Positions 1-64,000 are shown, counted from the first letter of the stretch. The stretch: DNA of 64,000 nucleotides from Prorocentrum cordatum (GCA_963575745.1 CAUYUJ010021177.1:1-64000); one strand, 5' to 3'. The notes: generated by a model from the sequence alone, not told the origin. A program made the numbers and translations.

Positions 1-113
1 GAGGAGGAGGAGGAGGAGGAGGAGGAGGAGGAGGAGGAGGAGGGGGAGGAGGAGCAGGAGAGATAAAGGAGGAGGAGGAGGAGGAGGAGGAGGAGGAGGA
101 GGAGGCGCAAAAC
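1..113. repeat. (GGA)n microsatellite
   Basis: Nearly pure GAG/GGA trinucleotide run with a few interruptions near 42-72. Purine-only plus strand. Similar tracts recur at 6078-6147 and, as CCT, at 8513-9122. Confidence 0.97.
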
Positions 114-415
114 GGACCTCTCGGGGTGGCGGGCGCTGGCCTCTCGGGGCGGGGAGCTCATGCCCGGCAGGCGGAGGTATGACCCCCCCAGCCGCCCTGG
201 GTCAAGCCCCCCCCGATCGCGGAACGTGATCGACCCACGAGCCCGGAAGGGAATATAGAAGTGTGAGGCATGGCAATCGCAATGCTGAGTTTACCGATCT
301 TGATGTACCGTGCCAAGGGCTGTGCTGTGCAATGCTGCGCCGTGCCGAATTGCGATGTGCCATGCCGCGATTGTGCTCTATAGCGTAGTGGATCGAGTCC
401 TCCTTTGCATCCGAG
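114..415. other. non-coding stretch, short degenerate repeat
   Basis: No convincing ORF. From about 295 to 385 the sequence is a loose repetition of TGCCATGC / TGTGCTGTGC-like words. No promoter or RNA gene could be recognised. Confidence 0.5.
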
Positions 416-910
416 TTATGTCCGAACTGATCTAGATCTTAAGCTCGAGCTGCCTGAGCACGTCGTAGCAGCCCCAGAGCTAGTTGAAGTGAAGACGTGA
501 GCCCGCTGAGCCTCGGCTTGCTCCTGCTCGAGCTTCCTCTGCACCGCGCGGAGCTCCGCCTCCAAGCGCCGGCGCTCGGCCTCCTCGCGCTCCACCGCCC
601 TCCACATGCGGCCGGCCTCCGCCTGGAATGTGCGGAAGAGCTCCGAGTCGGGCGGGTCGCGCGAGGGCTGCGCCGCGTCCGCCGCGCCTCCCACGTACTG
701 TGCGCTCTCTGCCGACTCCCGATTGCTGGACGCCTCCCGCGTGTTGTCGTGCTCCTCGGCCTCGTCCTCGCTCGAGGATTCGTCAGCGAGCTGCCGGACA
801 CGAGCGCGCCGCAGTCGTCCCCGCTTGCATCCAGACACGAATGCGCCAGGAACGCCGTGCGTGAGCTGGTGGTAGCTGTGCTCCATCTGCGCATTCAGGT
901 CGTTGTCCAA
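416..910 (-). CDS. hypothetical protein with C-terminal coiled coil
   Basis: An open frame of 164 codons read from 910 down to 416. Residues about 1-45 are mixed; 46-90 are acidic and Ser-rich (SSSEDEAEEHD), typical of disordered linkers. Residues about 97-137 are a strong heptad-like charged helix (REEAERRRLEAELRAVQ) that should form a coiled coil. No enzyme motif is present. The frame is GC-rich, so openness alone is weak evidence; the ordered charge pattern is the better argument. It could be one exon of a larger minus-strand gene, since no neighbouring exon is obvious. Function unknown. Confidence 0.4.
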   Translation of the reverse strand: MDNDLNAQMEHSYHQLTHGVPGAFVSGCKRGRLRRARVRQLADESSSEDEAEEHDNTREASSNRESAESAQYVGGAADAAQPSRDPPDSELFRTFQAEAGRMWRAVEREEAERRRLEAELRAVQRKLEQEQAEAQRAHVFTSTSSGAATTCSGSSSLRSRSVRT

Positions 911-1089
911 CGGGCGGCCGAAGGCTTCTGAGAGCGCGTGCTTGAAATTCCGCTCGCGCCCTCTTGTGGGGCACTATGCCGCGGAGAGGACCTGTTAGAG
1001 CACCACAGTATTCTAGCAATTTAGCAGCGCAATGTCGCAACCAATCATATGTCTGTGTACGTGTTAGCCAGCGTGGACCCCGAATCGTG
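911..1089. other. intergenic, nothing recognised
   Basis: Mixed-composition sequence upstream of the 416-910 frame. I see no promoter motif. Confidence 0.4.
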
Positions 1090-1345
1090 TGTTTCTAGCA
1101 GTCTATGCTGTGGAATCTTTGTAATGCAATCTTTGTGATGCAGTGCATGTGGTACAGTATATTCGGTGCAGCGTATGTAATGAAAATACCGATGGTGCGA
1201 TTTATGTTGTGCCACCTATGTTGTGTAATTTATGTCGTGCAATATATGATATGCAATAGATGTAAGGGAAGAAATATTGGACTACCAATGTGGATCAATA
1301 TATGTGGTGCGCTCTCAGTGGCACTTCTGAACTTCATACACGAGT
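1090..1345 (+). repeat. degenerate ~16-bp tandem repeat (TGTGGTGCAATCTATG-like)
   Basis: Words such as TGTGGTGCA, ATCTTTGTGATGCA and TTATGTTGTGCC follow each other at 15-17 bp spacing with heavy substitution. The same word family reappears at 3405-3490. The frame open across it is a product of the repeat. Confidence 0.6.
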
Positions 1346-1617
1346 TGACACATCTCATGTTCTTTCAATTCGGCGGCGATTGCGATGAGTGCTTGGGCGT
1401 TGGCTGGTACATCTCTGCGGCCGCGCTCGCCAGCGCACTCCAATGCGAGTCGGTGACCTGGGCGGGCGCGGTATCATGGCGACGCCGACAACGGTAGACA
1501 TGATTCTGAGAGCGGCGATGGTGGTGACGATGGTGGCGATGACGCCGGCAAAGCCCATGACGGCGCCGATGCTAATCACGCCCACCGATAACGATGACGA
1601 TGTCTTCGCGTCGGCCA

Positions 1618-2480
1618 TGAAGGTTTTTGAAGGAATTTGACATGCGCGCGCGGCCGACGCGCGCGAGTGGCCGGCGTGGTATAACTTGACATGGATCGTG
1701 CTTCCCCAGCACGCGCGCAAGGGCGTTCGAATGAGTTCGACATGCGGCGCGAGAGGCCCGTTTGGCAGAATCTGATGAAAAGGTTGGAAAAACCGATGTT
1801 TCCCTTAAGAATCCACAAACCGCGATCGCAAGTTATTTTGAAAACTGATGTTGCAGCACTTTGTGTTCTTATATGTTTTCGGGGATCATTCGTTTTTGAA
1901 ATCCTTGCGAAGCCTGAAGCTTTTGAACGATTTCGGCGTGCGCGCGACGACGCGCGCGTGTGCACGTCGTCCCGGTTTTTGCAAGGGGTTCTTGCGACAG
2001 CATGCGCGCAAGGGCTTTCGACCGATTTCGACATGCGCGCGCCTGAACGGCCCACTTGGTAGCATATGATGAACATGTTCAAGAACCGATGGCTTTCTCA
2101 AGAATTCGCAAGAGCGTGGGCGCACGCTTTTTTTGAACACCCTTGTTGGGAAACCATTTTTCGTATATATATATATAATGTGTCTTCGTGACTATCGACT
2201 TTGAAACCCTTACGAAAGCTGACATGTGTGACATATTTCGGCATGCGCGCGCGCGACGACGCGCGCGTGTGCACGTCGTTCTGGTTTTTGTAAGGGGTTC
2301 TTGCGACAGCACGCGCGCAAGGGCTTTCGACCGATTTCGACATGCGCGCGCGCGAACGGCCCACTTGGTAGCATTTGATGAAGCTTTTGAAGAACCGATG
2401 GCTTTCTCACGAATTCGCAAGAGCGTGGACGCACGTTTTTTTGAACACCCTTGTTGGGAAACCATTTTTTGTATATTCGC
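1618..2480 (+). repeat. 307-bp direct repeat family (three consecutive copies)
   Basis: Copies lie at about 1618-1815 (divergent, truncated), 1890-2175 and 2190-2480. The last two share nearly the whole unit: a GCGCGC-rich CGACGACGCGCGCGTGTGCA core, GCAAGGGCTTTCGACCGATT, AACGGCCCACTTGGTAGCAT and GGAAACCATTTTT. The core words are spaced 307 bp apart (1931 and 2238). Each unit contains alternating purine-pyrimidine CG runs that could adopt Z-DNA, and copy 2 is followed by a short (TA)n. Frames across it are repeat artefacts. A fourth partial copy is at 3078-3200. Confidence 0.9.
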
Positions 2481-2554
2481 CGGCCCAACGGGCGTGCTAA
2501 GATCTCCGGTAACTGGTTCACAATGTTTCTAATTCGCGCGCGCGGGGCGGCCCC

Positions 2555-3060
2555 TGGGGGTCCCCGGACGAACAGTACCCCGGCAAGGTCTGGGGAGAAG
2601 CCCCCAGAGCGCTCCAGAGAGCGCCCAAGAGGCTCCCAAGATGGTACACCAAGGGTCCGAGATTCCACAAGATCGCGCCCCATGACGGCCCAAGAGGCCC
2701 CCAACATCGCCCCAAGACGGCCCAAAAGGCCCCCTAAGAGGGCCCCCAAACCGCCCCAGGGGGCCCCAAGACGACCCAAGAGACAGCCCAAGAGGCCCCC
2801 AAGACGGCTCCAAGAGGGGGTCCAGACGGGAGACCCGCACGGATATTTCGAGCCCTCGGCCCCGAGAGGCCCCCAGCAGCGCCCAAGAGCCTCCGAAAGG
2901 CTCCCAAGATGCCCCAAGAGGCCCCCAAGAGGCCCTAAGATGCCCCCACGAGGCCCTCAGGAGGCCCCCAAGAGGCCCCCGAGCGGCCCTAGGAGGCCCC
3001 CCAAACGCCCCCCAAGGCACGCAAGCAAGTGCCAGCGATGCTACAATATGGGCCGGCGGA
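2555..3060 (+). repeat. GGCCCC/AAGA low-complexity minisatellite
   Basis: A degenerate 9-15 bp unit of the type CCAAGAGGCCCC repeats about 30 times. Interrupting units carry AAGACGGCC or GAGGGCCC. It sits between copies three and four of the 307-bp family. The Gly/Leu/Trp-rich or Pro/Arg-rich frames on either strand follow from the repeat and are not gene evidence. A sister minisatellite with CCCCAGGAGG units is at 57420-57865. Confidence 0.9.
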
Positions 3061-3077
3061 GTGAGCGAAGCGATTGA

Positions 3078-3200
3078 ATATAATTTGTCTTCGTGACTCT
3101 CGACTTTGAAACCCTTATGAAAGCTAACATGTGTGACAAATTTCGGCATGCGCGCGCGACGACTCGCGCGTGTGCACTTCGTCCCGTTTTTTTGCAAGGG
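3078..3200 (+). repeat. partial fourth copy of the 307-bp family
   Basis: Repeats TCTTCGTGACT..TCGACTTTGAAACCCTTA..AAAGCT and the GCATGCGCGCGCGACGA core seen at 2178-2290, then breaks off after TTTTTGCAAGGG. The minisatellite at 2555-3060 separates it from the complete copies. Confidence 0.9.
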
Positions 3201-3404
3201 ATGCTTGAACACTGATGATTATTGATGAGCGAGTTTGCGCGTATACCATTCTTTCCAAGGGATGATGGGGGGGCGAGCTCTGGCCTGGCTGGTCATGAGG
3301 AAAGTGAGCAACGGGCCTAGACATGTAAATTGCAATGCGCGAGGCTGGCCTGATAACCCCAGAGGGGTGATGAGGGTATAATCTAACTTCTTTACGGAAA
3401 GGGG

Positions 3405-3490
3405 AACACATGTGGTGGAAGTTATGTGGTGCAATCTTTGTGGTGCGATCTATGCTGTGCACTCTCTGTGGTGCAGTCTATATGCAAAAC
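3405..3490 (+). repeat. second block of the TGTGGTGCA repeat
   Basis: Units TGTGGTGGAAGTTA, TGTGGTGCAATCTT, TGTGGTGCGATCTA, TGCTGTGCACTCTC, TGTGGTGCAGTCTA follow each other at 15-16 bp. Same family as 1090-1345. Confidence 0.75.
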
Positions 3491-3831
3491 GCAGCGAAGC
3501 GAGGCAAAGCAGCACAACGCAATGCAATGCGGCGACGAGGCGGCGACGAGCCGCCAGACCGACACGCAGGCCCACACGACGGGCGGCGACGAGGCGGCGA
3601 TGGGACGGCGTCGGCGAGCACGGATCCACCAGACCGACGTGCATGACCAGTTCCTTAGAAGCAAACGCAGTTTGGGGGTATGTGTCTATACCTATAAGAC
3701 CACGCTTCGGGTGATATGGAAGTTGGGGTGGAAAGAAACAACCGAAGACAACTGCAATGTGCGATGGTTGTGGTGGTGGCGATGCTGGTGATGCGCTCGC
3801 GACTTAGCGACGATGCAAGACGACAATGCTG
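3491..3831. other. GGCGACGAG-rich low-complexity sequence, no gene
   Basis: GCGGCGACGAGGCGGCGA-type words recur at 3530-3610. Open frames on both strands are short and repeat-driven. Confidence 0.5.
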
Positions 3832-4040
3832 ACACCAATCGGGACACCGACGGGACACCAATCGGGACATTAATCGGGACACCGATGGGACACCGACGGG
3901 ACACCGACAGGACACCACGGGACATCGACGGGACACCGACGGGGCACCGACGGGGCACAGACGGGGTACCGACGGGACACCGACTGGACACCACGGCGAG
4001 GCACCCCGGGCCACCGCACGCAGACACCGAAGGGACACCA
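3832..4040 (+). repeat. GGGACACCGAC minisatellite
   Basis: An 11-12 bp unit, GGGACACCGAC with variants GGGGCACCGAC and GGACACCACGG, repeats about 17 times. The open frames across it are periodic Thr/Asp/Gly-rich or Val/Ser/Cys/Pro-rich peptides, as expected of a repeat. Confidence 0.9.
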
Positions 4041-4384
4041 CGGCAAAACACCACGGCGTGACACGCCCAGCCACGATGGCCCACCGGAGGGGCGGTCTTT
4101 TGTCTTGATCCGCCCTGCATACATCGGAGTCGTTCTTCTCGCCCGCCCACGCAGCTTCGCCTCGCCCGCTCGCACGACACGAACCCGACAACGAAATCGA
4201 TTTCTAGGTGGGGGCTTTCCGTTCCACTTCGATCTCGCCCCCAACCTCCGATACATACGTATTTACAGATATTCAGACATGATTTAATGTCTCTTTCTCT
4301 ATACATATGTAGGTATGTATATATGTATGTACGTGTGTGTATGTCTGTGTGCATGGATGCGCGTGTGTGTACATATCTATATAT

Positions 4385-4690
4385 ATATATACATATCAGA
4401 ATGAGGGGCCAAACGGTCATTCATTGTCCCTGGGCGCGTGGTTGAAACGGGGTTCCGAGGTGCGGATTGTTGTTGCGTTTTCGTCGTCCTCGCCCGCAGC
4501 CCGCCCGCGACCCACCGGCGACCCACTGGGTGACCTATCCATGTTGCTTTGACGAAAAAAACCGACGTATGCGGCAGGTTCGTAATATAATTTATAAAAG
4601 TTTCGGCGCGGCGGGCTTCCTCTGAGCCTTGCAGACTGCCGACGACCCCGACGCCCCCTCACTCTTATCCGCAACAGCGGGGTGCTATGT
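4385..4690 (+). repeat. direct repeat copy 1, ending in a microsatellite
   Basis: Matches 5130-5405 along its length: CATATCAGAATGA.., GGTCATTC.TTGTCC.TGGGCGCGTGG, a CCCGCGACCCACC block, GCGGCGGGCTTC, GACGACCCCG.CGCCCCCTC and TCTTATCCGCAA. Each copy runs directly into a GT-containing microsatellite. Confidence 0.85.
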
Positions 4691-4879
4691 GTGTATGTAC
4701 GCATGCACGTGTGTGTATATATGTTTGTATGTATGTATGTATGTATGTATGTATGTATGTATGTATGCATGTGTGTTTGTATGCATGTTTGTATGTATGT
4801 ATGTATGGATGTATGTATGTATGTATGTATGTATGTACGTATGTATGTATGTATGTATGCATGCATGTATGTATGTATG

Positions 4880-4913
<34 letters not shown>

Positions 4914-4975
4914 TGTATGTATGTATGTATGTATGTATGTTTGCATATATGCATGTATGTCTGAATGTAATGCAC
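4690..4975 (+). repeat. (TATG)n microsatellite
   Basis: A long GTAT/TATG tetranucleotide run with scattered substitutions (TGCATG, TACG). All frames through it read as Cys/Met/Tyr/Val or Ile/His/Thr/Tyr repeats and are not genes. Confidence 0.98.
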
Positions 4976-5129
4976 ACGCATATAGGTATACATATATGTA
5001 TGGGTGGTATGCGGGTGTACTTTTTGCATATATGTATGTTTATGCTTACGTCAATCTGTATGTATGTGCGTACGCACGCGTGTCTGTTTGTAACATCTAG
5101 ATGTACATTTATGTTTGTTGAGTACATCT

Positions 5130-5405
5130 ACACATCAGAATGACGGATCTGAGCGGTCATTCGTTGTCCATGGGCGCGTGGCTGAAATGGGGTTCTGCAG
5201 TGCTGATTGTTATTGCATTGACGTCGTTCCCGTTCGCTACCCGCCCGCGACCCACCCGTCGACCCAACCCGTGACCCACCCAGTGACCCACCCGCGACCC
5301 ACCCACACTGCTCTGAGAGAAAATCGACGCCCGCGGCGGGCTTCTTCAGAGCCTCGCACACTGCTGACGACCCCGCCGCCCCCTCGTTCTTATCCGCAAG
5401 GTGCT
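5130..5405 (+). repeat. direct repeat copy 2, ending in a microsatellite
   Basis: Partner of 4385-4690, about 745 bp downstream. Its CCCGCGACCCACC block has expanded to five tandem CGACCCACC-type units (5240-5310). Confidence 0.85.

Positions 5406-5443
<38 letters not shown>
5406..5443 (+). repeat. (GT)n microsatellite
   Basis: Uninterrupted GT dinucleotide run of about 18 units directly after repeat copy 2. Confidence 0.97.
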
Positions 5444-5519
5444 AAGTGGAGGAGGCCCACGGAACCACGGCTCCCGAGGAATCGACTGCCGTTTCTCCAG
5501 GACCTCCTCACGGCTCTTC

Positions 5520-5830
5520 TCGCGCTCCCTGCCCTTCAGGAGAAATTGAAGAACGGGATGAGGAGGGAGGGAATGCTTTGCTCTGGCGTCGCGCCCGGGT
5601 GGGCCTGGCGCTGGAATGGAGTCCGCACGCGACCCGTGTCCTGTCGCATTTCGTGAGTGACGACCATGGCTCGCATTATGCTCCCTGCTCCCCAGGAGGA
5701 GCTGAAGGACGGGATGGGGAGGGAGGGAGTGCTTCTGCTCTGGCGTCGCGCCCGGGCGGGCCTGGCGCTGGACTGGAGTCCGCACGCTCGTCTCCGATCG
5801 CATTTCGCGACGACCACGGCTCACACGACG
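5520..5830 (+). repeat. ~155-bp tandem duplication
   Basis: GAGAAATTGAAGAACGGGATGAGGAG... at 5540 and GAGGAGCTGAAGGACGGGATGGGGAG... at 5695 begin two aligned units. They share TGCTCTGGCGTCGCGCCCGG, GGCCTGGCGCTGGA, TGGAGTCCGCACGC and a CGCATTTCG tail that expands into CGACGACCGCGA words (5810-5905). A plus-strand frame (about 5401-5907) stays open across both units, but nothing marks it as a gene. Confidence 0.8.
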
Positions 5831-6077
5831 ACCGCGACCGCGACCATTTGGCGCATTTCGCATTTCGCGACGACCGCGACGACCGCGATCGCATTTCGCG
5901 ACGATAACGGAAGGGTCAGCAGGGCGCTGGCCCTCCGAGGGCCGCGTCGGCCTCTGGGCCCCAGGGGCCTGCCCGTGACCCCCTGGACCACAGGAGCGAG
6001 GGAGACGTCAGCAGGCCTGCGCCCCTTATAGATCCCCCCACGGCCGCACGCAAGCACCCCCCTTGCGAGGAGGAGCG

Positions 6078-6147
6078 AGGAGGGGGGAGGAGGAGGAGGA
6101 GGAGGAGGAGGAGGAGGAGGAGGAGGAGGAGGAGGAGGAGGAGGAGG
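6078..6147 (+). repeat. (GGA)n microsatellite
   Basis: Pure GGA run of about 22 units. Confidence 0.98.
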
Positions 6148-6177
6148 CTTGCACCCCTGGCCCGTCGGATCGCCCGG

Positions 6178-7851
6178 GTGGGTTTTCCGACAGCTCTGTC
6201 TCAAGCAACACTGTCGCATTTCGCCGCGGCGTACGTGGCCCCCCCCCACGTGCCAGCCTCTGCCTCCGACCCCTCTGCTGGCGATGCCTTCGGCTCCGCA
6301 GGTGCCGCCGGCTGCCCTGGCCACGGCAGCGATGGCGGTGACAGAAACCAGCGGGCCTCCCCTGAGCCTCACGAGGGCCGCGATGGAACCTCCATTTCCC
6401 CCCGACCTGGTTGCAATGGCGGTTGCAGAGGCCTGCGGCCCGAACCTGGTTGCGATGGCGGAATCAGAGAGCAGCGGGCCTCCCCGACGCCTCGCCAGGG
6501 CTCAGAAGGAACGTCCATTTCTCCCGCTCTTGCCGCGTTCCGTGGCACCCCTGACCCTGGCAGCACTTGCGGTGTCAGAGGCCAGCGGGCCGAACCTGGC
6601 AGCTTCACACCCGTGATTGCGGCATTCCGCTGCGCTCTCAGTCGCGACGTGTCGGAGGCTAGTGTCTGTTCACCTGGTAGCGTGCTCAGTGACACGGGGG
6701 GCCCTGGCGGTGTCAGAAACAGCCAAGCTGACGACAGCGACGCCGAACCCGACACGCCTGCACCCGGCGCGCCCCCCGACACCGCTGCTGGCGCCCTGCC
6801 CTGTACCCTCCCCCGCCTGTCCGCTGCCCCCTCCGACGCCCCCGCTCGCCCCCTGCCCGCCCGTCGGGGCGTTGTGCGGTCTCCGCCACTGCGGCCCGCC
6901 GCGACGGCTGCTCGTGCCGACGTCCGGGTCTACGCGGACCCGCCGCACGCCCACCCCCCGCTGGCTCCCGATGTCCGCTGCCCCGCCGCGACAGTGGCCG
7001 TGGACGGTTCCGGCGCCGCGGGCAGCTTCAGCGCCAGCCAGCGGGGGGGACCGCCTCGGCCTGCACGGCGTAACCTCTTGCTGCTCGTCGCAGCACACCT
7101 GGACCGCGGCGCCAGACGCCCGTGACCAACGGGACTCGCTCGCTTCGGACTATAGGAAAAAGGGCAAAGGGCGGGCGCGTCCCAGGGATGTCCCAAACCC
7201 CGTCCTGCTCGACTTCCTCGGCTCGACTGGCCGTACTCTTGGCCTGTTCCAGGACGACCGCACTCCGGTCCAGCCGCGCGCCGCCGGGCTGCCCGAACCG
7301 AGCGCAGCACCCAGCGGGCCGGCATCCAACGCCCCCGCACATGGCCACGGCAGCGACCCCAACTGGATGGAAGAGGCAAGGCAGGCCGCAGCCAGCGCCA
7401 GGCGCGAAATCGACAACGGTCCCGCCTCGTGTTTAAGCGCATGCACGCCCGAGGCGGCCCAGAGGGCTGGGGTGCCGTCATCAGGCGTCTCCAGATCGAT
7501 GCTGGCTCCTACTTCGGCGAAGGTTGGAAGCGCGCTTGCGACAAGCGTGCCAACAAGGGCGTTGGCAAAGGGCGATGCGACCCGCTTGCCAGCGAGGACT
7601 TGTGCCGAAAGTTCATGGCCGATCTGTGGCACTGGAACTTCGACATCAAGAAATACTGCTGGTGGGAAGGTATCCACGTGGACTGGGATCAGGCATGGTG
7701 CAACCAGCAGGCCGAGAACACTCGCAGACAGGAGTCGCGTGAGCGCGAGGCCGCCGAGCAAGGCAAAGGGCGCGACACAAGCGGCAAGCCTGGCAAGCGC
7801 CGCTTTGACACGGCCTGTGACGACGCCCCCAGCGCTCGCCCTCGGCGCTAA
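6178..7851 (+). CDS. candidate plus-strand gene, two frames, unknown function
   Basis: A Pro/Ala-rich plus frame opens at 6617 and stays open to 7864. It reads like protein from about 7150 (KKGKGRARPRDVPNPVLLD, then WMEEARQAAASARREID near 7365). Around 7425-7435 the sensible reading moves to another frame, 7429-7851, with aromatic, Cys- and charge-rich sequence (LWHWNFDIKKYCWWEGIHVDWD) and a basic tail ending in TAA at 7851. This implies a small intron or a frameshift near 7430. The first third (6178-6740) is low-complexity repeat and may be non-coding. I recognise no domain; the Trp/Cys-rich end might bind metal or nucleic acid, but that is a guess. Confidence 0.35.
6325..6735 (+). repeat. 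degenerate GCGGTGTCAGAGGCCAGCGGGCC repeat
   Basis: A 23-bp word recurs at about 6333, 6419, 6459, 6570 and 6707, spaced irregularly by 40-137 bp, with linked CCTGAGCCTC/CTCGCCAGGGC words. Probably an old tandem array. Confidence 0.6.
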
Positions 7852-7929
7852 ACACCTGCTGTAGCCGCCACCACCTGGCTGCACCTGGCACCTCTACGGG
7901 GCGTGCTGCCCGCGGGCACCGCGCCCTCC

Positions 7930-8150
7930 ACACATGGCCCTCCTCCTCTTCCTCCTCCTCGCCCTCCTCCCTCCTCTCCTCTCCTCTTTGCGACGTACCT
8001 CCCAGGTGGGAGGCGCGTCGCGCACGTACTGACCCTACACCACTTCGGTGCCTCCCCCGCCCCCGCTCCTCGCGTCGTACCTCCCGGGTGGGAGGCGCGT
8101 CGCCCGTTCGCCGTCCTATGCGCCATTTCGGTGCTCCCCCGGCACACCAC
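7930..8150 (+). repeat. CT-rich tract followed by two ~76-bp tandem units
   Basis: CCTCCT-type pyrimidine sequence (7935-7985) leads into two units starting CGTACCTCCCAGGTGGGAGG (7992) and CGTACCTCCCGGGTGGGAGG (8069). Each unit starts with the inverted repeat CCTCCC.GGTGGGAGG and ends in CATTTCGGTGC-like sequence. Confidence 0.75.
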
Positions 8151-8512
8151 GCTCGCCCGCGCGTGTGCCGCCCTGCTTGGCCCCGGCTTCCGCACCCGTC
8201 GGTGCCCCCCTCTCTGTGGCGGCTCCACGCCGTCTCTTCCTGTTGCGGTGCAGTTCCGCCCCGCTCCTGCGGGATTCTTAGGCTTCGTGCCTCCACGTTG
8301 AGGCAGTCAAGCGGCCCCAGACGGCGTTGCAGCTTTCGACAAAACCGTTGGCCTGATCGACCGCCCGACCTCCCTTATCCCTCCTCCTCTCCTCCTCATC
8401 CCTTCTCGTTCTCTCTCGGGTGTTTCTCAATTTGCAACAAGGTTCTGCCATGCCGTCCTCTGTATTCGACCTGCGGCTCCTGGGACGTATCCGACCCTTG
8501 AAACCTTCAGTG
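8151..8512. other. no gene recognised
   Basis: GC-rich sequence with short overlapping frames on both strands, none with a recognisable composition or motif. Confidence 0.4.
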
Positions 8513-9122
8513 CTCCTCCTCCTCCTCCTCATCCTCCTCGTCCTCCTCGTCCTCCTCCTTCTCCCTCCTCGTCGTCCTCCTCCTCGTCCTTCTCCTCCTC
8601 CTTCTCCTCCTCCTCCTCCTCCTCCCCGTCCTCCGCCTCCGCCTCCTCCTCCCCGTCCTCCGCCTCCGCCTCCTCCTCCTCCTCCTCCTCCTCCTCTTCC
8701 TCCTCCTCACCCTCCTCGTCCTCCTCGTCCTCCTCGTCCTCCTCGTCCTCCTCCTCCTCCTCCTCTTCCGTTTCCTCCTCCTCTTCCTCCTCCTCCTCCT
8801 CCTCCTTTTCCTCCTCCTCCTCTCACCCTCCTCGTCTTCGTCCTCGTCCTCCTCCTTCTCCTCCTCCACCCCCTCCTCCCTCCTCCTCCTCCTCCTCGTC
8901 CTCTTCCTCCCTCCTCCTTCTCTCCTCCTCCTCCTCCTCCTCCTCCTCCTCCCTCTCCTTTCTCCTCCTCGTCGTCGTCGTCGTCGTCCTCTCCTCCTCC
9001 TCCTCCTCCTCCTCCTCTCTCCTCCTCCTCCCCCACCTTCTCCTCCTCCTTTCTCTCCTCTTTCTCCTCCCCCGCCTCCTCTCCTCCTCCTCCTCCTCCT
9101 CCTCCTCCTCCTCCTCCTCATC
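8513..9122. repeat. ~610-bp polypyrimidine tract, (CCT)n with CGT interruptions
   Basis: The plus strand is almost purely pyrimidine for about 610 bp, built of CCT units with CGTCCT, TTC and CCCC variants. The long open frames on both strands (poly-Pro/Ser on plus; Arg/Glu/Gly on minus) are artefacts. A tract this long and strand-asymmetric can form triplex (H-) DNA. Confidence 0.97.
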
Positions 9123-9558
9123 GTCCTCCTCGCCCTCCTCGTCCTTGTCCGTGTCCTCGTCCTCCGCCTCCCCCTCGGGCGCGGGCTGGCTTGGACCTCG
9201 GGCCATGGGGCCGTGCGGGCGCTTGGGGCGCGGTGGGAAACGCCACGCCCAGACCTCCACCGCCTCAAGGAAGTCACGCCGCAGATGCCCCTTGCGTTTT
9301 CATGGCGTTGGGCTGTCTCAGGCCTACTGCCCTGGCCCCCTCCTCTCTCTTGGTCTCCTGAGCCCCCGCCCTTCCCTGCTCCCCTCCCCCCACCCCTGGT
9401 CGCCCCCCGCCTTTTTGCCCCCTGGGTCCCTCCCCTCTCCTTGCCCCTCCCCTGGCTCATTTCCCCTGGTCCCGTCTCCTCAGGAAACCGTCCAACCGCC
9501 TAACCCGCCAGCCCGCTTCCAACCAACCAGCGAGCCAACCAATCAACCAGGCATTCAA
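9123..9558. other. GC/CT-rich sequence, nothing recognised
   Basis: Pyrimidine-biased DNA continues to about 9480 with CCCCTCCCC words. A run of CAACCAACCAGC words (9515-9560) is a degenerate CCAA repeat. No gene seen. Confidence 0.4.
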
Positions 9559-9912
9559 TCAAGAAACGGGGATTGCAGCATGCGGCGAAGCCCGTCGGAT
9601 ATCTTGGTCACGGTGTCCGCCTGCGTCTGAAATGGCCGCTATCACGATGACATCCCGCATGCACCGCGCGATGCGGGCAATGGTCTGCTTATCCTCTCTA
9701 CGGCAGCGTCGTTGCACGAGCAACGTGTGCTCGTAGGCGCTTGCCACTATACGGGACGCTGCCAAGTCCCACGGCACACCTGGATGCATCACCGCATTCG
9801 TAAGCCATTCCCACATGCTCGGGCCTCTAGAGGAACACAACAACGACATAAACATAAACCTTTGGAAGTCCGCGCGGGCGTGTTGGATCCGCGCCGGATC
9901 CTCCAATCCCAC
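9559..9912 (-). CDS. hypothetical protein fragment
   Basis: An open frame of 117 codons from 9912 to 9559 with balanced, non-repetitive composition, unlike the surrounding tracts: hydrophobic core RFMFMSLLCSS and MWEWLTNAVMHPGVPW, then a basic helix QRRCRREDKQTIARIAR. No motif identifies it. It may be an exon or a remnant of a retroelement. No hairpin elements of the kind seen later are in it. Confidence 0.35.
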   Translation of the reverse strand: MGLEDPARIQHARADFQRFMFMSLLCSSRGPSMWEWLTNAVMHPGVPWDLAASRIVASAYEHTLLVQRRCRREDKQTIARIARCMRDVIVIAAISDAGGHRDQDIRRASPHAAIPVS

Positions 9913-10340
9913 CGGCCCTTTGGGCGTGAGTGGTTTAGAGAGCCCGCTCTGTTCTCATCCCCCTTCTTCCCCTTCGGGGAGGGGTTTACCCCTCCCCCTA
10001 CCCCCTCCCCCTGGGCCTGGAGAGGTCCTTCCGCGGGTGGTCGGAGGGGTCTTTTTCGACTCCTGGGAGGGCTAAAATTCGACACCCCTCACGAGGATCG
10101 TGGCCCCGACGGGGGGGGGGAGAAAAATGCTCGCCCCATCTGTGATCGATCGCCCGAAAGATGGCCCCAAGATGCCTCCCAGACCCCTCCCAAAGAGCCC
10201 CAAGAGGGCCCTAAGAGCGTCCCGGGAGAGCCCGCAAAAAGGGCTCCGAGACCTCCAACATATCGCTTAGAAGGGCCTAGTATATCTTTAAGATGTCCTC
10301 ACATATCGTCAAGAAGGCCCTAGTATATCCCCAAGCGCTG
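9913..10340. other. C-rich and AAGAGGCCC-type low complexity, no gene
   Basis: Contains CCTCCCCCT runs (9960-10015), a G9 run near 10110 and from 10140 to 10330 degenerate CCCCAAGATGCC / AAGAGGGCCC words related to the 2555-3060 minisatellite. Confidence 0.5.
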
Positions 10341-10496
10341 CGACAACGACAACGACTACGACTTCTACCGCTACTCCCACCGCTACCACCACGCACTGCA
10401 AGAATGACGCGCGGAGTCTCTCGCGCATCTGGAAACCGGCATGCGGCAGGACCTTTCAGCAAGCTTTTCGACCCGTTCCGAGACGGATGCGCGCAG

Positions 10497-11006
10497 CTAA
10501 ATTCCAAATCTTGGCTTTGCGACGGACCGCCACCATCGATCGATGCTCCAAACGTGTCCCGCATGAACTCGTCGAAGGACGTGCCCTCGCGCTGCCCTCT
10601 CCAAGGGGCCCCCGTGGCTAGCAAGGTTACCAGAGCGTACGGGCGCTTCTCCATGACTACGGAAGCGATTGCTGGTAGACGGAAGCGATTGCTGGTAGGC
10701 GGAGCTAAGCTCACAGCCACGCTGCAACACTGTGAACCAGAATGGCAACAGCGACGACAACGCTGGAGGAAATATAGACTTGGGCCTCTCGTCGTCGTCA
10801 TCGTCGTCGTGGTCGTCGTCGTCGTCGTCGTCGTCGTGGTCGTCGCCGTCGTCGTCTGAGGCGTCGCCGTCATTTGAGTCGTCTAACTCGTTCGCGTGTG
10901 TGAAACGACGACGACCACCCTCTGTCTTCCATCCCAACACCTTCTCTCTCCCTCCTCCTCCTCGGACTCGTCCTCCTCCCGCTCCCCCCACTAGGTGGAT
11001 GTGCAA
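10497..11006 (-). CDS. open frame with poly-Asp run, doubtful gene
   Basis: A 169-codon minus frame with a Gly-rich start and an acidic stretch (DDDGDDHDDDDDDDD) that simply translates the (GTC)n-type repeat at 10790-10860, then an ordinary-looking C-terminal half. Because the repeat accounts for the most striking part, I treat the gene as doubtful. Confidence 0.2.
   Translation of the reverse strand: MHIHLVGGAGGGRVRGGGGREKVLGWKTEGGRRRFTHANELDDSNDGDASDDDGDDHDDDDDDDDHDDDDDDERPKSIFPPALSSLLPFWFTVLQRGCELSSAYQQSLPSTSNRFRSHGEAPVRSGNLASHGGPLERAARGHVLRRVHAGHVWSIDRWWRSVAKPRFGI
10655..10703 (+). repeat. 18-bp tandem duplication
   Basis: GGAAGCGATTGCTGGTAG occurs twice in direct succession, starting at about 10662 and 10680. 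A simple recent duplication. Confidence 0.9.
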
Positions 11007-11145
11007 GGCGGCGGGAGGACATAGGAACAGGGTATATATGCCAGAGCAGACAGAAATACGCCAGAAAAAACACGACTGTCGGCATGCTTCGCTGGAGTTG
11101 CTGTTTGGGAATGGGCTGGTGGGGATGCGCGAAGCGTGAAGAATT

Positions 11146-11589
11146 TCAAGTATGTCGCTTCAAGTCATGCTTGAAAGATAGCATCCCGTCCATAACCTGT
11201 AAGAGCAGTTTTCGGTCAATGCTCCACTTGGTGTGGCCATGTGCGGTCGTGCCACGGGTGTCGCACCACTGCGCGCTATGCACGATACCGCGCTCCATCA
11301 TGTGCCGTATCCAAATGATGTGGCCCAGGAGGATGCACTCAGACGGCTTCTCCAGGCTTTTGCTTGACAAAGGCTTGAAGACATGTTCCGCGTCAGTGGT
11401 CAGGGTAACCTTGATGCTGGCGCCGCCCATGTCAATACAATTCTTCAACTGAGTGGGTGTCGGCGGCCCTGCGTGTAGTGCGTGTGACGTGACGATCGTG
11501 GGGTAGCAGTCCTCCAAGTTATGGGCTGCTTCTAGCGTTTCAGCCGAATAGCTAGAGCGGGCCTGCCAGCATGCGTGTGCCCACGCCAT
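11146..11589 (-). CDS. copia RNase H domain (element A)
   Basis: A 147-codon open frame ending at 11146. It carries the copia RNase H order: SIKVTLTTDAEHVFKPL (a TDA/SDA-type acidic residue), then helix SKSLEKPSECILLGHIIW, then WCDTRGTTAHGHTK followed by DRKLLLQVMDG. In intact copia elements the last box reads WVDT..M.AD.LTK; here the AD aspartate has become AH, so one catalytic carboxylate looks lost. It would degrade the RNA strand during reverse transcription. The 3' end of the element should lie shortly after 11146, but no terminal repeat was found. Confidence 0.85.
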   Translation of the reverse strand: MAWAHACWQARSSYSAETLEAAHNLEDCYPTIVTSHALHAGPPTPTQLKNCIDMGGASIKVTLTTDAEHVFKPLSSKSLEKPSECILLGHIIWIRHMMERGIVHSAQWCDTRGTTAHGHTKWSIDRKLLLQVMDGMLSFKHDLKRHT

Positions 11590-11905
11590 AGCAGGTTTGC
11601 CCCGCGAATACCATAGCTTTCGACCTCGTCATCGGCATCGCCGTTTAAGCGACGATAGCCGGAGTCGGCGGAGTCGCCGTGCAAGTCTACCCCACCCGTT
11701 GGTATCATCGCTTTATAGAGAATCTTCTTTGGGCAGGCCTGCATCCCGGTAATCGCGTTAACTCGTCGTGCTTGCGTATTCATCGGTTCCTGAGCACGCT
11801 ATACTGATACAACATACACCATCCGCCGTACTTGTGTAATGAGAGCGTAAGCCAAAGCGCCTCTGAGGCTGACAAACATATCGGTGACCATCTTGGGTGC
11901 CTCAG
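11590..11905 (-). CDS. RT-RNase H connection (element A)
   Basis: The minus frame at 11532-11783 reads GYRRLNGDADDEVESYGIRGANLLWRG, a segment that precedes RNase H in related elements, out of frame with it. A hairpin copy (GCAGG, 5-nt loop, CCCGC) lies at about 11592. Confidence 0.5.
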
Positions 11906-11907
11906 CC

Positions 11908-12622
11908 TCAGCATCTGCACCTGTGAGTTTGTGGTGCTGGATAATAGGACGGAGTTGTTCTATATATATATATATATATATATTCGTCTTGATCAAGAGT
12001 AACATTACCGTCGTTATCCTTCGCGTACCTCACATCGCAATCGGTATGTGTATATTTGTTGAGTGTACATTTCCCCAACGTATTTTTAACACACTTGACG
12101 TATTTGTCGATTGTGTCCTCAGCGCCAGCCATGTTTATATCATCAACATGTCTGGCGGTGAGTAGGTCGGTAATCGTCTCCAACTCCGCGTCGTAAGAAA
12201 TGGCTCCGAGTCCAGAGCCTGTCGTGGTCTTCCTGAGTTTCCATGTGAAAGCTCTTGGCGCATATTTGGTGCCGGTGCCTGGCTTGAAGCTCTGTAGACG
12301 GTGTCTTGATTCGCCGTGGTGCTCGAATCCTGGGCGCGATCTGAATGCAGATGCAGGCCCAGGTGGCGGTGCAATGCACGCCGCGCGCTCCTTTTCACCA
12401 GTTGCTTCAGCGAGCTCTCGATGATATGTGGGCCCTTTCGCGCAAGCCATGTTGATGTCAAGGGAAGCGATGATCCACTGCTTCCTGCGCGCTGCCGTGC
12501 TGGCGAGTAATTGCTGGCTTGGCCACGGCGCTGTTCCTGAGTGTTTCTCGGTCGAAAGCTTCGAGGTCCATGGGGCCTTGGAGTGCCGGCGCAACCTGAT
12601 GGTGCGTTCCATTTCGCCCTGC
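11908..12622 (-). CDS. copia reverse transcriptase domain (element A)
   Basis: Frame 12612-11908 (234 codons) contains the RT palm boxes. SLDINMACAKG corresponds to the copia SLDVxxAFLxG box with its first Asp. KPGTGTKYAPRAF corresponds to the K-LYGLKQAPRxW box. ARHVDDINMAG carries the catalytic Asp pair, and CTLNKYTHTDCDVRY plus DQDEYI follow. A second frame (12626-12135) covers part of the same DNA, so at least one shift separates fingers from palm. A (TA)n run at 11962-11982 lies at the 3' end. Both active-site boxes keep their aspartates; the flanking substitutions (ACAKG for AFLKG) suggest decay. Confidence 0.88.
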
Positions 12623-13483
12623 TCATCCGTGACGAATCAATATGTGTGCGTGTCTCGAAATCATGATGTTTGACGCTGTGGATTTGTCTTGTACATTGAA
12701 ACGCTTGTTGTCAGACCATGTCTTGATTTCAGTATATAGGGCTTTTGACACCTTGACTGGGTTCGCCTGGATATCTGCCCCCGTGAGAAGGTCGTCCTCC
12801 TTGACGACCGCAGCTCGTTTAGCCGTAGCGGTCGCAGATGCTCGCATCGTAGTGGCGCGGTCGCCGTCCAGTATCCTACGTTGTTGTTCGGATATCACTA
12901 CCTTCGACATCTCTGCCGTAAAGCAAAGCTCCACGCAGTGTCCGTGCTCGTCGAAGTCTAGTCCATAACTGTCGTCGTCGTCTCTGGAGCACAGCAGGAC
13001 ATGATGTGTCTCGGCTGTGCTAGTACTCTGTGGGTTACCCCGTGCAGGCAAGTGCTCTTGCTGTTCGTCAGCAACTGTGACCAGCGCGCTGTTGTCAGAG
13101 GTCATATGTGTGGGTATGGAATCGAATTCTTCTACTGGGGTTGCTTGCAGTAGTTCCCTTTCGTCTTGTAATTCTGTATGCCACACCTCAATAATATGTG
13201 CCTCGAGGTCTGCCTCTGATTCCCCATGAATTGTAGGAAGCAGGCCATTATCGTGTAGTTGTTCGGCTTCTGGGGCCGCTCTGGCATTGCTGCCTTGTGT
13301 CGACATGTCTACCAGCTCTTGGAATTTTGTCATGTCTTGATCGAAACCCGCTTCTGTTTTTTTGGACTTCAGGCATTGGGTGATTCTCGAGTGTGCTGGT
13401 CCAGGAATATCTTGGATGTTTAAGGCAGTGCCTTCAGCTTGATAATAACGAATACCTGGGTTCACGTCGTTGTCATAACGCAC
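12623..13483 (-). CDS. integrase-RT linker and RT N-terminus (element A)
   Basis: Longest clean frame of the pol region (286 codons). The first 200 residues are acidic and low in order, as usual between integrase and RT. The end, KALYTEIKTWSDNKRFNVQD then ASNIMISR, is the start of the copia RT fingers (ExxTWxxNxxF...SR). The next frame (12622 downward) continues the RT, so a shift lies near 12625. A mini-hairpin with GTAA loop at about 13025-13040 is read here as RGNP, not as the AGxPA seen elsewhere in the element. Confidence 0.75.
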   Translation of the reverse strand: MRYDNDVNPGIRYYQAEGTALNIQDIPGPAHSRITQCLKSKKTEAGFDQDMTKFQELVDMSTQGSNARAAPEAEQLHDNGLLPTIHGESEADLEAHIIEVWHTELQDERELLQATPVEEFDSIPTHMTSDNSALVTVADEQQEHLPARGNPQSTSTAETHHVLLCSRDDDDSYGLDFDEHGHCVELCFTAEMSKVVISEQQRRILDGDRATTMRASATATAKRAAVVKEDDLLTGADIQANPVKVSKALYTEIKTWSDNKRFNVQDKSTASNIMISRHAHILIRHG

Positions 13484-13648
13484 CAGCGTACGACTGCAGA
13501 CATGTCAGCATGCGTGGCTGGGGGTAACTTGTGGATGCTCTTAGCTAGCCAAACAGAAAGAACATTCAATGCGGAAGAAATTTCGGATGAAGAACTGGAG
13601 AGCTAGATGTACCTTCGGAGATACTCGGCTCGCACTTGCAATCTGAAG

Positions 13649-14047
13649 TCATCCTTTTCTGGTCGGGAGATAGCCAACGGTCATAGCAGGTTTCCCCGCA
13701 GGCAAACTAGCTACGAGGACCAGCGCAGTCCGCGAGGCTGTGTTGTCCGAGCCAATTTCGCGAGTGACCAACGCTACTCGCACTATAACTAGACCCCTCG
13801 ACTGGGGATGTTCCATTCCAGCCACCCCAGTTGTCCTTCGTGGTTGTGGGTCGATGGTAGTCAACAAGGTCACCCTCGTTGTAGTACTGCTGACGAATGA
13901 TGGTCGTCTTGGTTTGTAGTGCACGGTTCGCCTTTGCTTTTGTTGTGGCTTGTGTGATAGCTCTGGTGCTTGCGCGATGACTTCGTAATGAAGGGCCAAA
14001 GCGTTAGAATAATCTGCAGTGCTTTGCAATGCATTTGTACAATTCAT
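13649..14047 (-). CDS. pol segment after integrase, unassigned (element A)
   Basis: A 132-codon minus frame with ordinary composition lying between the integrase core and the linker. It ends LPAGKPAMTVGY, where AGKPA is encoded by a mini-hairpin (GCAGG-TTTC-CCCGC on plus, about 13686-13699). Its position fits the integrase C-terminal region. 14048-14433 upstream shows no open frame or motif I can name. Confidence 0.45.
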   Translation of the reverse strand: MNCTNALQSTADYSNALALHYEVIAQAPELSHKPQQKQRRTVHYKPRRPSFVSSTTTRVTLLTTIDPQPRRTTGVAGMEHPQSRGLVIVRVALVTREIGSDNTASRTALVLVASLPAGKPAMTVGYLPTRKG

Positions 14048-14433
14048 TTTATAGGAACATTATTCTGTTTTTTTGCATCAGAAAAATTAAGGCACAACAG
14101 AAATCAAATGAGAGCAGATCACGCCGTGATTTCAACGAGAGACTAAATCAAGTAAGATAGAACAGGGGAGATTGGTATGAGGTTATCCTTTAAATAAGGT
14201 GGGCATTCCGATAGCAGGAGGCAAAATAAAAGGAAACATCCGACAGCACGTAGAGAGCGCGCCGCCAGCTATTGAGATGGGCAAGCCCGCCTGACAATGC
14301 AGGATACAGCGCTTGCCCCGCCTCTATCCACTATAGGCAAGCAAGCATGGCAGAGCGGTCTTACCGGCGCTAGTACCACGGCTGGGGCTAATGAACCGAG
14401 CTCATCGTCCCAGCTGGGGGTGCAGGGAGAACA

Positions 14434-15038
14434 TCACGCCTGTCCTCGGTTGTGATCGGATGTCTCCGTCTGTTGTCCGTGATCTAGAACAGGCATGTCG
14501 GGAAGCGTAGCTGGCTGTCGGCCAAACAATGCGTTGTGCGGTGATTCTTCGTTGTAGAAGGTAAACGCATTGCTGGCAAACGAAGCCTCATGCAATAGTC
14601 GGGTGAACACGAGTGGCGTGTATAACCTATTGAGATCAGCCTCCATGGCGTGAAGCAGGTGTCGTAATATGCCGTTTGTGGCTTCAACGGTGGTGGCGTG
14701 CTGTCCACGCGCGCATATTCTCAGCTCAGTGCCCTTTGCCTTAGGGACTGCCTTCGCGGTGTCGTTATTGAGAGCACCTTCCCCGTCGGAGTATATTACT
14801 TTGGCGGGCCCAACTAGCATCCTGCACTGATGGTGCGCATCTAGGATGCTGGTCATAGTTGTGTCTGGTATCTCAATGCCAGCGCCGTGTCGAATGCAGC
14901 GATCAATATAGTGAAATGCCTTGCGTTCCTGTGTTTAAGCATTATGTCGCACTCAACTTCATCATTGAAGTTGCCGGATAGTGGGGTAGATGACACGATT
15001 GTCTGCCCAGGCTTGTCCAGTCCGTGCGCTCTCGGCAT
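14434..15038 (-). CDS. copia integrase catalytic core (element A)
   Basis: Two overlapping minus frames, 15038-14853 and 14856-14434, together give an rve core. FNDEVECDIMLKHRNARHF has the first Asp. KVIYSDGEGALNND has the second. HATTVEATNGILRHLLHAM has the Glu, with downstream SFASNAFTFYNEESPHNALFGR matching the copia N...SP...FGRxP box. The D, D and E residues are all kept. The junction at about 14855 is a frame change. Integrase would join the cDNA to host DNA. Confidence 0.88.
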
Positions 15039-15334
15039 GTGCCGCAGGCGCCTTTTATCAGGTTCAGCCGCGCATTATCCAGACCAACCTTGGTTAAGAA
15101 ACTCCTTAGCGTGGGACCATCGTAAATTCGGGGAGACGTAAGACCCGGGTACGGGGGACTCGGAAATCCCCGACGAGGTCGTTAAAAAAAATGACGAGGC
15201 CGAGCCTGCATTTTGACGAGGCCTCCCGCTGCAGACATCCCACGAAACTCCTCCTCGTCAAAATCCGAGGCGCGGTCGTCAAAAAACGATGGCGAACCCG
15301 AGTCCTGGCAAACCCAGGTCTTGCGCTCCCCCGA
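15039..15334. other. element A, no readable frame
   Basis: Contains repeated GACGAGGC and TCGTCAAAA words (15170-15290). The pre-integrase zinc region would be expected here but I could not read it with confidence. Confidence 0.35.
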
Positions 15335-15808
15335 TCAATGTGGTTTCCGTAGCTCGCGAGTTACCGCGTTTGGGTCGAAGCTGCGCAGGTTCTGGGGACT
15401 GATCTGCGCGTCAAATCTTGACCAGTCTGGCAGTCTTGGCCGACCAGCAGGGTCACCCGCAGGAGGCGGTGGAGGTGGATCACCTCCCTGCTGTCGCCCA
15501 CGTCTGGCTGCTACCTGTGGTAATCGTCTGCGGTCAGAGCTGCCGGCGCCACTAGGCCCTGAATCATGCGTGCCTGCTGTGATATCGTGGCTGCTGGCGC
15601 CTTCGATCGGACGAGCTCTGAAGCCAGGCTTCGGGGCGCGTAGCCGCGCAACTTGTTTGGCGGCTGGTGCCTCAGAAGCAGCTGCCGCCACACTTGGTGG
15701 TGCATCAGAAGCAGCCGCCGCCGCAGGTGGTGGCGCTGCCGGTTCAGCAAGGGCTGGTGGTCCCTGCCGTGGTTGTCTGGCAGCTTTCACGGTTGGGCAA
15801 ACTTGCAT
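15335..15808 (-). CDS. Ala/Pro-rich linker and RFD..L segment (element A)
   Basis: A 157-codon minus frame. Residues about 18-75 are an Ala/Pro/Ser linker (AEPAAPPPAAAAAS), and the end reads DWSRFDAQISPQNLRSFDP, a more ordered segment just upstream of integrase. It follows the zinc cluster directly but in another frame (shift near 15790). A hairpin-like AGDPAG sequence is at about 15449. Confidence 0.5.
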   Translation of the reverse strand: MQVCPTVKAARQPRQGPPALAEPAAPPPAAAAASDAPPSVAAAASEAPAAKQVARLRAPKPGFRARPIEGASSHDITAGTHDSGPSGAGSSDRRRLPQVAARRGRQQGGDPPPPPPAGDPAGRPRLPDWSRFDAQISPQNLRSFDPNAVTRELRKPH

Positions 15809-16064
15809 TTTCCTGGAGTCAGTAGGTGGCCAGGATGAGTCTTCCCATGGTTATGATGGCAGTCTGGGCATTCACAATAATGATCATCCTTGTCGCACCA
15901 CCTGCAGTGTTTGGGGTTTCTGCTATGTGATGTGGAGTGCATGTTGACATTGTCAGCACGTGCAGGACATCCCCAATCCCCTGATGTTGATTGCACCGTG
16001 CGCCCGTCAGGATGTCTAATGATCGTCGGGTCGTCCAAGTCAAACCCGCGTGCGCTGGTGACAA
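15787..16064 (-). CDS. zinc-cluster segment (element A)
   Basis: The minus frame contains CRWCDKDDHYCECPDCHHNH, with six potential ligands in C-x2-C-x7-C-x-C-x2-C-H order and further His (HGKTHPGH). This spacing suits a zinc-binding module. It is not a classical CCHC knuckle (C-x2-C-x4-H-x4-C). Confidence 0.55.
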
Positions 16065-16087
16065 GAACAGATGATGTATGAGGGTGT

Positions 16088-16405
16088 TTATGAAAAAGGG
16101 CCGCGATTCATCGCGAACGTGTCATGTGCAATTTGAACTGCCTCGACGGAGAGGGATTGCATCTTCGGAATATATTGCGCTGCCTTGGCCAAACCCCTAT
16201 TGCAAGCTGAGGCGTGTTGATGGTGGCCAGTGCACCTTTTGCTGTCAAATGGTGTCAGTAGTGAACGGTGATGGGCGATTATTTCTGAAGGTTTACGTAT
16301 CAGTACGCCATGGGAGTCGCGAGGTCCTGTGGTGCATTGGTCCATATTGACCTTGCGAGCGCCCTCGCGTTTGGCAAGTGTCGTCCATGGCGGTATTGCA
16401 TCCAC
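16088..16405 (-). CDS. retroelement domain of QCxxGxxD...KPT type (element A)
   Basis: A 105-codon minus frame reading MDQCTTGPRDSHGVLIRKPS, then EIIAHHRSLLTPF and RCTGHHQHASAC. From memory, this C...G...D...KP(T/S)...RC.GxHxH pattern is widespread in dinoflagellate copia polyproteins upstream of the protease/integrase. I do not know its biochemical role. The Cys/His content suggests metal binding. Confidence 0.5.
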   Translation of the reverse strand: MDAIPPWTTLAKREGARKVNMDQCTTGPRDSHGVLIRKPSEIIAHHRSLLTPFDSKRCTGHHQHASACNRGLAKAAQYIPKMQSLSVEAVQIAHDTFAMNRGPFS

Positions 16406-16413
16406 TCAAGTAC

Positions 16414-16803
16414 CTACTGGATGTCCTCGTAGGTCGAGTCGTCGGAGATCGTCCTGACGTGCGGCAACCTTTCCACATCACTTAACGTGTGGAGGCCTTC
16501 CTTGTGATGTTCGTACCACGTGTCGTAGTTGACCTCTGCGTTGAGGTGGGATGGTAGTCCAGTAGTTCTGCAGTTGAGTTGTAGGGTTACTATCTTCACA
16601 AAACAAACGTCGAAGTAATGTATTACTGTATCCTGGACTCCCTCGTTACCAAGGTCAGCGTGAGAACGTTTGTCGAGGTTCCCCACTGAGGATAGACTTC
16701 GGCTGAATGCTAAGTGTGATATTCCCCAGTTACCTCCGCATGATCCCAGCTTCTCTACCTTGTTGTTGCGTCCGTAGCATAATGTTGGTATGATGGGAAA
16801 CAC
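16414..16803 (-). CDS. element A segment, unassigned
   Basis: A 129-codon minus frame with normal composition that continues toward the QCTTG segment (AEVNYDTWYEHHKEGLHTLS). No motif known to me. Confidence 0.4.
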   Translation of the reverse strand: MFPIIPTLCYGRNNKVEKLGSCGGNWGISHLAFSRSLSSVGNLDKRSHADLGNEGVQDTVIHYFDVCFVKIVTLQLNCRTTGLPSHLNAEVNYDTWYEHHKEGLHTLSDVERLPHVRTISDDSTYEDIQ

Positions 16804-17744
16804 ATCGGCGTGTGTATCCGCAGGTAGCCCCGCTGGTAGTTTGATGAAGGTTTCCTCGTCTTCATTACTGTCGGAGTCCAGAGGAACACCAGTGTAGTGC
16901 GCTCCACTTCCACGGCCCTTTAGGTCCTCGACGCAGTCGTCATTGCCATCTTCGATATGTCAGGGTATCTTGCGTGGTTGGATGCCGGCCTCTTCATCAA
17001 CTTTCTGCTTGCCCTTTTGTTTTATCCCGGCATCATTAATTAATGCTGTCTGTTGTTGCTCATTGCCGGGTGTAGTGAGCGTCGGGAATTCTGGAATAGG
17101 GGGTGGCGCGCGGCCCCGCTTAATCGAGGGGGGAAGATGTCGATCGTCATCGACGATCGTAACCGCCTGGGGCGTGGTCGCTGCATCTTATCGCTGAGCA
17201 GTGCTAGGGCCGGGGGCTCCCAGTACAGTCGAGTGCATAAAATAGTCACTCCACTCGGCAATGGATCTGTCCAGTTGTGTCCTCCAACAGGCTGGTTCTC
17301 GACCCTGCTATCCTATATGATAAAATTATCGTCAAGGTCTGCAGTTACCCATCGTGCAACATGGTTCCACCGAGGGCCATTGTTAGGAGACTAAACGTAA
17401 GTCCGAACTCCTTTGTAAACTCGGGTGTGTACGTTGAGATATACAGCACTTTTATCGTTTCTCTGTGTCTCGTGCGTATCGATCTGGTCAAGCAGTCGTG
17501 CAAGCATGACAGCGAATGTTTGGTTTCGCCATTCCGCCCACTGGGCGCCTTGGCCGTGCCAGTCTCATTCGCGTTCTACTCGTTCGGCAGGTTTCACCGC
17601 AACTCGGCGAGTGCACTTCCACAGGTTAACTGGGATGCGCGCGCGCGTCGTCGCCTGTAAGTATGAGCCACTTGGCGAACGACTCGAACGATCGAACCTA
17701 ACTGAGGCCGGAATGGCAACATCGCAGTCGCATAACCTGCAGGC
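16804..17744 (-). other. element A, fragmented frames
   Basis: Short minus frames only (for example 17261-17040). One AGxPA-like hairpin remnant (GGTAGCCCCGCTGGTAG) is near 16818. The part from about 17600 to 17740 aligns, inverted, with 32510-32690 of element B. Confidence 0.45.
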
Positions 17745-17984
17745 CTAAGTCTTCGATGTCATCGCGTATGGGTCCCAGTTTCCAAGAGTAGCCTGGGGTC
17801 CCATAAACGCGATAGACTTACGCGAGGCCCGAGCTTTGACCATGAGATTCTGGATGCGCTGGCATTGTGGCCCCGCCCGCCCGCCAGGCAGTCGTGCATG
17901 CCAATCAGCAGGTGTTGCAAGCCGTAGGAGTTGATAGTCCCCAGACAGTAGACCACCCAAGTATTGTATTCCCGTGGATGTCAT
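17745..17984 (-). CDS. conserved segment shared by elements A and B
   Basis: 79 codons, TSTGIQYLGGLLSGDYQLL..ATPADWHARLPGGRA.., stop at 17745. Element B has the homologous reading at about 32264-32497 (GLLSGDYQLLWVATPADWYE). Roughly 60% of residues are identical by eye, and both stay open to the same stop. That argues for past protein-level constraint. Function unknown. Confidence 0.6.
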   Translation of the reverse strand: MTSTGIQYLGGLLSGDYQLLRLATPADWHARLPGGRAGPQCQRIQNLMVKARASRKSIAFMGPQATLGNWDPYAMTSKT

Positions 17985-18057
17985 GACCTCTGCATGTGTT
18001 ATACGATCGCACGTGTATCCACGGGCTCGGAGTTCAGCGCAAGCTGTTTTAACATCC

Positions 18058-18684
18058 TCAATGACAAGAGCACGGTAATGATAACGATGAGATGAGCGTT
18101 CTTTGCCTCCAGCGGCCCACGGGGCAAACGTGCCGGGCCCGCTGTTGCCCCTGGCGCTCGCAGCTGGTGCATGGGAACATGAAGCAGATGTCCCCGCGTT
18201 TGTAGACAGAACCCCAGGTGTCGGCCTGTCTATGCAAGCGAGTGTTGCCGTGGCACTCGCCTGCCCCCTTCGCTCTCTCGAGAGTGAGGGTGGTGTCCGC
18301 GTCGCCGCCTGATTCGGATCCGTGTCTGGGCTCCCGCGGAGTCATCTGGCGAGAGAGGCGTCGCGCTTCTCGAAGTACCGATTTCATAGCTCTCAACAGC
18401 TGTGCCGCACCGCTCGCAGTAGCAGGTTGCCCCGCACGGACGTCGCGTGACATCCACCGTGAGCCCTTGTTCTGGATGGCCTGGTAGACCTTCGCCTGGA
18501 GCGCCTTCGCAGCAGTGTCCTGATCTTGAGGCGTAGGCGAGCTTCCCCATAGGGTTTTCTTCTTGTACCAGGTCGCCAACGTGTTGTCCACCATGGTTTT
18601 GATAGCGAACGTGATCGTGTCCTCGTTGATGCTGTGACTGGTGCCCCTCGTGTTCTGCATCATTATATACGTCTGGGCATCCAT
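18058..18684 (-). CDS. element A segment after protease
   Basis: 208 codons. The start MDAQTYIMMQNTRGTSHSIN matches MGTRAYVMFQDTEGISYAVN in element B (31415-31972), and KVYQAIQNKGSRWMS matches KIYQAIYKEGSKWTS. Two mini-hairpins stand just before the start (18689-18702 and 18713-18726) and one inside (18422-18435, RAGQPATAS), all at the positions seen in B. Function unknown; it may be an N-terminal part of pol. Confidence 0.55.
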   Translation of the reverse strand: MDAQTYIMMQNTRGTSHSINEDTITFAIKTMVDNTLATWYKKKTLWGSSPTPQDQDTAAKALQAKVYQAIQNKGSRWMSRDVRAGQPATASGAAQLLRAMKSVLREARRLSRQMTPREPRHGSESGGDADTTLTLERAKGAGECHGNTRLHRQADTWGSVYKRGDICFMFPCTSCERQGQQRARHVCPVGRWRQRTLISSLSLPCSCH

Positions 18685-18765
18685 GGGGGCAGGTTGCCCC
18701 GCGCTGCTTGACGCAGGGTGCCCCGCTGTAAGCGCCGTGTCGATGGTCTCCTCGACGATGTGACG

Positions 18766-19410
18766 TTAGGGTGTACCCTCGCGTCTGGGCGCGGCCGTGA
18801 GGGTGAACTCTGTCTCCCTATCGGCGTCCGTCGCCCCGTCGTACTCATCGACCCTGATCGCCAGGTGTCCTGATGGCGTCTTCGCCAAGTCAATCACCCG
18901 AGCGCCCTTTCCAAGGAGGAGCCTGTGCATGCCGGGGCCTGGGATGACCATCTTCTCGTCGCCGTTCTCCAGAATCAAGATGGCCCGCATGGGCGACGTG
19001 CTGCTCAGTCCCAGGAAAGCGGGCAGGTTCTCACCGGACCCTTCGGCCACGTTGGCTGAGTAGGTGTCCAGCTTTGCGGCGACAGGCTGCCCCGCAAGGT
19101 TACCCCTGAACGCGCAGGCGATCTCGTAGTGACCTAGCGTCCATCGCACTGCAACTCCTGAGCCCGCCCCAGTCACGTACAATGGTATATTTAAGTTCAA
19201 CCTTTCCATGTCGTGGCCGTGGGCGCGCGAGACCCGCTCATACGTTTGCGCAGTCTTGAAGTCGACGATGTGGATGGTGCTGCCGATGTCCAGCAGGATC
19301 GTCAGCATGCCGTCAATCATGGTGCCGCTGTTTACCGCTGGGGCCCACTCGTGGCGATCGTCAGAGTAGCCCTGGACTGTCGTCACCTTTGCGCCAACCG
19401 TATCCTTCAA
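18766..19410 (-). CDS. retropepsin-like aspartic protease (element A)
   Basis: A 214-codon frame with LTILLDIGSTIHIV at residues 36-49. A hydrophobic strand plus D-x-G-S is the retropepsin active-site loop, here with Ile where Thr/Ser is normal. Later LPAFLGL and AILILEN..MVIPGPGMHRLLL, followed by SGHLAIRVDE, are the conserved tail of dinoflagellate copia proteases as I remember it. It would cleave the polyprotein. A hairpin at about 19082-19095 encodes AGQPV between the two parts, at the same site as AGKPA in element B. Confidence 0.75.
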   Translation of the reverse strand: MKDTVGAKVTTVQGYSDDRHEWAPAVNSGTMIDGMLTILLDIGSTIHIVDFKTAQTYERVSRAHGHDMERLNLNIPLYVTGAGSGVAVRWTLGHYEIACAFRGNLAGQPVAAKLDTYSANVAEGSGENLPAFLGLSSTSPMRAILILENGDEKMVIPGPGMHRLLLGKGARVIDLAKTPSGHLAIRVDEYDGATDADRETEFTLTAAPRREGTP

Positions 19411-19460
19411 GCGTCTCTGGTCCAGGACTCATTAACATTTACGCATTCAAGTGAACGCAC

Positions 19461-19649
19461 TCATGTAGGTTCGTGACTCTTCCTCTGTGATCGGGTATTG
19501 TTGGAAGATCCAAACATGTGGGTACTCACCCCATCGAGGCGATTGATGTGTTTGTGAGTGTCCTGGAAGGTATCCTCGCTGGCACGCGCCGTCATCAGGT
19601 CATCGGTATTGACCATCGGCGCTGTTTGTAGCATGTCACGCTCGTACAT
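19461..19649 (-). CDS. short element A segment
   Basis: 62 codons open (MYERDMLQTAPMVNTDDLMT..), between the protease and RING-containing frames. No motif. Probably part of the same original polyprotein. Confidence 0.3.
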   Translation of the reverse strand: MYERDMLQTAPMVNTDDLMTARASEDTFQDTHKHINRLDGVSTHMFGSSNNTRSQRKSHEPT

Positions 19650-20887
19650 GGCATTGTATCTGCAGCTAGCTCAGCTTTCAGCGGCATCTGCGAATCTGCG
19701 GCTGGCATCCCTGCTGGTGGCTCTGGCCGCGCATATGGCGGTGGCATTGCCGTTGGCGACGGCACTGCGTGCTCGGCAGGCTGCCCCGTAAGTGTCGCAG
19801 GTGACCCCGCTGGCGCTGTGGGCCTTGTCATCATGGCTGTGATCCTGTTCAGCTCCTCGCGGAGGTCCCTGAGCTTGTTCGCCCCTCGGAGTATTTCCTG
19901 ATGTCCTTGTTCAGCGTCTTGTCGTCCCGCAGGGGCGTGGCGAAACTCGGCCGTGCTCAATCCGATGCCGCGGCACGCAGCGCATGCTGCCTCATTGGGG
20001 GCTCCCTCGATCTGCCGGTCGACGTGCGATTGGGCCACTCTGTCCCGGCGCACTGCGTGGAATATGTGGCCGCGCTGGAGCCTCGATACCTTGTCGCGGT
20101 ACTCGGACTCCTCGAGGCAGATCGCGCACTTCGTGAAGTCGTCGTCGTTGATGATGGATGGTGTGGCTGTTGGCCTCGTGCGGCTTTGCCGCTCCGACGT
20201 GGTCTCGCCCATCCCGTATCGGCTAGGCAATGCTCCTGGGCCCAACTGCATTGAAGCAGGTTGCCCCGCAGCTACAAACCCGGAGGCAGGTTGCCCTGCG
20301 CCGCGGCCCATCATGCGTCGTGCGAGTCGTGCCTGGTTACGCTGTTGTCGTGCATGTTGGGCTGAGAGGTTCGCCTGTTGTGATTCGTGTATTGCTGGTC
20401 GCTCACGACGGAGCTCTCCCAGGGACAACGGGATCATCAGCTGAGGACTATGTGCGGCGACATCCTGGTCCATCGATGGCGCCATATACCCGTGGTGCGC
20501 TACCTGTCCAGAGACACCTGGCTCGTATCCTGCGCCTTGCGTGATCTGCGACCGGTAGAAGTCATCCGCTGTTGCCCTGGCATCCAGGTTTTCAGGCTGA
20601 CTTCCAAACCGATCTACCCCAATGGTGTGCGCGACGTAATCAAAGCACATTGCCGAATCCATCTGTGGAGCCGCCGGCCTGTTGGGCGCCGTCGGGTCGC
20701 ACGTCGGGTGGTTAAAGAACGCAGGTGTGTACGCGTGCCGGTTCGGATGGTCCAGCGACGGATTCGCAACTGGAGCGCATTCCCAGGCTGGGGTCCAGCT
20801 GGCATGTGGCAAGTCGACTCCGTCACGCCTCATCTGCTCCATCGCGTCCCGCATCTGGCGGTGCATCCGCTGTTGCGGCGATAGCAT
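19595..20887 (-). CDS. RING-type zinc-finger protein segment (element A)
   Basis: 430 codons, the longest clean frame of element A. Residues 1-245 are Gln/Ala/Arg-rich with two AGQPA hairpins (20285-20298, 20254-20267). Residues 254-305 are a RING-H2-like finger: CAICLEESEYRDKV..RGHIFHAV.....CAACR. The first and last CxxC pairs and both His are present, but the Cys expected before GH is Arg, and the Cys after FHxx is also missing, so at least one zinc site is broken. Element B keeps QCGHLFH. A following helix (LRDLREELNRITAMM) may be a coiled coil. RING fingers usually act in ubiquitin transfer or protein binding. Confidence 0.78.
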   Translation of the reverse strand: MLSPQQRMHRQMRDAMEQMRRDGVDLPHASWTPAWECAPVANPSLDHPNRHAYTPAFFNHPTCDPTAPNRPAAPQMDSAMCFDYVAHTIGVDRFGSQPENLDARATADDFYRSQITQGAGYEPGVSGQVAHHGYMAPSMDQDVAAHSPQLMIPLSLGELRRERPAIHESQQANLSAQHARQQRNQARLARRMMGRGAGQPASGFVAAGQPASMQLGPGALPSRYGMGETTSERQSRTRPTATPSIINDDDFTKCAICLEESEYRDKVSRLQRGHIFHAVRRDRVAQSHVDRQIEGAPNEAACAACRGIGLSTAEFRHAPAGRQDAEQGHQEILRGANKLRDLREELNRITAMMTRPTAPAGSPATLTGQPAEHAVPSPTAMPPPYARPEPPAGMPAADSQMPLKAELAADTMPCTSVTCYKQRRWSIPMT

Positions 20888-20890
20888 GCG

Positions 20891-21349
20891 TTAAGCCGGC
20901 TGAGCCGATTCAGTCATGGGCTGCATGTTACCATGCTGGTCCGCAGCTACTGGGTGCCATTTTGGCAGCTGCCCACTTGGCGGTCCTGCAGCACGTGGAG
21001 ATGCAAATGGCGATGTAGCCTGCAGGGATTGGTAGAATTGTGGGTCCATCCGCATGCTCTGGAGCCTCGCCTGGAGGCCGTTCAGACTCCCAGCGCTTGG
21101 TGTTCCAAACGGTGTTGTGGGCCCGCTCATAGGAGCGAATATCGCAGGCTGCTCCGCAGGAGTTGGCACTTGCTGTGCCTGCGTGAGCCGCGGGTCGTTG
21201 GCGAAAAGCCCATCGCTTGGGGCGACGCCGCTGGAGGTGATGCCTGCTGCATCTGCGCTCTGGGCCTGGGTCCAAGATCCATCTGAGCCGTCTGCAGGTA
21301 TCCCCGCTGGATTCACCTCCTGAATCATGAGCACTGTTGCATGGTGCAC
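20891..21349 (-). CDS. element A linker between Tpt1-like and RING segments
   Basis: 152 codons, Ala/Pro/Ser/Gln-rich. Clear counterpart in element B at 28880-29375: SGPTTPFGTPSAGSLNGLQA with RLQSMRMDPQFYQ versus RLQSMRMDPQLYQ. Hairpin-encoded NPAGIPADG (21294) and AEQPA (21147) match YPAGAPAEG and AGQPA in B. It is probably a disordered linker. Confidence 0.6.
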   Translation of the reverse strand: MHHATVLMIQEVNPAGIPADGSDGSWTQAQSADAAGITSSGVAPSDGLFANDPRLTQAQQVPTPAEQPAIFAPMSGPTTPFGTPSAGSLNGLQARLQSMRMDPQFYQSLQATSPFASPRAAGPPSGQLPKWHPVAADQHGNMQPMTESAQPA

Positions 21350-21475
21350 TTCAGCTGTGGGTGCAACTGGCGCGGGCGCGCGCAGATTGAACGGCGTCTC
21401 TGGGGTGATCCATCCCTTAGCGTGGTCGCGTCTAGGTGATATTCGTAGTAGTAATACGGCACAGACGTAAGCATG

Positions 21476-22837
21476 TTACCGCGCTGGTCGTGGGTCTACA
21501 GCTCGGTCACCCAAGCCTGCCCCACAGTATTGTGCGTGCAGTCGTGTGTTGCCCACGATGCCAATGAGCTGGACGATGAAACGTGCCGGGATGCGACCTT
21601 CCACCCCGGAGGTCATGATGATGTCGTTTGCAGATCGCCATGCAGGGATGTTGTCGCGAATTAAGTTCTTGATGTTGATCATTATCAATACCTCGGCGTC
21701 TGCACGTGTGCCCGACTGGATGCGCTTGTCGCCTGGTAAGTAAGGGCATCCATGAATCATCTGCCTTCTGGACTTCCCCTTGGGGTTGTCGGGTCCGCGG
21801 CGCGATCGTCCGATCTGAAGTATGCTGGGGATGTTCCCACACTGAGTCCCATGTGCGAAGAAACGTGGTGCTCCTTCTACTGTCAGATCGGTCACCGGCG
21901 AGTGCAGTGACTCTGGGCAGTGAATGCCAGGACTACTGTGCCCACTACTGGGACGCAAGCAGTGGGTCGGGTAGGTTTCCCCGCTGTGGGTAATCTTCTT
22001 CAGCTGGAGTCGGTTCTTCTGCATGCCAGTACTGAAGTCAACCACGTCGCAGATCTTCAACACCACAAATGCCCGGTATGCCCAGTGTCTGTACTTGAGG
22101 TGTTGCTCAATTTCGTCGAGAAACTTATCATGCCACCATCTGCAGTGTTGTGGTGGCCAATTGGCGGGCAAATTCCCGAGACGTACCCAGCCGTCGTACT
22201 CGTCATACGAGGTTACCACATCCGTGGATCTTCGTGATCTGTTGTCGTTATGGAAAGGCTTGTGCCGGATGGCTGTGGTGAGCCTTTCTGAGCAGTGCCG
22301 CTGCTCACGGTGAGGCGGTCGCCGAGTTGACTCGTGCTGCGCCCTGAGGATCCTTGTCAGCTCGTCAGCCTCACCGCTGTGGGTGAGGGCTGGCTCCCGG
22401 CGCGGCTTGTCACGAACTCGCTGGCGATCTGCAGCTGATTCGCGTTTGCACGCAGCCGTGCATTCATTGTATCGGCTTGTGCCGTCATCTGCCTTTTCGT
22501 CGTATGCAGGGTTCACTGGCGTATGTGGGGGTGCCCAGCAGTTCCCAGTAGCGCCTGTATCCGAAATCCACTTCAGGGGTATTAGCAGGTTGCCCCGCAG
22601 ACGCAGACGCTGACGCAGCAGGTGGCCCGCAGACGCAGATGCGGACGCAGCAGGTGGCCCCGCGCATCCACGTGAATCCGTCTCGCGAATGTCGTTGTAC
22701 TGGCAAGCACTTGCCTCAGCCTTCGGAGGTGGTGCGGGTTCGCTCTTGGCAGCCCCTGGCGGAGATGCCGTGGTTGTGGTCTGGGGCGTCTTCTTTTTCC
22801 GCCTTCTGCTGTGAGGCGCGATGAGCAGTGGAACCAT
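21476..22837 (-). CDS. Tpt1/KptA-like RNA 2'-phosphotransferase domain in retroelement A
   Basis: 453 codons. After a Pro/Ala linker (1-150), residues about 185-425 follow the Tpt1/KptA layout. R191-H192 sit in LTTAIRHKPF (family: LRH). DGWVRLGNL is the family DGWV...L box. MQKNRLQL matches the K-x-RF box. LRPSSGHS (R295, GHS 299-301) matches RAxQGHS. FFAHGT (329-331) is the NAD-binding HGT. SGTR (R378) and SANDIIMTSGVEG match the SGxR and SxNGVxLT boxes. In yeast Tpt1 the essential residues are Arg-His-Arg-Arg; all four have counterparts here. Tpt1 moves a 2'-phosphate from RNA to NAD+, completing tRNA splicing; some homologues ADP-ribosylate other ends. In a copia-like element its role is unknown. 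It is flanked upstream by ORF1 and downstream by the linker/RING segment. Confidence 0.82.
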   Translation of the reverse strand: MVPLLIAPHSRRRKKKTPQTTTTASPPGAAKSEPAPPPKAEASACQYNDIRETDSRGCAGPPAASASASAGHLLRQRLRLRGNLLIPLKWISDTGATGNCWAPPHTPVNPAYDEKADDGTSRYNECTAACKRESAADRQRVRDKPRREPALTHSGEADELTRILRAQHESTRRPPHREQRHCSERLTTAIRHKPFHNDNRSRRSTDVVTSYDEYDGWVRLGNLPANWPPQHCRWWHDKFLDEIEQHLKYRHWAYRAFVVLKICDVVDFSTGMQKNRLQLKKITHSGETYPTHCLRPSSGHSSPGIHCPESLHSPVTDLTVEGAPRFFAHGTQCGNIPSILQIGRSRRGPDNPKGKSRRQMIHGCPYLPGDKRIQSGTRADAEVLIMINIKNLIRDNIPAWRSANDIIMTSGVEGRIPARFIVQLIGIVGNTRLHAQYCGAGLGDRAVDPRPAR

Positions 22838-23607
22838 CCAGTGAAGGTGACCAGCTGGCCCCGCGATGGGTTAAGCTAGGAGTGGCACCGCGTGCTGCAA
22901 CGCGTTCTTTCGGCATAGGCGCGCTACTGCCTTGGGGGGGCTGCAGCAACGACTGCAACAGCTGGTCCCCTGGAGTGCTGTCTACGAGCAGGTTCCCCCG
23001 CAGGCGGCTCCTTCGGTGATCCTGCCAGGGGCCCGTCCACCAGCGGCTCCTCGGATCGCGTCGCTTTGCTTCGCTGGCGGCGCCCGAGGCTTGCGCCCTC
23101 TCCTGAACTGGCCCGCTCCTTCGAGCTCGGCAGGCTTGAAGACGGCGATGCACTTTTGAAGCCGTTCTCCTTCGACGAGCGTTTCGGGGGCTCATCCGCG
23201 AGATCAGCAGGTTTCCCCGCGTCCGCAAGCTCAGCAGGTTTCCCCGCACTTTCGTGTAAGCAGTCGTCCATTCGAGCTCGCTCCCGTCGATGGACCTTCA
23301 TGTCGTGGATCTTGCCGCTGCTCTTGCCATCCAGGTCGTATCTTCCGTTGGGCAGCTTGCGTTCCACGGGGGCGTGCATCCGGCCTTCGCGTCGGCTTTG
23401 GTGCCATGCCGCATCGCCCCTCTTCAAAAACGGTGTCCTCCGTGACCTGTGTGCCTGTCTCCACGTCGGTGTCCGTGTCGTCGGTCTAGCTGGACTGATA
23501 CACACATAACGGGATTCTAATGGAGGTCGGGCAAAGGCGAGAGGTAGCGAGCGTTTGTCCGCGGCCGTTTGTGCCCGCGCGGACGGCAATATGTGACTGT
23601 GCCTCAT
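22716..23607 (-). CDS. ORF1 of element A, Ala/Pro/Lys-rich, frameshifted
   Basis: The frame 23607-22924 reads a Ser/Lys/Pro-rich protein with hairpin-encoded SAGKPAELADAGKPADLADEPPKR (hairpins 23234-23247, 23207-23220, 22988-23001). It then stops at PRQ, while the next frame (23249-22716) continues GSSAPMPKERVAARG. Element B has the same sequence uninterrupted (27253-28110: GSSAPKPKEPVALRG), so A carries a shift near 22940 and another near 22750. Composition suggests a disordered, nucleic-acid-associated region. No catalytic motif. Nothing upstream of 23650 belongs to the element. Confidence 0.55.
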
Positions 23608-23650
23608 CGCGAGGCGCGCAATTTGCCATTGAGACCGAACGCATCTTCGC

Positions 23651-24037
23651 TTGACATGGCTCGTCGCTCTCGCGACTCTCTCCTGCCCTTGGGATTATCG
23701 TTATTTCGGTATAACAAAATTGGATATGAGCTTCGCCTTAGGCGAAGCATCTGGTTGGCCTCTCGACCTCCTTAAAACTTGGTAGAGGAGCTGTCCTGTG
23801 GAGGACAGCTATCGCTCTACTCCTCACCGTCCACGGCGCTATCTGATGGACTACCGAAATGGTAGAACATCAGGGTGCAGTGGCTCTGCGCGGAGAAATG
23901 TACATGCATGCGCACAATCGCAGGGGCACTTGCAGTGATGCCTCTGCCCGCGCGGAGGTCTCCTACTTGAGTCCTTCCTCTCTGCTCCTGAAGTCCACCC
24001 ACCTACTCCACTTGGTAATTTCATCGAAGAACGAAGC
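23651..24037. other. spacer between inverted elements A and B, three hairpins
   Basis: No gene. Three perfect inverted repeats follow one another: GCTTCGCC-TTA-GGCGAAGC (23730-23748), AGCTGTCC-TGTGGA-GGACAGCT (23789-23810, with outer GTAGAG/CTCTAC pairing at 23782 and 23815) and CTACC-GAAAT-GGTAG (23851-23865). The spacer may hold the original 5' region of B or the junction created when the elements came together. Confidence 0.7.
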
Positions 24038-24409
24038 ATGGCAGCGTGCGGTGCGACGCCGTGCCGCCTCCGCCCCCGCGCAAGCTGGCGGCGACGTCAC
24101 CGCGCAAGCAACGGCAACATACAACCGACTACGACCTATCATTGGATTGGTACTGCTATATTTGGATTTCTATGGGTCGCTATCGGATATGCTGTTGGAC
24201 ATATGCAGCGTGGCGGAAACGACGCACGTGCTGCCGGCCCCAACTGGAACCCTGCTGGTGACGGAACTTTCCACGCATGTGTTCGCGAGGTACATGCCTG
24301 GATCAACGTGGCCACGGGCGGTGTGGCCCCCTCCCAACAGGCTGCGGCTCTACAGCGTGGTCTGGGAGGGCTCGCAAGGACCATGGACGTGAGAGCCCCC
24401 CGGCAGTGA
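24038..24409 (+). CDS. N-terminal gag-like segment with one membrane-like helix (element B)
   Basis: 123 codons. A basic start, then WIGTAIFGFLWVAIGYAVGH at about residues 36-57, which is long and hydrophobic enough for a membrane helix, then GGNDARAAGPNWNPAGDGTFHA. No motif beyond that. The start ATG at 24038 is simply the first in frame. Position before the gag body suggests an N-terminal gag or 5' leader ORF. Confidence 0.4.
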   Translation: MAACGATPCRLRPRASWRRRHRASNGNIQPTTTYHWIGTAIFGFLWVAIGYAVGHMQRGGNDARAAGPNWNPAGDGTFHACVREVHAWINVATGGVAPSQQAAALQRGLGGLARTMDVRAPRQ

Positions 24410-25023
24410 TGTCAGTGGTCGCCTCGCCGATGGCGTCACCTATATCGCGTTCCTCCTCGGCACCAGGTCCAGAAACCTGGGGCAGGAACGCCGACTCAAC
24501 TGGGGAGCGGCTCTCATTGACTTTCGCGTTCATGCGGGAGAACGAATCGACCGAGCGCTGGTCCGCTTCGAGATGGCGCGCTTCGAAGCCGACGCTGCCG
24601 GTTTCAACGTCCCGAACTTCCGGATCCTAACAAGTATACTGTTCAGATCCCTAGGTGTTGGTACATCGCGCGCACAACAGCTACTACAAACATTGAACCA
24701 CCAAATGTCACGGACCAGCAGCAGTTCGACGCCTTGCTAGAGCGCACGAGGGCTTATGCCCATATTGCTGAGCGAACCCCCGGCAACATTGGCGGTGTAT
24801 TCAGCCAGGGCCACCGCGCTGATGTCTTTCGTGGCGACACTCATGCAGGGCAACCTGCCAGCAACGTCTGGAATGGCGATCCACAACCAAACGAGGCCAC
24901 CATTTTATTGGGCCAACAAGGTGGCCAGCCCGCGGGGTCGCAAGACTCCTGGGCTCGATGTCAGGGGCAGTCGGCAACGGCGGCCCCTGCCCAAGCCGCT
25001 GCCCTCTTAAGCTCGGCGGGGTG
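24410..25023 (+). CDS. gag-like body (element B), frameshifted
   Basis: One plus frame (about 24450-24735) reads ALVRFEMARFEADAAGF, NVPNFRILTSILFRSLGV and QQLLQTLNHQMS. The next (24734-25024) continues LERTRAYAHIAERTPGNIGG. This matches the RFE...ILFRALGV...LL..RMRAYAHI layout I associate with dinoflagellate copia gag proteins. A shift lies near 24730. Hairpin 24845-24858 (AGQPA) falls in the second part. Gag would form the particle. Confidence 0.55.
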
Positions 25024-25165
25024 ACCCGCTGAGTCCGAATGTGATTCTGGCACCGACACTGACGCCTGATCAGATGAGGGAATTGGTGTAACCTGGACTA
25101 CCCCGACGCATCTCACTACTGAAGAGCAGCAGGCGCAGTGGATATTCCTAGGATACAGGAAGCAC

Positions 25166-25510
25166 ATGCGCCGATGGATACGTTTTATTAGGAAACCAAT
25201 TCGAAAGGTGCGACGTGCAGTCCGACGGGCGTTCAGGTCAAAGGGTATGGGTGTAGGTGAGGGTAAACAGCGGAGATTGCAATGCAAAGGAATGCTAACA
25301 TTCTTGGCATTCCTTACGGGACAACAGTCTGAAGAAATCTTCCCGGGGAAAGGTAGAGGCCGTGGGCGCGCCTCAGGAGAGGGGCGGGGCGTCGGGGCAA
25401 CCCGGAAAATGCCGCTGGTAAAACCATGGAATGTGATATCTGCCATAGTACCCAGCGTTTTTGTCGTGAATGCCCCCGAGGCGATGGGGGAGGCAGGGGT
25501 CCGTCGATAG
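25166..25510 (+). CDS. basic RG-rich gag linker (element B)
   Basis: A frame with RRWIRFIRKPIRKVRRAVRR, then KGRGRGRASGEGRG at about residues 85-100, an RNA-binding-like basic linker. The sense then moves to the frame starting at 25426 with the zinc knuckle, so a shift sits near 25430. Confidence 0.45.
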   Translation: MRRWIRFIRKPIRKVRRAVRRAFRSKGMGVGEGKQRRLQCKGMLTFLAFLTGQQSEEIFPGKGRGRGRASGEGRGVGATRKMPLVKPWNVISAIVPSVFVVNAPEAMGEAGVRR

Positions 25511-26397
25511 ATTTGGCTCACACCGATCTCGACATTCAGTATGTCGGTTGGGCGACTCTTCTCGCCGAGCCGGAAGACAACCCCGCAGCCGCTGTCCACT
25601 TCATGTCCGCGAGGTATCTGAGCGCCAGCTTATCGCTCGAGAGGTGCGACGACGAGCTCTTCGAGGGGAACTGCGTTGGCCGCGATGAGATCGACCTTGC
25701 AGATTGGCTGGGAAGTCTTATCGCGGGGCAACCTGCGCGCGTGGAGTTCATCGAGGACTACCGCGTGCCCGCAGACTCGGGTCACGAGATGGCGGGGGCA
25801 CCTGTGCACTCCGATGATGCTGTGTCAGCTGCGGAGGAGGAGCTCGAATTGGCGCTCCGACCGCAGGTGATTGGGAACCCCGCGTGCAGGGAAACCTGCG
25901 ACGACGATGCTTCGCGGGGCAACCCGCGTGACGCAGAAGACCTTTCTGAGCGCGTTCACTATGGGCTCGGACGCAATGGAGGCTCCAACTTCACTTTCGT
26001 AGTACACGACCGGTCTTCGAGCCGCCCAGTCTGGAGACGCGCGTGTCGGACTGATGCTGATGATGATGAAGAATGGGAGGTCGGTAGTCGTCCGTCATGC
26101 CGCCATCGGCGGAGTCATTCGCGTGGGCGCTCGCGCGCCCGCTCGAGCGGCGCGTGGCGGCCTCGCCCGCGTGATCAGAGGAATTCGCATAGAAGGGAAC
26201 GTTCGCGGGGAAGCCCGCATCATGACAACGAAAGCCCAGGCGAACCCGATGGCCCGCGTCAAATCAGACTTGTGGGTGAACGAAACGACGGGCTTACCCG
26301 CCAATATATATATATATATATATGCCAGACACAGATATGGATTATTGGCTGGGCAAGGGTTACACCGAGCACCAAATCCGCCACTGGTGGTCATTGA
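25426..26397 (+). CDS. gag zinc knuckle and acidic/Arg-Ser tail (element B)
   Basis: 323 codons. The start MECDICHSTQRFCRECP is a knuckle with C-x2-C-x7-C-x2-C spacing (a CCHC-type site with the His apparently lost), followed by a Gly stretch. The middle (about 25-150) is acidic and hydrophobic (DELFEGNCVGRDEIDLADWL). Residues 215-285 are an Arg/Ser/Glu-rich tail (RHRRSHSRGRSRARSSG). Three mini-hairpins occur in this one frame and are read as IAGQPAR, CRETC and SRGNPR, that is in different codon phases. The end runs into a (TA)n at 26305-26322. Confidence 0.6.
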   Translation: MECDICHSTQRFCRECPRGDGGGRGPSIDLAHTDLDIQYVGWATLLAEPEDNPAAAVHFMSARYLSASLSLERCDDELFEGNCVGRDEIDLADWLGSLIAGQPARVEFIEDYRVPADSGHEMAGAPVHSDDAVSAAEEELELALRPQVIGNPACRETCDDDASRGNPRDAEDLSERVHYGLGRNGGSNFTFVVHDRSSSRPVWRRACRTDADDDEEWEVGSRPSCRHRRSHSRGRSRARSSGAWRPRPRDQRNSHRRERSRGSPHHDNESPGEPDGPRQIRLVGERNDGLTRQYIYIYICQTQIWIIGWARVTPSTKSATGGH

Positions 26398-26684
26398 ATA
26401 ATGTGAAGCGGGATGGCCATGGCAAAATCGTCCGCGCCGACAGAAGAGGCGGCGCCAATACCGCGGCTACGTTACAAAGGAAAGACGCAAAAAGAGCCAA
26501 CCTTGCGGATGGGAAGGAATGCCGAGAAAAGGTCTGTGGATGCGAACATTTTGCAGACCACAGACCGAACTGCCCCATGGGGCGCCCTTCAAGGGGCCCC
26601 AACTTCGAGCGGGCCCCGTGGGTCTGGTCCCACGGGGAAGGCCTAGGGTGGATTCAACGTGCAACCCCAGCGAAGAATTTCTGA
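26322..26684 (+). CDS. WLGKGYTEHQI segment (element B)
   Basis: 120 codons. MPDTDMDYWLGKGYTEHQIR looks ordered, then Lys/Arg-rich sequence and a Cys/His group CREKVCGCEHFADHRPNC that could bind metal. No family recognised. It starts just after the (TA)n run. Confidence 0.35.
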   Translation: MPDTDMDYWLGKGYTEHQIRHWWSLNNVKRDGHGKIVRADRRGGANTAATLQRKDAKRANLADGKECREKVCGCEHFADHRPNCPMGRPSRGPNFERAPWVWSHGEGLGWIQRATPAKNF

Positions 26685-26726
26685 CCAAGGAGGACCACCA
26701 GCCGCTAGGCGATCATCAGGCACAAC

Positions 26727-28110
26727 GTGTTGAGCAAGAACGGAAAACAACTCGATGATAATCACCGCTTGAAGCGGTGCAGTCGAGGATGCCGCGAGGC
26801 CATGCGTGAAGCGCAAGCGGCCTCTTCTGCGGGGCAACCCGCTTCTTCCTCTGACGAGGGTGCTGGCAAGTCCGAGGCCAACAGAAAGGACGAAGCTTCT
26901 GGCCTCGCACCAGCTGTTCATCCCACTGTACCTGTGTCTGGGTCGGAATATTCATGCGAATCCTCCAGCGGTGAAACCGCTGATCCAAACTTTGACATCG
27001 CTGCTCCAATAACGGAGGACATGAGCCTGGAAATAAGCACAACAGTGACGTATCAACCTGGAAGTAAGGTTACTGTTAAAACCAAAAAAACATGGCACTC
27101 TACAAACCTGCGAGGAAGCCTTCGCCAGACAGATCCTCACCCACGGACGCGGGGACATCTGCTGCGCCCGCTAGTGCGGGGAAACCCGCTGAGGAAGTAG
27201 ACGAGCCCCCGAAGCCCCCGAAGCGTCCTGTAAGAAGCGCTCTGAAAAAGAAATGGATCTATCTCCATCATCAAGTACACCAAGGTCACCTAGGTCGAAG
27301 AAGAGAACCGGCTCGGTAGAGGCCGACCCTGGAGGCGAGAAAGCACGAATATTTGCAGGGAAACCTGCCCGTAGATCATGCCCCAGGGGGCCAGCCGCGG
27401 CGGCGGCAGCGGCAGCGTTCCAGGGCAGCAGCGCACCTAAGCCCAAGGAGCCCGTTGCGCTGCGCGGTCCCACTCCTGGCAGGGCCCGCCGGGCAGCTGG
27501 CCGGTCACCATCATTGGACGATTCAACATGGCCCCATGCCTCGCAGCCTGATGCGGAACGGACGGCGCTCCAGACTACATCCATGGCACCGGGTGCAGCT
27601 CCGAAGGTGAGCAGGTGCCAGTTCTTTGATGTCCGCGAAAAGAATAACAACCCATCTGGAAGTGCAAATTCGTCCGCAACGGCAGCTGCTGCTTCGGCTT
27701 CTGCGGGGGCGCCCGCTGCGTCTGCGTCTGCATCTGCGGGACAACCTGCTATTATCCTTGGAGTCAATGAGGGAAGCAAGCGTTGCTGGGAAACGCCGGG
27801 CACCCCCCAGAGTATGGTTAACCCAGCGTGCAGGGCCAATGCTGACGACGGTTCGAGCCGATGCAGAATGGTAGGGCGCCCACTTGTATGCAACGCAACG
27901 TGCGTGACAGAAAAAGCCATCGAACGCCGGCGTGTCCGCAATCAGTTGCGGCAAGAGCCTGTCCTTAACTACAGCAGTGAGGCTGAATGCCTGTCGAGGA
28001 CACTCTACCATGCGCACGTGAGTTCGCAGCTACAAAGAAAAGAAAAACCACCGCGCGTGCTCGGAGTGGCTCACCGCAGCCACCCGGCACAAACCATATT
28101 ACAGATATGA
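26727..28110 (+). CDS. ORF1 of element B and start of the Tpt1-like region
   Basis: Two frames. 26727-27200 is Ser/Ala/Glu-rich with hairpin-encoded SAGQPASSS (26829) and an acidic stretch SGSEYSCESSSGE. 27253-28110 is the counterpart of A's ORF1: KPARRSCPRGPAAAAAA, GSSAPKPKEPVALRG, then hairpin-encoded SAGAPAASASASAGQPA (27703, 27736) and NPACRANADDGSSR. Its end (AIERRRVRNQLRQEP, LNYSSEAECLSRTL) aligns with the segment of A that leads into the Tpt1 domain. It stops at 28110. B is intact where A is shifted (22940), and broken later. Confidence 0.55.
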
Positions 28111-28673
28111 TATCTCGTCCCCCTTGCGGAATCTGTTACCTCGCTCGACGTGTTCGACGGTTGGGCATGCCTCAGTGACTTGCCGGAAACTTGGCCATCA
28201 AAGACATGCGAATCTTTATTGTGATTCTCACCTGAACGCCGTCGAGAAATGCCTCTGGGGTAGGCATTGCCAAGCACTAGCTGTACTTAAAATGTGTCAG
28301 ATGGTCGACCACAGTTCTGGTATGCAAAAGAATCGACTCCAGGTGGAATGGCCCGCCCGACTTTTTTCCTGCGGCCCAGCAATGGGCGCAGCAGTCCAGG
28401 CATTAGATGCCCAGAATCACTGTGCTCTCGAGTGACAGAGCACACCGCTATTTCATGCACGGGACCAAATGGGCGAGCATCCCGAGTACATGTCATGCCG
28501 GTCTGTCATTCCGAAGCCAAGACGATCTTCAGAACAACTCAGGCAGACAGATGAATCATGGATGCCCATTCTTGCCTGGCGATGAGTGTGCCCAGTCAGG
28601 CCTGCGGATGGACTGCGGAGTTCTGATCTTAGTAAGCATCGAACTTATCGGCATCGAGCACAACGCATAATAA
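28111..28673 (+). pseudogene. decayed Tpt1/KptA-like domain (element B)
   Basis: Recognisable pieces in three frames: DGWACLSDLPETWPSK (A: DGWVRLGNLPANWPPQ), MVDHSSGMQKNRLQ (A: VVDFSTGMQKNRLQ), GRSSPGIRCPESL (A: GHSSPGIHCPESL, so the GHS His is replaced), FMHGTKWASIPS (HGT kept), RQMNHGCPFLPGDE and AQSGLR. The SxNGVxLT end is interrupted by stops near 28670. The domain is homologous to A's but cannot be translated as one protein. Confidence 0.75.
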
Positions 28674-28676
28674 TGT

Positions 28677-29375
28677 GTGCGCGGCCGAAATGGGCAAGTC
28701 TGGGTCAATGATCTGTATGCTGACACTCAGCGGGGCAACCGGCCAAGGTGTCATTTCGTACCGATGGAGTGGTACGAAACTCCATGCGATCCCTCCACGC
28801 TGAAGGGATGGTTCATACCAGACACTCCTTGCAACTTGCGTGTACCCACGCTGAACTCACCTTTAGAAGAGGTACATGATGCCTCGATATTCATGCTACA
28901 AGAGGTGTACCCAGCGGGGGCACCTGCAGAAGGCTGTGATGGATCCTGGATTCAGGCCCAGTGTGCCGATGTGTCGGGTATCACATCCAGTGTATCGCCA
29001 AACGATGGGCTCTTCGCTAATGATCCGTGGCGGAATCAGGCGCAGCAGCTGCCTGTTCCCGCGGGGCAACCCGCCGTTTTTGCGCCGAGGAGCGGGCCCG
29101 CAATTCCGTTTGCTACTCCACAGAGTGCTGGTAGTGCAAAGAGTCTACAGGCCAGACTCCAAAGCATGAGGATGGATCCACAGCTCTATCAGGCTTCAAA
29201 AGCCGCATCTCCCCTTGCATCTCCACGTGCTGCGGCGCCGCAAACTACGCCGACGTGGCAGCCGGTGATCATGGACCAGCGCGGCAGCATGGCCCGCGAC
29301 GGAGGCTGCCCAGAGGGCCGACAGTCTGCTGGGACTGCAGCAGTGGATGCACAGACAGATGCAGGAGGCTATTGA
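28677..29375 (+). CDS. linker between Tpt1-like and RING segments (element B)
   Basis: 232 codons. LEEVHDASIFMLQEVYPAG, then GCDGSWIQAQCADVSGITSS and SAKSLQARLQSMRMDPQLYQ correspond to 21349-20891 in A. Hairpins at 28914-28927 and 29061-29074 encode AGAPA and AGQPA at the same places as in A. The final 25 codons are out of phase with A (shift near 29300). Confidence 0.55.
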   Translation: MRGRNGQVWVNDLYADTQRGNRPRCHFVPMEWYETPCDPSTLKGWFIPDTPCNLRVPTLNSPLEEVHDASIFMLQEVYPAGAPAEGCDGSWIQAQCADVSGITSSVSPNDGLFANDPWRNQAQQLPVPAGQPAVFAPRSGPAIPFATPQSAGSAKSLQARLQSMRMDPQLYQASKAASPLASPRAAAPQTTPTWQPVIMDQRGSMARDGGCPEGRQSAGTAAVDAQTDAGGY

Positions 29376-30082
29376 GAGCATGGGGCGGGATGAAATCGAC
29401 CTGCCAAATGCAAATTTGACTCCGCCATGGGAGTGTGTGCCTGACGCAAATCCGTCGCCGAACTATCCGAATCGTTATGGATGCATACCTACGGTCTTCA
29501 GCCACCTAACCTGTGATCCGACAGCTGCCAATAGGCCGGTGGCACCGCAAATGGATTCGGCCATGTTCCCTGACTTCTACGCGCAGACGACAGGGGTTCC
29601 TCGGGTCGGAAGTCAACCCGAAAACCCGTGCGTCAGGGCGACAGCGGATGACTTTTGCATGTCTCAGCTCGCAAGGGGAGCGGGATATGAGGCTGGTATC
29701 TCCGGCCAGGTGCTGCACTGCGGGTACCTGGCGGCCCCTTATGGACCATGACGTGAATCCACGTGGTCCAGAGCTGGTTGTACTTGCGTCGTTGGGAGAG
29801 CTGCGTCCGGAAATATTGGCCATGCGTGAGTCGCAGCAAGCACATCTCTCAATGCAACTCGCACGCCAGCTGCGTAATCAGGCGCGGCGGGCACGCCGCA
29901 TGATGGGCCGCGCAAGGACACCCGCTGCATCTGAATTTGCGGGGCAGCCCGCTATGGGTCTCTCAGCAATGCTTGCTATGGGGCCGATACCTGCGGGGCC
30001 ACCTGCAACTCCTGCAGTTTCAACTAGCCGCTGCGCAATGGAGAAACTAAATTTAAGCGACAACCGCGTACAAGGCCAGTAG
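29347..30082 (+). CDS. N-terminal part of the RING segment (element B)
   Basis: The frame 29347-29751 starts MHRQMQEAIESMGRDEIDLP (A: MHRQMRDAMEQMRRDGVDLP). Frame 29513-30082 carries LAMRESQQAHLSMQLARQLR and RRMMGRARTPAASEFAGQPA. A shift near 29745 separates them. Hairpins at 29939-29952 and 29993-30006. Confidence 0.55.
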
Positions 30083-30323
30083 TTACGCCACCGATCATCA
30101 GTGATGGTGATTGCACGAAGTGTGCCATATGCCTCGAAGAGTTTGCATACCACGATAAGGTATGGAGGCTCCAGTGCGGCCATCTCTTCCACGCGCTGTC
30201 ATGGGGCCGTGTTGCGCAGGCACACGTGGACAGACAGCTGGGGGGCGCCCCAGGCGAGGCACCGTGTGCCGTATGCCGAGGCGTAGGTCTGATCACAGCT
30301 GTGTTTCATCACGCCCTCGCAGG
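30083..30323 (+). pseudogene. RING-type finger (element B)
   Basis: Reads DCTKCAICLEEFAYHDKV..LQCGHLFHALSWGRV...PCAVCRGVGL. Better preserved than in A: the third Cys (QCGH) is present; the Cys after FHxx is Ser/Trp in B as it is Arg in A. No start codon in frame; the upstream frame ends at 30082, so it is separated by a shift and stop. Confidence 0.7.
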
Positions 30324-30531
30324 ATAGCACAATGCGGAGGGCCGACGCGAGGAGATACTCAGCGGGGCAAATGAAAGCAGGGACCTTCGTGAAGAACTGA
30401 ACAGGATCACGGCCATGATGGCTGGCTCCACGGCGCCAGCGGGGACACCTGCTGCTTCTGCGGGGTAACTTGTTGCACCTTCATATATGCGGTGAAGCCC
30501 GGCAGCAGCGACGCCAACCGCGGGCGCGCAG

Positions 30532-30825
30532 ATGCCGCTGATTGCCGAATCGGCTGCCATTGCAAAGGCACCTGCTGCATCGACGCCTGCCGGGCTACCT
30601 GCAAATGGCGCATGGCTCAGGCGCATGGGAAGATCCAACGCACCATATGGCAGAATGCGGGGGAACCCGCTACGCTCGCGTAGGACTGAGTGCCCAGTCA
30701 GCGTAAGTAGTGGCGCCAGCGCCGTTTCCGAGCGTGACAACGCGGAAGACCAGAACGCAGCGCGCGCCGATGAGGACACCTTTTTAAAACGCGCCACCTA
30801 CGCAAGAGTACCCGTTTCAGTATGA
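30532..30825 (+). CDS. Ala/Pro-rich segment between RING and protease (element B)
   Basis: 97 codons with hairpin-encoded ASTPAGLPANGAW and a GGAA-loop hairpin at 30657-30670. Just upstream, 30440-30474 has two hairpins in tandem (loops GACA and GTAA). Disordered composition. Confidence 0.4.
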   Translation: MPLIAESAAIAKAPAASTPAGLPANGAWLRRMGRSNAPYGRMRGNPLRSRRTECPVSVSSGASAVSERDNAEDQNAARADEDTFLKRATYARVPVSV

Positions 30826-30889
30826 TGAAAACCCCTCTGAATGGGTTCTTCAGCATTATCCAATTACAGAGGAGGAGAATCGGGCGCTC

Positions 30890-31455
30890 ATGAACGCATT
30901 TACGTCTATGACGAGGGCACCATGGATATTGGACCAAAGGCGCCGCAAGGGTACGCATGGAACAACGTTGTCCACTGTGCTGGGTATATTCGGCGATCGA
31001 CATGAGTTAGCTCTTACAGCAAGCAGTGTGATCATGATTTATGGAATGTTGACTATATTGCTGGGCATCGGTAGCAACCAAAACTTCATTGGTTTGAAAA
31101 CTGCGCAGACATTTGAGCGAGTCTCCCGCTCGCATGGTCACGACATTAAGAAGCTGAGCCTAAGCAAACCATGATGCGTGACCGGAGCGTGCCAAGGAGC
31201 CGCAGTGTGCAGGGCATCAGAGCATGGCAAGATTGCCTGCGCATAAAAAAGACCTCTGCGGGAAAACCCGCTATCGCGCGGCTGGGCACTTATTCGGCCA
31301 ACGTGGCCGAGGGATCTGGCGAGAATTTGCCCGCAGTTCTGGGGCTGAGGAGCGTGGCAAACATGCGGGCCATCCTGATCCTTAGCGAGGGGAACGAAAA
31401 TATGGTCATCTCAAGTGCGGACATGTGCGGGCTCCTCCACGGTAAAGGGCGCTAG
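30890..31455 (+). pseudogene. decayed retropepsin-like protease (element B)
   Basis: Frame 30890-31174 has MIYGMLTILLGIGSNQNFIG, where A has MIDGMLTILLDIGSTIHIV, so the catalytic Asp is Gly. TAQTFERVSRSHGHDIKKL matches A. Frame 31171-31455 continues LGTYSANVAEGSGENLPAVL and MVISSADMCGLL. Dead by active-site loss and a shift near 31170. Hairpin 31258-31271 encodes AGKPA. Confidence 0.72.
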
Positions 31456-31972
31456 GGTGCTTGCTCTGGCAAAGACGCCATCAGGATATCTGGCGATCAT
31501 GGTTGATGAGTGCGGTGTAGCAACGGAGGACGATGGAGCGACAGCATTCACCATCGCGGCCACTCCTCAATGCGAGGAAACGCCCGTGCCCATCAAGGAG
31601 ACTGCAGACATGGAGCCGATTTCGGGACAACCTGCTTCAAGCAGCGCGGGGACACCTGCTCCTATGGGCACCCGCGCATATGTGATGTTCCAGGACACCG
31701 AGGGCATCAGCTACGCCGTCAATGAGGATACATTTGCATGTGCGATTCAGTCCATGGTGGACAGCACTCTGAAGACTTTGGTGGCGCAGGAACACCTTAT
31801 ATGGTGGCAGACCCACGTCCGCGGATCAGGGCTTCGCTGTGAAAGCCTGCAGGCGAAAATCTATCAGGCCATTTACAAAGAGGGCAGCAAGTGGACGTCG
31901 CCCAACAGCAATGCGGTGCTGCCTGCTACCGCGGGGCAACCCGCTGCGTCGAGTCACACTGCCGAGAAGTGA
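31415..31972 (+). CDS. segment after protease (element B)
   Basis: 185 codons: VLALAKTPSGYLAIMVDE (protease tail), then SGQPASSSAGTPAPMGTRAY (two hairpins, 31629-31661), KIYQAIYKEGSKWTS and TAGQPAASS (31931-31944). All have counterparts at 18058-18900 in A. Confidence 0.55.
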   Translation: MRTCAGSSTVKGARVLALAKTPSGYLAIMVDECGVATEDDGATAFTIAATPQCEETPVPIKETADMEPISGQPASSSAGTPAPMGTRAYVMFQDTEGISYAVNEDTFACAIQSMVDSTLKTLVAQEHLIWWQTHVRGSGLRCESLQAKIYQAIYKEGSKWTSPNSNAVLPATAGQPAASSHTAEK

Positions 31973-32220
31973 GATATTTACACCTCGAGCAATGATTCCG
32001 TGGCCCATGGCACGGGCATTTGGACGCCCCCATCGCTTGAAAATGAATGACGGGGGCAGGCGCGTGCCACGGCCGCTCGCGCTTGCCCGGGCAGGCCGAC
32101 AACTGAGGTGCTGTTTACAGACGCGGGGGCACCTGCGTAGTTTCCCCCGGCGCCGGCTGTGCGCGCCAAGGACAGCGGCGGACCCAGCTGTGCGGCCGCC
32201 GCTGAAAAATATCACGTCTC

Positions 32221-32700
32221 ATCAATGCCACTCTCGAACTTTCGCCATTGAAGATATGCGAACAGACGAGGTTATACCTCTACGGGTACACAGAACTTAT
32301 GTGGTCTACTTTCGGGAGACTATCAACTGCTATGGGTGGCGACGCCCGCTGACTGGTATGAACGATTGCCTGGAAAGCGGGCGGCGCCGCATTATCGGCG
32401 TATCCAAAATTTTACGATCGAAGCTCGGGCCTTGCGTATGTCAGCTGTGCTATGGGGCCTCCAGGTTACTTCTGGAGACTGGAACCCATGCTTGATACTA
32501 TTGAAAACTTAGGCCTGCAAACCATGCGACTGCGATGTTGCCACTTTTGTCTGAAGTTCGATCGTTCGGCTCGGCGAGCGTTTCGGACTGGCAGGTGGCA
32601 ACCACATGCACGCGTATTCCAGCCAACCTGTGGACATGCGCGCGCCAGATTGCGGGGGGACCTGCTAATTATCCCAGTGCGACCCTACCTAGGAGTTGGA
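32221..32700 (+). CDS. conserved GDYQLL..TPADW segment and truncated end (element B)
   Basis: From about 32264, GLLSGDYQLLWVATPADWYE..RIQNFTIEARAL matches A 17984-17745. The DNA after the stop (AAAACTTAGGCCTGCA, then a TGCGACTGCGATGTTGCCA word) still matches A to about 32690, then homology ends. This is the last recognisable part of element B. Confidence 0.6.
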
Positions 32701-32745
32701 ACCCCTAGGAAAGCAGCATTAGTAGTAACAGTAACGCTAAGCTAA

Positions 32746-33010
32746 AGCCTACCAGGCTTGGCCACGATTACACCTTGACCACGAACCCACCTGCGGTGGC
32801 CGTCACTCCCACCCGCAAGCCACCCCACCATAAAGATCATCTCTCCCCTCGTTATAACCACATCGAATACAACGTCGACGACGACGACGACGACGGCGAC
32901 GACTGATGTGCGATCCAGTTGGCACGCGAGTGCTCTAACGGGCGGGAAGAGTCGGGCAAGCGGACACCAACGGACGGGACGGGTCGGGTCCGGCGGGAGG
33001 AGCCTACTTT
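32746..33010. other. junction between element B and the Rep/helicase element
   Basis: No gene. Contains a short (GAC)n run (32876-32900) and GGACGGGACGGGTCGGGTC words before the first hairpin-array unit. No target-site duplication could be defined. Confidence 0.4.
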
Positions 33011-33011
33011 T

Positions 33012-33266
33012 GGGGACCCATGATGTGCTATGCCATGCTATAGTCCGGTGGCGGGATAGGCCTGGGATAGGAAGGAGTAAAAGACAACGCGCACATAGGA
33101 GTCCCCCACCTTTTGTCGAACCCATGCCGAGCTATGCCATGCCATAGCACGGTGGCGGGAAAGGCATGGGGCAAGTAGAGGTAAAAGGCAACGCGCGCAT
33201 AGGGGTCCCCACTTGGTGGGAACCCATGCGGTGCTATGCCATGCTATAGCGCGGTAGCGGGATAGC
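33012..33266 (+). repeat. double-hairpin array 1 (3 units)
   Basis: Three units (around 33030, 33133 and 33230) of CTATGCCATGCTATAG...GGTGGCGGGATAGGC...CGCGCAC.TAGG.GTCCCC. The left edge of the element. Somewhat more diverged than the other arrays. Confidence 0.9.
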
Positions 33267-33727
33267 GTCCCTGGTTGGTAGCCCGAATCCAGTCGTAGAA
33301 GAAACCCCGAAATACAACCCAATGCATAACGAACAGTGCGACTGGATAGGCACAGTGTGGCAAGTTCAGTCGGGACACTCAGAACAAACTGGATGGTTAA
33401 GACACGCTTCAGTACAGAGTCTGGGGCCCTTTTTTGGTTGCCATAGTTCACAGGCCACGCGAATACATACCCGCGCAGAGAAGGTCCCAGCATGCGCAGA
33501 TCGCGACCCTGACACTTACGATCAGGGATAGTCAACCCCGCTTGCTAGGGATAAATCTGTCCTGCAATACCCTAACACGTAACATGACTCGTGAAAGTAC
33601 AACCACGAACACGAAGGCGAGGCATAGAAGCAGCACCTCCTCTGCGACACACGCAAGCGGAGCTGCGTGGCAGGAAAAACCAAGTGGAATCATTGAAACA
33701 GCCCTGACTGCTCATCCGCTGGACGGA
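33267..33727. other. unique sequence between array 1 and the 33728 ORF
   Basis: No convincing frame. It would be the 3' flank of the minus-strand ORF 33728-34372. Confidence 0.4.
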
Positions 33728-34372
33728 TCAGGCCTGCGGGTCGCCAGTGTCCGCCTCTTCAAAGAGAGGATCCACGGCTACTTCCAACTCATAGAGGTGA
33801 TTCAAGACATGGTCCAATGCAATGTCCAACGTAAGGTCCAGAGCATAGTCCAATCCATCAGGTGGCTCGATGCCCATGATAGCGGCGGTGTGGGCCCACC
33901 TGTTACGCGGAACCAGGCAATGCCCATTCTGGTCCCGCGCAACGCCGCCACGATAGTCGGCGCCCGCGGCAGGATCATCGTACAGAAACCCATCCGCTGG
34001 AACCCACGAGTTCAGGAGTGGGCTCCTGAAGCTCATGTACAGCGACTCCCACAGAGGGCTGAACCAGCGAAAGATGTAACCATTTGGGAGACTAGAATTG
34101 CCCCCATGAGATCGGCAATGCCTGCAAAGTATACCATCACAAAGCACGCGCTGAAGAGGGATATAGTGATCCTCGACCCATTCGCAGTCGGTGACCGAGC
34201 CAATGGCTCCATGCCAGACCTGCGTCATGATCAGGTGCATGCCCATGGCATAGAATATGCGACCCGGGGGGCTCTGCCGCCGGTACCAGGTGATGAACGC
34301 GATGAGCATAGCGGACGAGTCAACGTTCGCCATGGGAACCCAGCGCGGCATGGGATTCGCGGGCTGGGACAT
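33728..34372 (-). CDS. uninterrupted accessory ORF 1 of the Rep/helicase element
   Basis: 214 codons from ATG at 34372 to a stop at 33728, with no shift, unlike the central gene. The first half is aromatic and hydrophobic (AMLIAFITWYRRQSPPGRIF), then CDGILCRHCRSHGG (a possible C-x4-C-x2-C-x3-H metal site), IFRWFSPLWESLYMSFRSPL, and an acidic Leu-rich C-terminus (LDLTLDIALDHVLNHLYELE). No family recognised. It lies between arrays 1 and 2 on the same strand as the Rep gene. It could be cargo or a mobility helper. Confidence 0.55.
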   Translation of the reverse strand: MSQPANPMPRWVPMANVDSSAMLIAFITWYRRQSPPGRIFYAMGMHLIMTQVWHGAIGSVTDCEWVEDHYIPLQRVLCDGILCRHCRSHGGNSSLPNGYIFRWFSPLWESLYMSFRSPLLNSWVPADGFLYDDPAAGADYRGGVARDQNGHCLVPRNRWAHTAAIMGIEPPDGLDYALDLTLDIALDHVLNHLYELEVAVDPLFEEADTGDPQA

Positions 34373-34494
34373 TCGCAGTCAGTTAGAACGATCCTGGGAA
34401 CGCTCTATTGAACGAGAATCTCTGCCCACCTGGGACACCCGAACTCTCGATCCGAAAAGGCTGCATCGGCGAATACCTCTTTTTGAGGACCCAG
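34373..34494. other. upstream flank of the 34372 start
   Basis: About 120 bp between the ATG and array 2. No promoter element recognised; if transcription starts nearby, array 2 is the upstream sequence. Confidence 0.35.
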
Positions 34495-35650
34495 GGCACA
34501 GTGGCACAGTGGCATGCTGTGCTATGCCATGCTGTAGCACAGTGGCGGGATAGGCCTAGGGCAAGTAATAAAAGGCAACGCGCACATAGGGGTCCCCACT
34601 TTTTGGGGACCCATGCTCTGCTATGCCATGCTCTAGCACAGTGGCGGGATAGGCATAGGGCAAATGGTAAAAGGCAACGCGCACATAGGGGTCCCCACTT
34701 GTTGAGGGCACATGCTGTGCTATGCCATGCTATAGCACAGTGGCGGGATAAGCCTAGGGCAAATACAAAAACCAACGCGCACGTAGAGGTCCCCACATTT
34801 TGGGGACCCGTGCTGCGCTATGCCATGCTATAGCACAGTGGCGGGATAGGCCTAAGGCAATAAGAGTAAAAGGCAACGCGCACATTGGGGTCCCCACTTT
34901 TTGGGGACCCATGCTGTGCCATGCCATGCTATAGTACAGTGGCGGGATAGGCATAGGGCAAGTAAAAATAAAAGGCAACGCGCACATAGGGGTCCCCACT
35001 TTTTGGGGACCCATGCTATGCGCCCAGGGCTAGTAGGAGTAAAAGGCAACGCGCACATGAGGGTCCCCACTTTTTGGGGACCCTTGCTGTGCTATGCCAT
35101 GCCGTAGCAAAGTGGCGGGATAGGCCTAGAGCAAGTAGTAGTAAAAGACAACGCGCACATAGGGGTCCGCACTTTTTGGGGACCCATGCTGTGCTCTGCC
35201 ATGCTATAGCACAGTGGCGGGACAGGCCTAGGGCACGTAACAGTAAACCCACAACACATACGGGTCCCCACTTTTTGGAGACCCATGCTGTGTTATGCCA
35301 TGCTATAGCACAGTGGCGGGATAGGCCCAGGGCAAGTAACAGTAAAACCAACGCGCACAAAGGGGTCCCCACTTGTTGGGGGCCCATGCTGTGCTGTGCC
35401 ATGCTATAGCACGGTGGTGGGAATGACATAGGGCAAGTAACAATACAAGACGACGCGCACATTGGGGTCCCCACTTTTGGGGGACCCATGCTGTGCTATG
35501 CCATGCTATGGCACAATGGCGGGATGGGCCCAGGGCAATAATAGTAAAGGACGACGCGCACATAGGGATCCTGACTTTTTTTGGGACCCATGCTATGGTA
35601 TGCCATGCCATAGCACAGTGGCGGGAGAGGCCTAGGGCAAATAACAGTAA
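34495..35650 (+). repeat. double-hairpin array 2 (about 11-12 units)
   Basis: Units of about 100 bp with starts of CTATGCCATGC at about 34512, 34618, 34720, 34818, 34921, 35092, 35197, 35295, 35397, 35498 and 35600; one unit near 35020 is internally deleted. Each unit has GGGTCCCCA-CTTTT-TGGGGACCC (9-bp stem) and TGTGCTAT-GCCATGC-ATAGCACA-type pairing (8-bp stem), then GTGGCGGGATAGGC and AACGCGCACATAGG. Leu/Cys/His-rich frames through it on the minus strand are repeat artefacts. Confidence 0.95.
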
Positions 35651-35929
35651 AATGATGTGATGCTCGTTAGCACGCACAGTATTATTGCACAGCAGCCTAG
35701 GAGTCCCAGACACACGTGCATATCCCCAAACAGGCCGCCATGCGGCGAGAGGGAGCCGCAAAGCACGGGAGGCATAGTGCGCACTGACGAATGCGCAAGT
35801 GCAAACACTGCTGGGGAAAACAGAACCATAGAAAACAAGATGTCAAGACAAATGGATGGTAGCACGACAACTGGTTGAACGACACATTTTCTCTCACACG
35901 TGCAAAAGGAAGTTGCGCCAGTATGCGTC
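35651..35929. other. 3' flank of the Rep/helicase gene
   Basis: Unique sequence between array 2 and the stop codon of the helicase frame. No terminator or polyadenylation signal recognised. Confidence 0.4.
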
Positions 35930-36840
35930 TTAAATGAACGCGGACAGATCAGACGAGCCCCGACTCGCAGCCAGCTCCTCGAACATGGCGGCGCGCTGTT
36001 CCTCGTCCACCTCGCCGCAATCGGAATAGACATCAGAAGAACCGGCCTCAGAGTCGGACTCCGTGTCCATCTCCCACAGTCGAGGGCCGTGCTCGTCGTC
36101 GGACTTGCTCTGAGCCGTCCGGTTAGTCTGCTCCTCGGGATCATCGCGCTTCATGCTGACAGGCAGCCAATCGGTGCGACGGATACAGCCAAAGTGATAG
36201 ATGTTCTCGGCGCACTTGAAGCGGCTCGTGCCCACGTGCCCGTAGCCCCGTTCAGGTGGGTAGGCGTGGTCGAAATAGAGCGCGCCGACGATGTGGGTGG
36301 CCCCCTGCGCTCTGCGAGTTGTAGTCGCATATCCATAAGTGCACGCAAGAAGTCGTCACCGCCGTCGGTGATAGGGTGCACGAGTAGACGCTGCCCAGTG
36401 CCCAGCAGCACCACGGTGAAGGTCGTCCTGTCGTCATTCAGCACCGTCTCGATAGAGCCACTGGCACCGTTGACGAAGCCCCGCTCCTTGTCGAGGTTCC
36501 TCGTGAGCCGCACGACGACACCACGAGCGATGAATAGCACGTCCTTGCCAGAGGCAACCTGTGCAGGCATCCCAGTTGCGATCGTACGGAGGGGGTCCAA
36601 GCTTCGCGTCGCATTGCCGATGCGCCAGCGACCTCGGCGATGCATCGGGGATGCATTGGCACAGCAGCGCGAAGCTCAGAACCCCTGCGCCACGCCCGCA
36701 TCTGGGAAACCCGACACCTTCGGGTCGCCATAGTAACGAGAAGCGTGCTCGGGCTTATTCAAGCTGTTCGCCGAGAGGCACGCCGCGTTGACCGCCTCGG
36801 CGCCCTTGTTGGTGACAGTCAGCCACGTAAAGGTCTCACC
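35930..36840 (-). CDS. C-terminal Pif1 helicase motifs (split over frames)
   Basis: From 36840 down: ETFTWLTVTNKGAEAVNAAC is the usual N-x-x-N strand after motif IV. GVVVRLTRNLDKERGFVNGA with SGSIETVL (frame 36645-36151) is motif V. TYGYATTTRRAQGATHIV, about 36290-36345, is motif VI (family YA.TVHKAQG), followed by a separate frame (36235-35930) GTSRFKCAENIYHFGC and an acidic tail (DTESDSEAGSSDVYSD). Three frames are needed within 900 bp. Confidence 0.78.
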
Positions 36841-38651
36841 CATGTCATCGCAATAGCCTTGCCCTTGGCGACGGCCTTCTCCAGAGTAGTGCGGTCCCAG
36901 GTGCGGCCAGCGAAGAAGGCCCGGATGACGCTCTTCGGAGGCTGCTTGACGCGCACCTGCCGCAAGAAGCCCAGAAGACGGTCATCGTTGGTCCGATGTA
37001 TGGTGTGCAGGGTGATGGTAGTCATGATAGTGATGAAGGTGCGCATCGCCACGGAGCTGCCCAGGGGATTCAGCTGCTGGAAATCTGCAGCGAACAAGAC
37101 AGTCGGCCGCTGCGGCAGCTCCTTGAAGCCGTTATGCAGGCGCACGGCAACAGCATCCTCGATCTGCACGGCCTCGCCGATGATAAAGAGATCATAGCTG
37201 CGGAGCCGCGTGGGAGGGGCGTAGTCCACCACCGTGTCCGCACTGCGGTAGATGTGCCAGGCAGAGTGTATGGTCTCCACGTTGATGTTCTCGTGCTGCA
37301 CCTTCGTCTTATAGGTATGCACCAGGGTGCCCGTGGGCCCCAGAACAAGCACGCGCAGACCCGCATCAGCAGCCCTGCGAGCCGCCTCGCATAGAACCTG
37401 GGTCTTGCCACTGCCTGGCTCCCCCTGCACGTAATAGAATTGCTCGTGGGCAACGTTGGCGTCGGCCCTGGACAGCAGACCGTCCACCACGCGCAGCACC
37501 TCCTGCTGGTCGGCAGACCAAGTGAGCACGGGACGCCGGTGCCCGAAGACGCGATTCCACTCTTCCCTGTATTTGTTACAGAAGTGGAACACCCCAACGT
37601 TGGACTCTTCCCACTGCTGGCGCAAGGCATGTGGATGTGGTATCGCAAAAGGATTCTCCCTGCAATACTCCATGTAGTTATAGAAGCAGTGCACGGCGAA
37701 GAGCCGAGCACGGAAAGACCTGGCGCGACCGGGAGGAACGCGTATGGCAAGATCTACCTGCACAACGTTCGCGAGGTAGTTGGGCGCCGAGTCCGCGTCC
37801 TCGAAAGGCTTGCCGCACGCGCCAACGGTGGCATCTGGGAAGCGTAGCGGGTGGCGCTGGAAGCGCGCGTTCTCGGCACCCTCGATCACATGGCTGGGCC
37901 AATAGTGAAAGAGCTCCCACGTGTAGGACGCATGGTCGTTGGTGATGGACTCGACAGGCAAAGCGGACAACCACGGGATGTCCTTAGCATTCGAAGCAAA
38001 GCCCACCCACCGGGACGAGTCCATAACCTCCTGCAGGCGAGCAGCATAGGCCACGTCGCTCTCCCCCACCGCGCGAGGCAGCTGCTGCGCCAACCGCCGT
38101 CGATGCGAGTCCACCCGTCCCGGCGGAGTGCCCGTCGTCCACGCGAGGTGACGCAGGTACTGCAGCGCCCGCAAATAGTACGCGGTGAAGGCAATGACCT
38201 CTGTCTCCGACGGCGGCAGACAGGTCGCAGAGTCCAGGTGCGGGAACATCATGGTGCAGAACTGCCCGATGAAGTTGTCCTGCATCTCGAAGGCATAGCG
38301 GACGCCGACGGCGACAAGGCAATCCTGCCCGCGGCCTCTGCGCTTGGTCACAGTCTTGGCGTCCTTCCACGCATAGGTGCGGATGTAGCTCAGGAAGCTG
38401 CCGTGGAAGTCGAGCTCCCCAGAGACAACCAGACGTGCGACATAGTGCTCATACAGCCGCTTGGTGTCGTTGTCGCCCTGGTCCCGCCTCCCCGGTATGA
38501 TAGCGTACGCGTTGACCACGGCAAAAGTCCGATAGATGTGCGCAGCGCCCGCGAGGTCGAGAAACCTCGGGAAGGCCAGGGGCCAGCTTGCACAGCATGC
38601 GATAGGTTGTGCGCCACGCCGAATGGTCATCCCCGCCGCTGCGCGCGGCAT
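36819..38651 (-). CDS. Pif1-family helicase core (Helitron-like)
   Basis: 610 codons without a stop. Residues 410-417 GEPGSGKT (Walker A), 435-447 VLVLGPTGTLVHT (motif Ia), 459-468 ETIHSAWHIY, 487-494 DLFIIGEA (Walker B, where the usual Asp of DE is Gly), 519-531 LFAADFQQLNPLG (motif III, family GDFxQLPP with the Gly replaced), 548-560 LHTIHRTNDDRLL (motif IV). The first 390 residues correspond to the Rep-helicase connection and are rich in Trp/Tyr. The G for D in Walker B would abolish ATP hydrolysis in known Pif1 enzymes. The start Met is not natural: the Rep frame runs into it by a shift near 38590. Confidence 0.85.
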   Translation of the reverse strand: MPRAAAGMTIRRGAQPIACCASWPLAFPRFLDLAGAAHIYRTFAVVNAYAIIPGRRDQGDNDTKRLYEHYVARLVVSGELDFHGSFLSYIRTYAWKDAKTVTKRRGRGQDCLVAVGVRYAFEMQDNFIGQFCTMMFPHLDSATCLPPSETEVIAFTAYYLRALQYLRHLAWTTGTPPGRVDSHRRRLAQQLPRAVGESDVAYAARLQEVMDSSRWVGFASNAKDIPWLSALPVESITNDHASYTWELFHYWPSHVIEGAENARFQRHPLRFPDATVGACGKPFEDADSAPNYLANVVQVDLAIRVPPGRARSFRARLFAVHCFYNYMEYCRENPFAIPHPHALRQQWEESNVGVFHFCNKYREEWNRVFGHRRPVLTWSADQQEVLRVVDGLLSRADANVAHEQFYYVQGEPGSGKTQVLCEAARRAADAGLRVLVLGPTGTLVHTYKTKVQHENINVETIHSAWHIYRSADTVVDYAPPTRLRSYDLFIIGEAVQIEDAVAVRLHNGFKELPQRPTVLFAADFQQLNPLGSSVAMRTFITIMTTITLHTIHRTNDDRLLGFLRQVRVKQPPKSVIRAFFAGRTWDRTTLEKAVAKGKAIAMTWVRPLRG

Positions 38652-39609
38652 CGGGCTGAAAATCCATAGATTGATTGCCCTTGACCACGTAGCCGTTGAT
38701 ATAGTTCAGGAAACCCTCGCCGTGCTGCACGTCCACGGACCCGCGGAAGACCTCCTCCAGGAAGCGAACGAACGGCGAGATGTCCCCCGTACCAGTGCGG
38801 CCAGATAGAACCTGCCGATGGATCACCCAGGCCGCAATGTGGATGTGCTGCGTCTTGCGTCCCTGAAATTCGAGGCGGATGACATAGTCGCGGACCTCGC
38901 TGAAGAATTCGTTGGGACGTAGAATCTGCTTCATGGCATCGTACAGCAGCTCATAGATGTGCTCGGACAACATGCCCTGGCACGCAGACAGACGATTCGC
39001 GGCCTTCCAGTCCGCGAATAGAGGCTGGTGTAGTAGAACCTTCCATTCAGCCGGAGCGATGGTGATGAACAGGTTGGCAAAGCCCCGACTATAGCGAAGC
39101 GTGTGCTGCCGCACGACGTCGCGCAGAAGGTCCTGCTCGTGGCGCCAATAGCTCTCAGACGTAGAGCTGTTGTCCGCGACGACATCGGGAGTGATGCCCC
39201 GGTGCTCCGCGACAGCCAGGCTCGCCGAGATCTTCTGCGCGGTGGCCATGTCGTATAGCAGGAAGGCCAGATCAGGCACAGCCTCCGCGTCGCCGTAGGT
39301 GCGGCACCGAGAATGCACCTTGCGCAGGAACGCCTTCTTCATAGACGGGAGCTGAGAGCTCTTCATCAGCTTGCGGTCCCCGGCCCAGCCCCGCACGTCG
39401 CTGTCGGAATAAACCTCCCAGGGATAGAGCACGGGGAAGAGCGCAACCTCGATGTCCCGGCTCTGCAGGAGCAGCCGGTACGTCGCGATGAACATCTCCC
39501 GCTCATCCTCCGGGTAGGACAGCATGCGCTTCTGCTGCATCGCGTGCCGACGATAGGTGCGATTGTGCACCATGAGCCAGTCGTAGGCAGCCCGCGCCCT
39601 GGGAGTCAT
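38449..39609 (-). CDS. HUH-type Rep endonuclease domain (Helitron-like)
   Basis: 386 codons. FANLFITIAPAEWKVLL (177-193) is the Helitron N-domain strand (family LPDLFxT....W). QHIHIAAWVI (254-263) holds the HUH pair H255/H257. NYINGYVVKG (302-311) holds two tyrosines, Y303 and Y307, spaced as in the Helitron Y2 motif YxxKYxxKG. The protein should cleave DNA by forming 5'-phosphotyrosine links. The useful reading ends near SAWRTTYRMLCKLA (about 38590) and continues in the helicase frame. Both His and both Tyr are kept, so the Rep part looks the best preserved. Confidence 0.83.
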   Translation of the reverse strand: MTPRARAAYDWLMVHNRTYRRHAMQQKRMLSYPEDEREMFIATYRLLLQSRDIEVALFPVLYPWEVYSDSDVRGWAGDRKLMKSSQLPSMKKAFLRKVHSRCRTYGDAEAVPDLAFLLYDMATAQKISASLAVAEHRGITPDVVADNSSTSESYWRHEQDLLRDVVRQHTLRYSRGFANLFITIAPAEWKVLLHQPLFADWKAANRLSACQGMLSEHIYELLYDAMKQILRPNEFFSEVRDYVIRLEFQGRKTQHIHIAAWVIHRQVLSGRTGTGDISPFVRFLEEVFRGSVDVQHGEGFLNYINGYVVKGNQSMDFQPDAARSGGDDHSAWRTTYRMLCKLAPGLPEVSRPRGRCAHLSDFCRGQRVRYHTGEAGPGRQRHQAAV

Positions 39610-40573
39610 GGCCCCACGTCTCCAGGTCCTCGCGCTTGTAGTTGACGCGGCACACCTGGGTCTTCTTCCAGTTGTAGGTGGGGCCCCTGGCCACGGAGCC
39701 GCGCTCCTTCTGCTCGGTGACGACGAGCAGGTAGGGCGTGATAGAGGCAGCCTCTTCCTTCGTGGTGTCCAGGAGGCTGACTATCCCCTCAGCGCCATGC
39801 TCGCGAACGTACCGCTCATAGTCAGCAAACTCCCGCACCAAGACCGACAATTCCTCCACGTCCATGGCATCTACAGGGCCGTGGCGCATGGCGTCGCGCA
39901 TGGACGCCAGACGGGTGCTGAAGTCATAGGCAGTAACGAACCGCTGCGCTGCCGGAAGATAGACGGGCCAGTGCTTCCGCTGCGGCACGACATACAGCTG
40001 CTCGGTCTTGACGCCCGCCTCGATCTCCGAGGGCAGCGGCCACAGGAGCGCCTCCAACGGCAAGGAGCACTGCGAAAACTGTCCGCGATGATCACAAGAT
40101 CGGCATCGAGGAAGATGGCGAACGCAATCGCCGCGGACAGTGTTGCCATAGACATACTTCGACTGCGACTGCTGACCTTTGAGAACCTGCCAACGATAGC
40201 CGCACAGCTCGCAAGCGACCCAGTTCTCGTAGCGGATGAAGAAGCGATAGTGCTGAAGCTCCACGGCACCTCGTGCCCCAGACGGAAGCGCAGTGCGGCG
40301 CGGCAGTGTGCCATGGCAGACAGCCGTGAACTCCAAGCGACGCTCCGCCTCCCAGCAACGGATAGTGGCTGCCCTGTGGAGCGCCTCCTGCAGCATCCAG
40401 ACCGGCACCGCCTCGCCGTGAACGGACTTGATGATAGCCTGCAGGGCGGTGTCCTCGTCAGTCTTAGCACCCGCGCGGCGAGCCCGATAGGTGCGAGCGC
40501 AGTCGACGTACTTGTCCTGAGGCTGCGCAATAACAAACGAATAGGCCCAGACGGACCAGCCAGGACAAAACAT
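39603..40573 (-). CDS. Cys-rich region N-terminal to Rep
   Basis: Frame 40573-39503, useful to about 39605. Contains NWVACELCGYRWQVLKG and CVRHLPRCRSCDHRGQF, paired Cys that suggest a zinc ribbon (C-x2-C ... C-x6-C-x2-C-x-H), then LYVVPQRKHWPVYLP. Ends KREDLETW before a shift into the Rep frame. Zinc ribbons ahead of HUH-Rep occur in Helitron proteins, so the place fits. Confidence 0.6.
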
Positions 40574-40589
40574 CCTACTGGGAGTGCGA

Positions 40590-40810
40590 GATAGAGTCGA
40601 GCCCTACAAAAACGTGCGTGGTAACAATGCAAGACCCTTGGAAGCCGACTGAATAGATCCCAGAAGAAAGAATCGAACCCATGGCACACTGGACAGATCA
40701 GAGATCGGCCAAATCCAACATGCACATAGCAACATGCCGACAAGCACGAAATAATGATAGAAAACCCTGCGGGCCCCCCAGTGGTGAACATCGGATTTGA
40801 AGCGCCCCCT
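40590..40810 (-). other. candidate intron between repeat exon and Cys-rich exon
   Basis: The repeat frame loses sense after SEHYAPDRGGC (about 40845), and the Cys-rich frame begins near 40573. The DNA between is AT-richer and T-rich on the minus strand (TTTTCTATCATTATTTCG) and reads as hydrophobic nonsense. I could not fix splice sites. Confidence 0.35.
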
Positions 40811-42928
40811 CCCCCGTCCTGCCACACTCGCCGCACAGGGCAGCCGCCGCGATCGGGCGCATAGTGCTCAGACATCCAGCGTCCCAGCACCGCAAGAGAG
40901 ACGCCCCGTTCATAGTGCTCCTGCACGGCCTGCCGCCGCGCCGCAGGCTCCGCATGGCCCTGGACTAGTCCCTGCACCACGGCCACCTGGTCAGCGCCCG
41001 ACAGGAACTCATAGGACAGAACACCGTGGCGAATCATGATGCGCCGGAGTATGGAAAAGTGGGCAGCGGTTAGCTTCTTCTGGAGCCGAATCTCCAACTC
41101 GCCAGCAATGTGATGCCGACCTTTAGTAGGATGCAGCGTCATGAGCTCCTTGATAATGTCCACGTGCTGCCGCAGGTCCCCGATGAAGTCGCAAAAGTGC
41201 CGCCGCTCAGGCTGCTGTCGCATAGACACGCCCACCTCCCGACGGCCCTCCGCAATCTCAATCATGATGCGCTTAATGACCAGCTGGTGCGCGGGCGATA
41301 GCTTCACCCCGAGCTTCTCCGCCAGCTTGCGGGCAATGAGCTTGTACCCCAAATCGGGGTGCAGAGCGACGAGCTCCTTGATAGCGTCCACGTGCTCCCG
41401 CACATCCCCGGAGAAATCCTCGAGGTCCGTCTGCTCTGGCATCGCCACATCCTCAGCCACAAGCTCGATGCCGATCTCGGCCATGACACGAAGGATTCTC
41501 CGCTTCTGGGCATCAGATAGCTCCACCTGAAGCTTCTGCTCAAGCTCGCGGGCGATGCCCTCATAATCCATGGTGGGGTGACGCATCATGAGCTCCTTGA
41601 TGGTGGCCACGTGGTCGCGCACGTCCACAGCGAAGGCCCCATGCTCCTCGCCCTCCCGCTGCGCGCCGGCTACTGCACGGCCCTCCGAGATCCCCGCCGC
41701 GATGCGCCTGATGACACTGAGGTGGGCCTGCGATAGCTTCACGCGGAGATGCCGCTGGAGCTCATGGGCAATGCCCTTGTAGCCCATGCCAGGATGAACC
41801 ACCACGAGTGCTCTGATAGCGTCAACGTGGTCCCGCATGTCCCCGTTGAACTCCTCCCACTCTGGCACGTCCGCCGCCGCGCGGCCCTCGGAGAGGTCGG
41901 TCATAATGCGCTTAATGACCAGCTGGTGCGCGGGCGATAGCTTCACCCCGAGCTTCTCCGCCAGCTCGCGGCCAATGGCCCTGTACCCCAATTCGGGGTG
42001 CGAGGCCGCGAGCTCCTTGATAGCGTCCACGTGCTCCCGCACATCCCCGGAGAAATCCTCGAGGTCCGTCTGCTCTGGCATCGCCGCATCCTCAGCCACA
42101 AGCTCGATGCCGATCTCGGCCATGGCACGAAGGATTCCCCGCTTCTGGGCATCAGATAGCTCCACCTGAAGCTTCTGCTCAAGCTCGCGGGCGATGCCCT
42201 CATAATCCATGGTGGGGTGACGCATCATGAGCTCCTTGATGGTGGCCACGTGGTCGCGCGCGTCCACAGCGAAGGCCCCATGCTCCTCGCCCTCCCGCTG
42301 CGCGCCCGCTACTGCACGGCCCTCCGAGATCCCCGCCACGATGCGCCTGATGACACTGAGGTGGGCCTGCGATAGCTTCACGCGGAGATGCCGCTGGAGC
42401 TCATGGGCAATGACCTTGTAGCCCATGCCAGGATGAACCACCACGAGTGCTCTGATAGCGTCAACGTGGTCCCGCATGTCCCCGTTGAACTCCTCCCACT
42501 CTGGCACGTCCGCCGCCGCGCGGCCCTCGGAGAGGTCGGTCATAATGCGTGTGAGGACCTGCAAGTGGGCGCCAGATAGCTTCACCCTGAGCTTCTCAGC
42601 CAGCTTGCGGCCAATGGCCCAGTACCCCAACTCCGGATGCGAGGCCACGAGCTCCTTGATAGTCCACGTGCTCCCGCACGTCCCCAGAGAAGAACTCAGA
42701 AGCCTGGCGCTCCGCGCCAGGAGCAGCGGTCTCGGCCTTCTGCAGCCGCAGCACCGCTTGGTAGTCAGAGTCCTCCAGCCTCACGCCCAGGAGCTCGCCA
42801 AGCCGGGCGCCGACGCGCTTATAGCCCCACTCCGGAAACTCCTCCATGATGTCCCAGACCAGGTCCGCGTGATCGCGCACGTCGCCCACGCGCGGGAGCG
42901 CCGCCGCGGGGCGCTTGCGACCAGACAT
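40811..42928 (-). CDS. tandem HTH-like repeats, N-terminal part of the Rep protein
   Basis: About nine units of 68-76 residues, pattern D-R-x-H-V-D-x-I-K-E-L-x-x-x-H-P-x-x-G-Y-x-x-I-A-x-E-L-x-x-K-L-x-V-K-L-S-x-A-H-x-x-x-I-R-R-I-M. Each unit holds two or three amphipathic helices with a short turn (GYKxIAHELQ... KLSQAHLSVIRRI), typical of small helix-turn-helix DNA binders. Units alternate as A-B-C-A'-B'-C'-A''-D after a first divergent unit (EFPEWGYKRVGARLGELLGV). The A-B-C block is repeated with a 639-bp period (213 codons). The 2-bp loss at 42662 puts unit 1 out of frame with the rest. Confidence 0.8.
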
Positions 42929-43319
42929 GGCGAAGCTGCTGGGGAGGCAACGCTCCACCTGGCAGCTGGCGCGAGGGCACGGGCGCGCGGCCAGCTTGGA
43001 TGCTCACTTGCGGCAGATGAAATATGTTAGAAGGAATGTCAAGCACGCTCTGTCTGGATTCTAAGAGAATAGCACAGAGAGATGACCGTCCACTGTGTGT
43101 GACGTGCAGCTGTGCTGCAATAACATAACGCATTGAATGCGGACCCCAACTTTTTTTTTTCTGGGGGATGGCCAAGTATTCCAATCGCACACATGCTAAA
43201 GAAAAGTCCCCAACTTTAAAGGAAAGGCTGCTGATGTGATGCAACAGCACAGAAACCAGAGATGAATCATCCCCACGTCTTGATCGTGAGTGAACAATAA
43301 CACAGAACGTAGAGATGCG
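42929..43319. other. upstream region of the Rep gene
   Basis: No gene. A T10 run near 43151 and AT-richer sequence separate the ATG (42928) from array 3. No promoter motif recognised. Confidence 0.4.
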
Positions 43320-44640
43320 CCGCGGACGCTTAACAACAAAAGACGACGCGCACATGGGGATCCCCACTTTTTGGGGACCCATGCAATGCAAGAGCACAGC
43401 GGCGGGATAGACATAGGGCAAGTAACAATAAAAGACGACGCGCACATGGGGCCCCCACGTTTTGGGGACCCATGCTGTGCTATGCAATGCAGAACACTGG
43501 CGGGATAGGCCCAGGGCAAATAACCATAAAAGACGACGCGCACATAGGGGTCCCCACTTTTTTGGGGACCCATGCTGTGCTATGCCATGCTATAGCACAG
43601 TGGCGGGATAGGCCTAGGGCCAAGTAGAAGTAAACGAACGCGCACGTAGGGGTCCCGACTTTTTGGGGACCCATGAATAAATATGCCATGCTATAGCACA
43701 GTGGCGGGATAGGCCCAGGGCAAGTAACAGGAAAGAGCGCGCACATAGAGGTCCCCACTTTTTGGGGACCCATGCTGAGCTATGCCAGCTGTAGCAAAGT
43801 CGCGGGATAGGCCTGAGACACGTAACAATAAAAGACGGCGCGCACATACGGGTCCCCACTTTTTGGATACCCATACCTTGCTATGCCATGCTATAGCATA
43901 GTGGCGGGATAGGCCGAAGGCAAGTAAAGGACGACGTGCACATAGGGGTCTCCACTTTTTGGGGACCCATCGTGTGCTATGCCATAGCACAGCGTCGGGA
44001 TAGGCATAGGGCAAGTGACAATAAAAGACGCGGCGCACATAGGGGCCCCCACTGTTCGGGACCCATACCGCGCTATGACATGGTATAGCACAGTGGCGGG
44101 AAAGGCATAGGGCAGGAAAACAATAAAAGACCACGCGCACATGAAGGTCCCCACTTTTTGGGGACCGATGCTGTGCTATGCCACGCTGTAGCACAGTTGC
44201 AGGATGGACCCAGGGCAAGTAACAGTACAACAAGTAACAGTACAAGACGACGCGCACGTAGGGGTCCCCACTCTTTGGGGGCCCATACCGTGCTATGCCA
44301 TGCTATAGCACAGTGGCGGGATAGGCCTAGGGCCAAGTAAAAGTAAACGAACGCGCACATAGGGGTCCCGACTTTTTGGGGACCCATGAATAAATATGCC
44401 ATGCTATAACACAGTGGCGGGATAGGCCCAGGGCAAGTAACAGAAACGCGCACATAGAGGTCCCCACTTTTTGGGGGCCCATGCTGTGCTATGCCATGCT
44501 ATAGCACAGTGGCGGGATAGGCCGAGGGCAAGTAGGTGGAAATGCCCCGCACATAGGGGTCTACACTTTTTGGGGACCCATGATGTGCTATGCCATACTA
44601 TAGCACAGTGGCGGGATATGCCGCAGGGAAGCAACATGAT
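43320..44640 (+). repeat. double-hairpin array 3 (about 13 units)
   Basis: Same ~100-bp unit as arrays 1, 2 and 4; CTATGCCATGC-type cores at about 43480, 43580, 43685, 43785, 43888, 43985, 44080, 44180, 44297, 44398, 44500 and 44590, with a partial unit at 43383. Some units have compensated stem changes, and a few have lost the TGTGCTAT arm. Lies directly upstream of the Rep gene. Confidence 0.95.
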
Positions 44641-45090
44641 GAAAATAGACCACACTAAGGCCAGCGAAAGTGCCACCACTGTTGAGGACAAAGACGGGAG
44701 CATAGCAGAGAGACCAAGTGAGGCAAATGTCTGCAATCGCGGAGAGCAAAAATCAATAATAGACACAGAGCATACAACAATAGAACGTGAGAGAGTGCCA
44801 CATCAAATATGCAAAGGATGCTCTATAGAACCAACTGCAGACGCATGGGCATAGAGATGTGCAGACAGGAGACACACCTGACCAGACATGATAGCCTTGC
44901 GCAGCAAGTGCGCAGACTGCCCGCACGCTCACGCGCAAACCCGGCAGCGCGACTTCGCCGATGATAGTCGCGCCTCTGCGACTTACGCGCAGAGAGGCCG
45001 GTCCAAAATATGAAAGTCCGCGCCCAGGACACGCGGGCACAAGGGCATAGCTGCAAAAATAGCGACACAATCATAGCATGCATAGGCCAC
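44641..45090. other. unique sequence, 3' flank of accessory ORF 2
   Basis: No frame with sense on either strand. Purine-rich on plus (GAGAGAGTGCC, ACAAAGACGGGAG). Confidence 0.4.
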
Positions 45091-45912
45091 TCACTGTCCC
45101 CGAACCAAATGGGGACCCTGCTGAACAGCCTCGTGAGTAGCATTGAGGGCTGCCTGCGAGATAGTGCCGTGAAGCCGCTCGCAAATGTTCCTCAGCGTGT
45201 CCCTCTGGTCAGCGTCGGGCCTCGCAATAGCCCCCCCGTCAACGTGATCTTCGCTGTAGTGGTGCGTCCGGACGTGGGACGCGAACTCGAAGATGCTGTC
45301 GAACCGAGCAGCGGGGACCACGGCGTGCAAATGCTTGACCTGATAGTCCTCGTCGACCTCGGTGAGGACACGAGCCTGTAGCAGAGGCATCCTGAAGCCG
45401 TGCATGGAAGGGATGTGATAGGCGACGTGAGACATGTCCCTAGGATGAACAAAACAGAGCTCGTTCATCCACGCGCGCTCGATGCTGCAGTCCGACGGGA
45501 TGATGGCATAGGTGTCCGGAGAGATCGCGGGGACACGCACGTATAGATCGGATGCCCGATCCTGGTGAATATCTTCGCTGTACGCGAGCACCTCCACATC
45601 CTGCCCAGACCGGAATACCGCATAGTGCAGATGCAGCGTTGAGTAGATAGACATGTACCCAAGATGATGATATCCACGAGCGCCAGAATAGCTCGTCAAG
45701 AGATCGTGCGGCGTCCCATAGCACTGGTAAGCGTCCATGACATCATGGTGGTGGGTACTCACATACATGATAGTACCCCGCCCATGCCAGGCCTCTGTAG
45801 GCACTTCGATAGGCTCGTGCCGATCGGCGACCCTTGTCAGGAGAGTGTAAAAATAGGCCAGCCAGGCCGTGGGCTGCGGCAAGAACAGCGTGATCGTGTG
45901 GTAGCCGGCCAT
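45091..45912 (-). CDS. uninterrupted accessory ORF 2 of the Rep/helicase element
   Basis: 273 codons from ATG at 45912 to 45091, no shift. Starts MAGYHTITLFLPQPTAWLAY and has well-mixed composition rich in His, Tyr and Asp (THHHDVMDAYQCYGTPHDLL, YHHLGYMSIYSTLHLHYAVF, FASHVRTHHYSEDHVDGG). HHH-D and HxH-type clusters might bind metal, but no catalytic signature is recognisable. It is framed by arrays 3 and 4 and is on the same strand as the Rep gene. The clean frame beside a broken Rep gene suggests recent activity, host use or chance. Confidence 0.6.
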   Translation of the reverse strand: MAGYHTITLFLPQPTAWLAYFYTLLTRVADRHEPIEVPTEAWHGRGTIMYVSTHHHDVMDAYQCYGTPHDLLTSYSGARGYHHLGYMSIYSTLHLHYAVFRSGQDVEVLAYSEDIHQDRASDLYVRVPAISPDTYAIIPSDCSIERAWMNELCFVHPRDMSHVAYHIPSMHGFRMPLLQARVLTEVDEDYQVKHLHAVVPAARFDSIFEFASHVRTHHYSEDHVDGGAIARPDADQRDTLRNICERLHGTISQAALNATHEAVQQGPHLVRGQ

Positions 45913-46137
45913 CCTTTGACTTCCGAAAGAATTGGAAGGACGACGATCGGTTATGACCGCGCGATAGATCCTGCTGAACCAAAAATGGCTGAACGAACAT
46001 CATAGATTTGACCGCTCCCTCTGCTAGAACATGTGCACACGACAGCATTGAAACAGAAGAACATATAATGACAAATGATGAGGCGGAGATGAGGAGGGAG
46101 GTAGACAGACAGACAATCGAGACACACCCGAGAAGAC
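45913..46137. other. upstream flank of accessory ORF 2
   Basis: About 225 bp between the ATG and array 4. Contains GGAGGGAGGTAGACAGACAG on plus. No recognised promoter. Confidence 0.35.
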
Positions 46138-47262
46138 TGTGGGGACCCATGCTGTGCTATGCTATCCTATAGCACAGTGGCGGGATAGGCCTAGGATTAG
46201 TAAAGGCAACGCACACATAGGGGCCCCCACTTTGTGGGGACCAAGCTTTGCTATGCCATGCTATAGCACAGAAGATAGGCCGAGGGCAAATATGTGGAAA
46301 AGACGACCCGCACATAGGGGTCTACACTTTTTGGGGACCCATGATGTGCTATGCCATGCTATAGCAAAATGGCGGGACAGGCCAAGGGCAAGTATCAGTA
46401 AAAGGCGTGACACATAGGGGTCCCCACTTTTTGGGGACCCATGCGGCGCTATGCCATGCTATGCCGCAGTGGCGTGATAGACCTCGGGCAAGTAACAGCG
46501 AAAGACAACGCGCACATGGGTGCCCCCTACGTTTTGGAAACGCATGCTGTGCTATGCCATGCTGTAGAACAGTGGCGGGATAGGCATAGGGCAGGTCACA
46601 GTAAAGGGCAACACGTACATAGGGGTCCCCACTTTTTTTGGGACCCATGCTGAGCTATGCCATGCTGTAGCACAGTGGCGGGATAGGCATAGGGGAAATA
46701 GTAGAAGGCAACGCGCGCGCAGGGGTCATGCCATGCTGTAGCACAGTGGCGGGACAAGCCTAGGGCAAGTACGATTTAAAAGCGAAGCGCACGTAGAGGT
46801 CCCCACATTTTGGGGACCCATGCTGTGCTATGCCATGCCATAACACAGTGGCGGGATAGGCCTAAGGCAATAGGAGTAAAGGCAACGCGCACATTGGGGT
46901 CCCCACTTTTTGGGGACCCATGCTGTGCCATGCCAAGCTAGAGCACAGTGGCGGGATAGGCATAGGGCAAGAAAAAGTAAATGGCAACGCGCACATAGGG
47001 GTCCCCACTTTTTGGGAACCCGCGCTGTGCGCCCAGGGCAATAGGGATATAAGAAAACGCGCACATGAGGGTCCCCACTTTTTGGGGACCCATGCGCTGC
47101 CATGACATGCTGTAGCATAGTGGCGGGATAGGCCTAGGGCAAGTGTACAAGGCAACGCGCACATGGGGGTCCGCACTTTTTGGGGGCCCATGCTGTGCTA
47201 TGCCATGCAATAGCACAGTGGCGGGATAGGCATAGGGCAAGCACAAGTAAAAGGCAACACGT
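46138..47262 (+). repeat. double-hairpin array 4 (about 12 units)
   Basis: Cores at about 46152, 46255, 46355, 46455, 46555, 46658, 46735, 46830, 46930, 47100 and 47205; the unit near 47025 is deleted in the same way as the one near 35020 of array 2 (GCTGTGCGCCCAGGGC versus GCTATGCGCCCAGGGC). This shows that the arrays share ancestry at the level of individual units. Confidence 0.95.
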
Positions 47263-48398
47263 CGGGCGCCGCGGCCTTCCCAGAGCGTTCCCGACCGCTC
47301 TGAGGGCGTCCCCTGCACGCGATGACCTGGGGTCGTTTTTTTGGAAGATTCTGAAAGATTTGACAACTCGTTTTGAGAACCCCGAGTTTTCTAACGTGGA
47401 GTGGGTTGCGCCGCGGCTGCCTGTCAAATCCTCAGGCCCGCAGCTATGCAACATTACTATCAAAAGACGTGGAAAAACTGACGTCGTATAAACCCCAACA
47501 CCGGCCACGACCACCACGGCTCCGGAACGGATTTCGCCTCGTCCTGGCCGGCGCCGTCGGAACGGCTTTGGCGCCCCGCCCCGCTCCTGGCGTGGGCTAA
47601 TAAAACCGACATATCATCTGAAGCAGTCGCGCCGTCTTCCGATTGGCGCTTTAGCTCAGAGTGGACCTTCCGCTAGACTTCGCTCGGACGCCGTCCAGCG
47701 GAGGTGCTGGTCGAGAAGACCACATGAAGAAATGACGTAGCAAACAACCTCAAGGACAGACAGCGTCGGTCTCACAGTCGAAAGTGGAGTCCGCAGGGTT
47801 GAAGAGCAAGAGAGACCATTGCTGGCAAGTGTTGGTGTAAATGGGAAGTAGGAAAAAGGGATGTAGGAAAGGTGGTCTGATCAGGACACGATCCTTTTAC
47901 CTGCGCAAATAGCGCAGACTTCGCCGTGGCTTGTCTGTGGGCAAATAGGGCGCCGGTGCCTTGAGCCAGAAACGGCAGCGGATGCGCTCGCTATGAGCTC
48001 GCCTTATCCCCCGCCTGTACAAATACCTGCCCTTATAGTCGGGAGGGGGGGAAGACGAAGCGTAACGCTGCCCCGTTGCTCTGTCGCACGGGGCGCCCAG
48101 TGCTGAGCCGCGCTGATATGATAACAAGAAGCGGGCGGTGGCTTCTACCCGCCGAGGCCCGCCGCGGTTCGCCCGCAGCCGGCCGTCCTGCCCGGAGCTC
48201 GGGGTGGCTTTGCACCCGAACGAAGCAGCTTGCTAAGCAACGAGGCTTGCGCTCGTTTCCGAGTGTCTGCGTGCGTTTACAAGCCGCCGTGCTCTGGGGG
48301 GGCGCCGGGGACCTCCGGAGGCAGGCGGCCGCGCCCGGAACGCTACCGGGCGCCCTGCCGCACGTGCACGCCCGCGCCCTGTAGCGAAGCAGGCGTGA
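47263..48398. other. right flank of the Rep/helicase element, no gene recognised
   Basis: 47263-47600 is mixed, with TGGAAGATTCTGAAAGATTTG-type sequence. 48030-48390 is GC-rich with CCCGCCGAGGCCCGCCGCGG. Frames on both strands are open only because of GC content. Short stem GCTT-GCT-AAGC at about 48228. Confidence 0.4.
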
Positions 48399-48454
48399 GC
48401 CGCCTTGTGAGTGGCGGCTGGCTACCTGTATCCAGCGACTACTTCGTGGTAGCC
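48399..48454. repeat. two adjacent inverted repeats
   Basis: GCCGCC-TTGTGAGT-GGCGGC (48399-48418), followed by GGCTACC (48420-48426) pairing with GGTAGCC (48448-48454) around a 21-nt loop containing TTCG. They lie at the left edge of the hairpin-rich right-hand region. Confidence 0.7.
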
Positions 48455-48479
48455 GGACACAGGTCACCCACTTAAAAGG

Positions 48480-48960
48480 ATTAGCTCAAAGTCTGAGCAC
48501 AGCGCGCAGGGCGCCGACCAAACCATCGACGCGAGATGCACGCATCGTTGAGCGTGCTTGAACACGGCTCCACCGCGCCCTGCTAGTGCTAGGAGCACGC
48601 AAGAATGGGGTTTTGCGTCGCAGCCACTCGGTCGCGGTCCCGGTTGAAGAGCCGGGAGGTATTAGAAACTGACGAGTCTCTACGGACGGCGAAGACACCA
48701 GTCCCCGCCACCCGCGACAAAACGAGGCTTGTTGCCAAGCGTGCCGGGTGTGTCCTCTTATTGAGGCGGGCTGCCCCGCAGCAGAAGTGCGCCTGAAGGG
48801 GTCTTGACGGCCGCGGCAGGCGACCGTGTGCAAGGCGTCGGAGGCACGCACTGTTGAGCGTGTTCCCTCGGCGTGCGCGGGAGCAGGCCAGCATTGTGGC
48901 CTGTCTGCTTGTGTCGTGCGGGCTCGTTTCCGAGCGCCTCTCACTGATGTGGCCCTGTCT
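48480..48960. other. GC-rich, partially duplicated, no gene
   Basis: GCACGCATCGTTGAGCGTG (about 48538) recurs as GCACGCACTGTTGAGCGTG (about 48844), each with CGCGGGAG or CACGGCTCC-like sequence after it. Three mini-hairpins. No protein recognised. Confidence 0.45.
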
Positions 48961-49321
48961 CGGGGCCCCGCTCAGAACTGGTCCAGCAGAGGAACTCGAA
49001 CTCCCCCACTGCCCAATGTAGACGGAAGCGTGTTGTACGTGAAGGGTAGACTACGCCTGGAAAATGATTCTGGGTATCGAAAGGCCTGTTGCCAGGCTAC
49101 CTGTGCCCAGACGCCACGCACCGTATTGCCATGTGTTGACTGCCGGGATGCACCAAGACAGAATGCAGTAGAATCTTTCGAACGTGTGGCGTGCGCGCCA
49201 TAGATCCCAAGAGACTGCAACTGGATCTTCGACATCTGGGACGTAGTCAGAGGAACCCTACAAAAACCCAGTAATGGGGTCCTGGTTGTCGTAGGTGCAC
49301 ATGCCGTAAATCCGTGCGCCA

Positions 49322-49848
49322 TCAAATAACATGGCCAATACTTCTGTTGTTGCTCGTCTGTTTGTTCCTAGCACACCTGCACAAAGAGAACGAATATGTC
49401 CATGCGGATGTGATGGTCATATCGGCCAAATGAGCAGCCGATGCAAGCCCTGTCCATCCGTGTAGACTAGTGTGGCAGGGCTCGTCCACATACGGAACGA
49501 TGAGCTGGTGTGCCTGGCCGATCACGTCCAGCAAAAGATCGTTGATCATGTGGGTGCCGTTCATGACGCACCCTTCCTTCATGCCGAGCTTTTGGTCGGC
49601 ATTCACAAGTAGGAGCAACAAACGTAAGTTTCGTCTTCGCGCCGAAGACGCCTTCCAGGAGTGCTCTCATGGCACGCAAAGATAAAATCTACATGTGCGA
49701 AAACGAAGGAGGGGAAATGTGAAACTGGTTCAGCTCCTTCACACTCGTCCTTCATACATTTGTACATGGCGTCGTTATCTGTACCTTCGCCAGATTGTGC
49801 AAAGTGCCTGACGCAAGTGTGGAAGGCGGCGAAGCTCTCTCCAAGCAC
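49322..49848 (-). CDS. probable exon(s), unknown protein
   Basis: Two overlapping minus frames, 49848-49603 (MLGESFAAFHTCVRHFAQSG..YKCMKDECEGAEPVSHFPSF) and 49621-49322 (LLLLVNADQKLGMKEGCVMN..MINDLLLDVIGQAHQLIVPY), both with natural composition. A shift or intron lies near 49610. Several Cys suggest an extracellular or metal-binding protein. The minus strand is also the one on which the mini-hairpins show GNRA loops. Confidence 0.4.
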
Positions 49849-49967
49849 TGTCTCCGATGACTCAAATGGTTGTGACCACCGTTCGCAAGCTGCTGGCCGG
49901 TGCTGTCGTTGAGCCGGTTCCTGAGCTCAGCTAGGTCAGCACGTCGATGTGACATGGTCCCAAATGT

Positions 49968-50667
49968 TTAGCAAAGAAACATATAGTCGAGCACCGGGTC
50001 GTGCAGTGTCCAAGGACGAATGGGGCCATCTGCCAGCATCTGCAGAACCGTATCATCGCGGAGTAGCTGAACGATGGCACTCTCGAGTGTAAGCCCGAGG
50101 AGGTCAAAGTGCATGGGGATCTCGTCCGTGGTGTCAGAAGCGTGTAGTAAGATCCCTTCAGTACATAGTTTCATGCATGTGTCCATATGGTATTCGTTGA
50201 AGGACATCATGTTGCTTCTTTACAAGCCACCGCCGGTCTTTGCTTGAATCCCGAGTGTCAACACGCGTGAGCATAAGGGTTTGCACGATAAGCTCGTGGA
50301 GCACGATCGAGTCGATGGCAGAAGGAATCGTGTTCGTAACATTGAAAACTCTTTTCTGACAGTACATGCTCATCCGCGCTGAAATCATGGTGGCGTGGGC
50401 AATGCTGCGAGGGCCGTATGTGGCATGTGATGATGATGGCAATGAGGCCCACGTAGGACTGGCGGTCCGCATCGAGCCACAAGAGAACTCTTGGATTCGA
50501 AAGTGCCCGTCGCTGCTGGAGGGCGCGATCGGGATTAGGCCCATGGAGCTGCGATGGTCGAAGTACACAGAGTGCTGGCCGCCGCTGCCATTACACATGT
50601 CGTGCCGCAGCATGACCAAAACCGTGTAAGAGTGCATCATCCTGGATAATGTAGAAACCTTTTTCAT
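49968..50667 (-). CDS. probable exons, unknown protein
   Basis: Frame 50667-50158 (LVMLRHDMCNGSGGQHSVYF, FRIQEFSCGSMRTASPTWAS, RVFNVTNTIPSAIDSIVLHE) followed by frame 50210-49968 (IPMHFDLLGLTLESAIVQLL, LADGPIRPWTLHDP). The regular hydrophobic pattern over 230 codons is unlike the repeat frames elsewhere. No domain named. No mini-hairpin inside, which is unusual for this region. Confidence 0.42.
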
Positions 50668-52160
50668 TGCACGTGATGCTACTTCCTGTGCAGCACAAAG
50701 CCAAGAGAATATTGCTAGATGGGGTAAGAAGCGTCATTGCGTGCGTCGGCGTTCGTCTCCGTGAATCAGGCGCGCGCAGGAACCCCAAGGAAACGAATGT
50801 AGTCAAAGAGTCATTCGACGCAGATACCTGTACCTTTTTCAAGGAGAGGTTGCACGTCATGTATGGTGCTCTTCGACTGTCAACAGTGCGTCGATATTGT
50901 GAAGTAGCCCCTCCCCCATCATGCCTTCACAAGTGCCCGACCCATGCTGTCTCACAGCCTGTTGTTGCGAAGTGTACTCGTTGTTTAGGTCGGTGTTTGT
51001 TCTGTCCGAGTACGTGTCGCCGCATGTTGGCAACCGTCTCGAACGCGCTGCTGTCGATGGCCAGTCACCTGGTGCTGGGAGTGATGTGTCCCAGGTCCTG
51101 AACGAGGGCGACCTCCAGAGCAGCGCCCGGTGCCTAATATTGGAAGGGAGGGGAAGAAACGTCGTCCTCGGCATCGTCCTCCCTTTACTCCATGTTGGTC
51201 ATGGCCATCGCTGCGCAGCGTGTAGCTGTCATCATTTTCACAAAAGTGCGGAGGCGACGCATGCGTATCGTATTCCACGTCGGGCCTGTTGCCAGGCTCA
51301 GCGTGCGAGTTGCCTCGCTCGTCGCGCGATGCTGATGCCAGTGCGTATTCGTCTGGCACCGTCGGTGAGGTGGTAGGCGCAGTCGCGCCCATCAGCACCT
51401 GGCACAAATATGGCGTAGAAGCCCTGGCGGTGTCAACGAGGAAAGCAATCGTGATTACATGCATGTAACAAGTCGTACATGTCTGCACGGTTAGCGCACC
51501 TAGTGGTTGTAGGATATGCAAGGATATGCTTGCAACGTGTTCATGTCATGCATCACGATATTCCCGGTAAGACAAATCATTGTGCCGCGCCTGTGTGTCG
51601 GACGGGACGAAGGAACGGTCCGTTATTGATAATGCAGCCGTCCAATGCCGACATATAGGTGCTGGGCAGCACGATCTTGTGCGCCTCGTTCCTGGCGTAC
51701 TGCGTCGTGGTGCACTTGGCAGTCGATGTGTGCCCTGGAGTGTGCGCACTTCAACGCGTGAGCCTTGGAAGGAAACACCTCAGTCGACCTCATTAGCACA
51801 ATGGGGCTGCTGCGTCTCAGCAGTCCAAAGGTGCCGAAGGAAGTGCCGAAGGCGACGAGAATGACGTAATCAAGTCGGTGTAGGGTGCCTGCGCATCACT
51901 GTTTGCGCTGCGTCTGCTGCTTGGCCACATCTGCTCCAAGCCGTTGCGGTCGAGCTCCAACAAGGACACCAAGTTCCATTAGGTTTGGCGCGTAGGGCGC
52001 AGCGTGCTGGAGGAACCACTGGCCACGAATTTCGCTATATACCCTGTGCGCGCCCACATGATCCCGCATCAGTTGCGGCTGCAGCTGCGCGCGATTGCTT
52101 CGCAGCGCGGCCGCGGTTGTGCCAGCCTGCCAGCCGGGCGTCGCCAGTCGCGTGTGTTGT
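50668..52160. other. no gene recognised
   Basis: Two hairpins at 51284-51318. A minus frame (51521-50985) is open but reads as mixed low-order sequence. Intronic or intergenic. Confidence 0.35.
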
Positions 52161-52260
52161 GGCGAGTTACCTCACTGGGGCCTGGGGCGTGTCGCCGCGC
52201 TGCCAGCTCGGCGCCGGCGTGGCGAGTTGCCTCGCTGGGGCCTCGGGCGCCGAGCTGAAG
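52161..52260 (+). repeat. 60-bp tandem duplication built on hairpins
   Basis: GGCGAGTTACCTCACTGGGG (52161) and GGCGAGTTGCCTCGCTGGGG (52221) begin two units that continue CCTGGGGCG / CCTCGGGCG. Unit 1 also carries GCGTG-TCGC-CGCGC (52187-52200). Confidence 0.8.
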
Positions 52261-52266
52261 TACAAG

Positions 52267-52294
52267 GCCGAATCGGGGAGGGAGAGAGACGAAC
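52267..52294 (+). repeat. 28-bp exact repeat, copy 1
   Basis: The word starting GCCGAATCGGGGAGGG and ending GAGACGAAC is identical, 28 bases long, at 60556-60583, 8.3 kb away, in the same orientation. Confidence 0.9.
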
Positions 52295-53142
52295 TTCTTG
52301 GAAGTCGTGGTCAGAAGTGTCTCTAGGCCTTGAACTTAAGCTCGGAGGTCATGTCGTAGCAATAGTAACCGCCGGTTAGGGCGGTTGCATGTCCGGAATT
52401 TCCTTTGTCGCGGTGGCCATCGAGACGGTGTTCGGGCATGAGTGCTCCTCACGTAGTGCACATTGAGAAGTGTGCATCTTGAAAGTGGCTGCGCCTGAAC
52501 GTAATCAAATGATTCCATACGAGGTCGTATGTTACTGTGTAAAAGCGCCACAAGTTGTGATCCAATGTGCTCGTGTGAGTGCAAGCGTGTATTTGCCGCG
52601 CGTCAGAGACAAGGCATGTTTCCATGCTCGCCCGTCACAATCACCAGTAAGAGGCCACCCGCATTCGGGGCTGCAGGACACTGTCGTCCAGTGCCAGCAA
52701 TTCAGGTTCGTACTGTCTGGTCCGTCGCATTCCGCAATGGCCTCTGCGGATGCGTCTGCATCCACCTCGGGGAGGAATTGCCTCGAGAGGCGGTCCCGTG
52801 CTACGAAATAGAGCATGCCAGAATATATGGCTTGGCGCTCACCTGCAGTGCATGTGGTTTGACAAACGAAACAAGTCGCCCAAGTCTTGTACGAACAGGA
52901 AATGGACTACCACACGGTAGCTACGACGCGCTCTCCTGTCGATAGTGCAGAAATATCCAATCATCCGTGAACGCGCACGTCCCGGCCCTTTTTTCTACAC
53001 TGGCCGTCGCTGGACGCTGTGTCGTCTGTCGTGGTGTGAAGCCATACCAGACGATTTGAGGATAAGACAATCTGTCAGCGGTGTTGAACAAGCATCCGAA
53101 GCACGTCGTTGTGAGTATTGCTGCTTGGGCAGCCCCCTTACC
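52295..53142. other. no gene recognised
   Basis: Short frames on both strands. The minus frame 52816-52532 (NLNCWHWTTVSCSPECGWPL) has a Trp/Cys pattern of an extracellular domain but is too short to judge. Confidence 0.35.
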
Positions 53143-53348
53143 TCGTGGGCCGCTGTTCCACCTGGCGTGTGCCAGCATGAGGAGTTGTCAGGTAGGCTCG
53201 TGTGTACATGACCTCCTTATCCCCATGGACCGCTGTTCCACCTGGCGTGTGCCAGCATGGGGGAGTTGGCAAGTGGGCTCGTTTGTGCATGGCCTCCTTA
53301 CCCCCATGGACCGCTGGTCCACCTGGCGTGTGCCAGCATGGGGGGGTT
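53143..53348 (+). repeat. ~80-bp tandem repeat, three units
   Basis: CACCTGGCGTGTGCCAGCAT occurs at about 53159, 53238 and 53320 inside units CC.CATGGACCGCTG.TCCACCTGG...GGAGTTGGCA.G..GGCTCGT.TGT.CATG.CCTCCTTA. Each unit contains CTGGC-GTGT-GCCAG, a 5-bp stem with a GTGT loop, so it differs from the GNRA-type hairpins. Confidence 0.9.
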
Positions 53349-54146
53349 GGCAGGGAAGCCTGCGTACTCGGCGACGTGTCGGCCCGTGATCCCGACTTGA
53401 AGGTCATGGTGTGAATCCTCATCTTGGTGAGGAAATGACGCATGATGGAGTCATTGACGTCGGATAGCACACCAGAGGATTGTCAAGGTACCGCGCGTGA
53501 TGTGTGGTCGTACTTTGTTTATAGTACTGACATCTCTCTTTCGTGAGCGCTGTGAACATGGGCGCTTTGTAAGACGCGCGAAGACATTCCATGTCCGAGC
53601 GGCAATGCAAGGTCCAAACAGATGGTGCAGGTGGCCCGTCGGTGGCGACATTGTCCCGTGACGGGCATTAACGTCGGTGTTGGTGGCCACTCTGCTCATG
53701 GATAGTACGTCGGAACCTTCGCCACCAAATCATTGTAGAAGTTCTCGTCAACACACATGGCTGAAGTCCCTGAAATAGCACTATGGTTTCCATGCGTCAA
53801 GAACATGACAGAAAGTTGATGTACCTCTGAGCACAGAGAACGTCAGTGTACATCCCGTATGCCATGACCGCTGATCGCCGAAGTCACTGCTAATGAATAG
53901 CAAGTCATAGCATAACGAAGGCTAGTCAACAATTGTTGGCTGAAGCTCCATAGCCTCCTGGCGTGTGGGAAGCCTGGCTTCTGGACGTCGGTCCTGTTGC
54001 CTGCAAGGTAGCGGCGTATATTGTGCCGGATCAATCACTGCAGCAATACAACTTTTAAAACTGCGCCTGTTCGGCACCTGAGGAAGAAGGAACCTGTGCA
54101 ACTGTCCATCCCTTTGTGTGACCATCGTCATGCGGTCGTTATTCAG
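53349..54146. other. no gene recognised
   Basis: Only short frames, the longest on the minus strand (53699-53419). A hairpin remnant is near 53990 (GTTGCCTGCAAGG). Confidence 0.35.
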
Positions 54147-54866
54147 TCATTCCTCGTGCGTGCAGAGCCCGAGGGAAGAGTTCGTCTCTCTTGACTGAAG
54201 AGTTCGATCGATTGCACTGTGAGTGGCACCATCTTGACTGGGTGTTACCGTCCCTGACTCGACCCACTCGAAGTCAGCATTCGTTAGCAGTATTACGCTT
54301 AGGGCCACTGGTGCGGTGTGCGTGCACGTCAATATGTATGCTGATCATGACCGCACGTTCCACCATTGTAGCTATGGCCCCAGTATTCTCTGTAAATTCC
54401 AGCGAACCTGTCTGGAGGACACACAGGATCGATATCCCGGACTTCAGCATATGGCCCCAGTAGGTGTATAGCCAGAACCTGAGCTTTGAGTGTAGCGGAC
54501 GTGGTGCACCACAGACTCGGTGTGCGAGTTGCCTCGCTCGTCGCTGTAGTGCATATTCCACGACCATGAGAGACCAGTAGGATTCCCAGACCATGTGTCA
54601 TCGTGTGATTGTCGCGGTCTTCGTGGTTATGGTGGAAATTGCGCAGTTTGTTCTCAGCGTTTCCGCACATTGCAGCAAGTATTCAATACGATACATAAGA
54701 GTCTGCAGAAGCCAACTTGTAATATAACGCTGATGTCTCTCATCAGATATGCCGGTTTGCTGTAAAGCTTTCTCCAGCGGTCCTGGATGGTTTGATCAAT
54801 TTTACTTCTAAGTCGAATAGCGATTGATTCAGCAAGTCCGTGACGCCACGTGCACATCTCGTACAT
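54147..54866 (-). CDS. probable exons, unknown protein
   Basis: Minus frames 54866-54654 (MYEMCTWRHGLAESIAIRLR, YSKPAYLMRDISVILQVGF), 54594-54274 (MVWESYWSLMVVEYALQRRA, LEFTENTGAIATMVERAVMI) and 54332-54147 (ALSVILLTNADFEWVESGTV). Ordinary composition, no named motif. The hairpin at 54524-54537 lies in the middle one and is read there as RARQLAHR, again not AGxPA. Confidence 0.38.
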
Positions 54867-54929
54867 GGCGCCGCTGAGGAGGGTGACCGGCGCCGTCCAT
54901 GACGAAGAAGCAGTGGCTGAAAACGCGCA

Positions 54930-55470
54930 TCAGCTCACATGCCGTTCGACCGAGACGTACATGTGGTGCATGTAAGATGAGCACCTTTGTGCTGTAAGAG
55001 GGTGCGCAGCCGTCTGCCGTGGTGGGATCGGCAAGTTTAGCTGTTTGGTATGCACCCTGTCACCGTGTGCCGTCGTGGGATCGGCAGCTTTGAACGGTGC
55101 TTCGCCGTGTGCTGTCGTAGGATCAACAACTTTTAATAACGGCGGAAAAGTCGAAAGTGGATATGCGTGCATGAGACAACTACGGTTTCGCAATCCACAT
55201 CTGCGGTTGCCTCCCTCGCAGAGATCCGATGCCAGCCGTGCGTAGCGCAGCCGTGAAGTTGTTTCCCGAACATGCTCGCAGTTCGATCGATGTCGTAGTT
55301 CACCTTCCAGTAACGTGCAACGCTCGTTGGCAGTGATATTTTCTCTGTTGGCATCCAGAACTCTTCTGGCCATCCAAATAGGTATGGGCGATTGCACTGC
55401 AATTGAGGAGGTGGTGACAATGATCGATGTAGCAACTGATTGTAGATACGCTCTTACATGACGACAGAGG
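54930..55470. other. no gene recognised; GTCGT.GGATCGGCAG repeat
   Basis: CCGT.GTGCCGTCGTGGGATCGGCAGCTTT-like words recur at about 55010, 55070 and 55110, and again near 56140-56200. Old tandem or dispersed repeat. Confidence 0.5.
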
Positions 55471-55475
55471 TGTGC

Positions 55476-55958
55476 TCAAATACGAAGAAACACAATATCC
55501 AAGTCTGGCGAGTCGCCTCGCAATCTGTCTGAGTATGGCGAGTCGCCTCGCTCTCTGTCTGGATCTGGCGAGTCGCCTCGCTCTCTGTCTGGATCTGGCG
55601 AGTCGCCTCGCTCCCCCTTTCGCGCAGCCGCAGCCACAGCCGCTGGTGCAGCCGCAGCCGCTGCAGCAGTACCAAATCCTGCCGCCGCTGCTGACCAAGA
55701 GTCAGTCACCTTTGACTGGGGCACATCATCAAGTGTAGTGATAACCCTAGACTCGGTGAGCAAATGCCCTGTCGACCCACACACTTGACTTGGGCACCCT
55801 CGAGTGAAGGTCGTCACAACCACACCGTGTCCAGCCATCTTCTTGCCAGCGATGATGACTGTTGCCACGACTCCAGATGGAGATCCCGATATCCTGCTGT
55901 CGTTGAGGCAGGCTGCCCTGCAACGAAGCTTGGTTTGGCTGCGCATTCCATCCTGCAT
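55476..55958 (-). CDS. open frame with four RGDSPDPDRE repeats
   Basis: 160 codons. N-terminal half mixed (VVATVIIAGKKMAGHGVVVT), then an Ala run and four 10-residue repeats RGDSPDPDRE encoded by the 30-bp hairpin tandem at 55508-55611. Could be coding with a repeat tail, or just open through the repeat. Confidence 0.3.
   Translation of the reverse strand: MQDGMRSQTKLRCRAACLNDSRISGSPSGVVATVIIAGKKMAGHGVVVTTFTRGCPSQVCGSTGHLLTESRVITTLDDVPQSKVTDSWSAAAAGFGTAAAAAAAPAAVAAAARKGERGDSPDPDRERGDSPDPDRERGDSPYSDRLRGDSPDLDIVFLRI
55495..55615 (+). repeat. 30-bp tandem array, one hairpin per unit (four units)
   Basis: GCGAG-TCGC-CTCGC hairpins at 55508-55521, 55538-55551, 55568-55581 and 55598-55611, exactly 30 bp apart, with spacer TCTCTGTCTGGATCTG. 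The spacer differs between units while all four hairpins are identical and perfect. Confidence 0.95.
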
Positions 55959-56241
55959 CGAGAAGTCGCGTCGGTCCTGCAGGTTGTGCTGCGTCAGGGA
56001 TTGGTATTGATCGTGTCACGTGGGCCGTCAGTGTCAGTACAGTGTGTTGTTGTCATACACCATATGAAGGGTATGGTGCGGTGCTCTGCCATAGCGTGTC
56101 CTGGGCATGGTGTGCACCTTGTTCACCAGGATTTTGGACCGTCGTGGGATCGGTCTCTCGTTCTGGCGAATTGCCGTGTGCCATCGTGAGATTGGCAGCT
56201 TTTAGCGGCGGTGTTGTAGATGTGTGCCAATGACTTGCGGT
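55959..56241. other. no gene recognised
   Basis: A single degenerate hairpin near 56165 (GGCGAATTGCCGTG). GTCGTGGGATCGGTC word at 56140. Confidence 0.35.
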
Positions 56242-56242
56242 C

Positions 56243-56333
<91 letters not shown>

Positions 56334-56412
56334 TTTTTTTTTTCTTTTTTTTTTTATTTATTTATATATATATATATTTGTATATATATATACATATTTA
56401 TATATATAACCC
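56242..56412. repeat. 91-nt T run and AT-rich microsatellite
   Basis: 91 consecutive T (56242-56332), then further T-rich sequence with single G/C interruptions, then (TA)n/TTTA to about 56410. On the minus strand this is a long A tract that directly follows the 3' end of the frame 56975-56427. Confidence 0.97.
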
Positions 56413-56426
56413 GTCGGTGGTGCAAA

Positions 56427-56975
56427 CTACCTTGCAATAGGTGATGTTGTCGTCCACGTACACAAGTGTTCGATGTCGTGCCACTTCTGGTAATATGAGA
56501 CGTTCTTGTCGCAGAGTGTCAAAGGAGTGAGTAGGGCACTGCAAAGTAAGGGCAACCATGTACTTTGACGTTTACTCCCGCTGTCTCGGCCCAGAAGACA
56601 GGAACCAAGTGTGAGGTCGAAGGAGTCGGCGTGTGCACCACTGGGATTTCCAGAAGTGCAATTGTATAGTCCTGGAACAGCTATGTTCTGGATCACCTCA
56701 AGCATATAACTTTCAGACCTATCGTCACATTGCCATAATCCAACATGCTCATATCGTGATGGTGCCGTGTCTTGCGGTGGTGGCGTGGGTATAAATGCTT
56801 CGCAGCTTTCCCAAACACTTGCTTTATGGTAAAAGCCCGTGTATTCCGCAATGCACGTTGCCAGAATGATGTCGTTAGGGTCGCTGGTCAAAGAATGCGT
56901 CACTCCAATCAATGTGAGCATGTCGACATACAGCTGTGTCCTTACGGTCTCCGCCACAGTGGACGCGAGCTGCAC
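56427..56975 (-). CDS. probable exon, Cys-containing extracellular-like protein
   Basis: 182 codons: TQLYVDMLTLIGVTHSLTSD, IAEYTGFYHKASVWESCEAF, YEHVGLWQCDDRSESYMLEV, VPGLYNCTSGNPSGAHADSF and LTLGSCLLGRD. Natural composition, about eight Cys, N-glycosylation-type NCTS and NVSY. No domain identified. Its stop at 56427 lies about 95 bp before the A tract on the same strand, so a retrocopied transcript end is possible. Confidence 0.42.
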   Translation of the reverse strand: MQLASTVAETVRTQLYVDMLTLIGVTHSLTSDPNDIILATCIAEYTGFYHKASVWESCEAFIPTPPPQDTAPSRYEHVGLWQCDDRSESYMLEVIQNIAVPGLYNCTSGNPSGAHADSFDLTLGSCLLGRDSGSKRQSTWLPLLCSALLTPLTLCDKNVSYYQKWHDIEHLCTWTTTSPIAR

Positions 56976-57249
56976 CGAAGTATGCTCAGGCGCCAGAACA
57001 CCACGTTGAATTCCAAAGCGTACGTATAGTTCAAACAGCAGTAGTTCAGGTAGATGCGGTTGTCAATTCATGCATAGATTCAGTGCACCCTCGAGCTTTC
57101 AGCATTTTCCGTCGCCGAGAAGCGTCTCGATAGGAACTTGTTTTCCGAACCTGTATCGGCACGACAAAGTAAGCGGTGAGGGACACATACTGCCACTTTA
57201 CTGTGTGATGTGCACACCGGTACTCACAGATATAAAGACCAGTCGTATG
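56976..57249. other. no gene recognised
   Basis: Continues the minus-strand open reading only for a few codons. No hairpins seen. Confidence 0.3.
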
Positions 57250-57296
57250 ATATATATATATATATATATATATGTACTTATATATATATACATACA
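57250..57296. repeat. (TA)n microsatellite
   Basis: Two TA runs separated by TGTACT. Confidence 0.95.
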
Positions 57297-57419
57297 CACA
57301 AGTGGCACGTGTGTGCCCAGGCTCATACAAAAAACTGAAGGGGCGTTTGAAGCGGGAGTGAACTGCAACATCGAAGTCGCACTCGAGCGCAAGTGGGGTT
57401 GCCACACCTTGCGATGTGT

Positions 57420-57865
57420 GTACCAGGACCCCCCAGGAAGCCTCAGGAGGCCCGACTTGGATACCAGAAGAGGCTCCAGGAGGCCCCAGGATTGTGAGTG
57501 TTGAGCGTGTGTGTGTGTGACGTATGCTTTGTGTGGTGCGTGCTTTTTGTATGTTGTAGGTGTTGTGTGTGTGTGTGTGTGTTATGTTTGTCTAGCGTGT
57601 GATGTGTTGGGCGTGGTTTGTGTCTCTGTGTGCATGTAGTTCTGAAGCCCCAGGAGGCCCCAGGAGACCCCAGGAGGCTTCAGGAGGCCCCAAGAGGCTC
57701 CAGGAGGCCGCAGGAGGCCCCAGGAGGCCCCAGGAGGTTTCAGGAGACCCCCAGGAGGCTCCGAGGCGGGGTCTGGGGTGCCAGAAGGTTCAGAAAACCC
57801 CAGGAGGCCCCAGGAGGTTCCAGGAGGCCCCCAGGAGGCTCCGAGGCGGGGTCAGGGGCTCGATT
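57420..57865 (+). repeat. CCCCAGGAGG minisatellite
   Basis: A 9-12 bp unit AGGAGGCCCC / AGGAGGTTTC recurs about 30 times in two blocks (57425-57495 and 57645-57865), separated by GT-rich sequence (57500-57600). Two larger units ending TCCGAGGCGGGGTC.GGGG repeat near 57765 and 57845. Related in style to 2555-3060. Confidence 0.9.
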
Positions 57866-58600
57866 TTGGAAGGATTTTTCAAGCGAAACCGCCATTCCCT
57901 GAGACTCGGGGTCACAATTATTGACATTACCATGTGTTTTTGAAGGTTTTATGTTGAAATGTTGAAATTCCCATGTGTTTTTGGACCCTGACGTCACGAT
58001 CTGCGTGAGGGGTGCCACCGATTTTCAGAATTTCGAGGATGCCCCGAGCGAAACGCCCAGAAAAATCGCGGACGCGTGCGCACTAATCGCCTCTGAGCTC
58101 TACTCCCTCGGAGAGGTGCGTATATATATATATATATATATATATGTTCACATCGTCTTTGGCTGAGACCGGTCGGACAATTGGAGTATATATCCACATC
58201 ATATTTTCGACGAATTTCCCAGATGTTGGTAGTGAACAACTGATCGTATTTCCGCCCCATCAGGAGCTCACAAGTGCTGCATGGATCTCGGTGTTGATCG
58301 TGTAGATAGCCTCACCAACACCAGTGTACAGAACGAATCGCCACCTACAGCCAGTCAGTGGCGATGCTGGTGATGGAACTGATCATAACCGAGACAGTAT
58401 TCAATAACTGCTGTTACTCCACATGCGGACGGCCGACAAGCGTCCACGGAAAGACACATTGTCACTATAGCTGCAATGCAGAATGCCAGAATAGCAGACA
58501 TGTTCGTATCTTGCGCAGCTTCGTCGGTAATAATCGCGTCGGTCAGACGTCGAAACCAAGGTTTTGACTGAGGCGGGCACTTCCGGCCGAACAGCCGAAA
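57866..58600. other. no gene recognised; (TA)n at 58120-58146
   Basis: TTGACATTACCATGTGTTTTTGAAGG and TTGAAATTCCCATGTGTTTTTGGA (57915, 57962) form a short direct repeat. A (TA)n run follows GGAGAGGTGCG. No protein seen. Confidence 0.4.
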
Positions 58601-59305
58601 TCAACCGATGGTCATAGAGTGTCTGGCTTGACTGGCCTCGGTGGATGATGTGCTCGTGGTCGTAGTGGATGTTGTCGTTGGTCTGAGGGTGTGATGCCCG
58701 CTACGGTAGCATAGTATCGTGTAGGAGTACCACAAGGTGATGGAAATTCCGAACTCTACTGTTGTGCGTTTCTGTGCGTCCGATGAGCTCGTAGCGTGCA
58801 GTGGATGGCGCGTTTCCGCGCGTAGTCCAACTCGGACAGTTGCTCGTGGCGCGCCTTCACGTAGAACCGTCCAACCCGCACGCGTAACTGAATAGTGGTT
58901 GGGTTGTGCGGTGCCTATCAGCCCGCATGGGCCAATGAACACCGCCGCCTGCGCTCGGGTCTGCAACCGAAACCCGCACGCGATAATGCCGTGGTAGACC
59001 AGGGGCCCATTGCCACCGTAACGTCCCGCTTCAGGGACTCAAGTATTCGATTTGCTCGAAAGACACGTTGTTGTAGTCAGTATCATGAGAGGCAAACGTC
59101 CCCCCCAAACGTGACTCGGGAGTTGGAGCCGCTGTTGTTCAGACGTGAGAGACGCGTCGAATGTCCGCATGACATCTTTGACTGAAGTGCGAGGCACCGT
59201 GGGTACCGTATCGCACGAGTATCCATGGCTGATGTTGTAGTAGCACAGTATGAAAGCCATAGTCGTCACAATGACTGCGCTACTGAACGCTTCCGTTGTG
59301 TACAA
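58601..59305 (-). CDS. probable exons with one membrane-like helix, unknown protein
   Basis: Frame 59305-59039 starts with FSSAVIVTTMAFILCYYNIS, a hydrophobic stretch suited to a membrane helix, then CDTVPTVPRTSVKDVMRTFD. Frame 58966-58601 reads VFIGPCGLIGTAQPNHYSVT, VEFGISITLWYSYTILCYRS and a Thr/Ser-rich end. No domain recognised; exon borders not fixed. Confidence 0.33.
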
Positions 59306-60445
59306 ATCAACGGAGATGTGGAAAACATAACGTAGTGCAGTCAGACCTCATGTAGTAAAAATTGAAGAACACGTCCGTCATCGTCATGTGAGTGTCGTCG
59401 TCGGCCCCGCAGCCCGGGGCAAATTATCACACTGCCAGCCGTGCATCCTTGACGGGGGCGCGGCGACGGACCAGCCAGTCTCAGCGCCCGGGGTAGCCCC
59501 TGAGTCTCTCTCATCTCTCTTTGACCTAAAATGTCACGGTCGATATCACAACGTAACGAGATGTGTGTACCACTGGGGGTAGCATGATGTTGGTCATGAC
59601 GATGCATGGCAGAGAGGCTGTAGGATTAGGTCACTACGGGGTCTTCTGTGTGTCAGAATCATCCTCGGCGAATTGCCTCTGAGGATGCTTTGACTGAGCT
59701 TCCGCCCTCTGCCCTTGCTGCCGACCTCGTAGGGCACCTCTGAGCCGCGCCGTGCTGGTCGAGGTGATGGTCGGGGTGATGGTATTTGTCATCGTTATGA
59801 TGGTTATGGTTGTGCTGCTAGTCGCGGTGGTTTCTTGCGTGTGTGTCGGTTAGGTGTAGTGCTTGTCGCAGCGTGCAGCTAGTAATGGCCGTTGCGTCGC
59901 CTGCAGTGTTGATGAAGTCGAATTGTCAACATCGGTCGCACAAAAGGCCAGTGTAAAGCATGCACATCAGTGTGACGTGGACGTGACTCGGGAGGCGTGT
60001 CTGGCCAGAGGGGCTCCTTTCGTGTCGATCGCTGTTGCTATGGAGCCCGCTCGTGTGTTCGAGATAAACTCATCCTCCTCGAATGCGTCGTTTCCTTGAG
60101 CTGGGCATTCGTAGGTATATTCTTATTCAAGGAAGCTGTTCACGTAGTTCAGGCTCGTCGCCGAGCTTCGTCGGTCCCATTGCCACATGTGCGACAGCTC
60201 GTTGCCGAGCACCCAACTGTAAAAGCTGCAACGTCCGCCACCTGTGTAGCCGCCCGTGACAGGAAGCTGCAGCTAAGTAGCCACACGCACAGCTGAATGT
60301 TAGTCGGCAAAGGCTCGCTACCGAGCAGCAGCTGTTTGGCTAAGGCTCGCTGCCGAGCCGAAGCTGTTTAACCGCACAATCGCCACCGAATAGTCGACGG
60401 CGGAGGCGTGTAGTCGCTGTAGTGGTCGGCGGAGGCGTGGTGTAG
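59306..60445. other. no gene recognised, three clear hairpins
   Basis: Hairpins at 60153-60166, 60197-60210 and 60313-60326; a fourth at 60344-60357 in tandem arrangement (GGCTCGCTACCGAGC, GGCTCGCTGCCGAGC). Otherwise short frames. Confidence 0.4.
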
Positions 60446-61036
60446 CTACACGCACAACCCCGCGTTGTAGCCGTAGGAAGCGTGGTGCGCCTCGGGCATG
60501 CGATTGTCGGTAAGCGTAGGTGCGTCATGATGGCTGTAGTCACACCCATTCCACAGCCGAATCGGGGAGGGAGAGAGACGAACATTTATGATGTCGCCGT
60601 ATGCGGTAGTCTCTACATGTAAGGCTGTGGTAGAGTAGCTTTTACCCCCTCGGTGTTTTTTTTCCGCAGGTGTGCACGTAATGATGGCCACTGGCCGTGC
60701 ATGGATAGGTGCGGCAGGTCGCCGTGCTATGCAGGTCGCCCTGCTGGCACCCCTCCACGTTGGCAGCCATCCGCCAGCCGTATGGCTTTGTACCGTACAG
60801 GTTGTTGGCCGTACTTCGTAGTCGGTACTGCACGTGCAGGTTTCTGCGTAGTTGCAAGCTGCTGCATTGTCAACCACAGTTATACTTCCACGGTAACGCA
60901 ATACTGCGTAAGGAACGTGTCCGTGCGTTCGCACTCGCATTCGTAAGTGGTATGTCGTGAAGATGTCGCCGATCATGCTGTAATAGTGTACGTGCAACGA
61001 GAATGTGTTGAACGTGTGTCTTGCGACGTAAAACAT
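60446..61036 (-). CDS. probable exon, Cys-rich protein
   Basis: 196 codons: TFNTFSLHVHYYSMIGDIFT, VLRYRGSITVVDNAAACNYA, ETCTCSTDYEVRPTTCTVQ. Normal composition in the first 110 residues, then less ordered. The hairpin at 60731-60744 lies in it. Function unknown. Confidence 0.35.
   Translation of the reverse strand: MFYVARHTFNTFSLHVHYYSMIGDIFTTYHLRMRVRTHGHVPYAVLRYRGSITVVDNAAACNYAETCTCSTDYEVRPTTCTVQSHTAGGWLPTWRGASRATCIARRPAAPIHARPVAIITCTPAEKKHRGGKSYSTTALHVETTAYGDIINVRLSPSPIRLWNGCDYSHHDAPTLTDNRMPEAHHASYGYNAGLCV
60556..60583 (+). repeat. 28-bp exact repeat, copy 2
   Basis: Identical to 52267-52294, same orientation; flanks differ. Confidence 0.9.
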
Positions 61037-61695
61037 GTACTCGACATGTGTATACGTGCTCAGTCAGTGTCGTAGTCCCAATGTTCGTGTACGGCAGTAA
61101 GTGTTATAAAACAGAAACGTGAATATGCCCGACGGTGCTGTTGGGCGTGAACAGAGGGTGCGATACGCATTGTTGCCTTGAATGAGCATGTTTCCACGTA
61201 CCAGCGTAGGTCCCCAATATTCCAGCAAGCTTGTCTGGCGCTGAGGCGTGTCGCCACGCTGAGGAGTATCGCTACATTGGGGCGTGTCGCCACGCTTGGT
61301 CGTCGCCCTGTGCCAGGTCATACATACGGTTTGGCCCTGCTGTTGTTGCTGCCATGGCTAATTCGGGGGCGGTGTCATAGGACATATAACCTATATCCCA
61401 ACCCGTCGATCCACCATGCACTACACAACCACACCCAAACACATCCTGTCACCCCGAAGACCGATAGCAGTGTAGTCGTATGCTTAATCTTTGAAGGTCA
61501 AGTTGATGTTGGAAGCGGCTGTGGTTGTACCAGCCTGGCGCCGGCTGGACCTACTTGGCAACTCGGAGAGCCAGGACGTCTGGCCTGGCACAGCAAATGG
61601 TGTAGTCGTATATTTTGTTGTGGATGAAGGTTGGGTCGAATTGTCACTTTGCGGGCGAATGCTCATTGCTGTGCTGATGTCATGACTGCGCTTCT
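61037..61695. other. no gene recognised, hairpin pair
   Basis: GCGTG-TCGC-CACGC at 61246-61259 and 61282-61295 with GAGTATCGCTACATT between, itself a weaker inverted repeat (GTA..TAC). Confidence 0.45.
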
Positions 61696-62625
61696 GTGCA
61701 CCTGAACTGTACATGCTCGTCGCCGAGCCAAAGTGTCACTCCGCGCAGTCGGTCACGAAGATATCGTGGGAACTCGTACGATATCTGGTTCAGTAATTCC
61801 TCCTCTCGTCTATTCCATAGAACCAAGTTGCCTAGCCACATTGAAAGAGCTTATGAGCTTGAGGTGCTGGTAGTGGCTTTGAGTCGCGTGGCGGCTTCGA
61901 GGGGAGGAGAAGTAGGGATAGGGATGACAAGTAGAGCCTCTTCGCCCTCCTTTCTCCTGGGCGCAATTATCTTCGCAGACGCCTGTGGTGGCGCCGCCCT
62001 CGAACTGTCATGCGCCCGCCAGGAGAGGGATTCCCGTTGTCGCACCGGCAGTGACTTCACTCTTGTCGCGGTTGCCCGTTGCCGAGCGGATCTCCTCCTA
62101 CCCTCCCTCCTTCATGATGGGAGTTGGGGTGAGGAGAGAGCGGGGGGAGTTTTGGTTGCGGAAAGGAAAGCGGCCGAGAGTCTGTCGCCTAGTGTTGTTG
62201 TAGTGCCGCGTTTTGCTGCTGTCGCGGTTGTTGCTGGTGCGTTTGAAGCGTCATGGCTGCAGTTTCGTCTGCCGAAGTGTTGTGTCGCACCAGTGCCTCT
62301 GTTGTCGTGGTCGAAGTCGTCGTGCGTTGCTCGTGGCAAATGTCCAGCTTTACCGAGTCCCAAAGGCAAGTTGCCTTGCCGTAAGCACTGTAGTGGCCCA
62401 GCAAGTTGCCTTGCAGTAGCTGCTGCTGCCGTCGAGGACCGGACGCCTGTCCAGGGTCACCACACCTGTGACGCATCGCGTATTCCACTGCAGTTCCAAT
62501 ACCAAACCATACTACCCCAAAGTTTAGTATATTATTGTACCAATGCGCACTTCATCTGTGGGTGTAGATGGTGTGAGTTGGTGCATTGCTGTGGAGTGTC
62601 GAAATGGGCTGGGCAATCACTGTAA
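61696..62625 (+). CDS. long plus-strand open frame, doubtful gene
   Basis: 309 codons open on plus, the longest in the right-hand region and against the prevailing minus orientation. Composition Ala/Ser/Val-rich (LEVLVVALSRVAASRGGEVG, FLLGAIIFADACGGAALELS). Five hairpins or hairpin remnants fall inside. Length favours coding, but I see no motif. Confidence 0.25.
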   Translation: MHLNCTCSSPSQSVTPRSRSRRYRGNSYDIWFSNSSSRLFHRTKLPSHIERAYELEVLVVALSRVAASRGGEVGIGMTSRASSPSFLLGAIIFADACGGAALELSCARQERDSRCRTGSDFTLVAVARCRADLLLPSLLHDGSWGEERAGGVLVAERKAAESLSPSVVVVPRFAAVAVVAGAFEASWLQFRLPKCCVAPVPLLSWSKSSCVARGKCPALPSPKGKLPCRKHCSGPASCLAVAAAAVEDRTPVQGHHTCDASRIPLQFQYQTILPQSLVYYCTNAHFICGCRWCELVHCCGVSKWAGQSL

Positions 62626-63239
62626 GTTGGACAAGTAAGAAGAACAACGACTTCCGAGGTGTTGAAATCATAATAGCAGTGTGTGGCTATTCTCACCACA
62701 AGTCGGAAGTATAGTCGCCATCGAACTAGTAGCTGACGATCTTGACCATGTATGGCTGCCTTGCCTTCCAGCATGTGTTGTGGCGAGTTGCCACGTTTCA
62801 GGGCGTGTCGCCACGCTGCCAGAGGGCTTACCAACCTCACGCAGTGAACGTCGCATACGGCATGCACCCCCAACGCACAAGCTCCTTACTTTGTTCAGGG
62901 GCTTGCGGATCTGGGCGCGTTGCCGAAAAATGCGAAATTATGCGCTACGAGCTTCGTACGTGTGGTTTGCAAAAGTTTACCCTCTGCCGACGGTCTACCA
63001 TGCAGCCTATAGCCTAGAGGCCAGTTTCCTGGCATGCCTGGATATGCCAGTTTCCTGGCTTGTCTAGCCTGGACATGTTGTTGTTTTGGCTTATAGCACG
63101 TGGTGGTCGAGAGAGATACACGAACGAGGACTTAGCCTTCCGCTGCGCGGATCTACGAACAACATATTTCCGCCAAACGGCCATCGTGTCCAGAAGATCC
63201 TAACCACGCCTGAGTAGTGGTCAGGCGGCAACGTCAGCA
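62626..63239. other. no gene recognised, hairpin-rich
   Basis: Hairpins at 62781-62794 (imperfect), 62802-62815, 63020-63033 and 63046-63059 (GCCAG-TTTC-CTGGC twice, 26 bp apart). Confidence 0.5.
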
Positions 63240-63385
63240 CTCGCTGGTGGTTGTGGGTCGGCACAGTCTGCACGCGCTGCTGGTAGTGAGTCTGCACAGT
63301 CTGCACATGCAGCTGTGTGTATGTGTGTGTCTGCACAGTCTGCACATGCTAGTGCGCGTGCGTGTGTCTAGACAGTCTGCACGCG
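63240..63385 (+). repeat. GTCTGCACAGTCTGCACATGC repeat
   Basis: CACAGTCTGCAC-type words at about 63262, 63293, 63331 and 63370, spaced 31-39 bp, with GT-rich fill (TGTGTGTATGTGTGTGTC). Confidence 0.85.
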
Positions 63386-63389
63386 CTGC

Positions 63390-63500
63390 CGGGCGCGCTT
63401 CCGCGCTGTAGCAGACGAGGCACGTTGCCGTGCAGAGGGCGTGCTTCCACGCTGTAGCAAAAGAAGCATACTGCCATACAGAAGGCGTGTTTCCACGCTG
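63390..63500 (+). repeat. tandem hairpin block GCGTG..CCACGCTGTAGCA
   Basis: Three related units: GCGCG-CTTC-CGCGC TGTAGCA (63393), GCGTG-CTTC-CACGC TGTAGCA (63439) and GCGTG-TTTC-CACGC TGTAGCA (63485), period 46 bp. Between the first two lies a different hairpin, GCACG-TTGC-CGTGC (63420-63433). Stem base pairs change together between units. Confidence 0.92.
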
Positions 63501-63620
63501 TAGCAGAAAAGTGCGTCTCGTCGTAACTGACGGGTGTCTCCAGGCAGGCTGCCTTGCGAACAGGCATATTTGAAGCGTACCAAAAAATATGGAAAGTTGC
63601 CTTGCGCATCTGGAGCGTAC

Positions 63621-63998
63621 TCAAACAAATGCGATGACATACTTCATGTGCTGATCATCGAAAACGGGAGCACCATGTTGAAAGCAAATGCTGACATATC
63701 GCAGTGAATGTAAGAAAAAAGCCCCAAACAAATAACGAAGAACACAATGATGAAGAACGCGTAGAGCTTGGAGTAGTAGAAGATGTGGATAAGAAAAGTT
63801 TAGTAAGATACACCCTCTCCAATGCATTGGGCTCGTAGGTGTTGGTTGAAATAAGCAGGGGCATGTCCAGACCGACATAACCCGGCTTGTTTCCAAGCGA
63901 ATAAGATCCTTGTAGTGGAATATTGTATCGCGGGACAAAACAAGTTGAACGGCGTGTGCTTGTACAGGTAGAACGCAAGGATGTAGAAATAGAAGAAG
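63621..63998 (-). CDS. exons of a membrane protein, cut by the window edge
   Basis: From the right edge the minus strand reads FYFYILAFYLYKHTPFNLFC (hydrophobic, membrane-like), then in another frame GYVGLDMPLLISTNTYEPNA, then FYYSKLYAFFIIVFFVICLG, a second membrane-like helix near 63740. Shifts near 63900 and 63800 suggest short introns. The hairpin GCTTG-TTTC-CAAGC (63885-63898) sits at the first transition. Family not recognised; the gene continues beyond the window. Confidence 0.4.
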   Translation of the reverse strand, partial: LLLFLHPCVLPVQAHAVQLVLSRDTIFHYKDLIRLETSRVMSVWTCPCLFQPTPTSPMHWRGCILLNFSYPHLLLLQALRVLHHCVLRYLFGAFFLHSLRYVSICFQHGAPVFDDQHMKYVIAFV

Positions 63999-64000
63999 AC

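Follow-up and report, generated by a model that had tools for sequence, protein, structure and literature searches.

Packaging signals and dispersed hairpins in described systems

To our knowledge, it is poorly understood how an LTR retroelement chooses its own RNA from the cellular pool. The psi stem-loops of retroviruses are small, have G-rich tetraloops (GACG or GGAG), and are bound by the zinc-knuckle nucleocapsid. In PMC5454406, psi is placed at the 5' UTR, and the packaging sequences of yeast Ty1 are assigned to a 5' domain, though not precisely defined. Given a helper, a Ty1 mini-element that retains 380 nt from the 5' end and 357 nt from the 3' end is enough (PMC5454406), which means that dispersed signals are no general requirement. 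In MS2 and human parechovirus 1, many degenerate stem-loops with a common recognition motif occur along the genomic RNA (PMC4751978, PMC5431903).

The window analyzed here is a 64,000-nt stretch of DNA from Prorocentrum cordatum (GCA_963575745.1, CAUYUJ010021177.1:1-64000), and its 14-nt hairpins resemble each of these systems in part. As with the packaging signals of MS2 and parechovirus, many stem-loops extend over one genomic RNA; however, the present ones belong to the RNA of an LTR retrotransposon, show far greater uniformity in stem length, loop type, and outer pairs, and would be read by a putative binding protein. The host elements share LTRs and an RVT_2 reverse transcriptase (RT) with Ty1, but they reach 16 kb and carry Tpt1-like and RING domains, and the part of PMC5454406 used here mentions no array of alike hairpins in Ty1. 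Small stem-loops with tetraloops are common to retroviral psi, whose loops are few and clustered in the 5' leader, whereas dozens are distributed element-wide here.

Inverted repeats have also been considered in the same genome, where introners were sought as 8-20 nt inverted repeats close to the ends of introns (PMC10666404). Introners are intron-borne, whereas the present hairpins are 14 nt long and lie within the ORFs of retrotransposons. Rickettsia palindromic elements, bacterial REP, and HIP1 are likewise dispersed palindromes, some of them within ORFs, which represent insertions or DNA sites; in the present hairpins, by contrast, no insertion signature was noticed, and they use the sense strand of a single class of elements. 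A literature search found no earlier description of such a hairpin array in a retroelement.

Hairpin number and pairing

The window contains 68 perfect hairpins with a GC-ended 5-bp stem and a 4-nt loop, compared with 9.1 (sd 2.7, max 19) in 60 dinucleotide shuffles. When a GNNA loop is required on either strand, 43 are found versus 1.0 (max 4) in shuffled sequence, confirming the excess claimed in the original prediction. Fifteen of these lie in 11591-32700, 27 in 48000-63898, and one elsewhere. The predicted copy number of about 80 applies only if up to one imperfect inner pair is tolerated (79 in the window, with 42 in 11591-32700 and 32 in 48000-63898), and is too high for the perfect ones. 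In five hairpin regions, GC-started 5-bp stems with a loop of 4 nt number 9-36; loops of 3, 5, 6, 7, and 8 nt yield 0-4 stems each, in some cells slightly above the expected 0.5-2.1. Unselected stretches totalling 200 kb contained five hairpins. The hairpins occupy the minus strand at 11-24 kb, the plus strand at 24-33 kb, and the minus strand at 48-64 kb, with lone exceptions at 28838 (minus) and 53350 (plus).

The consensus is GC-NN-G-[GNRA]-C-NN-GC-C. The fifth stem base is G in 109 of 112 hairpins, which leaves two inner pairs that vary freely; the third, also written as variable in the original prediction, is nearly constant. A sense skeleton that does not require inner pairing (GCNNGGN[AG][AG]CNNGC) occurs 140 times in the five hairpin regions, with 14 of the 16 possible inner dinucleotides present. 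Two Watson-Crick inner pairs are nevertheless formed in 113 of the 140, and 131 are pairable when G.U is allowed, so the arms do not vary independently. On both strands of the 200 kb of unselected stretches, the corresponding figures are 3/34 and 6/34. G.U inner pairs exceed A.C (20 versus 5 pair cells; 12 versus 5 by distinct 14-mers), which favors RNA over DNA as the folded molecule, where the prediction had allowed either.

Host elements

Two full-length elements of the same genome, A and B, are 15.9 and 16.1 kb long and 81% identical, with LTRs of 253 bp in A (97.2% identical) and 235 bp in B (95.7%). Directly 3' of the 5' LTR of A lies the primer-site-like TGGTAGCGGAGCTGG, which we take to correspond to tRNA-Met; a primer-binding-site pattern of this kind was not found in the window. 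The pol part matches RVT_2 (PF07727, E 1.8e-9, 38 bits, cut-off 31.6), and 54 related pol proteins were recovered among 8000 scored candidates, one of them, from Polarella, being named Ty1/copia-type. Because of the RT type and the LTRs, the hairpin hosts are classified as Ty1/copia-type LTR retrotransposons of P. cordatum. The gag-side ORF of A has a CCHC knuckle match (E 9.2e-4) that scores 19.6 bits where the Pfam cut-off is 20.8; the match is weaker in B. The 2003-4669 ORF of A encodes a Tpt1/KptA-like RNA 2'-phosphotransferase domain (PF01885, E 2.1e-19) and a RING finger. L029:9025-9999, in the integrase position before the RT, gave no Pfam match, and its order and motif look right by eye only. 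A polypurine tract before the 3' LTR was not encountered; the sense strand is pyrimidine-rich there by eye (TCTCCTCCCCTCCC in A). A similar pyrimidine-rich sense tract is present in B and in the 48.04-48.06 kb interval. No empty insertion site was noticed among the few close copies compared.

The interior of A carries 37 sense hairpins and one antisense, that of B 35 and none, and the flanks (8,070 and 7,899 bp) contain no hairpins. What had been regarded as a free-standing dispersed repeat is instead built into LTR retrotransposons.

The elements and perfect hairpins of the window are listed in the table. In the first element, pol matches cover 11149-14931 and upstream ORF matches reach 22297; stop-to-stop translated pieces were searched with the RT-region HMM as query. 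The interval 11101-24000 includes 2 perfect hairpins and 10 pairable skeletons out of 12, and 24001-32800 includes 12 and 16 out of 17. Within the opposite copy, 28795-32665 aligns with 17587-21425 at 67-72%. The LTR edge of the third element is 71% identical to the LTRs of A and B over 124-137 bp (blastn E 2.3e-10 and 8.5e-11); its sense strand is minus and its second LTR lies outside the window. Its LTR family and its hairpins mark this element as related to A and B. In its in-window part, no RT or integrase match was obtained from stop-to-stop pieces of at least 25 aa against an HMM of the 54 proteins, tblastn with the A and B ORFs gave no RT/integrase body, and no known protein was recognized.

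Table. Retroelements and perfect hairpins in the window (positions from its first nucleotide)
Feature	Position	Strand	Basis or remark
Decayed Ty1/copia-type LTR retrotransposon	11149..22297	-	RT-region HMM hmmsearch, tblastn with A/B ORFs
Partial copy, same superfamily, opposite orientation	24001..32665	+	self-BLAST, alignment, tblastn
Pyrimidine tract and LTR start, 3' end of 48-64 kb element	47939..48071	-	blastn, alignment
LTR element body, 33 perfect sense hairpins	48072..64000	-	extends beyond window end
GCAGG-GCAA-CCTGC	20286..20299	-	
GCATG-GTAA-CATGC	20923..20936	-	
GCAGG-GCAA-CCTGC	24845..24858	+	
GCGGG-GTGA-CCCGC	25016..25029	+	
GCAGG-GAAA-CCTGC	25886..25899	+	
GCGGG-GCAA-CCCGC	25914..25927	+	
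GCGGG-GAAG-CCCGC	26205..26218	+	
GCGGG-GCAA-CCCGC	26829..26842	+	
GCGGG-GAAA-CCCGC	27176..27189	+	
GCAGG-GAAA-CCTGC	27355..27368	+	
GCGGG-GCAA-CCCGC	29061..29074	+	
GCGGG-GCAG-CCCGC	29939..29952	+	
GCGGG-GGAA-CCCGC	30657..30670	+	
GCGGG-GCAA-CCCGC	31931..31944	+	
GCTTG-GCAA-CAAGC	48727..48740	-	
GCGGG-GCAG-CCCGC	48766..48779	-	
GCTCG-GAAA-CGAGC	48922..48935	-	
GCCTG-GCAA-CAGGC	49084..49097	-	
GCCTG-GCAA-CAGGC	51284..51297	-	
GCGAG-GCAA-CTCGC	51305..51318	-	
GCGAG-GCAA-CTCGC	52222..52235	-	
GCATG-GAAA-CATGC	52614..52627	-	
GCGAG-GCAA-CTCGC	54524..54537	-	
GCGAG-GCGA-CTCGC x4	55508..55611	-	30-bp tandem array (55508, 55538, 55568, 55598)
GCAGG-GCAG-CCTGC	55908..55921	-	
GCGCG-GAAA-CGCGC	58808..58821	-	
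GCTCG-GCGA-CGAGC	60153..60166	-	
GCTCG-GCAA-CGAGC	60197..60210	-	
GCTCG-GTAG-CGAGC	60313..60326	-	
GCTCG-GCAG-CGAGC	60345..60358	-	
GCAGG-GCGA-CCTGC	60731..60744	-	
GCGTG-GCGA-CACGC	61246..61259	-	
GCGTG-GCGA-CACGC	61282..61295	-	
GCTCG-GCGA-CGAGC	61715..61728	-	
GCAAG-GCAA-CTTGC	62366..62379	-	
GCAAG-GCAA-CTTGC	62401..62414	-	
GCGTG-GCGA-CACGC	62803..62816	-	
GCCAG-GAAA-CTGGC	63020..63033	-	
GCCAG-GAAA-CTGGC	63046..63059	-	
GCGCG-GAAG-CGCGC	63393..63406	-	
GCACG-GCAA-CGTGC	63420..63433	-	
GCGTG-GAAG-CACGC	63439..63452	-	
GCGTG-GAAA-CACGC	63485..63498	-	
GCTTG-GAAA-CAAGC	63885..63898	-	

Conservation of the hairpins

From A to B, a perfect stem is kept in the same columns by 33 of 37 hairpins, compared with 8 of 30 control hairpins (Fisher 1.7e-7), and three of the 33 are kept through compensatory double changes. 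Third codon positions are the same in 162/167 cases (97%) inside hairpins and in 3072/4918 (62%) outside; for four-fold sites the values are 90/95 and 1203/1972. Selection was measured on this single copy pair; two closer pairs, hairpins included, are consistent with it but differ by few changes. In 40 of the 54 related pol proteins, none of the hairpin-type peptides sought was present, and the trait may therefore be young or restricted to some lineages. In local RNA folds, the mean stem pair probability is 0.90 in A and 0.79 in B, while other hairpins of equal size reach 0.67 and 0.53. The hairpins are confined to the element interior in sense orientation, covary, and are conserved at silent sites between two copies. 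Stem retention, silent-site conservation, compensatory changes, and the near-exclusive use of the sense strand indicate selection on the sense RNA, in line with the selection on structure originally proposed. A and B each carry many similar stem-loops along a single genomic RNA, and the conservation of these stem-loops exceeds what coding requires. An RNA-level function of the hairpins is well supported.

Selection on protein, with peptides such as AGQPA and RGNPP repeated in polyprotein linkers and yielding the motif by codon bias, is highly improbable. AGxPA and RGNxP peptides do recur, and the frames of the 34 of 37 hairpins of A within listed ORFs are uneven (8/4/23, one hairpin counted twice), with 23 of 35 placements in one. 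However, all three frames are used and give different peptides, conservation at silent positions is strong, and the 48-64 kb element is filled with hairpins where no known protein was recognized.

A copying mechanism was the other origin first suggested for the stems. Mobile mini-hairpins, or template-switch correction in reverse transcription, could leave the arms complementary without any function, and both the compensatory double changes and the dominance of the GCGGG stem in the 11-33 kb family (13/20 and 18/26, without one favored loop), as if copied, would fit. Such a DNA-level process is quite improbable, since loop ends and outer GC are kept too, the sense strand is used almost exclusively, G.U exceeds A.C, and unselected stretches nearly lack hairpins. 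Moreover, the hairpins are built into the elements: among six checked against related proteins, three lie in aligned coding sequence without an indel, including one inside a conserved RT stretch (ATGEETRMV, ATGE-KER type), and three lie in variable linkers, which are uninformative.

The picture is less clear at 48-64 kb. Over six pairs of four copies, hairpin columns score 0.870-0.929 versus 0.807-0.919 for the whole element, a figure that includes badly aligned ends, so there is no clear conservation excess at the hairpins. Local folding is weaker (0.49 versus 0.25 for other hairpins) and spacing is uneven (CV 1.45). In A and B, one hairpin occurs on average every 420-440 nt or so between the LTRs, and the spacing is even (CV 0.60 and 0.65 versus 0.96 at random), an evenness reached by 0 of 2000 random placements in A and by 0.4% in B.

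Possible roles in RNA packaging

By analogy with the viral systems, the hairpins may be cis-acting RNA elements serving as multivalent Gag/nucleocapsid sites for packaging, a proposal to which we give slightly less than an even chance. Packaging of these RNAs into particles by Gag is assumed. In the sense genomic RNA, each 14-mer would fold into a 5-bp stem capped by a GNRA-type tetraloop. The two inner pairs are free to change as long as pairing stays; the outer GC, the closing G-C pair, and the loop bases at either end are largely fixed. One RNA-binding protein would read the repeated shape, and the likeliest reader is the Gag of the element itself, with the probable CCHC knuckle in its nucleocapsid part. 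Many copies on a 16-kb RNA could allow multivalent binding, by which the RNA would be selected, condensed, and packaged into virus-like particles. RT-less elements, as that at 48-64 kb seems to be, might then be packaged in trans.

Tetraloops are of the GNRA type in most copies, and preferences differ among families. GAAA is favored in A and B (23/39 and 19/40), GCAA/GCGA in the 48-64 kb element (21/35), and GCCA in L002/L004/L005 (16/29, these loci being overlapping and near-identical), as would be expected with a co-evolving reader protein. A fuller version, in which a whole-length 14-nt hairpin code with such loop dialects (GAAA, GCAA/GCGA, GCCA) lets Gag select, measure, and package the RNA and is exploited by RT-less parasites, is doubtful.

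Unconventional splicing proceeds by cleavage and ligation at hairpins. The Tpt1/KptA-like domain encoded by A makes hairpin cleavage and ligation one form of a rival reading, in which the selected RNA elements serve another step (nuclear export, stability, silencing escape, or cleavage/repair) through a host or element factor. This reading draws on the same RNA-level evidence as packaging, and on the RING finger of A besides, yet it seems rather unlikely; the hairpins are element-wide, evenly spaced, and mostly within the ORFs of A (34/37), whereas an excised intron needs two paired junctions.

It is improbable that the hairpins act without protein, folding, compacting, or dimerizing the 16-kb RNA by GNRA loop-receptor docking or loop-loop pairing. 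The mostly GNRA-type loops and the even spacing in A and B agree with this, but the fixed outer GC would be left unexplained. The classical 11-nt GNRA receptor is TATGG..CCTAAG, and this pair was found neither in A nor in B, which has little weight as shuffled sequences give 0.20 and 0.16.

If packaging is indeed their role, the hairpins would amount to a packaging grammar that spans the whole genome of a retroelement, and the spread of RT-less relatives could be explained by it. With an array of some 37 standardized, evenly spaced hairpins under silent-site selection, dispersed RNA recognition would become open to testing in a retroelement. Codon-level analyses of hairpin-bearing ORFs are confounded by RNA structure.

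Occurrence in the genome

In dinoflagellate genomes, which can be very large, the hairpins also provide a strand-specific mark by which such elements can be located. In one genome, the skeleton has 65,942 matches, some of which are other repeats, versus 15,926 for the reversed pattern. GCGAGGMRACTCGC occurs 6,164 times versus 230 for its reversed control and GCTCGGMRACGAGC 5,479 versus 446, while the mismatched GCGAGGMRACGAGC occurs 454 times versus 611.

Abundance and shape of the hairpins

The window contains 68 perfect hairpins in which a 4-nt loop is closed by a 5-bp stem with GC at either end, compared with 9.1 (sd 2.7) in 60 dinucleotide shuffles. With a GNNA loop on one strand the number is 43, against 1.0 in dinucleotide shuffles. 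This is a clear excess over shuffled sequence, the comparison on which the original prediction had been staked. Its estimate of about 80 copies is reached (79) when up to one imperfect inner pair is permitted. The perfect skeleton occurs 47 times in the sense orientation, that of the element RNA.

A loop length of four is distinct: each hairpin region contains 9-36 GC-started stems of this type and 0-4 for any of the other lengths examined. Judged by the loop, orientation is minus at 11-24 and 48-64 kb and plus at 24-33 kb, with single exceptions. A logo was built from 112 hairpins of five regions, namely these three and A and B, two full-length Ty1/copia-type LTR retrotransposon copies elsewhere in the same genome. 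It reads GC-NN-G-[G M R A]-C-NN-GC, followed by C in 85 of the 112. The free positions are the two inner pairs only; since the hairpins were selected with GC ends, the two outer pairs are set by the selection rule. When the outer pairs were left unrestricted, the GC start was still present in 33/33 sense hairpins at 48-64 kb and in 30/33 of A. Rfam (gathering threshold) and ARAGORN gave no match over the window.

Genomic distribution and host elements

In the P. cordatum assembly (4.128 Gb, 21,875 contigs), GCGGGGCAACCCGC is found 3,882 times and the reversed pattern 111 times. A survey of 20 unselected stretches of 10 kb, which were spaced regularly along three large contigs and so do not form a truly random sample, gave only 5 GNNA hairpins over 200 kb. 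In eight 3-kb loci chosen for the motif, there are 4 to 10 hairpins each in the majority orientation and at most two in the opposite one. This sparse background and the dense loci indicate that the hairpins belong to particular elements; on the low count in these unselected stretches, a free-standing dispersed repeat is rejected. One tract of the assembly repeats GCCAGGCGACGTGCC with unpaired arms. Because the arms do not pair, it is a different repeat with the same skeleton, which inflates the genome-wide skeleton count.

A contains 37 sense and one antisense consensus hairpins and B 35 and none, and their outer flanks (8,070 and 7,899 bp) contain no hairpins. The host element encodes RVT_2 in its pol ORF and a CCHC knuckle, slightly under the Pfam cut-off, in the gag-side ORF. 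The ORF upstream of pol has predicted Tpt1/KptA and RING domains, which would be unusual cargo for a copia-type retrotransposon; as a protein query it retrieved none of 8000 scored candidates at E 0.001. The ORFs of A are interrupted by stops or overlaps, so A may not be active. Two copies in the window match the A/B ORFs and align with each other at 67-72%. No primer-site-like pattern was found in the window, and comparison of viral contigs with the pol protein gave one pattern match and no relative.

Coordinates of host elements, associated sequences and other features (C, contigs; L, stretches of contig; G000, assembly of the same genome)
Feature	Location	Strand	Description
Copy A	C2, L040+L029+L030		15,930 bp; LTRs 253 bp, 97.2% identical
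Copy B	C15, L041+L031+L032		16,101 bp; LTRs 235 bp, 95.7% identical
ORF upstream of pol	L029:2003-4669	+	Tpt1/KptA RNA 2'-phosphotransferase match (E 2.1e-19); RING finger (2.6e-7)
Match to A/B ORFs	window 11.1-22.3 kb	-	
Match to A/B ORFs	window 30.0-32.6 kb	+	
Polypyrimidine tract	L030 before 2904		TCTCCTCCCCTCCC
Polypyrimidine tract	window about 48040-48060	-	TCTCCTCCCCTCCC
LTRs of A (L040, L030) and B (L041), and locus L001, with spliced-leader-like stretches	L040:1227-1479; L030:2904-3156; L041:1240-1474; L001:1130		CCGCTGCC..TTTGGCTCAAGG and variants
Spliced-leader-like stretch	window about 47959-47983	-	CCGCTGCC..TTTGGCTCAAGG and variants
Exact relic spliced leader	L016:3565; L020:9786		CCGTAGCCATTTTGGCTCAAG
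Repeat with unpaired arms	G000:C2:1467653-1508153		GCCAGGCGACGTGCC, many times over ~40 kb
Helitron-like element	window 36819-39780	-	Helitron_like_N (8.8e-8); AAA_30 helicase domain (6.9e-15)
Tandem arrays	window 33016-35652; 43381-44628; 46140-47258		unit ~100 bp with GGTCCCCACTTTTTGGGGACC
Internal repeats	window 41227-42691	-	within 969-aa ORF (39871-42780); homeodomain-like HTH_32 matches

Two features of the element ends were also observed. On the sense strand, a conserved polypyrimidine tract immediately precedes the 3' LTR, at the expected place of a polypurine tract. The dinoflagellate spliced leader is NCCGUAGCCAUUUUGGCUCAAG, and stretches resembling it lie in the LTRs of A and B, at the LTR edge of the 48-64 kb element and in L001 and L003, two further loci. 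The LTR may supply the elements with a leader of their own. The exact relic sequence was met in 2 of the 20 unselected stretches.

Covariation of the stems

Skeletons of the form GCNNGGN[AG][AG]CNNGC were gathered whether or not the inner positions paired. Of the 140 found in the five regions, 113 are Watson-Crick at both inner pairs and 131 are pairable when G.U is included, compared with 3 and 6 of 34 in the unselected stretches. The two arms thus do not vary independently, in agreement with the compensatory variation first proposed. By region, the Watson-Crick fraction is 33/36 in A, 33/38 in B, 2/12 at 11-24 kb, 12/17 at 24-33 kb and 33/37 at 48-64 kb; in the 11-24 kb copy, pairing is largely via G.U (10/12 pairable). 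Counts of G.U and A.C among inner-pair cells are 20 versus 5 in the five regions and 18 versus 3 in another nine loci that are partly redundant. This excess favours sense RNA over DNA, and the support is modest because distinct 14-mers number just 12 versus 5.

Genome-wide, GCGAG..CTCGC arms occur 6,164 times, GCTCG..CGAGC 5,479 times and mismatched GCGAG..CGAGC 454 times, counts that cover these three of the four arm combinations and in which the same elements are represented many times over. Among 54 pol proteins, whose sequences are related, a paired hairpin fits 13/23 matches of five residues and 24/68 of four residues, where 6.8 and 13.8 would be expected (shuffle p 0.002), and one of seven control keys gave a similar excess (67/144 versus 45). 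With this one control failed, the protein traces are no more than suggestive of a trait that other dinoflagellates may share.

Selection on the hairpins between A and B

Selection has maintained the hairpin structure between A and B, one of the two causes (selection or a copying mechanism) named in the original prediction. At an overall identity of 80.6%, 33 of the 37 hairpins of A remain perfectly paired in the matching alignment columns of B, three of them through double compensatory change; the test scored stems and excluded the loop. Among other perfect 5-bp/4-nt hairpins of A, 8 of 30 are kept in B, and 14.6% of other 14-mers have both arms unchanged. Third codon positions are identical at 162/167 sites inside hairpins and 3072/4918 outside, the overlapping ORFs being taken from A only and each third position counted once. 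The corresponding values for four-fold sites are 90/95 and 1203/1972. The hairpin motif might have arisen through selection on the encoded peptides; this strong conservation of silent sites disfavours such a source, as does the use of all three reading frames, albeit unevenly (8/4/23).

The hairpins might also have spread by mobile insertion, a reading disfavoured by the stems shared between A and B and by a comparison of six pol-ORF hairpins to related proteins, as many as 32 in number. Among these six, one lies within a conserved RT stretch (ATGE-KER type), now ATGEETRMV, without an indel; two others also lack an indel, and three fall in variable linkers. Alteration of the conserved stretch without an indel suggests that, at some sites, RNA shape overrides protein preference and the hairpin was not inserted there.

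Spacing is more even than expected, with mean gaps of 419 nt (A) and 444 nt (B) and coefficients of variation of 0.60 and 0.65 versus 0.96 for random placement; none of 2000 random sets was equally even for A, and 0.4% were for B. In local 163-nt RNA folds, mean stem pair probability is 0.90 (A) and 0.79 (B), against 0.67 and 0.53 for other hairpins of the same size.

The 48-64 kb element

At 47.94-48.07 kb the edge shares 71% identity with the tract and the beginning of the LTR in A and B, and the A/B proteins have no match in the 48-64 kb block. Given this combination, the block is read as the putative 3' part of an element whose LTR is related and whose body is different or degenerate. Three further copies of a 1.5-kb piece of it exist (89-92%), and alignment of the four copies revealed no clear surplus conservation at hairpins. 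Spacing is uneven (CV 1.45), and stem pair probability is 0.49, compared with 0.25 for other hairpins. These copies are probably dead. The uneven spacing, weaker folding and lack of clear extra conservation at 48-64 kb are the main evidence against a general claim.

Possible function

A near-uniform RNA shape repeated along the whole retrotransposon RNA is what a multivalent reader would require, and its occurrence in an apparently RT-less relative would fit such a reader. Gag/nucleocapsid would be the natural candidate, with packaging of the RNA as the putative function, and the RT-less relative could be mobilised in trans. The closest working analogy is that of the dispersed packaging signals of MS2 (PMC4751978) and parechovirus (PMC5431903). 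In yeast Ty1, a mini-element of the 5' and 3' parts alone suffices with a helper (PMC5454406). Since Ty1 needs these parts only, dispersed signals here would depart from that copia pattern.

Loops differ by family: GAAA in A and B, GCAA/GCGA at 48-64 kb, GCCA in three redundant loci (L002, L004, L005) and mixed at 11-33 kb, a pattern that co-evolution with a reader would permit. The GNRA 11-nt receptor is absent from A and B, where few would be expected anyway. A search of the open-access PMC literature, most subscription papers lying outside it, returned no description of such hairpins.

Other features of the window

A Helitron-like element lies on the minus strand, and tandem arrays flank the Helitron-like genes on both sides. 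A minus-strand ORF with internal repeats matches homeodomain-like HTH_32.
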